Of a DNA stretch of 64,000 bases, positions 1 to 64,000 are shown piece after piece. The DNA comes from Sinohyriopsis cumingii (Eukaryota; Mollusca; Bivalvia; Unionida; Unionidae), in assembly GCA_028554795.2 (NCBI GenBank), contig JAPYKE020000279.1, forward strand, positions 186,001 through 250,000, given 5' to 3'. The position numbers and the translations under genes are program-made. The stretch's first letter is position 1. The number at the start of each line of letters is the position of its first letter. The notes below the pieces were generated by a model. That model did no database searches. It was given only the letters and a program-made list of their open reading frames with translations, and was not told where the DNA came from.

Positions 1-602
1 CTGTAGGAAGGAGTCCATTCTCCTAGAGTTGGCTTGATTGCATGAAGTTTGTTATTCACGGCATCATTCCATGATGCCTGCCACTTCTGACGAAAGAACT
101 TTCTGATACAAGGTTTAAAATCAGTATATGGTATTTTAAAATCAGATGGTTCTTGAGTAAGGGCCATTTTAGCAGCGCGATCTGCTTTTTCGTTACCTTT
201 AATGCCAATGTGGCTAGGTAACCAACAGTATATTATATTGTGGGAGACACTCAGCTCGGCATCTTTGAAGAGTATGTTTTTTAATAATGGGTTCTCCAGT
301 TTTCTATTGTGTAGTGACTGGAGTCCTGATAGCGAGTCGGAGAATATGATACTGTTTAAAATATGTTTCTTTTCTATATGTTGCAGAGGAAGGTCTATTG
401 CTCTGATTTCGGCTGTAAAAATTGATGCTCCATTTGGTAAACGAACTTGCGTTGTATGATTTCCACAAACAAAGGCTGCAGCAACCTTTTCCTCATCCTT
501 TGATCCTTCAGTGTAAATTCTGGTGTAGTTTTTAAATTCGGTGAGGAGTTCATCGTAAGAGTTGTGGAAGATAGAAGGGTTTGTTTCGGATTTTTTTTCC
601 AT
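1..602 (-). CDS. LINE ORF2 RNase H segment, partial (copy L1)
   Basis: The first 200 codons of the RNase H segment; the rest lies left of the window. It shows the E65 and D89 acidic positions and the late H131/D141 region of type I RNase H, but the first catalytic position (residue 32, normally Asp in a T-D-G-S motif) is Glu. This copy has Pro at residue 72 where the others have Ala. The frame is shifted relative to the RT segment by an extra A in an A8 run (591-598 on the + strand reads T8), so its ATG is probably internal to the original ORF2. Confidence 0.8.
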   Translation of the reverse strand, partial: MEKKSETNPSIFHNSYDELLTEFKNYTRIYTEGSKDEEKVAAAFVCGNHTTQVRLPNGASIFTAEIRAIDLPLQHIEKKHILNSIIFSDSLSGLQSLHNRKLENPLLKNILFKDAELSVSHNIIYCWLPSHIGIKGNEKADRAAKMALTQEPSDFKIPYTDFKPCIRKFFRQKWQASWNDAVNNKLHAIKPTLGEWTPSY

Positions 603-2076
603 CGTGTAGCGTAAAACGTACTTTTGGTTGTTTAATTAGCCAGGGTGGTGTTTCGGAGATGGATGTTTTTTGAATTTTAGAAAGATCTATATTTGTAGTG
701 TCAAGGCTGGATGATATTCTAATGCCAAAGGAAGGTATGGCGTTTGGTTTATTTTCGTATAAAGTTTTGTATTTGGGTTGAAAAACAGCCGAAAAAGCAG
801 GATTCAGAGGGTTTGATTTTAATTTGAGAGCATACTGTGCGGAAAGCATTTCTCTACGATGCGATAACGGTGGTTCATTCGCCTCAGCTAGAAGGCTTTC
901 ACACGGGGATGTTTTAAATGCTCCCAGAGCCAGTCTTATTCCCTGATGATGAATTGGATCAAGCATTTTAAGATACGATTTTCTGGCTGAACCATACACA
1001 ACGCAACCATAGTCCAGTTTGGAGCGAATAAACGTTCTGTATAAATTTAGGATGACTTTTCTATCAGCACCCCAGTCAGTGTGCGCTACTACTTTAAGTA
1101 GGTTAAGTGCTTTTAAGCATTTAGCTTTTAAGTTCTTTAGGTGTGGAATAAAGGTCAGTTTTCTGTCAAAGATTATACCTAATAATTTGGTTTCCTCAAC
1201 AACTGGAATAGGTGTTCCATCCAGCGTGAGGTTCGGTTCATCGTGATGTTTTCGTAACTGACAGAAATGCATGCATACCGTTTTTAATTTCGAGAATTTG
1301 AAACCGTTTGCATTGGCCCATTTTTGAATTTTGTTTATATTTTGCTGCAGTTGTCTTTCAATTGTATGCATGTGCTTTGACCGATAACATATTAGAAAAT
1401 CATCAACGTATAAAGAGCAATCCACACCAGGAGTCAAACACTTGGTGATGCTATTAATTTTGATGATAAAGAGCGTCACAGATAAAATACTGCCCTGGGG
1501 CACACCCATCTCTTGCTCGTGCAGATCGGAGAGGGTAGAGCCCACTCGTACTTTGAATTCTCTGTCTGAGAGGAAGTTGGATATGAAAGAGGGCAGACGG
1601 CCTTTTCGACCTAGATCGTTCAGGTCATTTAGTATCCCGTACTTCCATGTCGTGTCATAGGCCTTTTCTAAATCAAAGAAAACCGCTACTAAATGTTCTT
1701 TCTTAATAAATGCATCGCGAATAAATGTTTCCAGTCTAACCAGATGATCATTGGTGCTCCGGCCATATCGAAAGCCACTTTGGAAAGGAGATATTAAATT
1801 GTTAGTTTCCAAATACCAGACAAGCCGAGAACTGATCATTCGTTCCATTGTTTTGCACACACAGCTTGTGAGTGCAATTGGTCGATAGCTGTTGGGGTCT
1901 TCGCTATCTTTACCGGGTTTGGAGACTGGTATTACAGTTGCTTCTTTCCAGATTTTTGGTACATTACCAGTAATCCATAAATCATTGAAGAGTTTCAAAA
2001 GAGATGTTAAAGATGATTCTGGAAGGTGTTTCAAAAACTGGTAATGTATTTCGTCAGGCCCAAGCGGAAGTATCAT
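550..2076 (-). CDS. LINE ORF2 reverse transcriptase segment (copy L1)
   Basis: A 508-residue frame covering the reverse transcriptase that copies LINE RNA into the target site. Visible motifs: the Y-R-P-I-A-L-T block near residues 64-70; motif A around F-D-L-E-K-A-Y-D with catalytic D135; G-V-P-Q-G at 191-195; and the catalytic Y-V-D-D at 223-226 (Val where Ala is commoner in this family). The ATG at 2076 is not a native start: the upstream ORF2 sequence continues in another frame and is joined by a one-base insertion at 2062-2063. The frame ends at 550 because of the A8-run shift before RNase H. U1-only residues: I204 and K252. Confidence 0.88.
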   Translation of the reverse strand: MILPLGPDEIHYQFLKHLPESSLTSLLKLFNDLWITGNVPKIWKEATVIPVSKPGKDSEDPNSYRPIALTSCVCKTMERMISSRLVWYLETNNLISPFQSGFRYGRSTNDHLVRLETFIRDAFIKKEHLVAVFFDLEKAYDTTWKYGILNDLNDLGRKGRLPSFISNFLSDREFKVRVGSTLSDLHEQEMGVPQGSILSVTLFIIKINSITKCLTPGVDCSLYVDDFLICYRSKHMHTIERQLQQNINKIQKWANANGFKFSKLKTVCMHFCQLRKHHDEPNLTLDGTPIPVVEETKLLGIIFDRKLTFIPHLKNLKAKCLKALNLLKVVAHTDWGADRKVILNLYRTFIRSKLDYGCVVYGSARKSYLKMLDPIHHQGIRLALGAFKTSPCESLLAEANEPPLSHRREMLSAQYALKLKSNPLNPAFSAVFQPKYKTLYENKPNAIPSFGIRISSSLDTTNIDLSKIQKTSISETPPWLIKQPKVRFTLHDGKKIRNKPFYLPQLLR

Positions 2077-2531
2077 GGGCCTTATCTAAAGCCTCCCTAA
2101 GCTCCGATAGTGAGAACAATTGATTATAACTTTCCGAGTTGTTGGATGTGAATTTTAAACGTGACTTTTCTTTTTGAGTTTTAAGTTTTCGGAAGGCTTC
2201 TGAATAATTAGATGATGAGGAATTTTTCGAGAAACTGTCAGCAAGAATATTTGCAATGTCACGTTTTGAACTAAAGTTGTTATTGTTCAGTGTCAGATGT
2301 CGGAGAGGGTTTTGTTTTCTCTTTCCGTTTATTTTGCGTATAGTGTCCCAAACTTTCTTAACAGAGGAACGAGAGTTTAAAGAAGAAACATATTTCTTCC
2401 ATGATGCTCTTTTACTTTCTTTGATTGTGCGGCGAGCTTTGGCCCGGACAATGCGATATATATTTAAGTTTTCGGGCGTCGGGTGATTATTGAATTTTTT
2501 TAATGCTTCTCGGCGTTGCAGTATGGCTTCC

Positions 2532-3410
2532 TTACAATTCCTTAGTGAGCCAAGGTTTTAGGGTTCTTATACAGTTTGTTGAGGACTTGGGGATAGATTC
2601 TTCTGCAATGGCGGTTAAAATAGATGTAAAATGCTGAATGGGATCGTTAACATTGAAAACTGTATCCTCATTCAGCCTAGTTTTACAGAGTGTTTCGAAC
2701 TTGGCCCAGTCGGCCTTCTTTAAATTCCATTGTGGAATTACTTCATCAATTGTAGAGTTATGATTTACAAGGGAGATTGGGAAGTGATCGCTGCTGTGAA
2801 GGTCATCAGCGACCTTCCATTCATAGTCCAAAAGCAGCGAAGGAGAACAAATTGTGAAATCGATGCATGTGTATGTACCCGTGCCTGGGGGTAAATATGT
2901 AGGTGTTTTGGTATTATATAGACACAGATCGTGTCTAGAAATAAGGTCTTCAACTTTGTGAGCTCTGTCACTTATATGATTCGATCCCCATAAAATGTTA
3001 TGGGCATTAAAATCCCCGAGTAAAACAAATGGCGCGGGAAGCTGTTGAACAAGGTCGTCTAATTCGTTTGGTACTAGGTTAGTGTTTGGTGGTAAGTAAA
3101 TAGAGCAAAATGTAATCACTCGATGTAGAGTGACGCTTACAGCAATGGCTTGTAAATTGGTATTTAAATGAATGAAGCTATGAGGAGCTCTGTTGTTCAC
3201 AATAACAGAAACTCCTCCTGATGCCCTATCAACATTTGGAGAGCAGGTGTTAAACAGGGAGTAGTTTTTAAATGTGATATTGTCCGTATCTTTCAAGAAT
3301 GTTTCTTGAAGGCATAGTACCGCAGGATCATGTTCGTTTAAAAGCAGGAGAATATCATTGTAATTTGCTTTAAGTCCTCGACAATTCCATTGTATGATAG
3401 TGTTTTTCAT
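2532..3410 (-). CDS. LINE ORF2 AP-type endonuclease segment (copy L1)
   Basis: A 292-residue frame with the exonuclease-endonuclease-phosphatase fold that nicks the target DNA. Catalytic and ligand positions visible: N9 in the Q-W-N-C-R-G-L start, E36 in C-L-Q-E-T, D133/N135 in G-D-F-N-A-H, and the terminal S-D-H at 207-209. Position 185, in the I-D-x-T-I-C-S strand, is Phe in U1-U3 and the canonical Leu in U4/U5. The ATG at 3410 is a credible ORF2 start: it lies about 60 bp after the ORF1 stop. The stop at 2532 is caused by a one-base insertion at 2536-2537. About 155 more ORF2 codons follow in the shifted frame, without a stop, down to 2062. Confidence 0.88.
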   Translation of the reverse strand: MKNTIIQWNCRGLKANYNDILLLLNEHDPAVLCLQETFLKDTDNITFKNYSLFNTCSPNVDRASGGVSVIVNNRAPHSFIHLNTNLQAIAVSVTLHRVITFCSIYLPPNTNLVPNELDDLVQQLPAPFVLLGDFNAHNILWGSNHISDRAHKVEDLISRHDLCLYNTKTPTYLPPGTGTYTCIDFTICSPSLLLDYEWKVADDLHSSDHFPISLVNHNSTIDEVIPQWNLKKADWAKFETLCKTRLNEDTVFNVNDPIQHFTSILTAIAEESIPKSSTNCIRTLKPWLTKEL

Positions 3411-3472
3411 TATAAATTTAAATGAAAGATTGTGGAGCTAGGTTAGACCTTTCGCAGAGGGAATTTGTTTTG

Positions 3473-3766
3473 TTATTTATCTGGAGGAAGTACGGGGGTG
3501 AATTTTTTGTTTGTAGGTCTGGCGTTCCCTTGAGCGCATGGAGCAGATTCTTCTGCATCCATGCTCTCAATGTCTCCAAACCTGTTATAAAGTTTGATGG
3601 GGTCATCTGACCCCTTTTGTTGCCTGTTTCCATGAGATTTATTTTTGTTTTTTGGTGATTTAGGTTGCTGGGTATTGCTGAATGTAGTTTGTGTAGATGC
3701 CGTGTTTCTCTGTGATTGGTAATGAGGGGTGTTTGAGCTTGGTGTTGAATCGGGTGCTTCTGTTTG
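3473..3766 (-). pseudogene. LINE ORF1 C-terminal remnant (copy L1)
   Basis: The last ~97 codons of ORF1 (Ser/Thr/Gln/Asn-rich tail after the zinc knuckles), recognised by identity with the intact ORF1 of U4. The knuckles and N-terminal domain are missing. The break at 3766 joins directly to unrelated flank DNA. Confidence 0.85.
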
Positions 3767-3864
3767 ATGGTTCCCTTGCTGTCACTTCATTCAAAGGGTG
3801 TTGGAACTCTATTCATCACCATGGACACATTCAGAGTGTACCTTTTCATCAGAGAGAATGCAGT

Positions 3865-3894
3865 TATAATAATAATAATAATAATAATAATAAT
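3865..3894. repeat. TAA microsatellite, 10 repeats (U1)
   Basis: Perfect trinucleotide run. Counterparts: 10 repeats in U2, 10 in U3, 23 in U4 and 13 in U5. It immediately precedes the conserved-looking tatagcgcc / aagcgcttta block. Confidence 0.95.
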
Positions 3895-4440
3895 TAGAAC
3901 TTTGTATAGCGCCTCATCTTTAGAAGCTCTAAGCGCTTTACAATATTAGACAACACCTATAAGATAAAAAAAACATATAATGAAATGATTACAAAAACAA
4001 ACACCATGAAATTAGAAAACATAAAAAACATGCTGAAAATATATAAGGTAGGAAACATTATTAGGCTTTAAGTTTGTTCTTGCAGTCGAAAGAAGTGAGT
4101 TTCGAGAGCACTCTTGAATGGGATCATTAATGAAATGATTACAAAAACAAACACCATGAAATTAGAAAACATAAAAAACATGCTGAAAATATTTAAGGTA
4201 GGAAACATTATTAGGCTTTAAGTTTGTTCTTGCAGTCGAAATAAGTGAGTTTTGAGAGCACTCTTGAATGGGATCACTGTGTCTTTGTGTCTAAGTTCAG
4301 TGGGCAATTCATTCGACGTTGCTGGGCCCTGGTATGCAAAAGAACGCTGTCCATATGTCTTTGTTTTCAAAGTGGGAATAATGAGTATAAATTATTTAGT
4401 TATAAATATTTTGTAAGGATCAAATAGACCGCACACAACA
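3895..4440. repeat. Interspersed-repeat-like block with a 150-bp tandem duplication (U1)
   Basis: Starts with a block containing tatagcgcc and, ~22 bases later, aagcgcttta. AGCGC and GCGCT are complementary and could pair as a short stem. Then 3978-4127 and 4128-4277 are a direct 150-bp duplication; the copies differ at three positions. The rest to about 4440 looks like the body of the same repeat. A microsatellite joined to such a motif resembles dispersed repeats I remember from many invertebrate genomes; I cannot name the family. Equivalents: 18649-19194, 33411-33956 and 60020-60565. U4 (49994-50390) has a single copy of the 150-bp segment. Confidence 0.6.
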
Positions 4441-6111
4441 ACTCCTTCGTAAATGGGTTAGAATTCTCGACCACCGGCATCTAGGTAGAATAAGAGATTT
4501 GATTATTTTGACAGTGGGCAAAAATATATAAAGTATGCTAAATAATGTACTCAGAGAATTTCCTTCTATTGAGTGTTGTTCACGTTAACGCCGTTATCGA
4601 TCGATACACTGATTTTGATTTTGGTATTATTTATATTTTTCTGTGCATATAGCCATATAAAAATTCGTTACATGTGAAAAGTGATGATATTTAGTGCGTG
4701 TAGACAATTTTGAATGATACGAAAGTCCAAGAGATGGAAGCTTACTAAAACAAGGTTAAGTAGATTGAGTTTATGACATGAATCGTTTCTCATTTAGTTG
4801 CATCTCAGTTAGTGATAACGAATATCTTAAGCTGACTATAGTCGTATGACATGAACTGACTGGACATTCCTTTCCACTGCCATTTGTTTTTCTTCAGGTT
4901 GAAACAATAGATGCATTAATTGAGAAAAGGAAGGAATGATTGTAATTTATAAAAGGAAATATAAATGCATTGATTCCGGTTTAATAATAAATTAGTGATG
5001 TATATGTTCTTTTAAATGGTAATACAGACAAATGCAGTATAGTTGTTATACAAATAGTAATTAAATATATTTAATAGATCAAAAGATCAAAATGAGCATT
5101 TCAATATTTCTTATTCCCATACCAAAAAGCGAAATTTTTTAGAATGTTTTTGGAAGTAAGCAAAGGGCTTCGAATCTCATTGATCAGACAGTATTTGTAG
5201 CTAAAAGCAGGTAGAAATTAGACAAATTTTGAACTTTGAAATGTGATGGTATTGGGTCAACAATTTGGCCTCATTACTATCTCAGTGATTCCTATGTCTT
5301 TTTTTTCAATCCACAATGCCTAACAAGAAACTTAGATAACTAGGCGCTGAAATCGGTTTACTCTCTCTCTCTCTTTCTCCTCCGTGTGCTGAACGCACCC
5401 ATACCTTCTAAGACTAAAAATTCACTCTAGCTTTGAGTTTTTGTACAGTTCCTTTGTATATGGCGCTTCGAACTGTTCTTAGATATCAAACAAATACTTA
5501 CAAAATTACCCGTGTGAAATATAAAATAACCGCATTGTTGACGGATAAATTTAAGAGGACAAGCGGAATACCATTGATGCACCTTCTGCTGTTAATCCAT
5601 TTTTGTTCATCGTATTTCGTCATTACTGCCATTCATAAGTTGCATACATTTGGTCCATTATATCAATCAATAGTCAGATCTTTCATACTAAGCAAAAAAG
5701 TAGGATATGTTTCCAGAGTAACGTCGAAAATTAGCACTGTCTGAATCAACATGCAAAACAAGCCGCAATCAAGCTGAAATATGAATCAAAGGCTTTTTAT
5801 GGTACAGTTTAATAAGGACATTTCTTAATTTTCGCCAACCCAAAAGTGTGCCGCACTAAGTTTTCAACGTTATAGTACATCATAAATATAGTGAATATTT
5901 ACGAGAATTTGAAGTAGTTAGTTTTAAGATAGACATACTGATACATATTGGAGTAGTAGCACTCTGGCGACAACAATGACGCTCGGGCGACAATGGAAAC
6001 TAACATTACGCCTCTAGTTTGAAAACTAACACTCCCTCGTCAATTTAACATGAACCATATGTTTAACATTAGTATGACATTCTGACCTCAAGGGAAAGGA
6101 TAATGTTGAAC
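4441..6111. other. Non-coding segment between repeat block and repeat A (U1)
   Basis: AT-rich. A short CT-rich tract near 5361-5385 is the only structure I can point to. A 94-codon ATG frame (5460-5744, +) has one hydrophobic stretch, but I see no homology or conservation evidence and do not call it a gene. Equivalent segments: 19195-20865, 33957-35627, 50391-52063 and 60566-62236. Confidence 0.6.
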
Positions 6112-7030
6112 ATGTCCATGTGTTAAATGAGCATCAGTATTTACAAAGGGGAAATGCAATGTTCAAACCACGTCTACTAACCAATGCAAACTTTTGACTG
6201 AGCAACATACATTCATCTTCTGAGTCACACCAACATTTACTAACCATCACGCCGCTTAAACTCACCAGCACCTAATCTCCACTTGAACAACACATACTCA
6301 CGAACATGCCGTTTTGGTTGCCCAAACCCAAACTTATTAATAAACGACAAAGCAATGGGATGCTAACACATACACACAACCATCCATGAAAGGGTAGAAA
6401 TGATCATGCACACACATCAACAGAAGCAGCCATGAATAGTGTTGTACTGCTCATATACTGTATATAGAAACATATTTAATTACTATCGTACATCTAGTGA
6501 AAGGAAAGAAATATGTAGGAGTGCTTTCATATATATACAAAGTTACTAATATATCTCTAAAGGGTAAGATTATCCATTCACTATGCACACAAACTTGCTA
6601 CCACACTAAAGGCAACGGGCACTCATACACAAAACACATATAGTTATATCCTGATTTGAGTGGGACGTCGTTTAGGCCACCAAGTTAATAGTAATTCCTA
6701 CGCATTATTTGTCCTACATAAAACCCACCTTGGATAAGAAAAGAACATATTTAGAAGGAACTGACATGGCCGTTCTGAAGTATTGGTTGCAGCAAAATCA
6801 ATGAAAGATATCCAGTATTCGACAGCAGTGTCTTGGTATTTAATCGGAACTATACAGTATTGTGCTGACATGCTATTACACCGAATGCATACAGACATAC
6901 ATAATGATTGTAGAGAATTATGTCACCAACAGAAAACGTAGTACTTAAACAAATGACCCCAAACTTAGATAATCTGATTATAAGAGGTAATTCTGGAGTT
7001 GTTTAATACATTTCGAGTATCCATAGTCGA
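6112..7030. repeat. Direct repeat A, left of Gypsy fragment (U1)
   Basis: A 919-bp copy of host flank, repeated as B exactly 4635 bp to the right. It begins at the base where the Gypsy LTR ends in B, so it represents the unoccupied target. It ends where the Gypsy RT fragment begins. A-type diagnostic bases: aatgc near 6184, ttgga near 6732, attataag near 6977. It is not an LTR: it lacks TG...CA ends, and the same sequence is present in U4 without any Gypsy DNA. Confidence 0.93.
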
Positions 7031-9765
7031 CTCCATGGACTGCTTGAGGGCCGAATGAGGACTTGCTCTAGCATTTCATCCAATATTGCTTTTACCTCTT
7101 TCCGTTGCGCGAAAGGTATTCTATATGGCCGTTGTTTAATTGGTGTCTCCGAAGTTGTCTTTATACTGTGAGTTAAGATGTTTGTTCGACCAGGCCTAGT
7201 TGTTAGAACATCCTGAAATTCATTGCAAAGATTTCTAATATCCTCTCGTTGGTCTTTTGTCAAGTTTACCCCCAGCTTAACGCCAGCATCACCTTCACCT
7301 GCTCTTGGAGGAAAGTCAATATCCACACCATCGTTCTCGTCTGCCTTCGTCGCCAGCAGCACAGCACGCTTGTATCCACGCAGCAAGTTTATATGATAGG
7401 TAACTGTACCGCGCCTACCGGGTACAGATACCTGGTAGTTAACATCGTTTACCTTCCGGACCACACGATAAGGTCCCTGCCATTGTGCCTTCATCTTGGA
7501 CGAACTTGATGGCAAGAGAATGAGGACTTCATCTCCAGGACTGAATTCTCGTGTTTTCGTGTGACGATCATACAGTGCCTTGATTTTCTTTTGGCGATCC
7601 AACAGATTATCTTTGACAAGAGCCCCGATGTCAGCCAACTTCTCACGCATTTTCACAACATGCTCCACAGTTGACTTCCTTACATCTTCCTCTCCTGTAA
7701 ACAAGCCTTGTAAAATCTGCATTGGCCCCCTAACTGGCCAACCATACATCTCTAAGGGTGCAAATCCAGTTTCCTCATGTGGGACTTCGCGGTATGCAAA
7801 CAACAAAAATGGCAACATCTCATCCCATTCATTCTTGTTGTCTATACAGAACTTCCGCAACATTGACTTCAAGGTCCCGTTAAAACGTTCTACTTTTCCA
7901 TTTGCTTGCGGGTGATACGGCGTTGTTGTAACTCCACGAATACCCACTAGTTCATACAGCTGTTTCAATAAGGTGCTAGTGAAGTTGGTCCCTTTGTCTG
8001 TTAATATGACCCTTGGAAAACCAACACGGCTAAACAGCTCAATCAGTGCTCTAGCTACATTAGTTGCCTCCATATCCTTCAAAGGAAAAGCTTCGGGATA
8101 CCTCGTTGCATCATCAACAACCGTCAGAATGTATTTGCGTCCAGACTTCGTTCTAGATAACGGTCCAACAATATCCATTGCAATTTTTGAGAACGGTTCT
8201 GTTATCACCGGTGGGCATACCAGTGGTGCTTTCTCACCTGCAGTCTGTTTTGCTGTCATCTGGCATTCATGACACGATGTACAATATCTTTTTACATCGG
8301 AAAACATTCCAGGCCAAAAGAACGATTGGAGAATCCTCTCTTTTGTTTTCTCCAAACCCAGGTGACCTGCAAGGGGTCGATCATGTGCCAGCTCCATTAC
8401 CATTTTCCGTAATCCTGCTGGTACAACTATTTGCTCCCCTCCACGTGAACCATCACCAGATTGCCATTTCCGTCGCAAAATATCATTCTCCCAGAAGAAT
8501 GCCATTGGCTCCTCCTCAGCCTCTTCACGAGTAGCAAAGGACTTCTCTCTAATACTTTGCAGTGAAATATCCGCAATCTGTAGTTTCGACAACATGTCCG
8601 CATTCATTGCTGAAAGTTCGTCAACTTCAATGTCATCACGCTGATCAGGATCTTCTGTCTCGATGCTGTTGTTGACAAAGTCATTCTTACCCTCATGCTC
8701 ACATTGATCAGTATTTTCCACAGCCCTCTCATCGTCGAGTCCTTTTAACATCGACCTCGTAACAACAAATGACCCTTTCTTGCTAAGTATATCCATCCCC
8801 AATAGGGCTTCAGCGGCTAGATTTGAAACAAGACCCACTTGCGCTGGTCCCTTATAATATGTAGTGTCGATATTTACCACAGCCAACTGTGCGGTAAATG
8901 GCTGACCCACTGCTGTGTATAACTTAACCTTGTGCCCCTCCAGCTTGCAACTCTCATCAACAAGATCTTCTCTTATCAAGGCCATATCTGATCCAGTGTC
9001 CTTCACAAACATGATCTCGCGCCCATTCACACATCCTGTTTCTGAAATAAACTTTTCACCAATTGTTGGCTTAACAAAACAAGTTGCCGGATTGCCACGA
9101 TATTTCATGTCATCTGTTGGACAATACCTTGCAATATGTCCCCATTGTTTGCATCGATAACATTGCCTATTCTTCTGCTTGGACTGGTCTTTTATCGATG
9201 TTAGTTTTGCTTGCTGCTGTAAGTTCTGACAATTCATCTTGTTACTATTTACATTTATATTTTGATGAAACTTAATCCGCTGCCCTTGCTGTTGTAAATT
9301 TGTGGGAATATAATCTTCCGCGGCCTCTACGACTGGACTAGAGCCCTTGTTCCTCCTAATCCACTGTGCTTGATCTTGTGGCAAGGCTTTCAAGAAAAAT
9401 TCCTCACGAAGACAAATAACTGGGTCATGATCTTCCAAGAAACGCTTTATGTGCTGATCAATCCTGGCCATCAGACCACGATACGTCTCAGTGCTTTCCT
9501 TCTTCATGCTCAACAGTGCCGTGAAATGTTCATGCGGTCTCTTTCCAAAACGATCAATCAGTCCTTTCCTGAGTTCCAGGTAATCACCACAAGCTTGAGT
9601 TGCAACATATCTAGCCTCCCCTGTCAACAGAGTTCTTAGCTGTAATACTTTCAACTCGTCAGACCAATTGGCATGTTTTGCAATTGATTCAAACTCTGCC
9701 AGGAAAGTCACAATATCCTCTCCTCGTTCATGGTCATATGCATGTAGCTTTACTTTTAATGGCAT
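7003..9765 (-). CDS. Gypsy Gag-protease-integrase-(RT start) polyprotein, 3'-truncated (copy G1)
   Basis: 920 codons in one frame. Gag-like region ~1-195; CCHC knuckle C202-C205-H210-C215; aspartic protease with D-T-G-S at 256-259 and L-L-G-M-D-I-L at 321-327; integrase zinc finger H461/H468/C495/C498; integrase core D531, D590, E626 (D-35-E spacing); GPY/F-like module around 762-766; and the N-terminal edge of RT from about 835 to 912 (I-R-P-S-S-S-P-W-S). The last eight residues come from repeat A, whose TAA supplies the stop. Residue 902 is Val in U1 and U2 but the family-typical Gly in U3 and U5. The ATG at 9765 follows an in-frame TAA three codons upstream, so this start may be secondary. 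Confidence 0.9.
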   Translation of the reverse strand: MPLKVKLHAYDHERGEDIVTFLAEFESIAKHANWSDELKVLQLRTLLTGEARYVATQACGDYLELRKGLIDRFGKRPHEHFTALLSMKKESTETYRGLMARIDQHIKRFLEDHDPVICLREEFFLKALPQDQAQWIRRNKGSSPVVEAAEDYIPTNLQQQGQRIKFHQNINVNSNKMNCQNLQQQAKLTSIKDQSKQKNRQCYRCKQWGHIARYCPTDDMKYRGNPATCFVKPTIGEKFISETGCVNGREIMFVKDTGSDMALIREDLVDESCKLEGHKVKLYTAVGQPFTAQLAVVNIDTTYYKGPAQVGLVSNLAAEALLGMDILSKKGSFVVTRSMLKGLDDERAVENTDQCEHEGKNDFVNNSIETEDPDQRDDIEVDELSAMNADMLSKLQIADISLQSIREKSFATREEAEEEPMAFFWENDILRRKWQSGDGSRGGEQIVVPAGLRKMVMELAHDRPLAGHLGLEKTKERILQSFFWPGMFSDVKRYCTSCHECQMTAKQTAGEKAPLVCPPVITEPFSKIAMDIVGPLSRTKSGRKYILTVVDDATRYPEAFPLKDMEATNVARALIELFSRVGFPRVILTDKGTNFTSTLLKQLYELVGIRGVTTTPYHPQANGKVERFNGTLKSMLRKFCIDNKNEWDEMLPFLLFAYREVPHEETGFAPLEMYGWPVRGPMQILQGLFTGEEDVRKSTVEHVVKMREKLADIGALVKDNLLDRQKKIKALYDRHTKTREFSPGDEVLILLPSSSSKMKAQWQGPYRVVRKVNDVNYQVSVPGRRGTVTYHINLLRGYKRAVLLATKADENDGVDIDFPPRAGEGDAGVKLGVNLTKDQREDIRNLCNEFQDVLTTRPGRTNILTHSIKTTSETPIKQRPYRIPFAQRKEVKAILDEMLEQVLIRPSSSPWSRLWILEMY

Positions 9766-9774
9766 TGAAGATGT

Positions 9775-10098
9775 TTATTCAGTCGTGTTTTCTTGACGTT
9801 TTACTTTTTCTAACTCAATTTCCAAACGCTTCATTTCTAATCTTAATTTCTTTCTTTCCGTTTCCCATTCAAACTCCTGTCTTAATTCAAATTCTCTTTC
9901 ATTTTTCTTTGCGCTAGTTTTTCGCTTTGTTTCCTTGGGTGGTTGCATGTGCTCAAGGTTAAGTTCCTCTTCATACTCCATAACTTCATTATCTGTAAAT
10001 TCCATCAAATTCTGTGCTGCCGCTTTTCTTCGTGGTCGTCCTGAAGCAACCGTGGCTCCCTCAACTTCGACATCATCAGCAACCGACATAATGACCAA
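9775..10098 (-). CDS. Gypsy Gag N-terminal segment, coiled-coil rich (copy G1)
   Basis: 107 codons. It has an acidic N-terminal part with a basic R-P-R-R-K patch, then a highly charged heptad-like region rich in Glu, Arg, Lys and Leu that should form a coiled coil. It ends in TAA, with only three codons before the ATG of the 920-codon frame and in the same frame. The two are most simply one gag-pol frame interrupted by a single nonsense codon, present in all three copies that include this region. Readthrough cannot be excluded from sequence. Confidence 0.8.
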   Translation of the reverse strand: MVIMSVADDVEVEGATVASGRPRRKAAAQNLMEFTDNEVMEYEEELNLEHMQPPKETKRKTSAKKNEREFELRQEFEWETERKKLRLEMKRLEIELEKVKRQENTTE

Positions 10099-10370
10099 CT
10101 ATATGTACGTACTGTAAGTTCTATCACTGTATTCACAGCCACTGGACTAGCTTTAATTATCTACGAGTTTCTGGGCTTACACGTGTACACTCGTTACAGT
10201 GATACACACTTTGCACTTAGCAATTAACAACTGTACGTTATACACACAGTACAACCAGTCACTGCTAATATCACAGATTCACTGAATTCACAGCTTTCAG
10301 AATTGTCAAACACAATTCCAACGTATTGAAAAAAATTCCAAATAATTCACACAGGATTTTGGAATCCGTA

Positions 10371-10382
10371 CCGCTGCCACCA
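10371..10382 (-). promoter_or_regulatory. Gypsy primer binding site, tRNA-Leu type (copy G1)
   Basis: The + strand reads ccgctgccacca, the 3' end of typical animal tRNA-Leu including CCA. On the minus (element) strand it is the 12-base primer binding site, three bases downstream of the LTR end. Same in G2 (25125-25136) and G3 (39885-39896). Confidence 0.85.
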
Positions 10383-10385
10383 AAA

Positions 10386-10746
10386 TGTTACATTCGGGTT
10401 CAAAGGACACACAAACACCAAGTAAGGGTCCTACAACTTTATGTAAAATAAAGCTAAAATCTTAAAAAATAAACTAGAAAAAAAGTGTTCATTACAGTAC
10501 CAAGCCCAGCTAAAAACTGCTTGCTCTATCACTCTGCTCTTGTTTTAGTAAGGGTTAGACACATGGAATTCTAATCAAATTAACATTTGTGCCTTATCCA
10601 GGCCCAGATAGCCATGGGAAGATAAACAACAGCACTGAACCTGTTGACAGTCTCTGGTATCAAATATCCAGAATGCTGGGAATAATGTTCTGCTGTCACT
10701 ACTAACAATTAGATTCTGCTAGAATATGATACAGGCCCTTATAACA
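10386..10746 (-). repeat. Gypsy 5' LTR, 361 bp (copy G1)
   Basis: Bounded by inverted TGTTA...TAACA ends, next to the primer binding site on one side and host DNA (atgtc...) on the other. It would carry the element promoter on the minus strand. No second LTR exists in the unit, so a target-site duplication cannot be confirmed; the likely target is the bases starting at 10747. Confidence 0.85.
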
Positions 10747-11665
10747 ATGTCCATGTGTTAAATGAGCATCAGTATTTACAAAGGGGAAATGCAATGTTCA
10801 AACCACGTCTACTAACCAACGCAAACTTTTGACTGAGCAACATACATTCATCTTCTGAGTCACACCAACATTTACTAACCATCACGCCGCTTAAACTCAC
10901 CAGCACCTAATCTCCACTTGAACAACACATACTCACGAACATGCCGTTTTGGTTGCCCAAACCCAAACTTATTAATAAACGACAAAGCAATGGGATGCTA
11001 ACACATACACACAACCATCCATGAAAGGGTAGAAATGATCATGCACACACATCAACAGAAGCAGCCATGAATAGTGTTGTACTGCTCATATACTGTATAT
11101 AGAAACATATTTAATTACTATCGTACATCTAGTGAAAGGAAAGAAATATGTAGGAGTGCTTTCATATATATACAAAGTTACTAATATATCTCTAAAGGGT
11201 AAGATTATCCATTCACTATGCACACAAACTTGCTACCACACTAAAGGCAACGGGCACTCATACACAAAACACATATAGTTATATCCTGATTTGAGTGGGA
11301 CGTCGTTTAGGCCACCAAGTTAATAGTAATTCCTACGCATTATTTGTCCTACATAAAACCCACCTTAGATAAGAAAAGAACATATTTAGAAGGAACTGAC
11401 ATGGCCGTTCTGAAGTATTGGTTGCAGCAAAATCAATGAAAGATATCCAGTATTCGACAGCAGTGTCTTGGTATTTAATCGGAACTATACAGTATTGTGC
11501 TGACATGCTATTACACCGAATGCATACAGACATACATAATGATTGTAGAGAATTATGTCACCAACAGAAAACGTAGTACTTAAACAAATGACCCCAAACT
11601 TAGATAATCTGATTGTAAGAGGTAATTCTGGAGTTGTTTAATACATTTCGAGTATCCATAGTCGA
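10747..11665. repeat. Direct repeat B, right of Gypsy fragment (U1)
   Basis: Second copy of the 919-bp host segment, with B-type bases (aacgc, ttaga, attgtaag). It continues without a break into the host sequence that also follows the single copy in U4. Confidence 0.93.
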
Positions 11666-12091
11666 TTAGAGAACAATGATATGTAGAAAATGGCAATTTT
11701 CTTTAGCACAGCATCAACGAATTTTGTAAACATGCCCAAAGATCGGGGCATGCTGATTGGTTTTAGTTTTGCGACTCAACTGCCTGTCCCCATTCTCGCT
11801 TGGACAGCTAATAGCTGCTTAATCATCGTACCTCTCCTGCGCTTTTAAAGATACTGTATGAATAGCTTGGTGGTATAGTTTATGTGTGCAGTTAGCTTTC
11901 ATGGAAATCGCATGTAAGATACAAATGACGTTTCATACGCAATGCCAGCATCATTGGTAACAAAGTTGTAATAAAAACATAGCCATAAAATAAAAGATAC
12001 AAGTCCTCTGTCTCCCCAGGATTCTTATGATCGTGGTGAATCATGTGTTACCTCTCTTTCTACATCATTCTCTCTCAATCACTCTCTCACA

Positions 12092-12126
<35 letters not shown>

Positions 12127-14186
12127 TGTATATCATGGAAATTGGTCCCGAAGCTCGAGATGATTAATGAAAATGAAGATCGTTGCCAAACGGTCAGTTT
12201 AACTATTTCGATGTCAAACGGCAATCAGTTCCAAAGTAGAACCGTAAGAAAATAATTGTCACAGATAATAAGAACCAACATTTTTTGACATTGTTGCTAG
12301 TTTCATGGCGCATTTGCCTGAATTAAGCTGTCCATTTCTTCTATGATTCATCAGAATTGTCTCGATCCTTGTTATGCTTGCCAATGCGAAAACTCATTGT
12401 CTAGGAGAATGTCCTGCCAACTTATCCTCTGTGTTTTCTTCATGCAGCCAATGTGAAAATAGTTCAGCTTTTTGGCATGACGTCTGTATACCATTCGAAT
12501 TTATCGTGCATACAGCAGGGTCGGCATTACAATAGCTTTGTTGACATTTAGGCTTGTTTGCAGATTGATCCCTATGCGCTCTTCTAATTTGCTTATAGTC
12601 TGCCAAAGACCACATTTACTTGAGCCGTTTCGGTGTTGCTTTCATCATAGATGTGAATTGCACCTGACAGTGTACTGCTGAGTTAGTTGAACTTATCCAC
12701 TACCTCGAGAGTTTAGCCATTTTACTGTGATGGTAGGTTCTACATAAGGCTTTCCTGTTGTAGGTTGGTTTAGCACCAATGTCCTACTTATACTGATTGT
12801 GAGAGCAACACTGTTTCAAGCTGAAGCGAATTAGTCTATACAAATATTGGTCCCAAGCCCGAGTCGTTCTGGAGGTTGGCCAGGATTTTTTTTTAGGGTG
12901 GCAAAACTTATCAGAAGGTGGAAATGGAGTCGTGAGACTCAGAAAGAATATATTGTAGGGTCGGGGCCAAAAGAGGTTGGTAACCATTGCCATACATATT
13001 TTTGCATAACAGACACAGATTTGGGATTCAAGAACAGTCACTGTCTTTAACATTTTGCCTTTAGTCTCCTCCAACTGAATGGAATGCCATCAATTCGGTA
13101 CCTGATATCAACCCTTTTGTCACAGCCACGGTAAGCACCAGTAAGCATAACAGCGAACATCATACTGAAGAGGGGCTTCTTTGACTTCTTTGGCGACTGG
13201 ATGGTTCTGATACATCATTTTAACTTCCTTCATTTACTGAATATCGCAACTACGAATTTTGTCTGGTTTAGTATCACGGAAATAAATTAATTTTCATTGT
13301 AATTATTAGCACTTTTTCACATTTTAGTAAAGGGCATGACGCAATTATTTGTCCTCCAAAAGATAAATTATGGACTAAAATTATCATCTGTCTTCACCAA
13401 AGGTATATTATTCAGTTCGTACATTAAATAGGGTCTTCTTCTATGTTTATGCTGCAGCTCCTTATCTTATTTGGCTGGATGTTTTCATTTCTTCTAAAAT
13501 AAATGACACACATGTAAAGCCTTGATGTAGTTTCAAACATTACCCACCAGCCCCACCTCCTTCCTCAAACAGCGTTCAGCTATCGGGTGTATTTCATCTG
13601 GATGTTGAAGGATGGAACTTTGCTTTTATGACGAGAAACCCTCTTGTTATAAAACTTTCCACCTACGTGTTTTATTAAAACCATTTCTATATTTCTTCAG
13701 ATATCCTACCAAAGTTGTTATAAGCGACAACGACTACTTTCTATCTTTTGTAAGCACCTGTACTGCATGATAATCAGTTTAAATTATCTTCTTGATACCA
13801 AATATTCTATATTGCTCATTTCTTATGAAAGTGGCCTTAAGTTCCAGGATCAGGTCAGTAAACAATATAAAGTAGCCATCTGGTCTAAATATTATTTGCA
13901 TTTTGGTAGATTTAGAACAATATTTAATATAGTACATATACATATTTTAACACAGCCGTATAGCAGTGTTGGAGACAAACCAAGATAAGGATACATATTC
14001 TCTCTCCAATATTGATGGGATTTGTACCTGCGCACAACGTTATGTGAAGATGCATCATTCAATCCTTGGCGACTTTAAAATGCCGACTACAAATCTTCAG
14101 TAATTCATTGAAGACGGTATATAACATCATATACTAGAAAAGGGTGCGACGTCCTAATTACAATAATGTACATTAAGGCTAACCTC
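11666..14186. other. Host-like segment with CT microsatellite and exon-like pieces (U1)
   Basis: Contains a perfect small hairpin at 11731-11752 (catgccc / gggcatg), the CT microsatellite 12095-12124 (15 repeats), and three + strand exon-like pieces: W 12154-12243, X 13065-13130 and Y 13701-13749. These are described under the U3/U4 copy. Many short frames on both strands overlap here, so no gene is called. Equivalent segments: 26420-28948, 41180-43712 and 52981-55548. Confidence 0.5.
12095..12124. repeat. CT microsatellite, 15 repeats (U1)
   Basis: Perfect TC run. Lengths along the array are 15 (U1), 19 (U2), 21 (U3) and 23 (U4) repeats. Confidence 0.95.
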
Positions 14187-14200
14187 AAGTATAAAAAGGA
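14187..14200. repeat. LINE target-site sequence, left copy (aagtataaaaagga)
   Basis: 14 bp flanking the 3' end of copy L2. Its partner at the 5' end survives only in U4, at 49464-49477. Also present at 28949-28962 and 55549-55562. Confidence 0.9.
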
Positions 14201-14480
14201 TTGATTGATTGATTGATTGTTTGTTTTTTAACGGCGCATCAGCACTGTTAGGCTATTTAGCGCCAAACAAAGTGTTATTTGTATAATCTTTTAAAACTTA
14301 TAAAAGGTCCTATATCGACCAGCGATATAAAAGAACAAATGGTTGAAATTAAAAACGGTAAGATGGTAACGGTGCAAAATAAAGCTTCCCGATCAACGGG
14401 AAATGTAAAAAAGATGAATAAGTATTAAAATGGGACGGTATATATATTGCATAAAACTGCACAAGGTGATAGCATAAAAG

Positions 14481-15356
14481 TCAGAGTTTAGAGTAAATAT
14501 TTACGGCTTTCAGGAACTCTATAATACGAGTGATGTTTACAGTATCAAAAAGTTCTTTCATGCCATGCACTTTGTAATAACGATCGCGCGTAGGTTGTAG
14601 GTCAAAGCACTCTATCATAAAGTGCTTGACAGTGAATGGTTCATTGCAAGAAACGCACTCTGGTGGGTCTTCACCTTTTAGTATGTGGGTGTGGGTGATA
14701 TAAGTATGACCAATTCGGATTCTTGCTATGACTATCTCCCCCCTACGAATGGTTCTGTAGGAAGGAGTCCATTCTCCTAGAGTTGGCTTGATTGCATGAA
14801 GTTTGTTATTCACGGCATCATTCCATGATGCCTGCCACTTCTGACGAAAGAACTTTCTGATACAAGGTTTAAAATCAGTATATGGTATTTTAAAATCAGA
14901 TGGTTCTTGAGTAAGGGCCATTTTAGCAGCGCGATCTGCTTTTTCGTTACCTTTAATGCCAATGTGGCTAGGTAACCAACAGTATATTATATTGTGGGAG
15001 ACACTCAGCTCGGCATCTTTGAAGAGTATGTTTTTTAATAATGGGTTCTCCAGTTTTCTATTGTGTAGTGACTGGAGTCCTGATAGCGAGTCGGAGAATA
15101 TGATACTGTTTAAAATATGTTTCTTTTCTATATGTTGCAGAGCAAGGTCTATTGCTCTGATTTCGGCTGTAAAAATTGATGCTCCATTTGGTAAACGAAC
15201 TTGCGTTGTATGATTTCCACAAACAAAGGCTGCAGCAACCTTTTCCTCATCCTTTGATCCTTCAGTGTAAATTCTGGTGTAGTTTTTAAATTCGGTGAGG
15301 AGTTCATCGTAAGAGTTGTGGAAGATAGAAGGGTTTGTTTCGGATTTTTTTTCCAT
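14481..15356 (-). CDS. LINE ORF2 RNase H and C-terminal segment (copy L2)
   Basis: 291 residues. RNase H acidic positions are E65, D89 and D141, with Glu at residue 32 in place of the usual first catalytic Asp. The C-terminal zinc-like motif is C234-C237-H245-C250 (CX2CX7HX4C), typical of I/Jockey/R1-group ORF2 tails. Gly at residue 206 is private to this copy (Glu elsewhere). The RNase H would remove RNA from the cDNA hybrid in an active element. Here it is out of frame with RT. Confidence 0.85.
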   Translation of the reverse strand: MEKKSETNPSIFHNSYDELLTEFKNYTRIYTEGSKDEEKVAAAFVCGNHTTQVRLPNGASIFTAEIRAIDLALQHIEKKHILNSIIFSDSLSGLQSLHNRKLENPLLKNILFKDAELSVSHNIIYCWLPSHIGIKGNEKADRAAKMALTQEPSDFKIPYTDFKPCIRKFFRQKWQASWNDAVNNKLHAIKPTLGEWTPSYRTIRRGEIVIARIRIGHTYITHTHILKGEDPPECVSCNEPFTVKHFMIECFDLQPTRDRYYKVHGMKELFDTVNITRIIEFLKAVNIYSKL

Positions 15357-16830
15357 CGTGTAGCGTAAAACGTACTTTTGGTTGTTTAATTAGCCAGGGT
15401 GGTGTTTCGGAGATGGATGTTTTTTGAATTTTAGAAAGATCTATATTTGTAGTGTCAAGGCTGGATGATATTCTAATGCCAAAGGAAGGTATGGCGTTTG
15501 GTTTATTTTCGTATAAAGTTTTGTATTTGGGTTGAAAAACAGCCGAAAAAGCAGGATTCAGAGGGTTTGATTTTAATTTGAGAGCATACTGTGCGGAAAG
15601 CATTTCTCTACGATGCGATAACGGTGGTTCATTCGCCTCAGCTAGAAGGCTTTCACACGGGGATGTTTTAAATGCTCCCAGAGCCAGTCTTATTCCCTGA
15701 TGATGAATTGGATCAAGCATTTTAAGATACGATTTTCTGGCTGAACCATACACAACGCAACCATAGTCCAGTTTGGAGCGAATAAACGTTCTGTATAAAT
15801 TTAGGATGACTTTTCTATCAGCACCCCAGTCAGTGTGCGCTACTACTTTAAGTAGGTTAAGTGCTTTTAAGCATTTAGCTTTTAAGTTCTTTAGGTGTGG
15901 AATAAAGGTCAGTTTTCTGTCAAAGATTATACCTAATAATTTGGTTTCCTCAACAACTGGAATAGGTGTTCCATCCAGCGTGAGGTTCGGTTCATCGTGA
16001 TGTTTTCGTAACTGACAGAAATGCATGCATACCGTTTTTAATTTCGAGAATTTGAAACCGTTTGCATTGGCCCAATTTTGAATTTTGTTTATATTTTGCT
16101 GCAGTTGTCTTTCAATTGTATGCATGTGCTTTGACCGATAACATATTAGAAAATCATCAACGTATAAAGAGCAATCCACACCAGGAGTCAAACACTTGGT
16201 GATGCTATTAATTTTGATGTTAAAGAGCGTCACAGATAAAATACTGCCCTGGGGCACACCCATCTCTTGCTCGTGCAGATCGGAGAGGGTAGAGCCCACT
16301 CGTACTTTGAATTCTCTGTCTGAGAGGAAGTTGGATATGAAAGAGGGCAGACGGCCTTTTCGACCTAGATCGTTCAGGTCATTTAGTATCCCGTACTTCC
16401 ATGTCGTGTCATAGGCCTTTTCTAAATCAAAGAAAACCGCTACTAAATGTTCTTTCTTAATAAATGCATCGCGAATAAATGTTTCCAGTCTAACCAGATG
16501 ATCATTGGTGCTCCGGCCATATCGAAAGCCACTTTGGAAAGGAGATATTAAATTGTTAGTTTCCAAATACCAGACAAGCCGAGAACTGATCATTCGTTCC
16601 ATTGTTTTGCACACACAGCTTGTGAGTGCAATTGGTCGATAGCTGTTGGGGTCTTCGCTATCTTTACCGGGTTTGGAGACTGGTATTACAGTTGCTTCTT
16701 TCCAGATTTTTGGTACATTACCAGTAATCCATAAATCATTGAAGAGTTTCAAAAGAGATGTTAAAGATGATTCTGGAAGGTGTTTCAAAAACTGGTAATG
16801 TATTTCGTCAGGCCCAAGCGGAAGTATCAT
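15304..16830 (-). CDS. LINE ORF2 reverse transcriptase segment (copy L2)
   Basis: Same 508-codon layout as the U1 copy, with Asn at residues 204 and 252. Motif A D135 and the Y-V-D-D box are intact. Residue 52 is Ser, where the P-x-P-K-P-G motif expects Pro. Confidence 0.87.
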   Translation of the reverse strand: MILPLGPDEIHYQFLKHLPESSLTSLLKLFNDLWITGNVPKIWKEATVIPVSKPGKDSEDPNSYRPIALTSCVCKTMERMISSRLVWYLETNNLISPFQSGFRYGRSTNDHLVRLETFIRDAFIKKEHLVAVFFDLEKAYDTTWKYGILNDLNDLGRKGRLPSFISNFLSDREFKVRVGSTLSDLHEQEMGVPQGSILSVTLFNIKINSITKCLTPGVDCSLYVDDFLICYRSKHMHTIERQLQQNINKIQNWANANGFKFSKLKTVCMHFCQLRKHHDEPNLTLDGTPIPVVEETKLLGIIFDRKLTFIPHLKNLKAKCLKALNLLKVVAHTDWGADRKVILNLYRTFIRSKLDYGCVVYGSARKSYLKMLDPIHHQGIRLALGAFKTSPCESLLAEANEPPLSHRREMLSAQYALKLKSNPLNPAFSAVFQPKYKTLYENKPNAIPSFGIRISSSLDTTNIDLSKIQKTSISETPPWLIKQPKVRFTLHDGKKIRNKPFYLPQLLR

Positions 16831-17285
16831 GGGCCTTATCTAAAGCCTCCCTAAGCTCCGATAGTGAGAACAATTGATTATAACTTTCCGAGTTGTTGGA
16901 TGTGAATTTTAAACGTGACTTTTCTTTTTGAGTTTTAAGTTTTCGGAAGGCTTCTGAATAATTAGATGATGAGGAATTTTTCGAGAAACTGTCAGCAAGA
17001 ATATTTGCAATGTCACGTTTTGAACTAAAGTTGTTATTGTTCAGTGTCAGATGTCGGAGAGGGTTTTGTTTTCTCTTTCCGTTTATTTTGCGTATAGTGT
17101 CCCAAACTTTCTTAACAGAGGAACGAGAGTTTAAAGAAGAAACATATTTCTTCCATGATGCTCTTTTACTTTCTTTGATTGTGCGGCGAGCTTTGGCCCG
17201 GACAATGCGATATATATTTAAGTTTTCGGGCGTCGGGTGATTATTGAATTTTTTTAATGCTTCTCGGCGTTGCAGTATGGCTTCC

Positions 17286-18164
17286 TTACAATTCCTTAGT
17301 GAGCCAAGGTTTTAGGGTTCTTATACAGTTTGTTGAGGACTTGGGGATAGATTCTTCTGCAATGGCGGTTAAAATAGATGTAAAATGCTGAATGGGATCG
17401 TTAACATTGAAAACTGTATCCTCATTCAGCCTAGTTTTACAGAGTGTTTCGAACTTGGCCCAGTCGGCCTTCTTTAAATTCCATTGTGGAATTACTTCAT
17501 CAATTGTAGAGTTATGATTTACAAGGGAGATTGGGAAGTGATCGCTGCTGTGAAGGTCATCAGCGACCTTCCATTCATAGTCCAAAAGCAGCGAAGGAGA
17601 ACAAATTGTGAAATCGATGCATGTGTATGTACCCGTGCCTGGGTGTAAATATGTAGGTGTTTTGGTATTATATAGACACAGATCGTGTCTAGAAATAAGG
17701 TCTTCAACTTTGTGAGCTCTGTCACTTATATGATTCGATCCCCATAAAATGTTATGGGCATTAAAATCCCCGAGTAAAACAAATGGCGCGGGAAGCTGTT
17801 GAACAAGGTCGTCTAATTCGTTTGGTACTAGGTTAGTGTTTGGTGGTAAGTAAATAGAGCAAAATGTAATCACTCGATGTAGAGTGACGCTTACAGCAAT
17901 GGCTTGTAAATTGGTATTTAAATGAATGAAGCTATGAGGAGCTCTGTTGTTCACAATAACAGAAACTCCTCCTGATGCCCTATCAACATTTGGAGAGCAG
18001 GTGTTAAACAGGGAGTAGTTTTTAAATGTGATATTGTCCGTATCTTTCAAGAATGTTTCTTGAAGGCATAGTACCGCAGGATCATGTTCGTTTAAAAGCA
18101 GGAGAATATCATTGTAATTTGCTTTAAGTCCTCGACAATTCCATTGTATGATAGTGTTTTTCAT
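17286..18164 (-). CDS. LINE ORF2 AP-type endonuclease segment (copy L2)
   Basis: 292 codons with all catalytic positions present. His at residue 174 (Pro in U1) and Phe at residue 185. Confidence 0.87.
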   Translation of the reverse strand: MKNTIIQWNCRGLKANYNDILLLLNEHDPAVLCLQETFLKDTDNITFKNYSLFNTCSPNVDRASGGVSVIVNNRAPHSFIHLNTNLQAIAVSVTLHRVITFCSIYLPPNTNLVPNELDDLVQQLPAPFVLLGDFNAHNILWGSNHISDRAHKVEDLISRHDLCLYNTKTPTYLHPGTGTYTCIDFTICSPSLLLDYEWKVADDLHSSDHFPISLVNHNSTIDEVIPQWNLKKADWAKFETLCKTRLNEDTVFNVNDPIQHFTSILTAIAEESIPKSSTNCIRTLKPWLTKEL

Positions 18165-18226
18165 TATAAATTTAAATGAAAGATTGTGGAGCTAGGTTAG
18201 ACCTTTCGCAGAGGGAATTTGTTTTG

Positions 18227-18520
18227 TTATTTATCTGGAGGAAGTACGGGGGTGAATTTTTTGTTTGTAGGTCTGGCGTTCCCTTGAGCGCATGGAGCAG
18301 ATTCTTCTGCATCCATGCTCTCAATGTCTCCAAACCTGTTATAAAGTTTGATGGGGTCATCTGACCCCTTTTGTTGCCTGTTTCCATGAGATTTATTTTT
18401 GTTTTTTGGTGATTTAGGTTGCTGGGTATTGCTGAATGTAGTTTGTGTAGATGCCGTGTTTCTCTGTGATTGGTAATGAGGGGTGTTTGAGCTTGGTGTT
18501 GAATCGGGTGCTTCTGTTTG
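18227..18520 (-). pseudogene. LINE ORF1 C-terminal remnant (copy L2)
   Basis: Same remnant and same break point as in U1. Confidence 0.85.
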
Positions 18521-18618
18521 ATGGTTCCCTTGCTGTCACTTCATTCAAAGGGTGTTGGAACTCTATTCATCACCATGGACACATTCAGAGTGTACCTTTT
18601 CATCAGAGAGAATGCAGT

Positions 18619-18648
18619 TATAATAATAATAATAATAATAATAATAAT
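18619..18648. repeat. TAA microsatellite, 10 repeats (U2)
   Basis: Same length as in U1 and U3. Confidence 0.95.
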
Positions 18649-18731
18649 TAGAACTTTGTATAGCGCCTCATCTTTAGAAGCTCTAAGCGCTTTACAATAT
18701 TAGACAACACCTATAAGATAAAAAAAACATA

Positions 18732-19031
18732 TAATGAAATGATTACAAAAACAAACACCATGAAATTAGAAAACATAAAAAACATGCTGAAAATATATAA
18801 GGTAGGAAACATTATTAGGCTTTAAGTTTGTTCTTGCAGTCGAAAGAAGTGAGTTTCGAGAGCACTCTTGAATGGGATCATTAATGAAATGATTACAAAA
18901 ACAAACACCATGAAATTAGAAAACATAAAAAACATGCTGAAAATATTTAAGGTAGGAAACATTATTAGGCTTTAAGTTTGTTCTTGCAGTCGAAATAAGT
19001 GAGTTTTGAGAGCACTCTTGAATGGGATCAC
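18732..19031. repeat. 150-bp tandem duplication (U2)
   Basis: Two adjacent 150-bp copies differing at the same three positions as in U1. The right copy matches the single copy of U4. Confidence 0.9.
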
Positions 19032-20865
19032 TGTGTCTTTGTGTCTAAGTTCAGTGGGCAATTCATTCGACGTTGCTGGGCCCTGGTATGCAAAAGAACG
19101 CTGTCCATATGTCTTTGTTTTCAAAGTGGGAATAATGAGTATAAATTATTTAGTTATAAATATTTTGTAAGGATCAAATAGACCGCACACAACAACTCCT
19201 TCGTAAATGGGTTAGAATTCTCGACCACCGGCATCTAGGTAGAATAAGAGATTTGATTATTGTGACAGTGGGCAAAAATATATAAAGTATGCTAAATAAT
19301 GTACTCAGAGAATTTCCTTCTATTGAGTGTTGTTCACGTTAACGCCGTTATCGATCGATACACTGATTTTGATTTTGGTATTATTTATATTTTTCTGTGC
19401 ATATAGCCATATAAAAATTCGTTACATGTGAAAAGTGATGATATTTAGTGCGTGTAGACAATTTTGAATGATACGAAAGTCCAAGAGATGGAAGCTTACT
19501 AAAACAAGGTTAAGTAGATTGAGTTTATGACATGAATCGTTTCTCATTTAGTTGCATCTCAGTTAGTGATAACGAATATCTTAAGCTGACTATAGTCGTA
19601 TGACATGAACTGACTGGACATTCCTTTCCACTGCCATTTGTTTTTCTTCAGGTTGAAACAATAGATGCATTAATTGAGAAAAGGAAGGAATGATTGTAAT
19701 TTATAAAAGGAAATATAAATGCATTGATTCCGGTTTAATAATAAATTAGTGATGTATATGTTCTTTTAAATGGTAATACAGACAAATGCAGTATAGTTGT
19801 TATACAAATAGTAATTAAATATATTTAATAGATCAAAAGATCAAAATGAGCATTTCAATATTTCTTATTCCCATACCAAAAAGCGAAATTTTTTAGAATG
19901 TTTTTGGAAGTAAGCAAAGGGCTTCGAATCTCATTGATCAGACAGTATTTGTAGCTAAAAGCAGGTAGAAATTAGACAAATTTTGAACTTTGAAATGTGA
20001 TGGTATTGGGTCAACAATTTGGCCTCATTACTATCTCAGTGATTCCTATGTCTTTTTTTTCAATCCACAATGCCTAACAAGAAACTTAGATAACTAGGCG
20101 CTGAAATCGGTTTACTCTCTCTCTCTCTTTCTCCTCCGTGTGCTGAACGCACCCATACCTTCTAAGACTAAAAATTCACTCTAGCTTTGAGTTTTTGTAC
20201 AGTTCCTTTGTATATGGCGCTTCGAACTGTTCTTAGATATCAAACAAATACTTACAAAATTACCCGTGTGAAATATAAAATAACCGCATTGTTGACGGAT
20301 AAATTTAAGAGGACAAGCGGAATACCATTGATGCACCTTCTGCTGTTAATCCATTTTTGTTCATCGTATTTCGTCATTACTGCCATTCATAAGTTGCATA
20401 CATTTGGTCCATTATATCAATCAATAGTCAGATCTTTCATACTAAGCAAAAAAGTAGGATATGTTTCCAGAGTAACGTCGAAAATTAGCACTGTCTGAAT
20501 CAACATGCAAAACAAGCCGCAATCAAGCTGAAATATGAATCAAAGGCTTTTTATGGTACAGTTTAATAAGGACATTTCTTAATTTTCGCCAACCCAAAAG
20601 TGTGCCGCACTAAGTTTTCAACGTTATAGTACATCATAAATATAGTGAATATTTACGAGAATTTGAAGTAGTTAGTTTTAAGATAGACATACTGATACAT
20701 ATTGGAGTAGTAGCACTCTGGCGACAACAATGACGCTCGGGCGACAATGGAAACTAACATTACGCCTCTAGTTTGAAAACTAACACTCCCTCGTCAATTT
20801 AACATGAACCATATGTTTAACATTAGTATGACATTCTGACCTCAAGGGAAAGGATAATGTTGAAC

Positions 20866-21784
20866 ATGTCCATGTGTTAAATGAGCATCAGTATTTACAA
20901 AGGGGAAATGCAATGTTCAAACCACGTCTACTAACCAATGCAAACTTTTGACTGAGCAACATACATTCATCTTCTGAGTCACACCAACATTTACTAACCA
21001 TCACGCCGCTTAAACTCACCAGCACCTAATCTCCACTTGAACAACACATACTCACGAACATGCCGTTTTGGTTGCCCAAACCCAAACTTATTAATAAACG
21101 ACAAAGCAATGGGATGCTAACACATACACACAACCATCCATGAAAGGGTAGAAATGATCATGCACACACATCAACAGAAGCAGCCATGAATAGTGTTGTA
21201 CTGCTCATATACTGTATATAGAAACATATTTAATTACTATCGTACATCTAGTGAAAGGAAAGAAATATGTAGGAGTGCTTTCATATATATACAAAGTTAC
21301 TAATATATCTCTAAAGGGTAAGATTATCCATTCACTATGCACACAAACTTGCTACCACACTAAAGGCAACGGGCACTCATACACAAAACACATATAGTTA
21401 TATCCTGATTTGAGTGGGACGTCGTTTAGGCCACCAAGTTAATAGTAATTCCTACGCATTATTTGTCCTACATAAAACCCACCTTGGATAAGAAAAGAAC
21501 ATATTTAGAAGGAACTGACATGGCCGTTCTGAAGTATTGGTTGCATCAAAATCAATGAAAGATATCCAGTATTCGACAGCAGTGTCTTGGTATTTAATCG
21601 GAACTATACAGTATTGTGCTGACATGCTATTACACCGAATGCATACAGACATACATAATGATTGTAGAGAATTATGTCACCAACAGAAAACGTAGTACTT
21701 AAACAAATGACCCCAAACTTAGATAATCTGATTATAAGAGGTAATTCTGGAGTTGTTTAATACATTTCGAGTATCCATAGTCGA
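20866..21784. repeat. Direct repeat A (U2)
   Basis: A-type at the flanking diagnostic positions, but it carries T at 21546, a change shared with repeat B of the same unit. Confidence 0.92.
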
Positions 21785-24519
21785 CTCCATGGACTGCTTG
21801 AGGGCCGAATGAGGACTTGCTCTAGCATTTCATCCAATATTGCTTTTACCTCTTTCCGTTGCGCGAAAGGTATTCTATATGGCCGTTGTTTAATTGGTGT
21901 CTCCGAAGTTGTCTTTATACTGTGAGTTAAGATGTTTGTTCGACCAGGCCTAGTTGTTAGAACATCCTGAAATTCATTGCAAAGATTTCTAATATCCTCT
22001 CGTTGGTCTTTTGTCAAGTTTACCCCCAGCTTAACGCCAGCATCACCTTCACCTGCTCTTGGAGGAAAGTCAATATCCACACCATCGTTCTCGTCTGCCT
22101 TCGTCGCCAGCAGCACAGCACGCTTGTATCCACGCAGCAAGTTTATATGATAGGTAACTGTACCGCGCCTACCGGGTACAGATACCTGGTAGTTAACATC
22201 GTTTACCTTCCGGACCACACGATAAGGTCCCTGCCATTGTGCCTTCATCTTGGACGAACTTGATGGCAAGAGAATGAGGACTTCATCTCCAGGACTGAAT
22301 TCTCGTGTTTTCGTGTGACGATCATACAGTGCCTTGATTTTCTTTTGGCGATCCAACAGATTATCTTTGACAAGAGCCCCGATGTCAGCCAACTTCTCAC
22401 GCATTTTCACAACATGCTCCACAGTTGACTTCCTTACATCTTCCTCTCCTGTAAACAAGCCTTGTAAAATCTGCATTGGCCCCCTAACTGGCCAACCATA
22501 CATCTCTAAGGGTGCAAATCCAGTTTCCTCATGTGGGACTTCGCGGTATGCAAACAACAAAAATGGCAACATCTCATCCCATTCATTCTTGTTGTCTATA
22601 CAGAACTTCCGCAACATTGACTTCAAGGTCCCGTTAAAACGTTCTACTTTTCCATTTGCTTGCGGGTGATACGGCGTTGTTGTAACTCCACGAATACCCA
22701 CTAGTTCATACAGCTGTTTCAATAAGGTGCTAGTGAAGTTGGTCCCTTTGTCTGTTAATATGACCCTTGGAAAACCAACACGGCTAAACAGCTCAATCAG
22801 TGCTCTAGCTACATTAGTTGCCTCCATATCCTTCAAAGGAAAAGCTTCGGGATACCTCGTTGCATCATCAACAACCGTCAGAATGTATTTGCGTCCAGAC
22901 TTCGTTCTAGATAACGGTCCAACAATATCCATTGCAATTTTTGAGAACGGTTCTGTTATCACCGGTGGGCATACCAGTGGTGCTTTCTCACCTGCAGTCT
23001 GTTTTGCTGTCATCTGGCATTCATGACACGATGTACAATATCTTTTTACATCGGAAAACATTCCAGGCCAAAAGAACGATTGGAGAATCCTCTCTTTTGT
23101 TTTCTCCAAACCCAGGTGACCTGCAAGGGGTCGATCATGTGCCAGCTCCATTACCATTTTCCGTAATCCTGCTGGTACAACTATTTGCTCCCCTCCACGT
23201 GAACCATCACCAGATTGCCATTTCCGTCGCAAAATATCATTCTCCCAGAAGAATGCCATTGGCTCCTCCTCAGCCTCTTCACGAGTAGCAAAGGACTTCT
23301 CTCTAATACTTTGCAGTGAAATATCCGCAATCTGTAGTTTCGACAACATGTCCGCATTCATTGCTGAAAGTTCGTCAACTTCAATGTCATCACGCTGATC
23401 AGGATCTTCTGTCTCGATGCTGTTGTTGACAAAGTCATTCTTACCCTCATGCTCACATTGATCAGTATTTTCCACAGCCCTCTCATCGTCGAGTCCTTTT
23501 AACATCGACCTCGTAACAACAAATGACCCTTTCTTGCTAAGTATATCCATCCCCAATAGGGCTTCAGCGGCTAGATTTGAAACAAGACCCACTTGCGCTG
23601 GTCCCTTATAATATGTAGTGTCGATATTTACCACAGCCAACTGTGCGGTAAATGGCTGACCCACTGCTGTGTATAACTTAACCTTGTGCCCCTCCAGCTT
23701 GCAACTCTCATCAACAAGATCTTCTCTTATCAAGGCCATATCTGATCCAGTGTCCTTCACAAACATGATCTCGCGCCCATTCACACATCCTGTTTCTGAA
23801 ATAAACTTTTCACCAATTGTTGGCTTAACAAAACAAGTTGCCGGATTGCCACGATATTTCATGTCATCTGTTGGACAATACCTTGCAATATGTCCCCATT
23901 GTTTGCATCGATAACATTGCCTATTCTTCTGCTTGGACTGGTCTTTTATCGATGTTAGTTTTGCTTGCTGCTGTAAGTTCTGACAATTCATCTTGTTACT
24001 ATTTACATTTATATTTTGATGAAACTTAATCCGCTGCCCTTGCTGTTGTAAATTTGTGGGAATATAATCTTCCGCGGCCTCTACGACTGGACTAGAGCCC
24101 TTGTTCCTCCTAATCCACTGTGCTTGATCTTGTGGCAAGGCTTTCAAGAAAAATTCCTCACGAAGACAAATAACTGGGTCATGATCTTCCAAGAAACGCT
24201 TTATGTGCTGATCAATCCTGGCCATCAGACCACGATACGTCTCAGTGCTTTCCTTCTTCATGCTCAACAGTGCCGTGAAATGTTCATGCGGTCTCTTTCC
24301 AAAACGATCAATCAGTCCTTTCCTGAGTTCCAGGTAATCACCACAAGCTTGAGTTGCAACATATCTAGCCTCCCCTGTCAACAGAGTTCTTAGCTGTAAT
24401 ACTTTCAACTCGTCAGACCAATTGGCATGTTTTGCAATTGATTCAAACTCTGCCAGGAAAGTCACAATATCCTCTCCTCGTTCATGGTCATATGCATGTA
24501 GCTTTACTTTTAATGGCAT
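21757..24519 (-). CDS. Gypsy Gag-PR-INT-(RT start) polyprotein, truncated (copy G2)
   Basis: 920 codons, and I see no amino-acid difference from the U1 copy. Val at residue 902. The same eight-residue host-derived tail. Confidence 0.9.
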   Translation of the reverse strand: MPLKVKLHAYDHERGEDIVTFLAEFESIAKHANWSDELKVLQLRTLLTGEARYVATQACGDYLELRKGLIDRFGKRPHEHFTALLSMKKESTETYRGLMARIDQHIKRFLEDHDPVICLREEFFLKALPQDQAQWIRRNKGSSPVVEAAEDYIPTNLQQQGQRIKFHQNINVNSNKMNCQNLQQQAKLTSIKDQSKQKNRQCYRCKQWGHIARYCPTDDMKYRGNPATCFVKPTIGEKFISETGCVNGREIMFVKDTGSDMALIREDLVDESCKLEGHKVKLYTAVGQPFTAQLAVVNIDTTYYKGPAQVGLVSNLAAEALLGMDILSKKGSFVVTRSMLKGLDDERAVENTDQCEHEGKNDFVNNSIETEDPDQRDDIEVDELSAMNADMLSKLQIADISLQSIREKSFATREEAEEEPMAFFWENDILRRKWQSGDGSRGGEQIVVPAGLRKMVMELAHDRPLAGHLGLEKTKERILQSFFWPGMFSDVKRYCTSCHECQMTAKQTAGEKAPLVCPPVITEPFSKIAMDIVGPLSRTKSGRKYILTVVDDATRYPEAFPLKDMEATNVARALIELFSRVGFPRVILTDKGTNFTSTLLKQLYELVGIRGVTTTPYHPQANGKVERFNGTLKSMLRKFCIDNKNEWDEMLPFLLFAYREVPHEETGFAPLEMYGWPVRGPMQILQGLFTGEEDVRKSTVEHVVKMREKLADIGALVKDNLLDRQKKIKALYDRHTKTREFSPGDEVLILLPSSSSKMKAQWQGPYRVVRKVNDVNYQVSVPGRRGTVTYHINLLRGYKRAVLLATKADENDGVDIDFPPRAGEGDAGVKLGVNLTKDQREDIRNLCNEFQDVLTTRPGRTNILTHSIKTTSETPIKQRPYRIPFAQRKEVKAILDEMLEQVLIRPSSSPWSRLWILEMY

Positions 24520-24528
24520 TGAAGATGT

Positions 24529-24852
24529 TTATTCAGTCGTGTTTTCTTGACGTTTTACTTTTTCTAACTCAATTTCCAAACGCTTCATTTCTAATCTTAA
24601 TTTCTTTCTTTCCGTTTCCCATTCAAACTCCTGTCTTAATTCAAATTCTCTTTCATTTTTCTTTGCGCTAGTTTTTCGCTTTGTTTCCTTGGGTGGTTGC
24701 ATGTGCTCAAGGTTAAGTTCCTCTTCATACTCCATAACTTCATTATCTGTAAATTCCATCAAATTCTGTGCTGCCGCTTTTCTTCGTGGTCGTCCTGAAG
24801 CAACCGTGGCTCCCTCAACTTCGACATCATCAGCAACCGACATAATGACCAA
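24529..24852 (-). CDS. Gypsy Gag N-terminal segment (copy G2)
   Basis: 107 codons, same in-frame TAA separating it from the downstream frame. Confidence 0.8.
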   Translation of the reverse strand: MVIMSVADDVEVEGATVASGRPRRKAAAQNLMEFTDNEVMEYEEELNLEHMQPPKETKRKTSAKKNEREFELRQEFEWETERKKLRLEMKRLEIELEKVKRQENTTE

Positions 24853-25139
24853 CTATATGTACGTACTGTAAGTTCTATCACTGTATTCACAGCCACTGGA
24901 CTAGCTTTAATTATCTACGAGTTTCTGGGCTTACACGTGTACACTCGTTACAGTGATACACACTTTGCACTTAGCAATTAACAACTGTACGTTATACACA
25001 CAGTACAACCAGTCACTGCTAATATCACAGATTCACTGAATTCACAGCTTTCAGAATTGTCAAACACAATTCCAACGTATTGAAAAAAATTCCAAATAAT
25101 TCACACAGGATTTTGGAATCCGTACCGCTGCCACCAAAA

Positions 25140-25500
25140 TGTTACATTCGGGTTCAAAGGACACACAAACACCAAGTAAGGGTCCTACAACTTTATGTAA
25201 AATAAAGCTAAAATCTTAAAAAATAAACTAGAAAAAAAGTGTTCATTACAGTACCAAGCCCAGCTAAAAACTGCTTGCTCTATCACTCTGCTCTTGTTTT
25301 AGTAAGGGTTAGACACATGGAATTCTAATTAAATTAACATTTGTGCCTTATCCAGGCCCAGATAGCCATGGGAAGATAAACAACAGCACTGAACCTGTTG
25401 ACAGTCTCTGGTATCAAATATCCAGAATGCTGGGAATAATGTTCTGCTGTCACTACTAACAATTAGATTCTGCTAGAATATGATACAGGCCCTTATAACA
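25140..25500 (-). repeat. Gypsy 5' LTR (copy G2)
   Basis: 361 bp with TGTTA...TAACA ends. One base differs from G1 (attaaatt near 25330, where U1 has atcaaatt). Confidence 0.85.
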
Positions 25501-26419
25501 ATGTCCATGTGTTAAATGAGCATCAGTATTTACAAAGGGGAAATGCAATGTTCAAACCACGTCTACTAACCAACGCAAACTTTTGACTGAGCAACATACA
25601 TTCATCTTCTGAGTCACACCAACATTTACTAACCATCACGCCGCTTAAACTCACCAGCACCTAATCTCCACTTGAACAACACATACTCACGAACATGCCG
25701 TTTTGGTTGCCCAAACCCAAACTTATTAATAAACGACAAAGCAATGGGATGCTAACACATACACACAACCATCCATGAAAGGGTAGAAATGATCATGCAC
25801 ACACATCAACAGAAGCAGCCATGAATAGTGTTGTACTGCTCATATACTGTATATAGAAACATATTTAATTACTATCGTACATCTAGTGAAAGGAAAGAAA
25901 TATGTAGGAGTGCTTTCATATATATACAAAGTTACTAATATATCTCTAAAGGGTAAGATTATCCATTCACTATGCACACAAACTTGCTACCACACTAAAG
26001 GCAACGGGCACTCATACACAAAACACATATAGTTATATCCTGATTTGAGTGGGACGTCGTTTAGGCCACCAAGTTAATAGTAATTCCTACGCATTATTTG
26101 TCCTACATAAAACCCACCTTAGATAAGAAAAGAACATATTTAGAAGGAACTGACATGGCCGTTCTGAAGTATTGGTTGCATCAAAATCAATGAAAGATAT
26201 CCAGTATTCGACAGCAGTGTCTTGGTATTTAATCGGAACTATACAGTATTGTGCTGACATGCTATTACACCGAATGCATACAGACATACATAATGATTGT
26301 AGAGAATTATGTCACCAACAGAAAACGTAGTACTTAAACAAATGACCCCAAACTTAGATAATCTGATTGTAAGAGGTAATTCTGGAGTTGTTTAATACAT
26401 TTCGAGTATCCATAGTCGA
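25501..26419. repeat. Direct repeat B (U2)
   Basis: B-type diagnostic bases, plus the T at 26181 shared with repeat A of this unit. Confidence 0.92.
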
Positions 26420-26845
26420 TTAGAGAACAATGATATGTAGAAAATGGCAATTTTCTTTAGCACAGCATCAACGAATTTTGTAAACATGCCCAAAGATCGG
26501 GGCATGCTGATTGGTTTTAGTTTTGCGACTCAACTGCCTGTCCCCATTCTCGCTTGGACAGCTAATAGCTGCTTAATCATCGTACCTCTCCTGCGCTTTT
26601 AAAGATACTGTATGAATAGCATGGTGGTATAGTTTATGTGTGCAGTTAGCTTTCATGGAAATCGCATGTAAGATACAAATGACGTTTCATACGCAATGCC
26701 AGCATCATTGGTAACAAAGTTGTAATAAAAACATAGCCATAAAATAAAAGATACAAGTCCTCTGTCTCCCCAGGATTCTTATGATCGTGGTGAATCATGT
26801 GTTACCTCTCTTTCTACATCATTCTCTCTCAATCACTCTCTCACA

Positions 26846-26848
<3 letters not shown>

Positions 26849-26886
<38 letters not shown>
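26849..26886. repeat. CT microsatellite, 19 repeats (U2)
   Basis: Perfect TC run. Accounts for the whole length difference between U1 and U2. Confidence 0.95.
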
Positions 26887-26888
<2 letters not shown>

Positions 26889-29242
26889 TGTATATCATGG
26901 AAATTGGTCCCGAAGCTCGAGATGATTAATGAAAATGAAGATCGTTGCCAAACGGTCAGTTTAACTATTTCGATGTCAAACGGCAATCAGTTCCAAAGTA
27001 GAACCGTAAGAAAATAATTGTCACAGATAATAAGAACCAACATTTTTTGACATTGTTGCTAGTTTCATGGCGCATTTGCCTGAATTAAGCTGTCCATTTC
27101 TTCTATGATTCATCAGAATTGTCTCGATCCTTGTTATGCTTGCCAATGCGAAAACTCATTGTCTAGGAGAATGTCCTGCCAACTTATCCTCTGTGTTTTC
27201 TTCATGCAGCCAATGTGAAAATAGTTCAGCTTTTTGGCATGACGTCTGTATACCATTCGAATTTATCGTGCATACAGCAGGGTCGGCATTACAATAGCTT
27301 TGTTGACATTTAGGCTTGTTTGCAGATTGATCCCTATGCGCTCTTCTAATTTGCTTATAGTCTGCCAAAGACCACATTTACTTGAGCCGTTTCGGTGTTG
27401 CTTTCATCATAGATGTGAATTGCACCTGACAGTGTACTGCTGAGTTAGTTGAACTTATCCACTACCTCGAGAGTTTAGCCATTTTACTGTGATGGTAGGT
27501 TCTACATAAGGCTTTCCTGTTGTAGGTTGGTTTAGCACCAATGTCCTACTTATACTGATTGTGAGAGCAACACTGTTTCAAGCTGAAGCGAATTAGTCTA
27601 TACAAATATTGGTCCCAAGCCCGAGTCGTTCTGGAGGTTGGCCAGGATTTTTTTTTAGGGTGGCAAAACTTATCAGAAGGTGGAAATGGAGTCGTGAGAC
27701 TCAGAAAGAATATATTGTAGGGTCGGGGCCAAAAGAGGTTGGTAACCATTGCCATACATATTTTTGCATAACAGACACAGATTTGGGATTCAAGAACAGT
27801 CACTGTCTTTAACATTTTGCCTTTAGTCTCCTCCAACTGAATGGAATGCCATCAATTCGGTACCTGATATCAACCCTTTTGTCACAGCCACGGTAAGCAC
27901 CAGTAAGCATAACAGCGAACATCATACTGAAGAGGGGCTTCTTTGACTTCTTTGGCGACTGGATGGTTCTGATACATCATTTTAACTTCCTTCATTTACT
28001 GAATATCGCAACTACGAATTTTGTCTGGTTTAGTATCACGGAAATAAATTAATTTTCATTGTAATTATTAGCACTTTTTCACATTTTAGTAAAGGGCATG
28101 ACGCAATTATTTGTCCTCCAAAAGATAAATTATGGACTAAAATTATCATCTGTCTTCACCAAAGGTATATTATTCAGTTCGTACATTAAATAGGGTCTTC
28201 TTCTATGTTTATGCTGCAGCTCCTTATCTTATTTGGCTGGATGTTTTCATTTCTTCTAAAATAAATGACACACATGTAAAGCCTTGATGTAGTTTCAAAC
28301 ATTACCCACCAGCCCCACCTCCTTCCTCAAACAGCGTTCAGCTATCGGGTGTATTTCATCTGGATGTTGAAGGATGGAACTTTGCTTTTATGACGAGAAA
28401 CCCTCTTGTTATAAAACTTTCCACCTACGTGTTTTATTAAAACCATTTCTATATTTCTTCAGATATCCTACCAAAGTTGTTATAAGCGACAACGACTACT
28501 TTCTATCTTTTGTAAGCACCTGTACTGCATGATAATCAGTTTAAATTATCTTCTTGATACCAAATATTCTATATTGCTCATTTCTTATGAAAGTGGCCTT
28601 AAGTTCCAGGATCAGGTCAGTAAACAATATAAAGTAGCCATCTGGTCTAAATATTATTTGCATTTTGGTAGATTTAGAACAATATTTAATATAGTACATA
28701 TACATATTTTAACACAGCCGTATAGCAGTGTTGGAGACAAACCAAGATAAGGATACATATTCTCTCTCCAATATTGATGGGATTTGTACCTGCGCACAAC
28801 GTTATGTGAAGATGCATCATTCAATCCTTGGCGACTTTAAAATGCCGACTACAAATCTTCAGTAATTCATTGAAGACGGTATATAACATCATATACTAGA
28901 AAAGGGTGCGACGTCCTAATTACAATAATGTACATTAAGGCTAACCTCAAGTATAAAAAGGATTGATTGATTGATTGATTGTTTGTTTTTTAACGGCGCA
29001 TCAGCACTGTTAGGCTATTTAGCGCCAAACAAAGTGTTATTTGTATAATCTTTTAAAACTTATAAAAGGTCCTATATCGACCAGCGATATAAAAGAACAA
29101 ATGGTTGAAATTAAAAACGGTAAGATGGTAACGGTGCAAAATAAAGCTTCCCGATCAACGGGAAATGTAAAAAAGATGAATAAGTATTAAAATGGGACGG
29201 TATATATATTGCATAAAACTGCACAAGGTGATAGCATAAAAG

Positions 29243-30118
29243 TCAGAGTTTAGAGTAAATATTTACGGCTTTCAGGAACTCTATAATACGAGTGATGTTT
29301 ACAGTATCAAAAAGTTCTTTCATGCCATGCACTTTGTAATAACGATCGCGCGTAGGTTGTAGGTCAAAGCACTCTATCATAAAGTGCTTGACAGTGAATG
29401 GTTCATTGCAAGAAACGCACTCTGGTGGGTCTTCACCTTTTAGTATGTGGGTGTGGGTGATATAAGTATGACCAATTCGGATTCTTGCTATGACTATCTC
29501 CTCCCTACGAATGGTTCTGTAGGAAGGAGTCCATTCTCCTAGAGTTGGCTTGATTGCATGAAGTTTGTTATTCACGGCATCATTCCATGATGCCTGCCAC
29601 TTCTGACGAAAGAACTTCCTGATACAAGGTTTAAAATCAGTATATGGTATTTTAAAATCAGATGGTTCTTGAGTAAGGGCCATTTTAGCAGCGCGATCTG
29701 CTTTTTCGTTACCTTTAATGCCAATGTGGCTAGGTAACCAACAGTATATTATATTGTGGGAGACACTCAGCTCGGCATCTTTGAAGAGTATGTTTTTTAA
29801 TAATGGGTTCTCCAGTTTTCTATTGTGTAGTGACTGGAGTCCTGATAGCGAGTCGGAGAATATGATACTGTTTAAAATATGTTTCTTTTCTATATGTTGC
29901 AGAGCAAGGTCTATTGCTCTGATTTCGGCTGTAAAAATTGATGCTCCATTTGGTAAACGAACTTGCGTTGTATGATTTCCACAAACAAAGGCTGCAGCAA
30001 CCTTTTCCTCATCCTTTGATCCTTCAGTGTAAATTCTGGTGTAGTTTTTAAATTCGGTGAGGAGTTCATCGTAAGAGTTGTGGAAGATAGAAGGGTTTGT
30101 TTCGGATTTTTTTTCCAT
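29243..30118 (-). CDS. LINE ORF2 RNase H and C-terminal segment (copy L3)
   Basis: 291 codons, Glu at residues 32 and 206. Otherwise as in L2. Confidence 0.85.
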   Translation of the reverse strand: MEKKSETNPSIFHNSYDELLTEFKNYTRIYTEGSKDEEKVAAAFVCGNHTTQVRLPNGASIFTAEIRAIDLALQHIEKKHILNSIIFSDSLSGLQSLHNRKLENPLLKNILFKDAELSVSHNIIYCWLPSHIGIKGNEKADRAAKMALTQEPSDFKIPYTDFKPCIRKFFRQKWQASWNDAVNNKLHAIKPTLGEWTPSYRTIRREEIVIARIRIGHTYITHTHILKGEDPPECVSCNEPFTVKHFMIECFDLQPTRDRYYKVHGMKELFDTVNITRIIEFLKAVNIYSKL

Positions 30119-31592
30119 CGTGTAGCGTAAAACGTACTTTTGGTTGTTTAATTAGCCAGGGTGGTGTTTCGGAGATGGATGTTTTTTGAATTTTAGAAAG
30201 ATCTATATTTGTAGTGTCAAGGCTGGATGATATTCTAATGCCAAAGGAAGGTATGGCGTTTGGTTTATTTTCGTATAAAGTTTTGTATTTGGGTTGAAAA
30301 ACAGCCGAAAAAGCAGGATTCAGAGGGTTTGATTTTAATTTGAGAGCATACTGTGCGGAAAGCATTTCTCTACGATGCGATAACGGTGGTTCATTCGCCT
30401 CAGCTAGAAGGCTTTCACACGGGGATGTTTTAAATGCTCCCAGAGCCAGTCTTATTCCCTGATGATGAATTGGATCAAGCATTTTAAGATACGATTTTCT
30501 GGCTGAACCATACACAACGCAACCATAGTCCAGTTTGGAGCGAATAAACGTTCTGTATAAATTTAGGATGACTTTTCTATCAGCACCCCAGTCAGTGTGC
30601 GCTACTACTTTAAGTAGGTTAAGTGCTTTTAAGCATTTAGCTTTTAAGTTCTTTAGGTGTGGAATAAAGGTCAGTTTTCTGTCAAAGATTATACCTAATA
30701 ATTTGGTTTCCTCAACAACTGGAATAGGTGTTCCATCCAGCGTGAGGTTCGGTTCATCGTGATGTTTTCGTAACTGACAGAAATGCATGCATACCGTTTT
30801 TAATTTCGAGAATTTGAAACCGTTTGCATTGGCCCAATTTTGAATTTTGTTTATATTTTGCTGCAGTTGTCTTTCAATTGTATGCATGTGCTTTGACCGA
30901 TAACATATTAGAAAATCATCAACGTATAAAGAGCAATCCACACCAGGAGTCAAACACTTGGTGATGCTATTAATTTTGATGTTAAAGAGCGTCACAGATA
31001 AAATACTGCCCTGGGGCACACCCATCTCTTGCTCGTGCAGATCGGAGAGGGTAGAGCCCACTCGTACTTTGAATTCTCTGTCTGAGAGGAAGTTGGATAT
31101 GAAAGAGGGCAGACGGCCTTTTCGACCTAGATCGTTCAGGTCATTTAGTATCCCGTACTTCCATGTCGTGTCATAGGCCTTTTCTAAATCAAAGAAAACC
31201 GCTACTAAATGTTCTTTCTTAATAAATGCATCGCGAATAAATGTTTCCAGTCTAACCAGATGATCATTGGTGCTCCGGCCATATCGAAAGCCACTTTGGA
31301 AAGGAGATATTAAATTGTTAGTTTCCAAATACCAGACAAGCCGAGAACTGATCATTCGTTCCATTGTTTTGCACACACAGCTTGTGAGTGCAATTGGTCG
31401 ATAGCTGTTGGGGTCTTCGCTATCTTTACCGGGTTTGGAGACTGGTATTACAGTTGCTTCTTTCCAGATTTTTGGTACATTACCAGTAATCCATAAATCA
31501 TTGAAGAGTTTCAAAAGAGATGTTAAAGATGATTCTGGAAGGTGTTTCAAAAACTGGTAATGTATTTCGTCAGGCCCAAGCGGAAGTATCAT
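30066..31592 (-). CDS. LINE ORF2 reverse transcriptase segment (copy L3)
   Basis: 508 codons, with no amino-acid difference that I can see from the L2 copy. Confidence 0.87.
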   Translation of the reverse strand: MILPLGPDEIHYQFLKHLPESSLTSLLKLFNDLWITGNVPKIWKEATVIPVSKPGKDSEDPNSYRPIALTSCVCKTMERMISSRLVWYLETNNLISPFQSGFRYGRSTNDHLVRLETFIRDAFIKKEHLVAVFFDLEKAYDTTWKYGILNDLNDLGRKGRLPSFISNFLSDREFKVRVGSTLSDLHEQEMGVPQGSILSVTLFNIKINSITKCLTPGVDCSLYVDDFLICYRSKHMHTIERQLQQNINKIQNWANANGFKFSKLKTVCMHFCQLRKHHDEPNLTLDGTPIPVVEETKLLGIIFDRKLTFIPHLKNLKAKCLKALNLLKVVAHTDWGADRKVILNLYRTFIRSKLDYGCVVYGSARKSYLKMLDPIHHQGIRLALGAFKTSPCESLLAEANEPPLSHRREMLSAQYALKLKSNPLNPAFSAVFQPKYKTLYENKPNAIPSFGIRISSSLDTTNIDLSKIQKTSISETPPWLIKQPKVRFTLHDGKKIRNKPFYLPQLLR

Positions 31593-32047
31593 GGGCCTTA
31601 TCTAAAGCCTCCCTAAGCTCCGATAGTGAGAACAATTGATTATAACTTTCCGAGTTGTTGGATGTGAATTTTAAACGTGACTTTTCTTTTTGAGTTTTAA
31701 GTTTTCGGAAGGCTTCTGAATAATTAGATGATGAGGAATTTTTCGAGAAACTGTCAGCAAGAATATTTGCAATGTCACGTTTTGAACTAAAGTTGTTATT
31801 GTTCAGTGTCAGATGTCGGAGAGGGTTTTGTTTTCTCTTTCCGTTTATTTTGCGTATAGTGTCCCAAACTTTCTTAACAGAGGAACGAGAGTTTAAAGAA
31901 GAAACATATTTCTTCCATGATGCTCTTTTACTTTCTTTGATTGTGCGGCGAGCTTTGGCCCGGACAATGCGATATATATTTAAGTTTTCGGGCGTCGGGT
32001 GATTATTGAATTTTTTTAATGCTTCTCGGCGTTGCAGTATGGCTTCC

Positions 32048-32926
32048 TTACAATTCCTTAGTGAGCCAAGGTTTTAGGGTTCTTATACAGTTTGTTGAGG
32101 ACTTGGGGATAGATTCTTCTGCAATGGCGGTTAAAATAGATGTAAAATGCTGAATGGGATCGTTAACATTGAAAACTGTATCCTCATTCAGCCTAGTTTT
32201 ACAGAGTGTTTCGAACTTGGCCCAGTCGGCCTTCTTTAAATTCCATTGTGGAATTACTTCATCAATTGTAGAGTTATGATTTACAAGGGAGATTGGGAAG
32301 TGATCGCTGCTGTGAAGGTCATCAGCGACCTTCCATTCATAGTCCAAAAGCAGCGAAGGAGAACAAATTGTGAAATCGATGCATGTGTATGTACCCGTGC
32401 CTGGGTGTAAATATGTAGGTGTTTTGGTATTATATAGACACAGATCGTGTCTAGAAATAAGGTCTTCAACTTTGTGAGCTCTGTCACTTATATGATTCGA
32501 TCCCCATAAAATGTTATGGGCATTAAAATCCCCGAGTAAAACAAATGGCGCGGGAAGCTGTTGAACAAGGTCGTCTAATTCGTTTGGTACTAGGTTAGTG
32601 TTTGGTGGTAAGTAAATAGAGCAAAATGTAATCACTCGATGTAGAGTGACGCTTACAGCAATGGCTTGTAAATTGGTATTTAAATGAATGAAGCTATGAG
32701 GAGCTCTGTTGTTCACAATAACAGAAACTCCTCCTGATGCCCTATCAACATTTGGAGAGCAGGTGTTAAACAGGGAGTAGTTTTTAAATGTGATATTGTC
32801 CGTATCTTTCAAGAATGTTTCTTGAAGGCATAGTACCGCAGGATCATGTTCGTTTAAAAGCAGGAGAATATCATTGTAATTTGCTTTAAGTCCTCGACAA
32901 TTCCATTGTATGATAGTGTTTTTCAT
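32048..32926 (-). CDS. LINE ORF2 AP-type endonuclease segment (copy L3)
   Basis: 292 codons, His174 and Phe185 as in L2. Confidence 0.87.
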   Translation of the reverse strand: MKNTIIQWNCRGLKANYNDILLLLNEHDPAVLCLQETFLKDTDNITFKNYSLFNTCSPNVDRASGGVSVIVNNRAPHSFIHLNTNLQAIAVSVTLHRVITFCSIYLPPNTNLVPNELDDLVQQLPAPFVLLGDFNAHNILWGSNHISDRAHKVEDLISRHDLCLYNTKTPTYLHPGTGTYTCIDFTICSPSLLLDYEWKVADDLHSSDHFPISLVNHNSTIDEVIPQWNLKKADWAKFETLCKTRLNEDTVFNVNDPIQHFTSILTAIAEESIPKSSTNCIRTLKPWLTKEL

Positions 32927-32988
32927 TATAAATTTAAATGAAAGATTGTGGAGCTAGGTTAGACCTTTCGCAGAGGGAATTTGTTTTG

Positions 32989-33282
32989 TTATTTATCTGG
33001 AGGAAGTACGGGGGTGAATTTTTTGTTTGTAGGTCTGGCGTTCCCTTGAGCGCATGGAGCAGATTCTTCTGCATCCATGCTCTCAATGTCTCCAAACCTG
33101 TTATAAAGTTTGATGGGGTCATCTGACCCCTTTTGTTGCCTGTTTCCATGAGATTTATTTTTGTTTTTTGGTGATTTAGGTTGCTGGGTATTGCTGAATG
33201 TAGTTTGTGTAGATGCCGTGTTTCTCTGTGATTGGTAATGAGGGGTGTTTGAGCTTGGTGTTGAATCGGGTGCTTCTGTTTG
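32989..33282 (-). pseudogene. LINE ORF1 C-terminal remnant (copy L3)
   Basis: Same remnant and break as L1 and L2. Confidence 0.85.
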
Positions 33283-33380
33283 ATGGTTCCCTTGCTGTCA
33301 CTTCATTCAAAGGGTGTTGGAACTCTATTCATCACCATGGACACATTCAGAGTGTACCTTTTCATCAGAGAGAATGCAGT

Positions 33381-33410
33381 TATAATAATAATAATAATAA
33401 TAATAATAAT
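33381..33410. repeat. TAA microsatellite, 10 repeats (U3)
   Basis: Perfect trinucleotide run. Confidence 0.95.
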
Positions 33411-33493
33411 TAGAACTTTGTATAGCGCCTCATCTTTAGAAGCTCTAAGCGCTTTACAATATTAGACAACACCTATAAGATAAAAAAAACATA

Positions 33494-33793
33494 TAATGAA
33501 ATGATTACAAAAACAAACACCATGAAATTAGAAAACATAAAAAACATGCTGAAAATATATAAGGTAGGAAACATTATTAGGCTTTAAGTTTGTTCTTGCA
33601 GTCGAAAGAAGTGAGTTTCGAGAGCACTCTTGAATGGGATCATTAATGAAATGATTACAAAAACAAACACCATGAAATTAGAAAACATAAAAAACATGCT
33701 GAAAATATTTAAGGTAGGAAACATTATTAGGCTTTAAGTTTGTTCTTGCAGTCGAAATAAGTGAGTTTTGAGAGCACTCTTGAATGGGATCAC
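33494..33793. repeat. 150-bp tandem duplication (U3)
   Basis: Same two copies and three differences as U1. Confidence 0.9.
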
Positions 33794-35627
33794 TGTGTCT
33801 TTGTGTCTAAGTTCAGTGGGCAATTCATTCGACGTTGCTGGGCCCTGGTATGCAAAAGAACGCTGTCCATATGTCTTTGTTTTCAAAGTGGGAATAATGA
33901 GTATAAATTATTTAGTTATAAATATTTTGTAAGGATCAAATAGACCGCACACAACAACTCCTTCGTAAATGGGTTAGAATTCTCGACCACCGGCATCTAG
34001 GTAGAATAAGAGATTTGATTATTGTGACAGTGGGCAAAAATATATAAAGTATGCTAAATAATGTACTCAGAGAATTTCCTTCTATTGAGTGTTGTTCACG
34101 TTAACGCCGTTATCGATCGATACACTGATTTTGATTTTGGTATTATTTATATTTTTCTGTGCATATAGCCATATAAAAATTCGTTACATGTGAAAAGTGA
34201 TGATATTTAGTGCGTGTAGACAATTTTGAATGATATGAAAGTCCAAGAGATGGAAGCTTACTAAAACAAGGTTAAGTAGATTGAGTTTATGACATGAATC
34301 GTTTCTCATTTAGTTGCATCTCAGTTAGTGATAACGAATATCTTAAGCTGACTATAGTCGTATGACATGAACTGACTGGACATTCCTTTCCACTGCCATT
34401 TGTTTTTCTTCAGGTTGAAACAATAGATGCATTAATTGAGAAAAGGAAGGAATGATTGTAATTTATAAAAGGAAATATAAATGCATTGATTCCGGTTTAA
34501 TAATAAATTAGTGATGTATATGTTCTTTTAAATGGTAATACAGACAAATGCAGTATAGTTGTTATACAAATAGTAATTAAATATATTTAATAGATCAAAA
34601 GATCAAAATGAGCATTTCAATATTTCTTATTCCCATACCAAAAAGCGAAATTTTTTAGAATGTTTTTGGAAGTAAGCAAAGGGCTTCGAATCTCATTGAT
34701 CAGACAGTATTTGTAGCTAAAAGCAGGTAGAAATTAGACAAATTTTGAACTTTGAAATGTGATGGTATTGGGTCAACAATTTGGCCTCATTACTATCTCA
34801 GTGATTCCTATGTCTTTTTTTTCAATCCACAATGCCTAACAAGAAACTTAGATAACTAGGCGCTGAAATCGGTTTACTCTCTCTCTCTCTTTCTCCTCCG
34901 TGTGCTGAACGCACCCATACCTTCTAAGACTAAAAATTCACTCTAGCTTTGAGTTTTTGTACAGTTCCTTTGTATATGGCGCTTCGAACTGTTCTTAGAT
35001 ATCAAACAAATACTTACAAAATTACCCGTGTGAAATATAAAATAACCGCATTGTTGACGGATAAATTTAAGAGGACAAGCGGAATACCATTGATGCACCT
35101 TCTGCTGTTAATCCATTTTTGTTCATCGTATTTCGTCATTACTGCCATTCATAAGTTGCATACATTTGGTCCATTATATCAATCAATAGTCAGATCTTTC
35201 ATACTAAGCAAAAAAGTAGGATATGTTTCCAGAGTAACGTCGAAAATTAGCACTGTCTGAATCAACATGCAAAACAAGCCGCAATCAAGCTGAAATATGA
35301 ATCAAAGGCTTTTTATGGTACAGTTTAATAAGGACATTTCTTAATTTTCGCCAACCCAAAAGTGTGCCGCACTAAGTTTTCAACGTTATAGTACATCATA
35401 AATATAGTGAATATTTACGAGAATTTGAAGTAGTTAGTTTTAAGATAGACATACTGATACATATTGGAGTAGTAGCACTCTGGCGACAACAATGACGCTC
35501 GGGCGACAATGGGAACTAACATTACGCCTCTAGTTTGAAAACTAACACTCCCTCGTCAATTTAACATGAACCATATGTTTAACATTAGTATGACATTCTG
35601 ACCTCAAGGGAAAGGATAATGTTGAAC

Positions 35628-36544
35628 ATGTCCATGTGTTAAATGAGCATCAGTATTTACAAAGGGGAAATGCAATGTTCAAACCACGTCTACTAACCAA
35701 TGCAAACTTTTGACTGAGCAACATACATTCATCTTCTGAGTCACACCAACATTTACTAACCATCACGCCGCTTAAACTCACCAGCACCTAATCTCCACTT
35801 GAACAACACATACTCACGAACATGCCGTTTTGGTTGCCCAAACCCAAACTTATTAATAAACGACAAAGCAATGGGATGCTAACACATACACACAACCATC
35901 CATGAAAGGGTAGAAATGATCATGCACACACATCAACAGAAGCAGCCATGAATAGCAGTACTGCTCATATACTGTATATAGAAACATATTTAATTACTAT
36001 CGTACATCTAGTGAAAGGAAAGAAATATGTAGGAGTGCTTTCATATATATACAAAGTTACTAATATATCTCTAAAGGGTAAGATTATCCATTCACTATGC
36101 ACACAAACTTGCTACCACACTAAAGGCAACGGGCACTCATACACAAAACACATATAGTTATATCCTGATTTGAGTGGGACGTCGTTTAGGCTACCAAGTT
36201 AATAGTAATTCCTACGCATTATTTGTCCTACATAAAACCCACCTTGGATAAGAAAAGAACATATTTAGAAGGAACTGACATGGCCGTTCTGAAGTATTGG
36301 TTGCATCAAAATCAATGAAAGATATCCAGTATTCGACAGCAGTGTCTTGGTATTTAATCGGAACTATACAGTATTGTGCTGACATGCTATTACACCGAAT
36401 GCATACAGACATACATAATGATTGTAGAGAATTATGTCACCAACAGAAAACGTAGTACTTAAACAAATGACCCCAAACTTAGATAATCTGATTATAAGAG
36501 GTAATTCTGGAGTTGTTTAATACATTTCGAGTATCCATAGTCGA
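35628..36544. repeat. Direct repeat A (U3), 917-bp variant
   Basis: Two bases shorter than A of U1/U2: near 35955 it reads aatagcagtactg, as do U4 and A of U5. Confidence 0.92.
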
Positions 36545-39279
36545 CTCCATGGACTGCTTGAGGGCCGAATGAGGCCTTGCTCTAGCATTTCATCCAATAT
36601 TGCTTTTACCTCTTTCCGTTGCGCGAAAGGTATTCTATATGGCCGTTGTTTAATTGGTGTCTCCGAAGTTGTCTTTATACTGTGAGTTAAGATGTTTGTT
36701 CGACCAGGCCTAGTTGTTAGAACATCCTGAAATTCATTGCAAAGATTTCTAATATCCTCTCGTTGGTCTTTTGTCAAGTTTACCCCCAGCTTAACGCCAG
36801 CATCACCTTCACCTGCTCTTGGAGGAAAGTCAATATCCACACCATCGTTCTCGTCTGCCTTCGTCGCCAGCAGCACAGCACGCTTGTATCCACGCAGCAA
36901 GTTTATATGATAGGTAACTGTACCGCGCCTACCGGGTACAGATACCTGGTAGTTAACATCGTTTACCTTCCGGACCACACGATAAGGTCCCTGCCATTGT
37001 GCCTTCATCTTGGACGAACTTGATGGCAAGAGAATGAGGACTTCATCTCCAGGACTGAATTCTCGTGTTTTCGTGTGACGATCATACAGTGCCTTGATTT
37101 TCTTTTGGCGATCCAACAGATTATCTTTGACAAGAGCCCCGATGTCAGCCAACTTCTCACGCATTTTCACAACATGCTCCACAGTTGACTTCCTTACATC
37201 TTCCTCTCCTGTAAACAAGCCTTGTAAAATCTGCATTGGCCCCCTAACTGGCCAACCATACATCTCTAAGGGTGCAAATCCAGTTTCCTCATGTGGGACT
37301 TCGCGGTATGCAAACAACAAAAATGGCAACATCTCATCCCATTCATTCTTGTTGTCTATACAGAACTTCCGCAACATTGACTTCAAGGTCCCGTTAAAAC
37401 GTTCTACTTTTCCATTTGCTTGCGGGTGATACGGCGTTGTTGTAACTCCACGAATACCCACTAGTTCATACAGCTGTTTCAATAAGGTGCTAGTGAAGTT
37501 GGTCCCTTTGTCTGTTAATATGACCCTTGGAAAACCAACACGGCTAAACAGCTCAATCAGTGCTCTAGCTACATTAGTTGCCTCCATATCCTTCAAAGGA
37601 AAAGCTTCGGGATACCTCGTTGCATCATCAACAACCGTCAGAATGTATTTGCGTCCAGACTTCGTTCTAGATAACGGTCCAACAATATCCATTGCAATTT
37701 TTGAGAACGGTTCTGTTATCACCGGTGGGCATACCAGTGGTGCTTTCTCACCTGCAGTCTGTTTTGCTGTCATCTGGCATTCATGACACGATGTACAATA
37801 TCTTTTTACATCGGAAAACATTCCAGGCCAAAAGAACGATTGGAGAATCCTCTCTTTTGTTTTCTCCAAACCCAGGTGACCTGCAAGGGGTCGATCATGT
37901 GCCAGCTCCATTACCATTTTCCGTAATCCTGCTGGTACAACTATTTGCTCCCCTCCATGTGAACCATCACCAGATTGCCATTTCCGTCGCAAAATATCAT
38001 TCTCCCAGAAGAATGCCATTGGCTCCTCCTCAGCCTCTTCACGAGTAGCAAAGGACTTCTCTCTAATACTTTGCAGTGAAATATCCGCAATCTGTAGTTT
38101 CGACAACATGTCCGCATTCATTGCTGAAAGTTCGTCAACTTCAATGTCATCACGCTGATCAGGATCTTCTGTCTCGATGCTGTTGTTGACAAAGTCATTC
38201 TTACCCTCATGCTCACATTGATCAGTATTTTCCACAGCCCTCTCATCGTCGAGTCCTTTTAACATCGACCTCGTAACAACAAATGACCCTTTCTTGCTAA
38301 GTATATCCATCCCCAATAGGGCTTCAGCGGCTAGATTTGAAACAAGACCCACTTGCGCTGGTCCCTTATAATATGTAGTGTCGATATTTACCACAGCCAA
38401 CTGTGCGGTAAATGGCTGACCCACTGCTGTGTATAACTTAACCTTGTGCCCCTCCAGCTTGCAACTCTCATCAACAAGATCTTCTCTTATCAAGGCCATA
38501 TCTGATCCAGTGTCCTTCACAAACATGATCTCGCGCCCATTCACACATCCTGTTTCTGAAATAAACTTTTCACCAATTGTTGGCTTAACAAAACAAGTTG
38601 CCGGATTGCCACGATATTTCATGTCATCTGTTGGACAATACCTTGCAATATGTCCCCATTGTTTGCATCGATAACATTGCCTATTCTTCTGCTTGGACTG
38701 GTCTTTTATCGATGTTAGTTTTGCTTGCTGCTGTAAGTTCTGACAATTCATCTTGTTACTATTTACATTTATATTTTGATGAAACTTAATCCGCTGCCCT
38801 TGCTGTTGTAAATTTGTGGGAATATAATCTTCCGCGGCCTCTACGACTGGACTAGAGCCCTTGTTCCTCCTAATCCACTGTGCTTGATCTTGTGGCAAGG
38901 CTTTCAAGAAAAATTCCTCACGAAGACAAATAACTGGGTCATGATCTTCCAAGAAACGCTTTATGTGCTGATCAATCCTGGCCATCAGACCACGATACGT
39001 CTCAGTGCTTTCCTTCTTCATGCTCAACAGTGCCGTGAAATGTTCATGCGGTCTCTTTCCAAAACGATCAATCAGTCCTTTCCTGAGTTCCAGGTAATCA
39101 CCACAAGCTTGAGTTGCAACATATCTAGCCTCCCCTGTCAACAGAGTTCTTAGCTGTAATACTTTCAACTCGTCAGACCAATTGGCATGTTTTGCAATTG
39201 ATTCAAACTCTGCCAGGAAAGTCACAATATCCTCTCCTCGTTCATGGTCATATGCATGTAGCTTTACTTTTAATGGCAT
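36517..39279 (-). CDS. Gypsy Gag-PR-INT-(RT start) polyprotein, truncated (copy G3)
   Basis: 920 codons. Differs from G1/G2 at residue 441 (His for Arg, just before the integrase zinc finger) and residue 902 (family-typical Gly for Val). Confidence 0.9.
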   Translation of the reverse strand: MPLKVKLHAYDHERGEDIVTFLAEFESIAKHANWSDELKVLQLRTLLTGEARYVATQACGDYLELRKGLIDRFGKRPHEHFTALLSMKKESTETYRGLMARIDQHIKRFLEDHDPVICLREEFFLKALPQDQAQWIRRNKGSSPVVEAAEDYIPTNLQQQGQRIKFHQNINVNSNKMNCQNLQQQAKLTSIKDQSKQKNRQCYRCKQWGHIARYCPTDDMKYRGNPATCFVKPTIGEKFISETGCVNGREIMFVKDTGSDMALIREDLVDESCKLEGHKVKLYTAVGQPFTAQLAVVNIDTTYYKGPAQVGLVSNLAAEALLGMDILSKKGSFVVTRSMLKGLDDERAVENTDQCEHEGKNDFVNNSIETEDPDQRDDIEVDELSAMNADMLSKLQIADISLQSIREKSFATREEAEEEPMAFFWENDILRRKWQSGDGSHGGEQIVVPAGLRKMVMELAHDRPLAGHLGLEKTKERILQSFFWPGMFSDVKRYCTSCHECQMTAKQTAGEKAPLVCPPVITEPFSKIAMDIVGPLSRTKSGRKYILTVVDDATRYPEAFPLKDMEATNVARALIELFSRVGFPRVILTDKGTNFTSTLLKQLYELVGIRGVTTTPYHPQANGKVERFNGTLKSMLRKFCIDNKNEWDEMLPFLLFAYREVPHEETGFAPLEMYGWPVRGPMQILQGLFTGEEDVRKSTVEHVVKMREKLADIGALVKDNLLDRQKKIKALYDRHTKTREFSPGDEVLILLPSSSSKMKAQWQGPYRVVRKVNDVNYQVSVPGRRGTVTYHINLLRGYKRAVLLATKADENDGVDIDFPPRAGEGDAGVKLGVNLTKDQREDIRNLCNEFQDVLTTRPGRTNILTHSIKTTSETPIKQRPYRIPFAQRKEVKAILDEMLEQGLIRPSSSPWSRLWILEMY

Positions 39280-39288
39280 TGAAGATGT

Positions 39289-39612
39289 TTATTCAGTCGT
39301 GTTTTCTTGACGTTTTACTTTTTCTAACTCAATTTCCAAACGCTTCATTTCTAATCTTAATTTCTTTCTTTCCGTTTCCCATTCAAACTCCTGTCTTAAT
39401 TCAAATTCTCTTTCATTTTTCTTTGCGCTAGTTTTTCGCTTTGTTTCCTTGGGTGGTTGCATGTGCTCAAGGTTAAGTTCCTCTTCATACTCCATAACTT
39501 CATTATCTGTAAATTCCATCAAATTCTGTGCTGCCGCTTTTCTTCGTGGTCGTCCTGAAGCAACCGTGGCTCCCTCAACTTCGACATCATCAGCAACCGA
39601 CATAATGACCAA
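39289..39612 (-). CDS. Gypsy Gag N-terminal segment (copy G3)
   Basis: 107 codons, unchanged from G1, with the same TAA. Confidence 0.8.
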   Translation of the reverse strand: MVIMSVADDVEVEGATVASGRPRRKAAAQNLMEFTDNEVMEYEEELNLEHMQPPKETKRKTSAKKNEREFELRQEFEWETERKKLRLEMKRLEIELEKVKRQENTTE

Positions 39613-39899
39613 CTATATGTACGTACTGTAAGTTCTATCACTGTATTCACAGCCACTGGACTAGCTTTAATTATCTACGAGTTTCTGGGCTTACACGTGT
39701 ACACTCGTTACAGTGATACACACTTTGCACTTAGCAATTAACAACTGTACGTTATACACACAGTACAACCAGTCACTGCTAATATCACAGATTCACTGAA
39801 TTCACAGCTTTCAGAATTGTCAAACACAATTCCAACGTATTGAAAAAAATTCCAAATAATTCACACAGGATTTTGGAATCCGTACCGCTGCCACCAAAA

Positions 39900-40260
39900 T
39901 GTTACATTCGGGTTCAAAGGACACACAAACACCAAGTAAGGGTCCTACAACTTTATGTAAAATAAAGCTAAAATCTTAAAAAATAAACTAGAAAAAAAGT
40001 GTTCATTACAGTACCAAGCCCAGCTAAAAACTGCTTGCTCTATCACTCTGCTCTTGTTTTAGTAAGGGTTAGACACATGGAATTCTAATTAAATTAACAT
40101 TTGTGCCTTATCCAGGCCCAGATAGCCATGGGAAGATAAACAACAGCACTGAACCTGTTGACAGTCTCTGGTATCAAATATCCAGAATGCTGGGAATAAT
40201 GTTCTGCTGTCACTACTAACAATTAGATTCTGCTAGAATATGATACAGGCCCTTATAACA
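39900..40260 (-). repeat. Gypsy 5' LTR (copy G3)
   Basis: 361 bp with the same TGTTA...TAACA ends as G1; shares the G2 base near its middle. Confidence 0.85.
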
Positions 40261-41179
40261 ATGTCCATGTGTTAAATGAGCATCAGTATTTACAAAGGGG
40301 AAATGCAATGTTCAAACCACGTCTACTAACCAACGCAAACTTTTGACTGAGCAACATACATTCATCTTCTGAGTCACACCAACATTTACTAACCATCACG
40401 CCGCTTAAACTCACCAGCACCTAATCTCCACTTGAACAACACATACTCACGAACATGCCGTTTTGGTTGCCCAAACCCAAACTTATTAATAAACGACAAA
40501 GCAATGGGATGCTAACACATACACACAACCATCCATGAAAGGGTAGAAATGATCATGCACACACATCAACAGAAGCAGCCATGAATAGTGTTGTACTGCT
40601 CATATACTGTATATAGAAACATATTTAATTACTATCGTACATCTAGTGAAAGGAAAGAAATATGTAGGAGTGCTTTCATATATATACAAAGTTACTAATA
40701 TATCTCTAAAGGGTAAGATTATCCATTCACTATGCACACAAACTTGCTACCACACTAAAGGCAACGGGCACTCATACACGAAACACATATAGTTATATCC
40801 TGATTTGAGTGGGACGTCGTTTAGGCCACCAAGTTAATAGTAATTCCTACGCATTATTTGTCCTACATAAAACCCACCTTAGATAAGAAAAGAACATATT
40901 TAGAAGGAACTGACATGGCCGTTCTGAAGTATTGGTTGCAGCAAAATCAATGAAAGATATCCAGTATTCGACAGCAGTGTCTTGGTATTTAATCGGAACT
41001 ATACAGTATTGTGCTGACATGCTATTACACCGAATGCATACAGACATACATAATGATTGTAGAGAATTATGTCACCAACAGAAAACGTAGTACTTAAACA
41101 AATGACCCCAAACTTAGATAATCTGATTGTAAGAGGTAATTCTGGAGTTGTTTAATACATTTCGAGTATCCATAGTCGA
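40261..41179. repeat. Direct repeat B (U3)
   Basis: B-type throughout. Has G at 40941, where A of the same unit has T. Confidence 0.92.
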
Positions 41180-41605
41180 TTAGAGAACAATGATATGTAG
41201 AAAATGGCAATTTTCTTTAGCACAGCATCAACGAATTTTGTAAACATGCCCAAAGATCGGGGCATGCTGATTGGTTTTAGTTTTGCGACTCAACTGCCTG
41301 TCCCCATTCTCGCTTGGACAGCTAATAGCTGCTTAATCATCGTACCTCTCCTGCGCTTTTAAAGATACTGTATGAATAGCATGGTGGTATAGTTTATGTG
41401 TGCAGTTAGCTTTCATGGAAATCGCATGTAAGATACAAATGACGTTTCATACGCAATGCCAGCATCATTGGTAACAAAGTTGTAATAAAAACATAGCCAT
41501 AAAATAAAAGATACAAGTCCTCTGTCTCCCCAGGATTCTTATGATCGTGGTGAATCATGTGTTACCTCTCTTTCTACATCATTCTCTCTCAATCACTCTC
41601 TCACA

Positions 41606-41608
<3 letters not shown>

Positions 41609-41650
<42 letters not shown>
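41609..41650. repeat. CT microsatellite, 21 repeats (U3)
   Basis: Perfect TC run. Confidence 0.95.
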
Positions 41651-41652
<2 letters not shown>

Positions 41653-41679
41653 TGTATATCATGGAAATTGGTCCCGAAG

Positions 41680-41769
41680 CTCGAGATGATTAATGAAAAT
41701 GAAGATCGTTGCCAAACGGTCAGTTTAACTATTTCGATGTCAAACGGCAATCAGTTCCAAAGTAGAACC
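41680..41769 (+). other. Exon-like piece W (tentative)
   Basis: A 30-codon open stretch, 90 nt, followed by a good donor (ACC|gtaaga). Its frame is open further upstream through the CT run, so the 5' edge is unclear; the AG at 41678-41679 is only one possible acceptor. It exits in phase 0. Copies: 12154-12243, 26916-27005 and 53485-53574. I recognise no protein family. Confidence 0.2.
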
Positions 41770-42590
41770 GTAAGAAAATAATTGTCACAGATAATAAGAA
41801 CCAACATTTTTTGACATTGGTGCTAGTTTCATGGCGCATTTGCCTGAATTAAGCTGTCCATTTCTTCTATGATTCATCAGAATTGTCTCGATCCTTGTTA
41901 TGCTTGCCAATGCGAAAACTCATTGTCTAGGAGAATGTCCTGCCAACTTATCCTCTGTGTTTTCTTCATGCAGCCAATGTGAAAATAGTTCAGCTTTTTG
42001 GCATGACGTCTGTATACCATTCGAATTTATCGTGCATACAGCAGGGTCGGCATTACAATAGCTTTGTTGACATTTAGGCTTGTTTGCAGATTGATCCCTA
42101 TGCGCTCTTCTAATTTGCTTATAGTCTGCCAAAGACCACATTTACTTGAGCCGTTTCGGTGTTGCTTTCATCATAGATGTGAATTGCACCTGACAGTGTA
42201 CTGCTGAGTTAGTTGAACTTATCCACTACCTCGAGAGTTTAGCCATTTTACTGTGATGGTAGGTTCTACATAAGGCTTTCCTGTTGTAGGTTGGTTTAGC
42301 ACCAATGTCCTACTTATACTGATTGTGAGAGCAACACTGTTTCAAGCTGAAGCGAATTAGTCTATACAAATATTGGTCCCAAGCCCGAGTCGTTCTGGAG
42401 GTTGGCCAGGATTTTTTTTTAGGGTGGCAAAACTTATCAGAAGGTGGAAATGGAGTCGTGAGACTCAGAAAGAATATATTGTAGGGTCGGGGCCAAAAGA
42501 GGTTGGTAACCATTGCCATACATATTTTTGCATAACAGACACAGATTTGGGATTCAAGAACAGTCACTGTCTTTAACATTTTGCCTTTAG

Positions 42591-42656
42591 TCTCCTCCAA
42601 CTGAATGGAATGCCATCAATTCGGTACCTGATATCAACCCTTTTGTCACAGCCACG
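42591..42656 (+). other. Exon-like piece X (tentative)
   Basis: 66 nt between a strong acceptor (attttgcctttag) and a strong donor (CACG|gtaagc). It is open in two frames. In phase 0 it could join W upstream and Z downstream; in the other open frame it could join Y. Copies: 13065-13130, 27827-27892 and 54396-54461. Confidence 0.25.
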
Positions 42657-43226
42657 GTAAGCACCAGTAAGCATAACAGCGAACATCATACTGAAGAGGG
42701 GCTTCTTTGACTTCTTTGGCGACTGGATGGTTCTGATACATCATTTTAACTTCCTTCATTTACTGAATATCGCAACTACGAATTTTGTCTGGTTTAGTAT
42801 CACGGAAATAAATTAATTTTCATTGTAATTATTAGCACTTTTTCACATTTTAGTAAAGGGCATGACGCAATTATTTGTCCTCCAAAAGATAAATTATGGA
42901 CTAAAATTATCATCTGTCTTCACCAAAGGTATATTATTCAGTTCGTACATTAAATAGGGTCTTCTTCTATGTTTATGCTGCAGCTCCTTATCTTATTTGG
43001 CTGGATGTTTTCATTTCTTCTAAAATAAATGACACACATGTAAAGCCTTGATGTAGTTTCAAACATTACCCACCAGCCCCACCTCCTTCCTCAAACAGCG
43101 TTCAGCTATCGGGTGTATTTCATCTGGATGTTGAAGGATGGAACTTTGCTTTTATGACGAGAAACCCTCTTGTTATAAAACTTTCCACCTACGTGTTTTA
43201 TTAAAACCATTTCTATATTTCTTCAG

Positions 43227-43275
43227 ATATCCTACCAAAGTTGTTATAAGCGACAACGACTACTTTCTATCTTTT
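43227..43275 (+). other. Exon-like piece Y (tentative)
   Basis: 49 nt between acceptor atatttcttcag and donor TTTT|gtaagc. One frame accepts two bases from X and exits in phase 0, compatible with Z. Copies: 13701-13749, 28463-28511 and 55030-55078. Confidence 0.2.
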
Positions 43276-43712
43276 GTAAGCACCTGTACTGCATGATAAT
43301 CAGTTTAAATTATCTTCTTGATACCAAATATTCTATATTGCTCATTTCTTATGAAAGTGGCCTTAAGTTCCAGGATCAGGTCAGTAAACAATATAAAGTA
43401 GCCATCTGGTCTAAATATTATTTGCATTTTGGTAGATTTAGAACAATATTTAATATAGTACATATACATATTTTAACACAGCCGTATAGCAGTGTTGGAG
43501 ACAAACCAAGATAAGGATACATATTCTCTCTCCAATATTGATGGGATTTGTACCTGCGCACAACGTTATGTGAAGATGCATCATTCAATCCTTGGCGACT
43601 TTAAAATGCCGACTACAAATCTTCAGTAATTCATTGAAGACGGTATATAACATCATATACTAGAAAAGGGTGCGACGTCCTAATTACAATAATGTACATT
43701 AAGGCTAACCTC

Positions 43713-43726
43713 AAGTATAAAAAGGA
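43713..43726. repeat. LINE L4 target-site duplication, left copy
   Basis: 14 bp, aagtataaaaagga, identical to 49464-49477 on the other side of L4. Confidence 0.95.
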
Positions 43727-44006
43727 TTGATTGATTGATTGATTGTTTGTTTTTTAACGGCGCATCAGCACTGTTAGGCTATTTAGCGCCAAACAAAGTG
43801 TTATTTGTATAATCTTTTAAAACTTATAAAAGGTCCTATATCGACCAGCGATATAAAAGAACAAATGGTTGAAATTAAAAACGGTAAGATGGTAACGGTG
43901 CAAAATAAAGCTTCCCGATCAACGGGAAATGTAGAAAAGATGAATAAGTATTAAAATGGGACGGTATATATATTGCATAAAACTGCACAAGGTGATAGCA
44001 TAAAAG

Positions 44007-44882
44007 TCAGAGTTTAGAGTAAATATTTACGGCTTTCAGGAACTCTATAATACGAGTGATGTTTACAGTATCAAAAAGTTCTTTCATGCCATGCACTTTG
44101 TAATAACGATCGCGCGTAGGTTGTAGGTCAAAGCACTCTATCATAAAGTGCTTGACAGTGAATGGTTCATTGCAAGAAACGCACTCTGGTGGGTCTTCAC
44201 CTTTTAGTATGTGGGTGTGGGTGATATAAGTATGACCAATTCGGATTCTTGCTATGACTATCTCCTCCCTACGAATGGTTCTGTAGGAAGGAGTCCATTC
44301 TCCTAGAGTTGGCTTGATTGCATGAAGTTTGTTATTCACGGCATCATTCCATGATGCCTGCCACTTCTGACGAAAGAACTTTCTGATACAAGGTTTAAAA
44401 TCAGTATATGGTATTTTAAAATCAGATGGTTCTTGAGTAAGGGCCATTTTAGCAGCGCGATCTGCTTTTTCGTTACCTTTAATGCCAATGTGGCTAGGTA
44501 ACCAACAGTATATTATATTGTGGGAGACACTCAGCTCGGCATCTTTGAAGAGTATGTTTTTTAATAATGGGTTCTCCAGTTTTCTATTGTGTAGTGACTG
44601 GAGTCCTGATAGCGAGTCGGAGAATATGATACTGTTTAAAATATGTTTCTTTTCTATATGTTGCAGAGCAAGGTCTATTGCTCTGATTTCGGCTGTAAAA
44701 ATTGATGCTCCATTTGGTAAACGAACTTGCGTTGTATGATTTCCACAAACAAAGGCTGCAGCAACCTTTTCCTCATCCTTTGATCCTTCAGTGTAAATTC
44801 TGGTGTAGTTTTTAAATTCGGTGAGGAGTTCATCGTAAGAGTTGTGGAAGATAGAAGGGTTTGTTTCGGATTTTTTTTCCAT
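44007..44882 (-). CDS. LINE ORF2 RNase H and C-terminal segment (copy L4)
   Basis: 291 codons with E32, E65, D89, D141 and the C234/C237/H245/C250 motif. I see no difference from the L3 copy. Confidence 0.85.
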   Translation of the reverse strand: MEKKSETNPSIFHNSYDELLTEFKNYTRIYTEGSKDEEKVAAAFVCGNHTTQVRLPNGASIFTAEIRAIDLALQHIEKKHILNSIIFSDSLSGLQSLHNRKLENPLLKNILFKDAELSVSHNIIYCWLPSHIGIKGNEKADRAAKMALTQEPSDFKIPYTDFKPCIRKFFRQKWQASWNDAVNNKLHAIKPTLGEWTPSYRTIRREEIVIARIRIGHTYITHTHILKGEDPPECVSCNEPFTVKHFMIECFDLQPTRDRYYKVHGMKELFDTVNITRIIEFLKAVNIYSKL

Positions 44883-46356
44883 CGTGTAGCGTAAAACGTA
44901 CTTTTGGTTGTTTAATTAGCCAGGGTGGTGTTTCGGAGATGGATGTTTTTTGAATTTTAGAAAGATCTATATTTGTAGTGTCAAGGCTGGATGATATTCT
45001 AATGCCAAAGGAAGGTATGGCGTTTGGTTTATTTTCGTATAAAGTTTTGTATTTGGGTTGAAAAACAGCCGAAAAAGCAGGATTCAGAGGGTTTGATTTT
45101 AATTTGAGAGCATACTGTGCGGAAAGCATTTCTCTACGATGCGATAACGGTGGTTCATTCGCCTCAGCTAGAAGGCTTTCACACGGGGATGTTTTAAATG
45201 CTCCCAGAGCCAGTCTTATTCCCTGATGATGAATTGGATCAAGCATTTTAAGATACGATTTTCTGGCTGAACCATACACAACGCAACCATAGTCCAGTTT
45301 GGAGCGAATAAACGTTCTGTATAAATTTAGGATGACTTTTCTATCAGCACCCCAGTCAGTGTGCGCTACTACTTTAAGTAGGTTAAGTGCTTTTAAGCAT
45401 TTAGCTTTTAAGTTCTTTAGGTGTGGAATAAAGGTCAGTTTTCTGTCAAAGATTATACCTAATAATTTGGTTTCCTCAACAACTGGAATAGGTGTTCCAT
45501 CCAGCGTGAGGTTCGGTTCATCGTGATGTTTTCGTAACTGACAGAAATGCATGCATACCGTTTTTAATTTCGAGAATTTGAAACCGTTTGCATTGGCCCA
45601 ATTTTGAATTTTGTTTATATTTTGCTGCAGTTGTCTTTCAATTGTATGCATGTGCTTTGACCGATAACATATTAGAAAATCATCAACGTATAAAGAGCAA
45701 TCCACACCAGGAGTCAAACACTTGGTGATGCTATTAATTTTGATGTTAAAGAGCGTCACAGATAAAATACTGCCCTGGGGCACACCCATCTCTTGCTCGT
45801 GCAGATCGGAGAGGGTAGAGCCCACTCGTACTTTGAATTCTCTGTCTGAGAGGAAGTTGGATATGAAAGAGGGCAGACGGCCTTTTCGACCTAGATCGTT
45901 CAGGTCATTTAGTATCCCGTACTTCCATGTCGTGTCATAGGCCTTTTCTAAATCAAAGAAAACCGCTACTAAATGTTCTTTCTTAATAAATGCATCGCGA
46001 ATAAATGTTTCCAGTCTAACCAGATGATCATTGGTGCTCCGGCCATATCGAAAGCCACTTTGGAAAGGAGATATTAAATTGTTAGTTTCCAAATACCAGA
46101 CAAGCCGAGAACTGATCATTCGTTCCATTGTTTTGCACACACAGCTTGTGAGTGCAATTGGTCGATAGCTGTTGGGGTCTTCGCTATCTTTACCGGGTTT
46201 GGAGACTGGTATTACAGTTGCTTCTTTCCAGATTTTTGGTACATTACCAGTAATCCATAAATCATTGAAGAGTTTCAAAAGAGATGTTAAAGATGATTCT
46301 GGAAGGTGTTTCAAAAACTGGTAATGTATTTCGTCAGGCCCAAGCGGAAGTATCAT
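44830..46356 (-). CDS. LINE ORF2 reverse transcriptase segment (copy L4)
   Basis: 508 codons as in L2/L3, Ser at residue 52. Confidence 0.87.
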   Translation of the reverse strand: MILPLGPDEIHYQFLKHLPESSLTSLLKLFNDLWITGNVPKIWKEATVIPVSKPGKDSEDPNSYRPIALTSCVCKTMERMISSRLVWYLETNNLISPFQSGFRYGRSTNDHLVRLETFIRDAFIKKEHLVAVFFDLEKAYDTTWKYGILNDLNDLGRKGRLPSFISNFLSDREFKVRVGSTLSDLHEQEMGVPQGSILSVTLFNIKINSITKCLTPGVDCSLYVDDFLICYRSKHMHTIERQLQQNINKIQNWANANGFKFSKLKTVCMHFCQLRKHHDEPNLTLDGTPIPVVEETKLLGIIFDRKLTFIPHLKNLKAKCLKALNLLKVVAHTDWGADRKVILNLYRTFIRSKLDYGCVVYGSARKSYLKMLDPIHHQGIRLALGAFKTSPCESLLAEANEPPLSHRREMLSAQYALKLKSNPLNPAFSAVFQPKYKTLYENKPNAIPSFGIRISSSLDTTNIDLSKIQKTSISETPPWLIKQPKVRFTLHDGKKIRNKPFYLPQLLR

Positions 46357-46811
46357 GGGCCTTATCTAAAGCCTCCCTAAGCTCCGATAGTGAGAACAAT
46401 TGATTATAACTTTCCGAGTTGTTGGATGTGAATTTTAAACGTGACTTTTCTTTTTGAGTTTTAAGTTTTCGGAAGGCTTCTGAATAATTAGATGATGAGG
46501 AATTTTTCGAGAAACTGTCAGCAAGAATATTTGCAATGTCACGTTTTGAACTAAAGTTGTTATTGTTCAGTGTCAGATGTCGGAGAGGGTTTTGTTTTCT
46601 CTTTCCGTTTATTTTGCGTATAGTGTCCCAAACTTTCTTAACAGAGGAACGAGAGTTTAAAGAAGAAACATATTTCTTCCATGATGCTCTTTTACTTTCT
46701 TTGATTGTGCGGCGAGCTTTGGCCCGGACAATGCGATATATATTTAAGTTTTCGGGCGTCGGGTGATTATTGAATTTTTTTAATGCTTCTCGGCGTTGCA
46801 GTATGGCTTCC

Positions 46812-47690
46812 TTACAATTCCTTAGTGAGCCAAGGTTTTAGGGTTCTTATACAGTTTGTTGAGGACTTGGGGATAGATTCTTCTGCAATGGCGGTTAAAA
46901 TAGATGTAAAATGCTGAATGGGATCGTTAACATTGAAAACTGTATCCTCATTCAGCCTAGTTTTACAGAGTGTTTCGAACTTGGCCCAGTCGGCCTTCTT
47001 TAAATTCCATTGTGGAATTACTTCATCAATTGTAGAGTTATGATTTACAAGGGAGATTGGGAAGTGATCGCTGCTGTGAAGGTCATCAGCGACCTTCCAT
47101 TCATAGTCCAAAAGCAGCGAAGGAGAACAAATTGTCAAATCGATGCATGTGTATGTACCCGTGCCTGGGTGTAAATATGTAGGTGTTTTGGTATTATATA
47201 GACACAGATCGTGTCTAGAAATAAGGTCTTCAACTTTGTGAGCTCTGTCACTTATATGACTCGATCCCCATAAAATGTTATGGGCATTAAAATCCCCGAG
47301 TAAAACAAATGGCGCGGGAAGCTGTTGAACAAGGTCGTCTAATTCGTTTGGTACTAGGTTAGTGTTTGGTGGTAAGTAAATAGAGCAAAATGTAATCACT
47401 CGATGTAGAGTGACGCTTACAGCAATGGCTTGTAAATTGGTATTTAAATGAATGAAGCTATGAGGAGCTCTGTTGTTCACAATAACAGAAACTCCTCCTG
47501 ATGCCCTATCAACATTTGGAGAGCAGGTGTTAAACAGGGAGTAGTTTTTAAATGTGATATTGTCCGTATCTTTCAAGAATGTTTCTTGAAGGCATAGTAC
47601 CGCAGGATCATGTTCGTTTAAAAGCAGGAGAATATCATTGTAATTTGCTTTAAGTCCTCGACAATTCCATTGTATGATAGTGTTTTTCAT
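46812..47690 (-). CDS. LINE ORF2 AP-type endonuclease segment (copy L4)
   Basis: 292 codons. Leu at residue 185 restores the canonical I-D-L-T-I motif, a likely ancestral state shared with L5. Ser at residue 144 is private to this copy. Confidence 0.88.
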   Translation of the reverse strand: MKNTIIQWNCRGLKANYNDILLLLNEHDPAVLCLQETFLKDTDNITFKNYSLFNTCSPNVDRASGGVSVIVNNRAPHSFIHLNTNLQAIAVSVTLHRVITFCSIYLPPNTNLVPNELDDLVQQLPAPFVLLGDFNAHNILWGSSHISDRAHKVEDLISRHDLCLYNTKTPTYLHPGTGTYTCIDLTICSPSLLLDYEWKVADDLHSSDHFPISLVNHNSTIDEVIPQWNLKKADWAKFETLCKTRLNEDTVFNVNDPIQHFTSILTAIAEESIPKSSTNCIRTLKPWLTKEL

Positions 47691-47752
47691 TATAAATTTA
47701 AATGAAAGATTGTGGAGCTAGGTTAGACCTTTCGCAGAGGGAATTTGTTTTG

Positions 47753-48922
47753 TTATTTATCTGGAGGAAGTACGGGGGTGAATTTTTTGTTTGTAGGTCT
47801 GGCGTTCCCTTGAGCGCATGGAGCAGATTCTTCTGCATCCATGCTCTCAATGTCTCCAAACCTGTTATAAAGTTTGATGGGGTCATCTGACCCCTTTTGT
47901 TGCCTGTTTCCATGAGATTTATTTTTGTTTTTTGGTGATTTAGGTTGCTGGGTATTGCTGAATGTAGTTTGTGTAGATGCCGTGTTTCTCTGTGATTGGT
48001 AATGAGGGGTGTTTGAGCTTGGTGTTGAATCGGGTGCTTCTGTTTGTGTTTGAGCGTCCTTCGTTGTTTTAGGATTGCTCTTCACTACAGTGGAGAAGGA
48101 TGGGCCTGGATGGGCTGTTTTCGCCTGTACAAGTTTTCTGGCTTCTGGATAGGGAATATTATTTGTGTATTTTACCCTCTGAATTTCCTTCTCCTGTTTC
48201 CAGGTATCGCAATCCTTGGAATTTGCGTGGTGCTCTTTTCCACAGTTGACACAATGCGGAGTTGCTCTACAGTCAGCTTCCTGATGAGAATTTTCTCCGC
48301 ATCGGCCACATATTTGGGTTTTAGAACAGCGGTCTTCGTGATGGCCGTATTTTTGACACTTATAACATCGAAGGGGGTTTGGAATGTAGATGTCAACCTT
48401 CACTTGCAAGAAGCCAACTTTGACCACTTTGGGTACAGTTGGCTTGTTGAAGTTGAGTACAATGGTGTTGGTGTCCTGCAGGTTATTATTACGTTTGATA
48501 CGTATTCGACGGACTGCAGTGACACCTTCACTTTTCATTCCTTCAATGATATCTGCGTCGGTGACTCCAGCCAAGTCACGACAGCGAATCACGCCTTTGG
48601 ACGTATTGAGTGTGGTGTGAGCGAATGAGGTCACTGGAATATCGAAGAAAGTTTTTATCTTCTTGATATTGTCTGTCTGACCTCGTCGCTCACATTCCAC
48701 GAGAAGGCAACCCGATTTCATTTTTTTGACACTCTTTGGCGTACCAGTCAAACCTGTAATTGTTTTCTCGATCACAAACGGAGAGAGTGAAGCAAGGGAT
48801 TTTGCGGCATCTTTAGATTGTATTACCATGAAGCGTGGAAATGAGTCCACACTACATGGTTCGTCGTCCGAGTCAGATAAAGTTTTCGTACGTTTATTTT
48901 GATTTTTTTTGGAAATATCCAT
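47753..48922 (-). CDS. LINE ORF1, Gag-like nucleic-acid-binding protein (only intact copy)
   Basis: 389 codons. ORF1 proteins of this group coat the LINE RNA in the ribonucleoprotein particle. The N-terminal ~170 residues form the conserved ORF1 domain starting with a P-R-F-M-V-I motif. Three zinc knuckles follow: two CX2CX4HX4C (starting C-Y-K-C and C-G-R-C) and one CX2CX4HX5C (starting C-V-N-C). The last ~100 residues are a low-complexity Ser/Thr/Gln/Asn/Lys tail. The ATG at 48922 is near the end of the 5' UTR and the stop precedes the ORF2 ATG by about 60 bp, a normal bicistronic layout. In the other four units everything upstream of 48046-equivalent is deleted. Confidence 0.9.
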   Translation of the reverse strand: MDISKKNQNKRTKTLSDSDDEPCSVDSFPRFMVIQSKDAAKSLASLSPFVIEKTITGLTGTPKSVKKMKSGCLLVECERRGQTDNIKKIKTFFDIPVTSFAHTTLNTSKGVIRCRDLAGVTDADIIEGMKSEGVTAVRRIRIKRNNNLQDTNTIVLNFNKPTVPKVVKVGFLQVKVDIYIPNPLRCYKCQKYGHHEDRCSKTQICGRCGENSHQEADCRATPHCVNCGKEHHANSKDCDTWKQEKEIQRVKYTNNIPYPEARKLVQAKTAHPGPSFSTVVKSNPKTTKDAQTQTEAPDSTPSSNTPHYQSQRNTASTQTTFSNTQQPKSPKNKNKSHGNRQQKGSDDPIKLYNRFGDIESMDAEESAPCAQGNARPTNKKFTPVLPPDK

Positions 48923-49463
48923 TTTGGCTAGATTAAAAATTCAGCACCCGTGCTCCCCACCCACCAAGGAGCCCAACAAGGGGACACTTTTCAAGTGTCA
49001 GGGATACACAGATGCTATACTCAGTTGATAAAATTACCTTTGATTGACCTTGAAGTCGCCAATTTCTAAGGTCGGTAAAATTACCCCCGGATTGACCCGT
49101 TAAGCCACCGCCTTCTAGAAAGTCTTCTCAGACTTGGAAAAGGGAAAGATAAAGGACTAGAATACAGGGGCAACGGTGGTATCAAGAGAGATACTAGGAG
49201 AAAGATAAAGGAGGTGAGAGAGTAAATAAAGACTTCCTAGGGCTCGGCGTGACCAGCCGATTTGTCGGAACCGGGCCCATCCCGACCACCCGTCTAAGAG
49301 AAGTAGAGGCCAAAGTAGTGTATTGCAGGGAAAGCCTCTGCTCAACTACCAGGATCCTTTCCTCCCCCGACACGGGACGCAACCCACGGTAAACAGGTTG
49401 CCTCTACTTAGTCGCCTTTTACGACACGTAGCGAGGCACGTCGGGCCAATTCTACAACCCCGG
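48923..49463 (-). promoter_or_regulatory. LINE 5' UTR / internal promoter region (L4)
   Basis: 541 bp between the 5' target-site duplication and the ORF1 ATG, more GC-rich than its surroundings. LINEs of this kind carry their promoter in the 5' UTR; I see no specific promoter motif I would defend. No long open frame on the element strand continues from ORF1. Confidence 0.5.
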
Positions 49464-49477
49464 AAGTATAAAAAGGA
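49464..49477. repeat. LINE L4 target-site duplication, right copy
   Basis: 14-bp perfect match to 43713-43726. Lost in the other units with the 1780-bp deletion. Confidence 0.95.
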
Positions 49478-49508
49478 AGTGTCAAACTCTGCAAGTTATC
49501 ATCAATAG

Positions 49509-49787
49509 TATAGCAAGCGTGTCCATCTCTCAGATGCTTTCCACAAACCACACCACAGAAAGATTGTAAAACCGATCGTTCCAGAATCAGCCAGTGGTTA
49601 TTATGAAACATCACAGATGAGAGCAGACCTGCTGAGGTATTGTGATTTGGCCATTAGATCGAACACGTTTGCTGGGAAAGGGTTAAAATATCTTGACGGA
49701 CCTATTGTCAAGGCTTTAGCTGCAGTAGAATTTGTGTACTCTGACGAAGTCGACAGAGTAAAGCTTGAAAAAAATCGAAATCTGTGA
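49509..49787 (+). other. Exon-like open frame Z, possible terminal exon (U4 only, tentative)
   Basis: 92 sense codons and TGA, open immediately after a TAG that could double as the AG of a splice acceptor (caatag|TAT). The first in-frame ATG is at codon 37. Amino-acid composition is protein-like, with segments such as K-P-I-V-P-E-S and Q-M-R-A-D-L-L-R-Y-C-D, but I recognise no family. AATAAA at 49795-49800 follows the stop by seven bases. Before the LINE inserted, this frame lay only ~250 bp downstream of the Y-piece flank. No copy exists in U1-U3 or U5 because it lies in the deleted 1780 bp. Confidence 0.35.
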
Positions 49788-49924
49788 ATGGTTAAATAAA
49801 TATTCAGCCTACGTTGAATATGTCAGATGGTTCCCTTGCTGTCACTTCATTCAAAGGGTGTTGGAACTCTATTCATCACCATGGACACATTCAGAGTGTA
49901 CCTTTTCATCAGAGAGAATGCAGT
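49788..49924. other. Flank between Z and TAA tract, containing the deletion end point
   Basis: AATAAA at 49795-49800. Position 49826/49827 is where U1-U3 and U5 rejoin. The sequence from there on is common to all units. Confidence 0.6.

Positions 49925-49993
<69 letters not shown>
49925..49993. repeat. TAA microsatellite, 23 repeats (U4)
   Basis: More than twice the length in U1-U3. Confidence 0.95.
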
Positions 49994-50077
49994 TAGAACT
50001 TTGTATAGCGCCTCATCTTTAGAAGCTCTAAGCGCTTTACAATATTAGACAACACCTATAAGATAAAAAAAAACATA

Positions 50078-50227
50078 TAATGAAATGATTACAAAAACAA
50101 ACACCATGAAATTAGAAAACATAAAAAACATGCTGAAAATATTTAAGGTAGGAAACATTATTAGGCTTTAAGTTTGTTCTTGCAGTCGAAATAAGTGAGT
50201 TTTGAGAGCACTCTTGAATGGGATCAC
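50078..50227. repeat. Single copy of the 150-bp segment (U4)
   Basis: Matches the right-hand copy of the duplication in other units at all three diagnostic bases. The duplicated state is therefore absent here. Confidence 0.9.
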
Positions 50228-52063
50228 TGTGTCTTTGTGTCTAAGTTCAGTGGGCAATTCATTCGACGTTGCGTGGCCCTGGTATGCAAAAGAACGCTGT
50301 CCATATGTCTTTGTTTTCAAAGTGGGAATAATGAGTATAAATTATTTAGTTATACATATTTTGTAAGGATCAAATAGACCGCACACAACAACTCCTTCGT
50401 AAATGGGTTAGAATTCTCGACCACCGGCATCTAGGTAGAATAAGAGATTTGATTATTGTGACAGTGGGCAAAAATATATAAAGTATGCTAAATAATGTAC
50501 TGAGAGAATTTCCTTCTATTGAGTGTTGTTCACGTTAACGCCGTTATCGATCGATACACTGATTTTGATTTTGGTATTATTTATATTTTTCTGTGCATAT
50601 AGCCATATAAAAATTCGTTACATGTGAAAAGTGATGATATTTAGTGCGTGTAGACAATTTTGAATGATATGAAAGTCCAAGAGATGGAAGCTTACTAAAA
50701 CAAGGTTAAGTAGATTGAGTTTATGACATGAATCGTTTCTCATTTAGTTGCATCTCAGTTAGTGATAACGAATATCTTAAGCTGACTATAGTCGTATGAC
50801 ATGAACTGACTGGACATTCCTTTCCACTGCCATTTTTTTTTCTTCAGGTTGAAACAATAGATGCATTAATTGAGAAAAGGAAGGAATGATTGTAATTTAT
50901 AAAAGGAAATATAAATGCATTGATTCCGGTTTAATAATAAATTAGTGATGTATATGTTCTTTTAAATGGTAATACAGACAAATGCAGTATAGTTGTTATA
51001 CAAATAGTAATTAAATATATTTAATAGATCAAAAGATCAAAATGAGCATTTCAATATTTCTTATTCCCATACCAAAAAGCGAAATTTTTTAGAATGTTTT
51101 TGGAAGTAAGCAAAGGGCTTCGAATCTCATTGATCAGACAGTATTTGTAGCTAAAAGCAGGTAGAAATTAGACAAATTTTGAACTTTGAAATGTGATGGT
51201 ATTGGGTCAACAATTTGGCCTCATTACTATCTCAGTGATTCCTATGTCTTTTTTTTCAATCCACAATGCCTAACAAGAAACTTAGATAACTAGGCGCTGA
51301 AATCGGTTTACTCTCTCTCTCTCTCTTTCTCCTCCGTGTGCTGAACGCACCCATACCTTCTAAGACTAAAAATTCACTCTAGCTTTGAGTTATTGTACAG
51401 TTCCTTTGTATATGGCGCTTCGAACTGTTCTTAGATATCAAACAAATACTTACAAAATTACCCGTGTGAAATATAAAATAACCGCATTGTTGACGGATAA
51501 ATTTAAGAGGACAAGCGGAATACCATTGATGCACCTTCTGCTGTTAATCCATTTTTGTTCATCGTATTTCGTCATTACTGCCATTCATAAGTTGCATACA
51601 TTTGGTCCATTATATCAATCAATAGTCAGATCTTTCATACTAAGCAAAAAAGTAGGATATGTTTCCAGAGTAACGTCGAAAATTAGCACTGTCTGAATCA
51701 ACATGCAAAACAAGCCGCAATCAAGTTGAAATATGAATCAAAGGCTTTTTATGGTACAGTTTAATAAGGACATTTCTTAATTTTCGCCAACCCAAAAGTG
51801 TGCCGCACTAAGTTTTCAACGTTATAGTACATCATAAATATAGTGAATATTTACGAGAATTTGAAGTAGTTAGTTTTAAGTTAGACATACTGATACATAT
51901 TGGAGTAGTAGCACTCTGGCGACAACAATGACGCTCGGGCGACAATGGGAACTAACATTACGCCTCTAGTTTGAAAACTAACACTCCCTCGTCAATTTAA
52001 CATGAACCATATGTTTAACATTAGTATGACATTCTGACCTCAAGGGAAAGGATAATGTTGAAC

Positions 52064-52980
52064 ATGTCCATGTGTTAAATGAGCATCAGTATTTACAAAG
52101 GGGAAATGCAATGTTCAAACCACGTCTACTAACCAACGCAAACTTTTGACTGAGCAACATACATTCATCTTCTGAGTCACACCAACATTTACTAACCATC
52201 ACGCCGCTTAAACTCACCAGCACCTAATCTCCACTTGAACAACACATACTCACGAACATGCCGTTTTGGTTGCCCAAACCCAAACTTATTAATAAACGAC
52301 AAAGCAATGGGATGCTAACACATACACACAACCATCCATGAAAGGGTAGGAATGATCATGCACACACATCAACAGAAGCAGCCATGAATAGCAGTACTGC
52401 TCATATACTGTATATAGAAACATATTTAATTACTATCGTACATCTAGTGAAAGGAAAGAAATATGTAGGAGTGCTTTCATATATATACAAAGTTACTAAT
52501 ATATCTCTAAAGGGTAAGATTATCCATTCACTATGCACACAAACTTGCTACCACACTAAAGGCAACGGGCACTCATACACAAAACACATATAGTTATATC
52601 CTGATTTGAGTGGGACGTCGTTTAGGCCACCAAGTTAATAGTAATTCCTACGCATTATTTGTCCTACATAAAACCCACCTTAGATAAGAAAAGAACATAT
52701 TTAGAAGGAACTGACATGGCCGTTCTGAAGTATTGGTTGCAGCAAAATCAATGAAAGATATCCAGTATTCGACAGCAGTGTCTTGGTATTTAATCGGAAC
52801 TATACAGTATTGTGCTGACATGCTATTACACCGAATGCATACAGACATACATAATGATTGTAGAGAATTATGTCACCAACAGAAAACGTAGTACTTAAAC
52901 AAATGACCCCAAACTTAGATAATCTGATTGTAAGAGGTAATTCTGGAGTTGTTTAATACATTTCGAGTATCCATAGTCGA
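52064..52980. repeat. Single copy of the A/B segment, empty Gypsy site (U4)
   Basis: Left flank as in A and right flank as in B, no Gypsy sequence. It has B-type bases at three diagnostic positions but the 917-bp length variant of A3 and A5, the mix expected of the ancestor of both. Confidence 0.92.
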
Positions 52981-53406
52981 TTAGAGAACAATGATATGTA
53001 GAAAATGGCAATTTTCTTTAGCACAGCATCAACGAATTTTGTAAACATGCCCAAAGATCGGGGCATGCTGATTGGTTTTAGTTTTGCGACTCAACTGCCT
53101 GTCCCCATTCTCGCTTGGACAGCTAATAGCTGCTTAATCATCGTACCTCTCCTGCGCTTTTAAAGATACTGTATGAATAGCATGGTGGTATAGTTTATGT
53201 GTGCAGTTAGCTTTCATGGAAATCGCATGTAAGATACAAATGACGTTTCATACGCAATGCCAGCATCATTGGTAACAAAGTTGTAATAAAAACATAGCCA
53301 TAAAATAAAAGATACAAGTCCTCTGTCTCCCCAGGATTCTTATGATCGTGGTGAATCATGTGTTACCTCTCTTTCTACATCATTCTCTCTCAATCACTCT
53401 CTCACA

Positions 53407-53409
<3 letters not shown>

Positions 53410-53455
<46 letters not shown>
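53410..53455. repeat. CT microsatellite, 23 repeats (U4)
   Basis: Longest of the four complete copies. Confidence 0.95.
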
Positions 53456-53457
<2 letters not shown>

Positions 53458-55212
53458 TGTCTATCATGGAAATTGGTCCCGAAGCTCGAGATGATTAATG
53501 AAAATGAAGATCGTTGCCAAACGGTCAGTTTAACTATTTCGATGTCAAACGGCAATCAGTTCCAAAGTAGAACCGTAAGAAAATAATTGTCACAGATAAT
53601 AAGAACCAACATTTTTTGACATTGTTGCTAGTTTCATGGCGCATTTGCCTGAATTAAGCTGTCCATTTCTTCTATGATTCATCAGAATTGTCTCGATCCT
53701 TGTTATGCTTGCCAATGCGAAAACTCATTGTCTAGGAGAATGTCCTGCCAACTTATCCTCTGTGTTTTCTTCATGCAGCCAATGTGAAAATAGTTCAGCT
53801 TTTTGGCATGACGTCTGTATACCATTCAAATTTATCGTGCATACAGCAGGGTCGGCATTACAATAGCTTTGTTGACATTTAGGCTTGTTTGCAGATTGAT
53901 CCCTATGCGCTCTTCTAATTTGCTTATAGTCTGCCAAAGACCACATTTACTTGAGCCGTTTCGGTGTTGCTTTCATCATAGATGTGAATTGCACCTGACA
54001 GTGTACTGCTGAGTTAGTTGAACTTATCCACTACCTCGAGAGTTTAGCCATTTTACTGTGATGGTAGGTTCTACATAAGGCTTTCCTGTTGTAGGTTGGT
54101 TTAGCACCAATGTCCTACTTATACTGATTGTGAGAGCAACACTGTTTCAAGCTGAAGCGAATTAGTCTATACAAATATTGGTCCCAAGCCCGAGTCGTTC
54201 TGGAGGTTGGCCAGGATTTTTTTTTAGGGTGGCAAAACTTATCAGAAGGTGGAAATGGAGTCGTGAGACTCAGAAAGAATATATTGTAGGGTCGGGGCCA
54301 AAAGAGGTTGGTAACCATTGCCATACATATTTTTGCATAACAGACACAGATTTGGGATTCAAGAACAGTCACTGTCTTTAACATTTTGCCTTTAGTCTCC
54401 TCCAACTGAATGGAATGCCATCAATTCGGTACCTGATATCAACCCTTTTGTCACAGCCACGGTAAGCACCAGTAAGCATAACAGCGAACATCATACTGAA
54501 GAGGTGCTTCTTTGACTTCTTTGGCGACTGGATGGTTGTGATACATCATTTTAACTTCCTTCATTTACTGAATATCGCAACTACGAATTTTGTCTGGTTT
54601 AGTATCACGGAAATAAATTAATTTTCATTGTAATTATTAGCACTTTTTCACATTTTAGTAAAGGGCATGACGCAATTATTTGTCCTCCAAAAGATAAATT
54701 ATGGACTAAAATTATCATCTGTCTTCACCAAAGGTATATTATTCAGTTCGTACATTAAATAGGGTCTTCTTCTATGTTTATGCTGCAGCTCCTTATCTTA
54801 TTTGGCTGGATGTTTTCATTTCTTCTAAAATAAATGACACATGTAAAGCCTTGATGTAGTTTCAAACATTACCCACCAGCCCCACCTCCTTCCTCAAACA
54901 GCGTTCAGCTATCGGGTGTATTTCATCTGGATGTTGAAGGATGGAACTTTGCTTTTATGACGAGAAACCCTCTTGTTATAAAACTTTCCACCTACGTGTT
55001 TTATTAAAACCATTTCTATATTTCTTCAGATATCCTACCAAAGTTGTTATAAGCGACAACGACTACTTTCTATCTTTTGTAAGCACCTGTACTGCATGAT
55101 AATCAGTTTAAATTATCTTCTTGATACCAAATATTCTATATTGCTCATTTCTTATGAAAGTGGCCTTAAGTTCCAGGATCAGGTCAGTAAACAATATAAA
55201 GTAGCCATCTGG

Positions 55213-55245
55213 GTTGGATTAGTATCCAAATATAGAAATTTTAGG
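55213..55245. other. 33-bp segment present only in U4
   Basis: In the other units catctgg joins directly to tctaa. The segment is bounded by a GG that could have served as microhomology for a deletion. Insertion here or loss elsewhere cannot be decided from the site alone. Confidence 0.85.
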
Positions 55246-55842
55246 TCTAAATATTATTTGCATTTTGGTAGATTTAGAACAATATTTAATATAGTACATA
55301 TACATATTTTAACACAGCCGTATAGCAGTGTTGGAGACAAACCAAGATAAGGATACATATTCTCTCTCCAATATTGATGGGATTTGTACCTGCGCACAAC
55401 GTTATGTGAAGATGCATCATTCAATCCTTGGCGACTTTAAAATGCCGACTACAAATCTTCAGTAATTCATTGAAGACGGTTTATAACATCATATACTAGA
55501 AAAGGGTGCGACGTCCTAATTACAATAATGTACATTAAGGCTAACCTCAAGTATAAAAAGGATTGATTGATTGATTGATTGTTTGTTTTTTAACGGCGCA
55601 TCAGCACTGTTAGGCTATTTAGCGCCAAACAAAGTGTTATTTGTATAATCTTTTAAAACTTATTAAAGGTCCTATATCGACCAGCGATATAAAAGAACAA
55701 ATGGTTGAAATTAAAAACGGTAAGATGGTAACGGTGCAAAATAAAGCTTCCCGATCAACGGGAAATGTAGAAAAGATGAATAAGTATTAAAATGGGACGG
55801 TATATATATTGCATAAAACTGCACAAGGTGATAGCATAAAAG

Positions 55843-56718
55843 TCAGAGTTTAGAGTAAATATTTACGGCTTTCAGGAACTCTATAATACGAGTGATGTTT
55901 ACAGTATCAAAAAGTTCTTTCATGCCATGCACTTTGTAATAACGATCGCGCGTAGGTTGTAGGTCAAAGCACTCTATCATAAAGTGCTTGACAGTGAATG
56001 GTTCATTGCAAGAAACGCACTCTGGTGGGTCTTCACCTTTTAGTATGTGGGTGTGGGTGATAGAAGTATGACCAATTCGGATTCTTGCTATGACTATCTC
56101 CTCCCTACGAATGGTTCTGTAGGAAGGAGTCCATTCTCCTAGAGTTGGCTTGATTGCATGAAGTTTGTTATTCACGGCATCATTCCATGATGCCTGCCAC
56201 TTCTGACGAAAGAACTTTCTGATACAAGGTTTAAAATCAGTATATGGTATTTTAAAATCAGATGGTTCTTGAGTAAGGGCCATTTTAGCAGCGCGATCTG
56301 CTTTTTCGTTACCTTTAATGCCAATGTGGCTAGGTAACCAACAGTATATTATATTGTGGGAGACACTCAGCTCGGCATCTTTGAAGAGTATGTTTTTTAA
56401 TAATGGGTTCTCCAGTTTTCTATTGTGTAGTGACTGGAGTCCTGATAGCGAATCGGAGAATATGATACTGTTTAAAATATGTTTCTTTTCTATATGTTGC
56501 AGAGCAAGGTCTATTGCTCTGATTTCGGCTGTAAAAATTGATGCTCCATTTGGTAAACGAACTTGCGTTGTATGATTTCCACAAACAAAGGCTGCAGCAA
56601 CCTTTTCCTCATCCTTTGATCCTTCAGTGTAAATTCTGGTGTAGTTTTTAAATTCGGTGAGGAGTTCATCGTAAGAGTTGTGGAAGATAGAAGGGTTTGT
56701 TTCGGATTTTTTTTCCAT
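55843..56718 (-). CDS. LINE ORF2 RNase H and C-terminal segment (copy L5)
   Basis: 291 codons, with Ser at residue 219 (Tyr elsewhere). Glu at residue 32 again. Confidence 0.85.
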   Translation of the reverse strand: MEKKSETNPSIFHNSYDELLTEFKNYTRIYTEGSKDEEKVAAAFVCGNHTTQVRLPNGASIFTAEIRAIDLALQHIEKKHILNSIIFSDSLSGLQSLHNRKLENPLLKNILFKDAELSVSHNIIYCWLPSHIGIKGNEKADRAAKMALTQEPSDFKIPYTDFKPCIRKFFRQKWQASWNDAVNNKLHAIKPTLGEWTPSYRTIRREEIVIARIRIGHTSITHTHILKGEDPPECVSCNEPFTVKHFMIECFDLQPTRDRYYKVHGMKELFDTVNITRIIEFLKAVNIYSKL

Positions 56719-58192
56719 CGTGTAGCGTAAAACGTACTTTTGGTTGTTTAATTAGCCAGGGTGGTGTTTCGGAGATGGATGTTTTTTGAATTTTAGAAAG
56801 ATCTATATTTGTAGTGTCAAGGCTGGATGATATTCTAATGCCAAAGGAAGGTATGGCGTTTGGTTTATTTTCGTATAAAGTTTTGTATTTGGGTTGAAAA
56901 ACAGCCGAAAAAGCAGGATTCAGAGGGTTTGATTTTAATTTGAGAGCATACTGTGCGGAAAGCATTTCTCTACGATGCGATAACGGTGGTTCATTCGCCT
57001 CAGCTAGAAGGCTTTCACACGGGGATGTTTTAAATGCTCCCAGAGCCAGTCTTATTCCTTGATGATGAATTGGATCAAGCATTTTAAGATACGATTTTCT
57101 GGCTGAACCATACACAACGCAACCATAGTCCAGTTTGGAGCGAATAAACGTTCTGTATAAATTTAGGATGACTTTTCTATCAGCACCCCAGTCAGTGTGC
57201 GCTACTACTTTAAGTAGGTTAAGTGCTTTTAAGCATTTAGCTTTTAAGTTCTTTAGGTGTGGAATAAAGGTCAGTTTTCTGTCAAAGATTATACCTAATA
57301 ATTTGGTTTCCTCAACAACTGGAATAGGTGTTCCATCCAGCGTGAGGTTCGGTTCATCGTGATGTTTTCGTAACTGACAGAAATGCATGCATACAGTTTT
57401 TAAATTCGAGAATTTGAAACCGTTTGCATTGGCCCAATTTTGAATTTTGTTTATATTTTGCTGCAGTTGTCTTTCAATTGTATGCATGTGCTTTGACCGA
57501 TAACATATTAGAAAATCATCAACGTATAAAGAGCAATCCACACCAGGAGTCAAACACTTGGTGATGCTATTAATTTTGATGTTAAAGAGCGTCACAGATA
57601 AAATACTGCCCTGGGGCACACCCATCTCTTGCTCGTGCAGATCGGAGAGGGTAGAGCCCACTCGTACTTTGAATTCTCTGTCTGAGAGGAAGTTGGATAT
57701 GAAAGAGGGCAGACGGCCTTTTCGACCTAGATCGTTCAGGTCATTTAGTATCCCGTACTTCCATGTCGTGTCATAGGCCTTTTCTAAATCAAAGAAAACC
57801 GCTACTAAATGTTCTTTCTTAATAAATGCATCGCGAATAAATGTTTCCAGTCTAACCAGATGATCATTGGTGCTCCGGCCATATCGAAAGCCACTTTGGA
57901 AAGGAGATATTAAATTGTTAGTTTCCAAATACCAGACAAGCCGAGAACTGATCATTCGTTCCATTGTTTTGCACACACAGCTTGTGAGTGCAATTGGTCG
58001 ATAGCTGTTGGGGTCTTCGCTATCTTTACCGGGTTTGGGGACTGGTATTACAGTTGCTTCTTTCCAGATTTTTGGTACATTACCAGTAATCCATAAATCA
58101 TTGAAGAGTTTCAAAAGAGATGTTAAAGATGATTCTGGAAGGTGTTTCAAAAACTGGTAATGTATTTCGTCAGGCCCAAGCGGAAGTATCAT
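56666..58192 (-). CDS. LINE ORF2 reverse transcriptase segment (copy L5)
   Basis: 508 codons. Pro at residue 52 gives the canonical P-x-P-K-P-G motif, probably the ancestral state; Asn at residue 263 is private. Confidence 0.88.
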   Translation of the reverse strand: MILPLGPDEIHYQFLKHLPESSLTSLLKLFNDLWITGNVPKIWKEATVIPVPKPGKDSEDPNSYRPIALTSCVCKTMERMISSRLVWYLETNNLISPFQSGFRYGRSTNDHLVRLETFIRDAFIKKEHLVAVFFDLEKAYDTTWKYGILNDLNDLGRKGRLPSFISNFLSDREFKVRVGSTLSDLHEQEMGVPQGSILSVTLFNIKINSITKCLTPGVDCSLYVDDFLICYRSKHMHTIERQLQQNINKIQNWANANGFKFSNLKTVCMHFCQLRKHHDEPNLTLDGTPIPVVEETKLLGIIFDRKLTFIPHLKNLKAKCLKALNLLKVVAHTDWGADRKVILNLYRTFIRSKLDYGCVVYGSARKSYLKMLDPIHHQGIRLALGAFKTSPCESLLAEANEPPLSHRREMLSAQYALKLKSNPLNPAFSAVFQPKYKTLYENKPNAIPSFGIRISSSLDTTNIDLSKIQKTSISETPPWLIKQPKVRFTLHDGKKIRNKPFYLPQLLR

Positions 58193-58647
58193 GGGCCTTA
58201 TCTAAAGCCTCCCTAAGCTCCGATAGTGAGAACAATTGATTATAACTTTCCGAGTTGTTGGATGTGAATTTTAAACGTGACTTTTCTTTTTGAGTTTTAA
58301 GTTTTCGGAAGGCTTCTGAATAATTAGATGATGTGGAATTTTTCGAGAAACTGTCAGCAAGAATATTTGCAATGTCACGTTTTGAACTAAAGTTGTTATT
58401 GTTCAGTGTCAGATGTCGGAGAGGGTTTTGTTTTCTCTTTCCGTTTATTTTGCGTATAGTGTCCCAAACTTTCTTAACAGAGGAACGAGAGTTTAAAGAA
58501 GAAACATATTTCTTCCATGATGCTCTTTTACTTTCTTTGATTGTGCGGCGAGCTTTGGCCCGGACAATGCGATATATATTTAAGTTTTCGGGCGTCGGGT
58601 GATTATTGAATTTTTTTAATGCTTCTCGGCGTTGCAGTATGGCTTCC

Positions 58648-59526
58648 TTACAATTCCTTAGTGAGCCAAGGTTTTAGGGTTCTTATACAGTTTGTTGAGG
58701 ACTTGGGGATAGATTCTTCTGCAATGGCGGTTAAAATAGATGTAAAATGCTGAATGGGATCGTTAACATTGAAAACTGTATCCTCATTCAGCCTAGTTTT
58801 ACAGAGTGTTTCGAACTTGGCCCAGTCGGCCTTCTTTAAATTCCATTGTGGAATTACTTCATCAATTGTAGAGTTATGATTTACAAGGGAGATTGGGAAG
58901 TGATCGCTGCTGTGAAGGTCATCAGCGACCTTCCATTCATAGTCCAAAAGCAGCGAAGGAGAACAAATTGTCAAATCGATGCATGTGTATGTACCCGTGC
59001 CTGGGTGTAAATATGTAGGTGTTTTGGTATTATATAGACACAGATCGTGTCTAGAAATAAGGTCTTCAACTTTGTGAGCTCTGTCACTTATATGATTCGA
59101 TCCCCATAAAATGTTATGGGCATTAAAATCCCCGAGTAAAACAAATGGCGTGGGAAGCTGTTGAACAAGGTCGTCTAATTCGTTTGGTACTAGGTTAGTG
59201 TTTGGTGGTAAGTAAATAGAGCAAAATGTAATCACTCGATGTAGAGTGACGCTTACAGCAATGGCTTGTAAATTGGTATTTAAATGAATGAAGCTATGAG
59301 GAGCTCTGTTGTTCACAATAACAGAAACTCCTCCTGATGCCCTATCAACATTTGGAGAGCAGGTGTTAAACAGGGAGTAGTTTTTAAATGTGATATTGTC
59401 CGTATCTTTCAAGAATGTTTCTTGAAGGCATAGTACCGCAGGATCATGTTCGTTTAAAAGCAGGAGAATATCATTGTAATTTGCTTTAAGTTCTCGACAA
59501 TTCCATTGTATGATAGTGTTTTTCAT
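58648..59526 (-). CDS. LINE ORF2 AP-type endonuclease segment (copy L5)
   Basis: 292 codons. Leu185 shared with L4. Private changes G12E next to the catalytic Asn motif, and A126T. Confidence 0.87.
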   Translation of the reverse strand: MKNTIIQWNCRELKANYNDILLLLNEHDPAVLCLQETFLKDTDNITFKNYSLFNTCSPNVDRASGGVSVIVNNRAPHSFIHLNTNLQAIAVSVTLHRVITFCSIYLPPNTNLVPNELDDLVQQLPTPFVLLGDFNAHNILWGSNHISDRAHKVEDLISRHDLCLYNTKTPTYLHPGTGTYTCIDLTICSPSLLLDYEWKVADDLHSSDHFPISLVNHNSTIDEVIPQWNLKKADWAKFETLCKTRLNEDTVFNVNDPIQHFTSILTAIAEESIPKSSTNCIRTLKPWLTKEL

Positions 59527-59588
59527 TATAAATTTAAATGAAAGATTGTGGAGCTAGGTTAGACCTTTCGCAGAGGGAATTTGTTTTG

Positions 59589-59882
59589 TTATTTATCTGG
59601 AGGAAGTACGGGGGTGAATTTTTTGTTTGTAGGTCTGGCGTTCCCTTGAGCGCATGGAGCAGATTCTTCTGCATCCATGCTCTCAATGTCTCCAAACCTG
59701 TTATAAAGTTTGATGGGGTCATCTGACCCCTTTTGTTGCCTGTTTCCATGAGATTTATTTTTGTTTTTTGGTGATTTAGGTTGCTGGGTATTGCTGAATG
59801 TAGTTTGTGTAGATGCCGTGTTTCTCTGTGATTGGTAATGAGGGGTGTTTGAGCTTGGTGTTGAATCGGGTGCTTCTGTTTG
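59589..59882 (-). pseudogene. LINE ORF1 C-terminal remnant (copy L5)
   Basis: Same remnant and break point as L1-L3. Confidence 0.85.
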
Positions 59883-59980
59883 ATGGTTCCCTTGCTGTCA
59901 CTTCATTCAAAGGGTGTTGGAACTCTATTCATCACCATGGACACATTCAGAGTGTACCTTTTCATCAGAGAGAATGCAGT

Positions 59981-60019
<39 letters not shown>
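59981..60019. repeat. TAA microsatellite, 13 repeats (U5)
   Basis: Intermediate between U1-U3 and U4. Confidence 0.95.
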
Positions 60020-60102
60020 TAGAACTTTGTATAGCGCCTCATCTTTAGAAGCTCTAAGCGCTTTACAATATTAGACAACACCTATAAGATAAAAAAAACA
60101 TA

Positions 60103-60402
60103 TAATGAAATGATTACAAAAACAAACACCATGAAATTAGAAAACATAAAAAACATGCTGAAAATATATAAGGTAGGAAACATTATTAGGCTTTAAGTTT
60201 GTTCTTGCAGTCGAAAGAAGTGAGTTTCGAGAGCACTCTTGAATGGGATCATTAATGAAATGATTACAAAAACAAACACCATGAAATTAGAAAACATAAA
60301 AAACATGCTGAAAATATTTAAGGTAGGAAACATTATTAGGCTTTAAGTTTGTTCTTGCAGTCGAAATAAGTGAGTTTTGAGAGCACTCTTGAATGGGATC
60401 AC
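60103..60402. repeat. 150-bp tandem duplication (U5)
   Basis: Two copies as in U1-U3. Confidence 0.9.
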
Positions 60403-62236
60403 TGTGTCTTTGTGTCTAAGTTCAGTGGGCAATTCATTCGACGTTGCTGGGCCCTGGTATGCAAAAGAACGCTGTCCATATGTCTTTGTTTTCAAAGTGG
60501 GAATAATGAGTATAAATTATTTAGTTATAAATATTTTGTAAGGATCAAATAGACCGCACACAACAACTCCTTCGTAAATGGGTTAGAATTCTCGACCACC
60601 GGCATCTAGGTAGAATAAGAGATTTGATTATTGTGACAGTGGGCAAAAATATATAAAGTATGCTAAATAATGTACTCAGAGAATTTCCTTCTATTGAGTG
60701 TTGTTCACGTTAACGCCGTTATCGATCGATACACTGATTTTGATTTTGGTATTATTTATATTTTTCTGTGCATATAGCCATATAAAAATTCGTTACATGT
60801 GAAAAGTGATGATATTTAGTGCGTGTAGACAATTTTGAATGATATGAAAGTCCAAGAGATGGAAGCTTACTAAAACAAGGTTAAGTAGATTGAGTTTATG
60901 ACATGAATCGTTTCTCATTTAGTTGCATCTCAGTTAGTGATAACGAATATCTTAAGCTGACTATAGTCGTATGACATGAACTGACTGGACATTCCTTTCC
61001 ACTGCCATTTGTTTTTCTTCAGGTTGAAACAATAGATACATTAATTGAGAAAAGGAAGGAATGATTGTAATTTATAAAAGGAAATATAAATGCATTGATT
61101 CCGGTTTAATAATAAATTAGTGATGTATATGTTCTTTTAAATGGTAATACAGACAAATGCAGTATAGTTGTTATACAAATAGTAATTAAATATATTTAAT
61201 AGATCAAAAGATCAAAATGAGCATTTCAATATTTCTTATTCCCATACCAAAAAGCGAAATTTTTTAGAATGTTTTTGGAAGTAAGCAAAGGGCTTCGAAT
61301 CTCATTGATCAGACAGTATTTGTAGCTAAAAGCAGGTAGAAATTAGACAAATTTTGAACTTTGAAATGTGATGGTATTGGGTCAACAATTTGGCCTCATT
61401 ACTATCTCAGTGATTCCTATGTCTTTTTTTTCAATCCACAATGCCTAACAAGAAACTTAGATAACTAGGCGCTGAAATCGGTTTACTCTCTCTCTCTCTT
61501 TCTCCTCCGTGTGCTGAACGCACCCATACCTTCTAAGACTAAAAATTCACTCTAGCTTTGAGTTTTTGTACAGTTCCTTTGTATATGGCGCTTCGAACTG
61601 TTCTTAGATATCAAACAAATACTTACAAAATTACCCGTGTGAAATATAAAATAACCGCATTGTTGACGGATAAATTTAAGAGGACAAGCGGAATACCATT
61701 GATGCACCTTCTGCTGTTAATCCATTTTTGTTCATCGTATTTCGTCATTACTGCCATTCATAAGTTGCATACATTTGGTCCATTATATCAATCAATAGTC
61801 AGATCTTTCATACTAAGCAAAAAAGTAGGATATGTTTCCAGAGTAACGTCGAAAATTAGCACTGTCTGAATCAACATGCAAAACAAGCCGCAATCAAGCT
61901 GAAATATGAATCAAAGGCTTTTTATGGTACAGTTTAATAAGGACATTTCTTAATTTTCGCCAACCCAAAAGTGTGCCGCACTAAGTTTTCAACGTTATAG
62001 TACATCATAAATATAGTGAATATTTACGAGAATTTGAAGTAGTTAGTTTTAAGATAGACATACTGATACATATTGGAGTAGTAGCACTCTGGCGACAACA
62101 ATGACGCTCGGGCGACAATGGGAACTAACATTACGCCTCTAGTTTGAAAACTAACACTCCCTCGTCAATTTAACATGAACCATATGTTTAACATTAGTAT
62201 GACATTCTGACCTCAAGGGAAAGGATAATGTTGAAC

Positions 62237-63153
62237 ATGTCCATGTGTTAAATGAGCATCAGTATTTACAAAGGGGAAATGCAATGTTCAAACCACGTCT
62301 ACTAACCAATGCAAACTTTTGACTGAGCAACATACATTCATCTTCTGAGTCACACCAACATTTACTAACCATCACGCCGCTTAAACTCACCAGCACCTAA
62401 TCTCCACTTGAACAACACATACTCACGAACATGCCGTTTTGGTTGCCCAAACCCAAACTTATTAATAAACGACAAAGCAATGGGATGCTAACACATACAC
62501 ACAACCATCCATGAAAGGGTAGAAATGATCATGCACACACATCAACAGAAGCAGCCATGAATAGCAGTACTGCTCATATACTGTATATAGAAACATATTT
62601 AATTACTATCGTACATCTAGTGAAAGGAAAGAAATATGTAGGAGTGCTTTCATATATATACAAAGTTACTAATATATCTCTAAAGGGTAAGATTATCCAT
62701 TCACTATGCACACAAACTTGCTACCACACTAAAGGCAACGGGCACTCATACACAAAACACATATAGTTATATCCTGATTTGAGTGGGACGTCGTTTAGGC
62801 CACCAAGTTAATAGTAATTCCTACGCATTATTTGTACTACATAAAACCCACCTTGGATAAGAAAAGAACATATTTAGAAGGAACTGACATGGCCGTTCTG
62901 AAGTATTGGTTGCATCAAAATCAATGAAAGATATCCAGTATTCGACAGCAGTGTCTTGGTATTTAATCGGAACTATACAGTATTGTGCTGACATGCTATT
63001 ACACCGAATGCATACAGACATACATAATGATTGTAGAGAATTATGTCACCAACAGAAAACGTAGTACTTAAACAAATGACCCCAAACTTAGATAATCTGA
63101 TTATAAGAGGTAATTCTGGAGTTGTTTAATACATTTCGAGTATCCATAGTCGA
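62237..63153. repeat. Direct repeat A (U5), 917-bp variant
   Basis: Shares the short variant with A of U3 and with U4, and the T of A2/A3 at 62916. Confidence 0.92.
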
Positions 63154-64000
63154 CTCCATGGACTGCTTGAGGGCCGAATGAGGCCTTGCTCTAGCATTTC
63201 ATCCAATATTGCTTTTACCTCTTTCCGTTGCGCGAAAGGTATTCTATATGGCCGTTGTTTAATTGGTGTCTCCGAAGTTGTCTTTATACTGTGAGTTAAG
63301 ATGTTTGTTCGACCAGGCCTAGTTGTTAGAACATCCTGAAATTCATTGCAAAGATTTCTAATATCCTCTCGTTGGTCTTTTGTCAAGTTTACCCCCAGCT
63401 TAACGCCAGCATCACCTTCACCTGCTCTTGGAGGAAAGTCAATATCCACACCATCGTTCTCGTCTGCCTTCGTCGCCAGCAGCACAGCACGCTTGTATCC
63501 ACGCAGCAAGTTTATATGATAGGTAACTGTACCGCGCCTACCGGGTACAGATACCTGGTAGTTAACATCGTTTACCTTCCGGACCACACGATAAGGTCCC
63601 TGCCATTGTGCCTTCATCTTGGACGAACTTGATGGCAAGAGAATGAGGACTTCATCTCCAGGACTGAATTCTCGTGTTTTCGTGTGACGATCATACAGTG
63701 CCTTGATTTTCTTTTGGCGATCCAACAGATTATCTTTGACAAGAGCCCCGATGTCAGCCAACTTCTCACGCATTTTCACAACATTCTCCACAGTTGACTT
63801 CCTTACATCTTCCTCTCCTGTAAACAAGCCTTGTAAAATCTGCATTGGCCCCCTAACTGGCCAACCATACATCTCTAAGGGTGCAAATCCAGTTTCCTCA
63901 TGTGGGACTTCGCGGTATGCAAACAACAAAAATGGCAACATCTCATCCCATTCATTCTTGTTGTCTATACAGAACTTCCGCAACATTGACTTCAAGGTCC
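63126..64000 (-). CDS. Gypsy polyprotein, integrase C-terminus to RT start, partial (copy G5)
   Basis: Corresponds to residues from about 630 to 920 of the G1 frame, entering from beyond the window. Asn at residue 702 (His elsewhere) and canonical Gly at 902. The apparent start inside the window is only the edge cut. Confidence 0.87.
   Translation of the reverse strand, partial: TLKSMLRKFCIDNKNEWDEMLPFLLFAYREVPHEETGFAPLEMYGWPVRGPMQILQGLFTGEEDVRKSTVENVVKMREKLADIGALVKDNLLDRQKKIKALYDRHTKTREFSPGDEVLILLPSSSSKMKAQWQGPYRVVRKVNDVNYQVSVPGRRGTVTYHINLLRGYKRAVLLATKADENDGVDIDFPPRAGEGDAGVKLGVNLTKDQREDIRNLCNEFQDVLTTRPGRTNILTHSIKTTSETPIKQRPYRIPFAQRKEVKAILDEMLEQGLIRPSSSPWSRLWILEMY
63154..64000 (-). mobile_element. 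Gmr1-like Gypsy fragment, copy G5 (cut by window end)
   Basis: Same RT break next to repeat A as in the other units. Confidence 0.9.

What the first reader, a model, noticed from the sequence alone, without database searches (positions are those of the whole stretch)
1..64000. Macrosatellite-like array built from nested, dead retrotransposons
Four and a third head-to-tail units of ~14.75 kb, each holding a LINE and a Gypsy fragment at identical internal positions, with only about ten differences between U1 and U2 by eye. Such length and identity mean very recent amplification, ongoing homogenisation by unequal exchange, or an assembly artefact.
Basis: partly seen in the sequence, partly recalled or inferred. 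Interest (0 to 1): 0.8.

Follow-up and report, generated by a model that had tools for sequence, protein, structure and literature searches.

The report
Thousand-copy repeat carrying dead retrotransposons
The window is a small piece of a very large tandem repeat in an animal genome whose basic unit is about 6 kb of otherwise unrecognised DNA; single retrotransposon insertions appear to have been copied along with it by unequal exchange, a clear but largely ordinary example of how such arrays evolve.

Summary
The window is C279:186001-250000 of a 2.9-Gb assembly. U1 and U2 differ by 10 substitutions and a microsatellite length. U4 differs in kind: 11,836 bp, a longer LINE, no Gypsy fragment.

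Two core junctions occur 1,077 and 1,075 times genome-wide; plain units are ~6.04-6.2 kb. At the LINE site, 921 units are empty, 84 carry the full LINE and 70 the window's deleted LINE. Of 228 Gypsy 5' ends, 226 share one truncation joint; two array copies retain RT. Each lesion thus looks like one event multiplied by exchange.

The 919-bp repeats beside the Gypsy are not LTRs. They are core DNA, duplicated when a Gmr1-like element (361-bp LTR, TSD GACAT) was truncated and rejoined to the core. Exchange between them explains nested ~4.64-kb runs of at least 24 and perhaps clean removal, as in U4.

Verdict: a TE-laden macrosatellite, a known kind, unusually legible. Artefact unlikely; reads were not available.

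The parts
1..14754 (.). U1: LINE with 1,780-bp deletion + truncated Gypsy
   Evidence: self-alignment
14755..29516 (.). U2: same type as U1
29517..44280 (.). U3: same type as U1
44281..56116 (.). U4: 11,836 bp, full-length LINE, no Gypsy fragment, one copy of repeat A
56117..64000 (.). U5: partial unit, deleted LINE, runs into the truncated Gypsy at the window end
43726..49463 (-). Full-length LINE, 5,738 bp, spanning the U3/U4 border as numbered
   Evidence: flanked by AAGTATAAAAAGG at 43713-43725 and 49464-49476; empty site in C28 units; endonuclease, RT and RNase H Pfam matches in the equivalent frames of U1/U2
43713..43725 (.). LINE target-site duplication, 3'-end side of the LINE
49464..49476 (.). 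LINE target-site duplication, 5'-end side of the LINE
48047..49826 (-). 1,780 bp absent from U1, U2, U3 and U5: 1,417 bp of LINE 5' part and 363 bp of TSD and core
3758..3770 (.). Deletion joint (U1); also at 18512, 33274 and 59874
   Evidence: 70 places genome-wide
7031..10746 (-). Truncated Gmr1-like Gypsy: 5' LTR 10386-10746, then gag-like, CCHC, protease, integrase, start of RT
   Evidence: Pfam; LTR ends and TSD by comparison with L035
6112..7030 (.). Repeat A, left copy: core DNA, not an LTR
10747..11665 (.). Repeat A, right copy, next to the 5' LTR
52062..52980 (.). The single A of U4 (possible product of A-A exchange); start placed from the core junction
11666..14199 (.). Core of U1 between A and the LINE
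49464..52061 (.). Core of U4 between the LINE and A

Best explanation
The window is part of a large macrosatellite with a ~6.04-6.2 kb core unit and about 1,075 assembled units, roughly 8.4 Mb by my arithmetic. Shown: a Gmr1-like Gypsy element (361-bp LTRs, 5-bp TSD GACAT) and, at another site, a full-length LINE (5,738 bp, 13-bp TSD) lie in the core of some units; 226 of 228 Gypsy 5' ends are matched by one and the same truncation joint in RT, which puts a 919-bp piece of core (A) on both sides of the fragment; and 70 LINE copies share one 1,780-bp deletion. Inferred: each of these happened once, and unequal exchange and conversion between units copied them. Exchange between the two A copies either multiplies the truncated element in tandem (about 4,638-bp period, at least 24 in a row on C6) or removes it cleanly, as probably happened in U4. 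The core has no recognised gene. The likeliest state is satellite DNA kept and homogenised by exchange, with no function of its own.
For: Core junction counts 1,077 (up to 2 mismatches) and 1,075 (up to 3). LINE site: 921 empty + 84 full + 70 deleted = 1,075. Gypsy: 228 5' ends = 226 truncation joints + 2 RT-bearing array copies. Empty LINE site in C28 units and TSD. Complete-length element with both LTRs, PPT-like tract and GACAT on both sides in L035. Tandem runs of 8 and 24. U4's A is close to right As in one half and to left As in the other. Full and deleted LINE units form blocks on C117 (13 switches in 70 LINE-bearing units, shuffles 23.5, 9 of 20,000 as low).
Against: Same block test on C279: no clustering (15 switches in 35 units, shuffles 15.7, 9,029 of 20,000 as low). 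For U4's A, two LINE-free C28 copies are as close as left As in one half, so clean removal is not proven. Pattern counts depend on mismatch tolerance; most units were counted and not read; haplotype copies among contigs are not excluded; no reads were available. Of the two RT-bearing array copies only one (L035) was read.
Confidence: 0.88

Rival explanations
1. Assembly artefact: one or few units were multiplied by the assembler.
For: Units are up to 99.9% identical; several contigs end inside the array (C28, C279) and array stretches on C6 end at N gaps.
Against: Units carry their own variants; size classes of ~5.6, 6.04, 6.2, 10.15, 11.8, 14.75 and 16.57 kb recur on different contigs; divergence between arrays reaches about 2% in the core.
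Confidence: 0.05
2. The 919-bp repeats are LTRs, U4 carries a solo LTR and the 4.64-kb runs are LTR-internal tandems, as described for plant elements.
For: Two ~99.7% identical direct repeats flank a pol-like fragment, and U4 has one of them without the inside.
Against: In L035 the element ends in 361-362 bp TG...CA repeats after a purine tract, with GACAT on both sides, and the 919-bp piece lies outside it. The core runs unbroken into A on both sides in 1,077 and 1,075 places, while there are only 228 Gypsy 5' ends.
Confidence: 0.02
3. U4 never carried the Gypsy fragment and was brought in from a plain lineage, so the A-A exchange did not remove anything.
For: Plain A is the common state, and two LINE-free C28 As match U4 as well as left As do in one half.
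Against: In the other half U4's A has 0 differences from U1's right A and 4-9 from the C28 As compared.
Confidence: 0.35
4. The array is a functional chromosome landmark, such as a centromere, a sex-chromosome macrosatellite or a boundary like DXZ4.
For: C6 is the only contig known to be chromosome-scale on which array junctions were listed; zero-mismatch lists pass from C6 to C28 or higher without C1-C5 or C7-C27.
Against: No gene, RNA family or tRNA found in the core; insertions are tolerated in many units; no chromatin, sex or expression data.
Confidence: 0.1

Closest known systems
Composite tandem repeats of ape sex chromosomes (PMC11168930, passages seen) and the DXZ4 macrosatellite (PMC8662614, outline and abstract seen)
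   Same: Large tandem units, some of them made of TEs plus other sequence; copy number changes by exchange.
   Different: Here the TEs are optional passengers with empty sites still present in most units; no gene-regulatory role was tested.
[quoted passage not shown]
   Same: An element multiplied in tandem with a shared direct repeat between copies.
   Different: There the shared repeat is the LTR; here it is a piece of host satellite duplicated by the truncation.
Rye subtelomeric heterochromatin with co-amplified TEs (PMC4857426, outline and passages seen)
   Same: Tandem repeats and TEs expanding together, unequal and illegitimate exchange invoked.
   Different: There the TEs adjoin short-monomer arrays; here single insertions lie inside a ~6-kb unit and were copied with it.
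Gmr1-like Ty3/gypsy elements (PMC8220671, PMC3587641, PMC6238403, passages seen)
   Same: Integrase upstream of reverse transcriptase.
   Different: 226 of 228 array 5' ends are matched by a truncation joint; the copy read with RT has RT and RNase H in different frames; phylogeny not tested.

Membership tests
Macrosatellite (large-unit tandem array) | Kilobase-size units repeated head to tail at high identity | tested here: met
Macrosatellite (large-unit tandem array) | Confined to one or few chromosomal places | tested here: inconclusive
   C6 is the only chromosome-scale contig in the lists, but lists stop at 100 places and most array contigs are unplaced
Macrosatellite (large-unit tandem array) | Copy number varies between individuals | not testable with these tools
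   one assembly, no reads
Gmr1-like Ty3/gypsy element | Integrase upstream of RT and RNase H | tested here: met
   window frame: CCHC, protease, integrase, start of RT; L035: RVT_1 and RT_RNaseH downstream
Gmr1-like Ty3/gypsy element | LTRs TG...CA with short TSD | tested here: met
   361-362 bp LTRs, GACAT on both sides in L035
Gmr1-like Ty3/gypsy element | Groups with Gmr1 in an RT or IN tree | not tested
   no reference sequences compared
LINE with endonuclease, RT and RNase H | APE-type endonuclease, RT and RNase H in order | tested here: met
   Pfam matches in three separate frames
LINE with endonuclease, RT and RNase H | Variable-length TSD and a 3' tail | tested here: met
   13-bp TSD; 3' end in (CAAT)n repeats on the LINE strand
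LINE with endonuclease, RT and RNase H | Clade (I, Jockey or other) | not tested
   no tree made
Solo LTR / LTR-internal tandem | The shared direct repeat is the LTR | tested here: not met
   A lies outside the element; the LTR is 361 bp
Centromeric satellite | Carries centromeric chromatin | not testable with these tools
   no chromatin data

The most novel reading that the evidence does not exclude
A broken retrotransposon has become a recombination-borne amplicon. Because its truncation put a copy of host satellite on each side, the dead element now multiplies (runs of at least 24) and cleanly erases itself by exchange between those copies, without transposition, inside an array that copies it again as part of the larger unit.
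Probability: 0.5. Interest if true: 0.55.

Novelty: new member of a known kind. Interest (0 to 1): 0.42.

Why it matters
The array carries four single-origin markers (Gypsy insertion, Gypsy truncation, LINE insertion, 1,780-bp deletion) in countable numbers of units. That makes unequal exchange, conversion and loss of insertions measurable in one assembly. It shows a route by which dead retrotransposons can reach hundreds of copies without transposing, and why a reader or annotation program can mistake passengers for the repeat itself.

Tried and rejected
Model in which the 919-bp repeat is the LTR and U4 a solo LTR: my working model from about until. Two searches made under it are uninformative for the final model: the joined-flank query (40 of 1,201 candidates scored, none across the join) and the TSD pattern (0 matches). 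The idea that recombination between two flanking LTRs founded the array fell with it.

Higher-order dimer on C279 (full and deleted LINE units in turn, period about 26.6 kb): not claimed. The one other C279 full-LINE unit read (L028) is 0.32% from U4 in the LINE, while U4 is 0.05% from U2, and type switching on C279 is not below chance.

Gene, RNA or tRNA in the unit: none found beyond the TE frames. One search scanned 10 core frames, chosen from those of 55 aa or more listed. The short frame 50171-50341(-) looked to me like the end of another LINE; Pfam gave only a weak unrelated match (E 0.19), so it is not claimed.

Organism: not identified. Paper searches for precedents: (one search found 0); no claim of absence from print is made.
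Full report
Check of the observation. A self-comparison shows successive units at 1-14754, 14755-29516, 29517-44280, 44281-56116 and 56117-64000. U1 and U2 differ at 10 substitutions in 14,754 aligned bases and in a TC microsatellite (gap runs of 1 and 7 bp); U2 and U3 differ at 12, U1 and U3 at 20. U4 is not of the same kind. It is 11,836 bp, has a single copy of a 919-bp repeat where U1-U3 have two copies with about 3.7 kb between them, and has 1,780 bp at 48047-49826 that U1, U2, U3 and U5 lack.

Genome context. The window is C279:186001-250000 of an unnamed 2.905-Gb assembly in 1,138 contigs. A 36-base pattern across one core junction (6111/6112) occurs 1,077 times with up to 2 mismatches; a second (11665/11666) occurs 1,075 times with up to 3. 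The controls were 0. Listed places lie on C6, a 168-Mb contig, at about 123.73-124.13 and 130.57-130.84 Mb, and on C28, C56, C70, C117, C163, C279, C321, C601, C615, C653, C670 and C831. Six of the nine answered pattern lists stop at 100 places, so most units were counted and not seen one by one; searches list all of their 70 and 84 places, and one search had none. On C28, C56, C70 and C321 neighbouring plain units lie mostly 6.04-6.2 kb apart. From counts and lengths I estimate about 8.4 Mb of array; that is arithmetic, not a tool result. One edge was reached, at C6:130835182, after inverted pieces of the unit. The other end of that array and the upper end of the 124-Mb array are 100-bp N gaps. 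The lower end of the latter was not reached.

The LINE. Plain C28 units give the empty site: the core runs through AAGTATAAAAAGG there, and in U4 this 13-mer flanks a 5,738-bp element at 43726-49463. Frames on the minus strand in U1/U2 match endonuclease, RT and RNase H. The 395-aa frame at 47753-48940, seen in U4 only, shows CCHC motifs by eye (no Pfam match). The 1,780-bp deletion takes 1,417 bp of the LINE and 363 bp of TSD and core. Genome-wide there are 921 empty sites (up to 3 mismatches), 84 full-length LINE 5' junctions (up to 2) and 70 deletion joints (up to 2): 1,075 in all. Of 17 LINE copies read over 3.7 kb, all are split over at least two frames. The 5 of the window, 4 of 5 from C117 and the 1 from C601 show the same frame pattern; 1 from C117 differs in one frame, 1 further C279 copy differs, and the 5 from C6 have other patterns, some with longer open frames.

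The Gypsy fragment, and a correction of my own. I first took the 919-bp repeats for LTRs. L035, from C6, shows otherwise. There the element continues past the point where the window copies stop, with 1,435 bp not found in the window, whose frames match RVT_1 and RT_RNaseH in two different frames. It then ends in a purine-rich tract, a 361-362 bp repeat TGTTATAAG...TGTAACA, and GACAT followed by core; the same repeat, preceded by GACAT, begins the element. So the LTR is 361 bp and lies at 10386-10746 in U1, the TSD is GACAT, and the 919-bp repeat A is core. The order CCHC, protease, integrase, RT, RNase H is that described for Gmr1-like elements (passages of PMC8220671, PMC3587641 and PMC6238403). 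In U1 the RT frame breaks off at 7031 and is joined, with about one shared base at most, to the core at the outer end of A, so that A stands on both sides. The 5' end of the element next to A occurs 228 times and the truncation joint 226 times. Among the 40 candidates scored of 562, two RT-bearing copies lie in the array (C6:123732600, read in L035, and C6:123749922, not read). The other hits lie on 16 other contigs and at two other places on C6, the long ones at 85-98% identity, so the family is dispersed outside the array.

Nested tandem runs. On C6 the element's 5' end recurs about every 4,638 bp: 8 times from 123970680 to 124003148, and 24 times from 124019565 to 124126243, shortly before an assembly gap. 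That spacing is one A plus one truncated element. Unequal exchange between the two A copies predicts such runs, and as the reciprocal product a unit with one A and no element. U4 is such a unit. I compared its A with 30 other full-length copies; 4 partial matches and the copies in L001 and L003, which overlap the window, were left out. In columns 450-923 it has 0 differences from U1's right A (0-3 from the 7 right As, 2-5 from the 7 left As). In columns 1-450 it has 2 differences from 4 of 7 left As (2-5 over all 7) and 4-8 from the right As. Two LINE-free C28 copies also have 2 differences in that half (4 in the other), so clean removal is favoured and not proven.

Spread within the array. 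Over 3.7 kb of LINE, the C279, C117 and C601 copies compared differ by 0-0.46% from each other and by 0.62-0.87% from C6 copies; in the core between LINE and A, C279 and C6 (123.7-124.0 Mb) units differ by 1.4-2.0%. Among LINE-bearing units on C117, full and deleted types form blocks (13 switches in 70, 23.5 expected, 9 of 20,000 shuffles as low); on C279 they do not (15 in 35, 15.7 expected, 9,029 of 20,000 as low) (plain units between them were ignored). The LTR pair of L035 differs at 12 substitutions and one indel, more than the LINE copies differ among themselves. This fits an older Gypsy insertion and later spread, but conversion makes such dating rough.

What it is and how it works. The best reading is a ~6.1-kb macrosatellite propagated by unequal exchange, in which single insertions, one truncation and one deletion were carried to many units. 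From the counts, at least 921 - 228 = 693 of 1,075 units carry neither. No gene, RNA family or tRNA was found in the core, so I assign it no function beyond that of satellite DNA.

Comparison with what is known. Composite repeats and DXZ4-like macrosatellites (PMC11168930 passages; PMC8662614 outline), tandem Cassandra elements (PMC7215508 passages) and co-amplified TEs in rye heterochromatin (PMC4857426 outline and passages) are nearest. A review of satellites arising from TEs names the same exchange mechanisms (PMC9659126 passages). What differs here is the presence of the empty site in most units, the agreement of independent counts, and that the recombining direct repeat is host satellite and not LTR.

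Limits. There were no reads, no second individual and no named relatives, and letters fetched from the genome were capped. Contigs may include haplotype copies, which would lower the count per haploid genome.

Noticed in passing
3978-4276 (same place in U2, U3, U5): A 150-bp tandem duplication in the core that U4 lacks. Its presence or absence may explain the 6.04 v ~6.2 kb plain units.
   Followed up: partly
12069-12124, 26823-26886, 41583-41650, 53384-53455: A TC microsatellite lengthens from U1 to U4 (56, 64, 68, 72 bp).
   Followed up: no
49926-49993: An ATA run is 68 bp in U4 against 29 bp in U1-U3 and 38 bp in U5.
   Followed up: no
C70:548357-559551 and C321:194701-211440 (outside the window): Short runs of plain units spaced about 5.58-5.60 kb instead of 6.04-6.2 kb, another deletion class that spread locally.
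   Followed up: no
L025:1-5182 (C6:130830001-130835182): Array edge with inverted, rearranged pieces of the unit before other sequence begins.
   Followed up: partly
C10:120.81-123.18 Mb (outside the window): Five RT-bearing relatives of the Gypsy within about 2.4 Mb.
   Followed up: no
7003-9774: The truncated Gypsy keeps a long open frame of 914-923 codons in U1, U2 and U3 in spite of its lost RT and RNase H.
   Followed up: partly
50171-50341 (-): A short core frame that looks by eye like the end of another LINE ORF2; only a weak unrelated Pfam match.
   Followed up: partly
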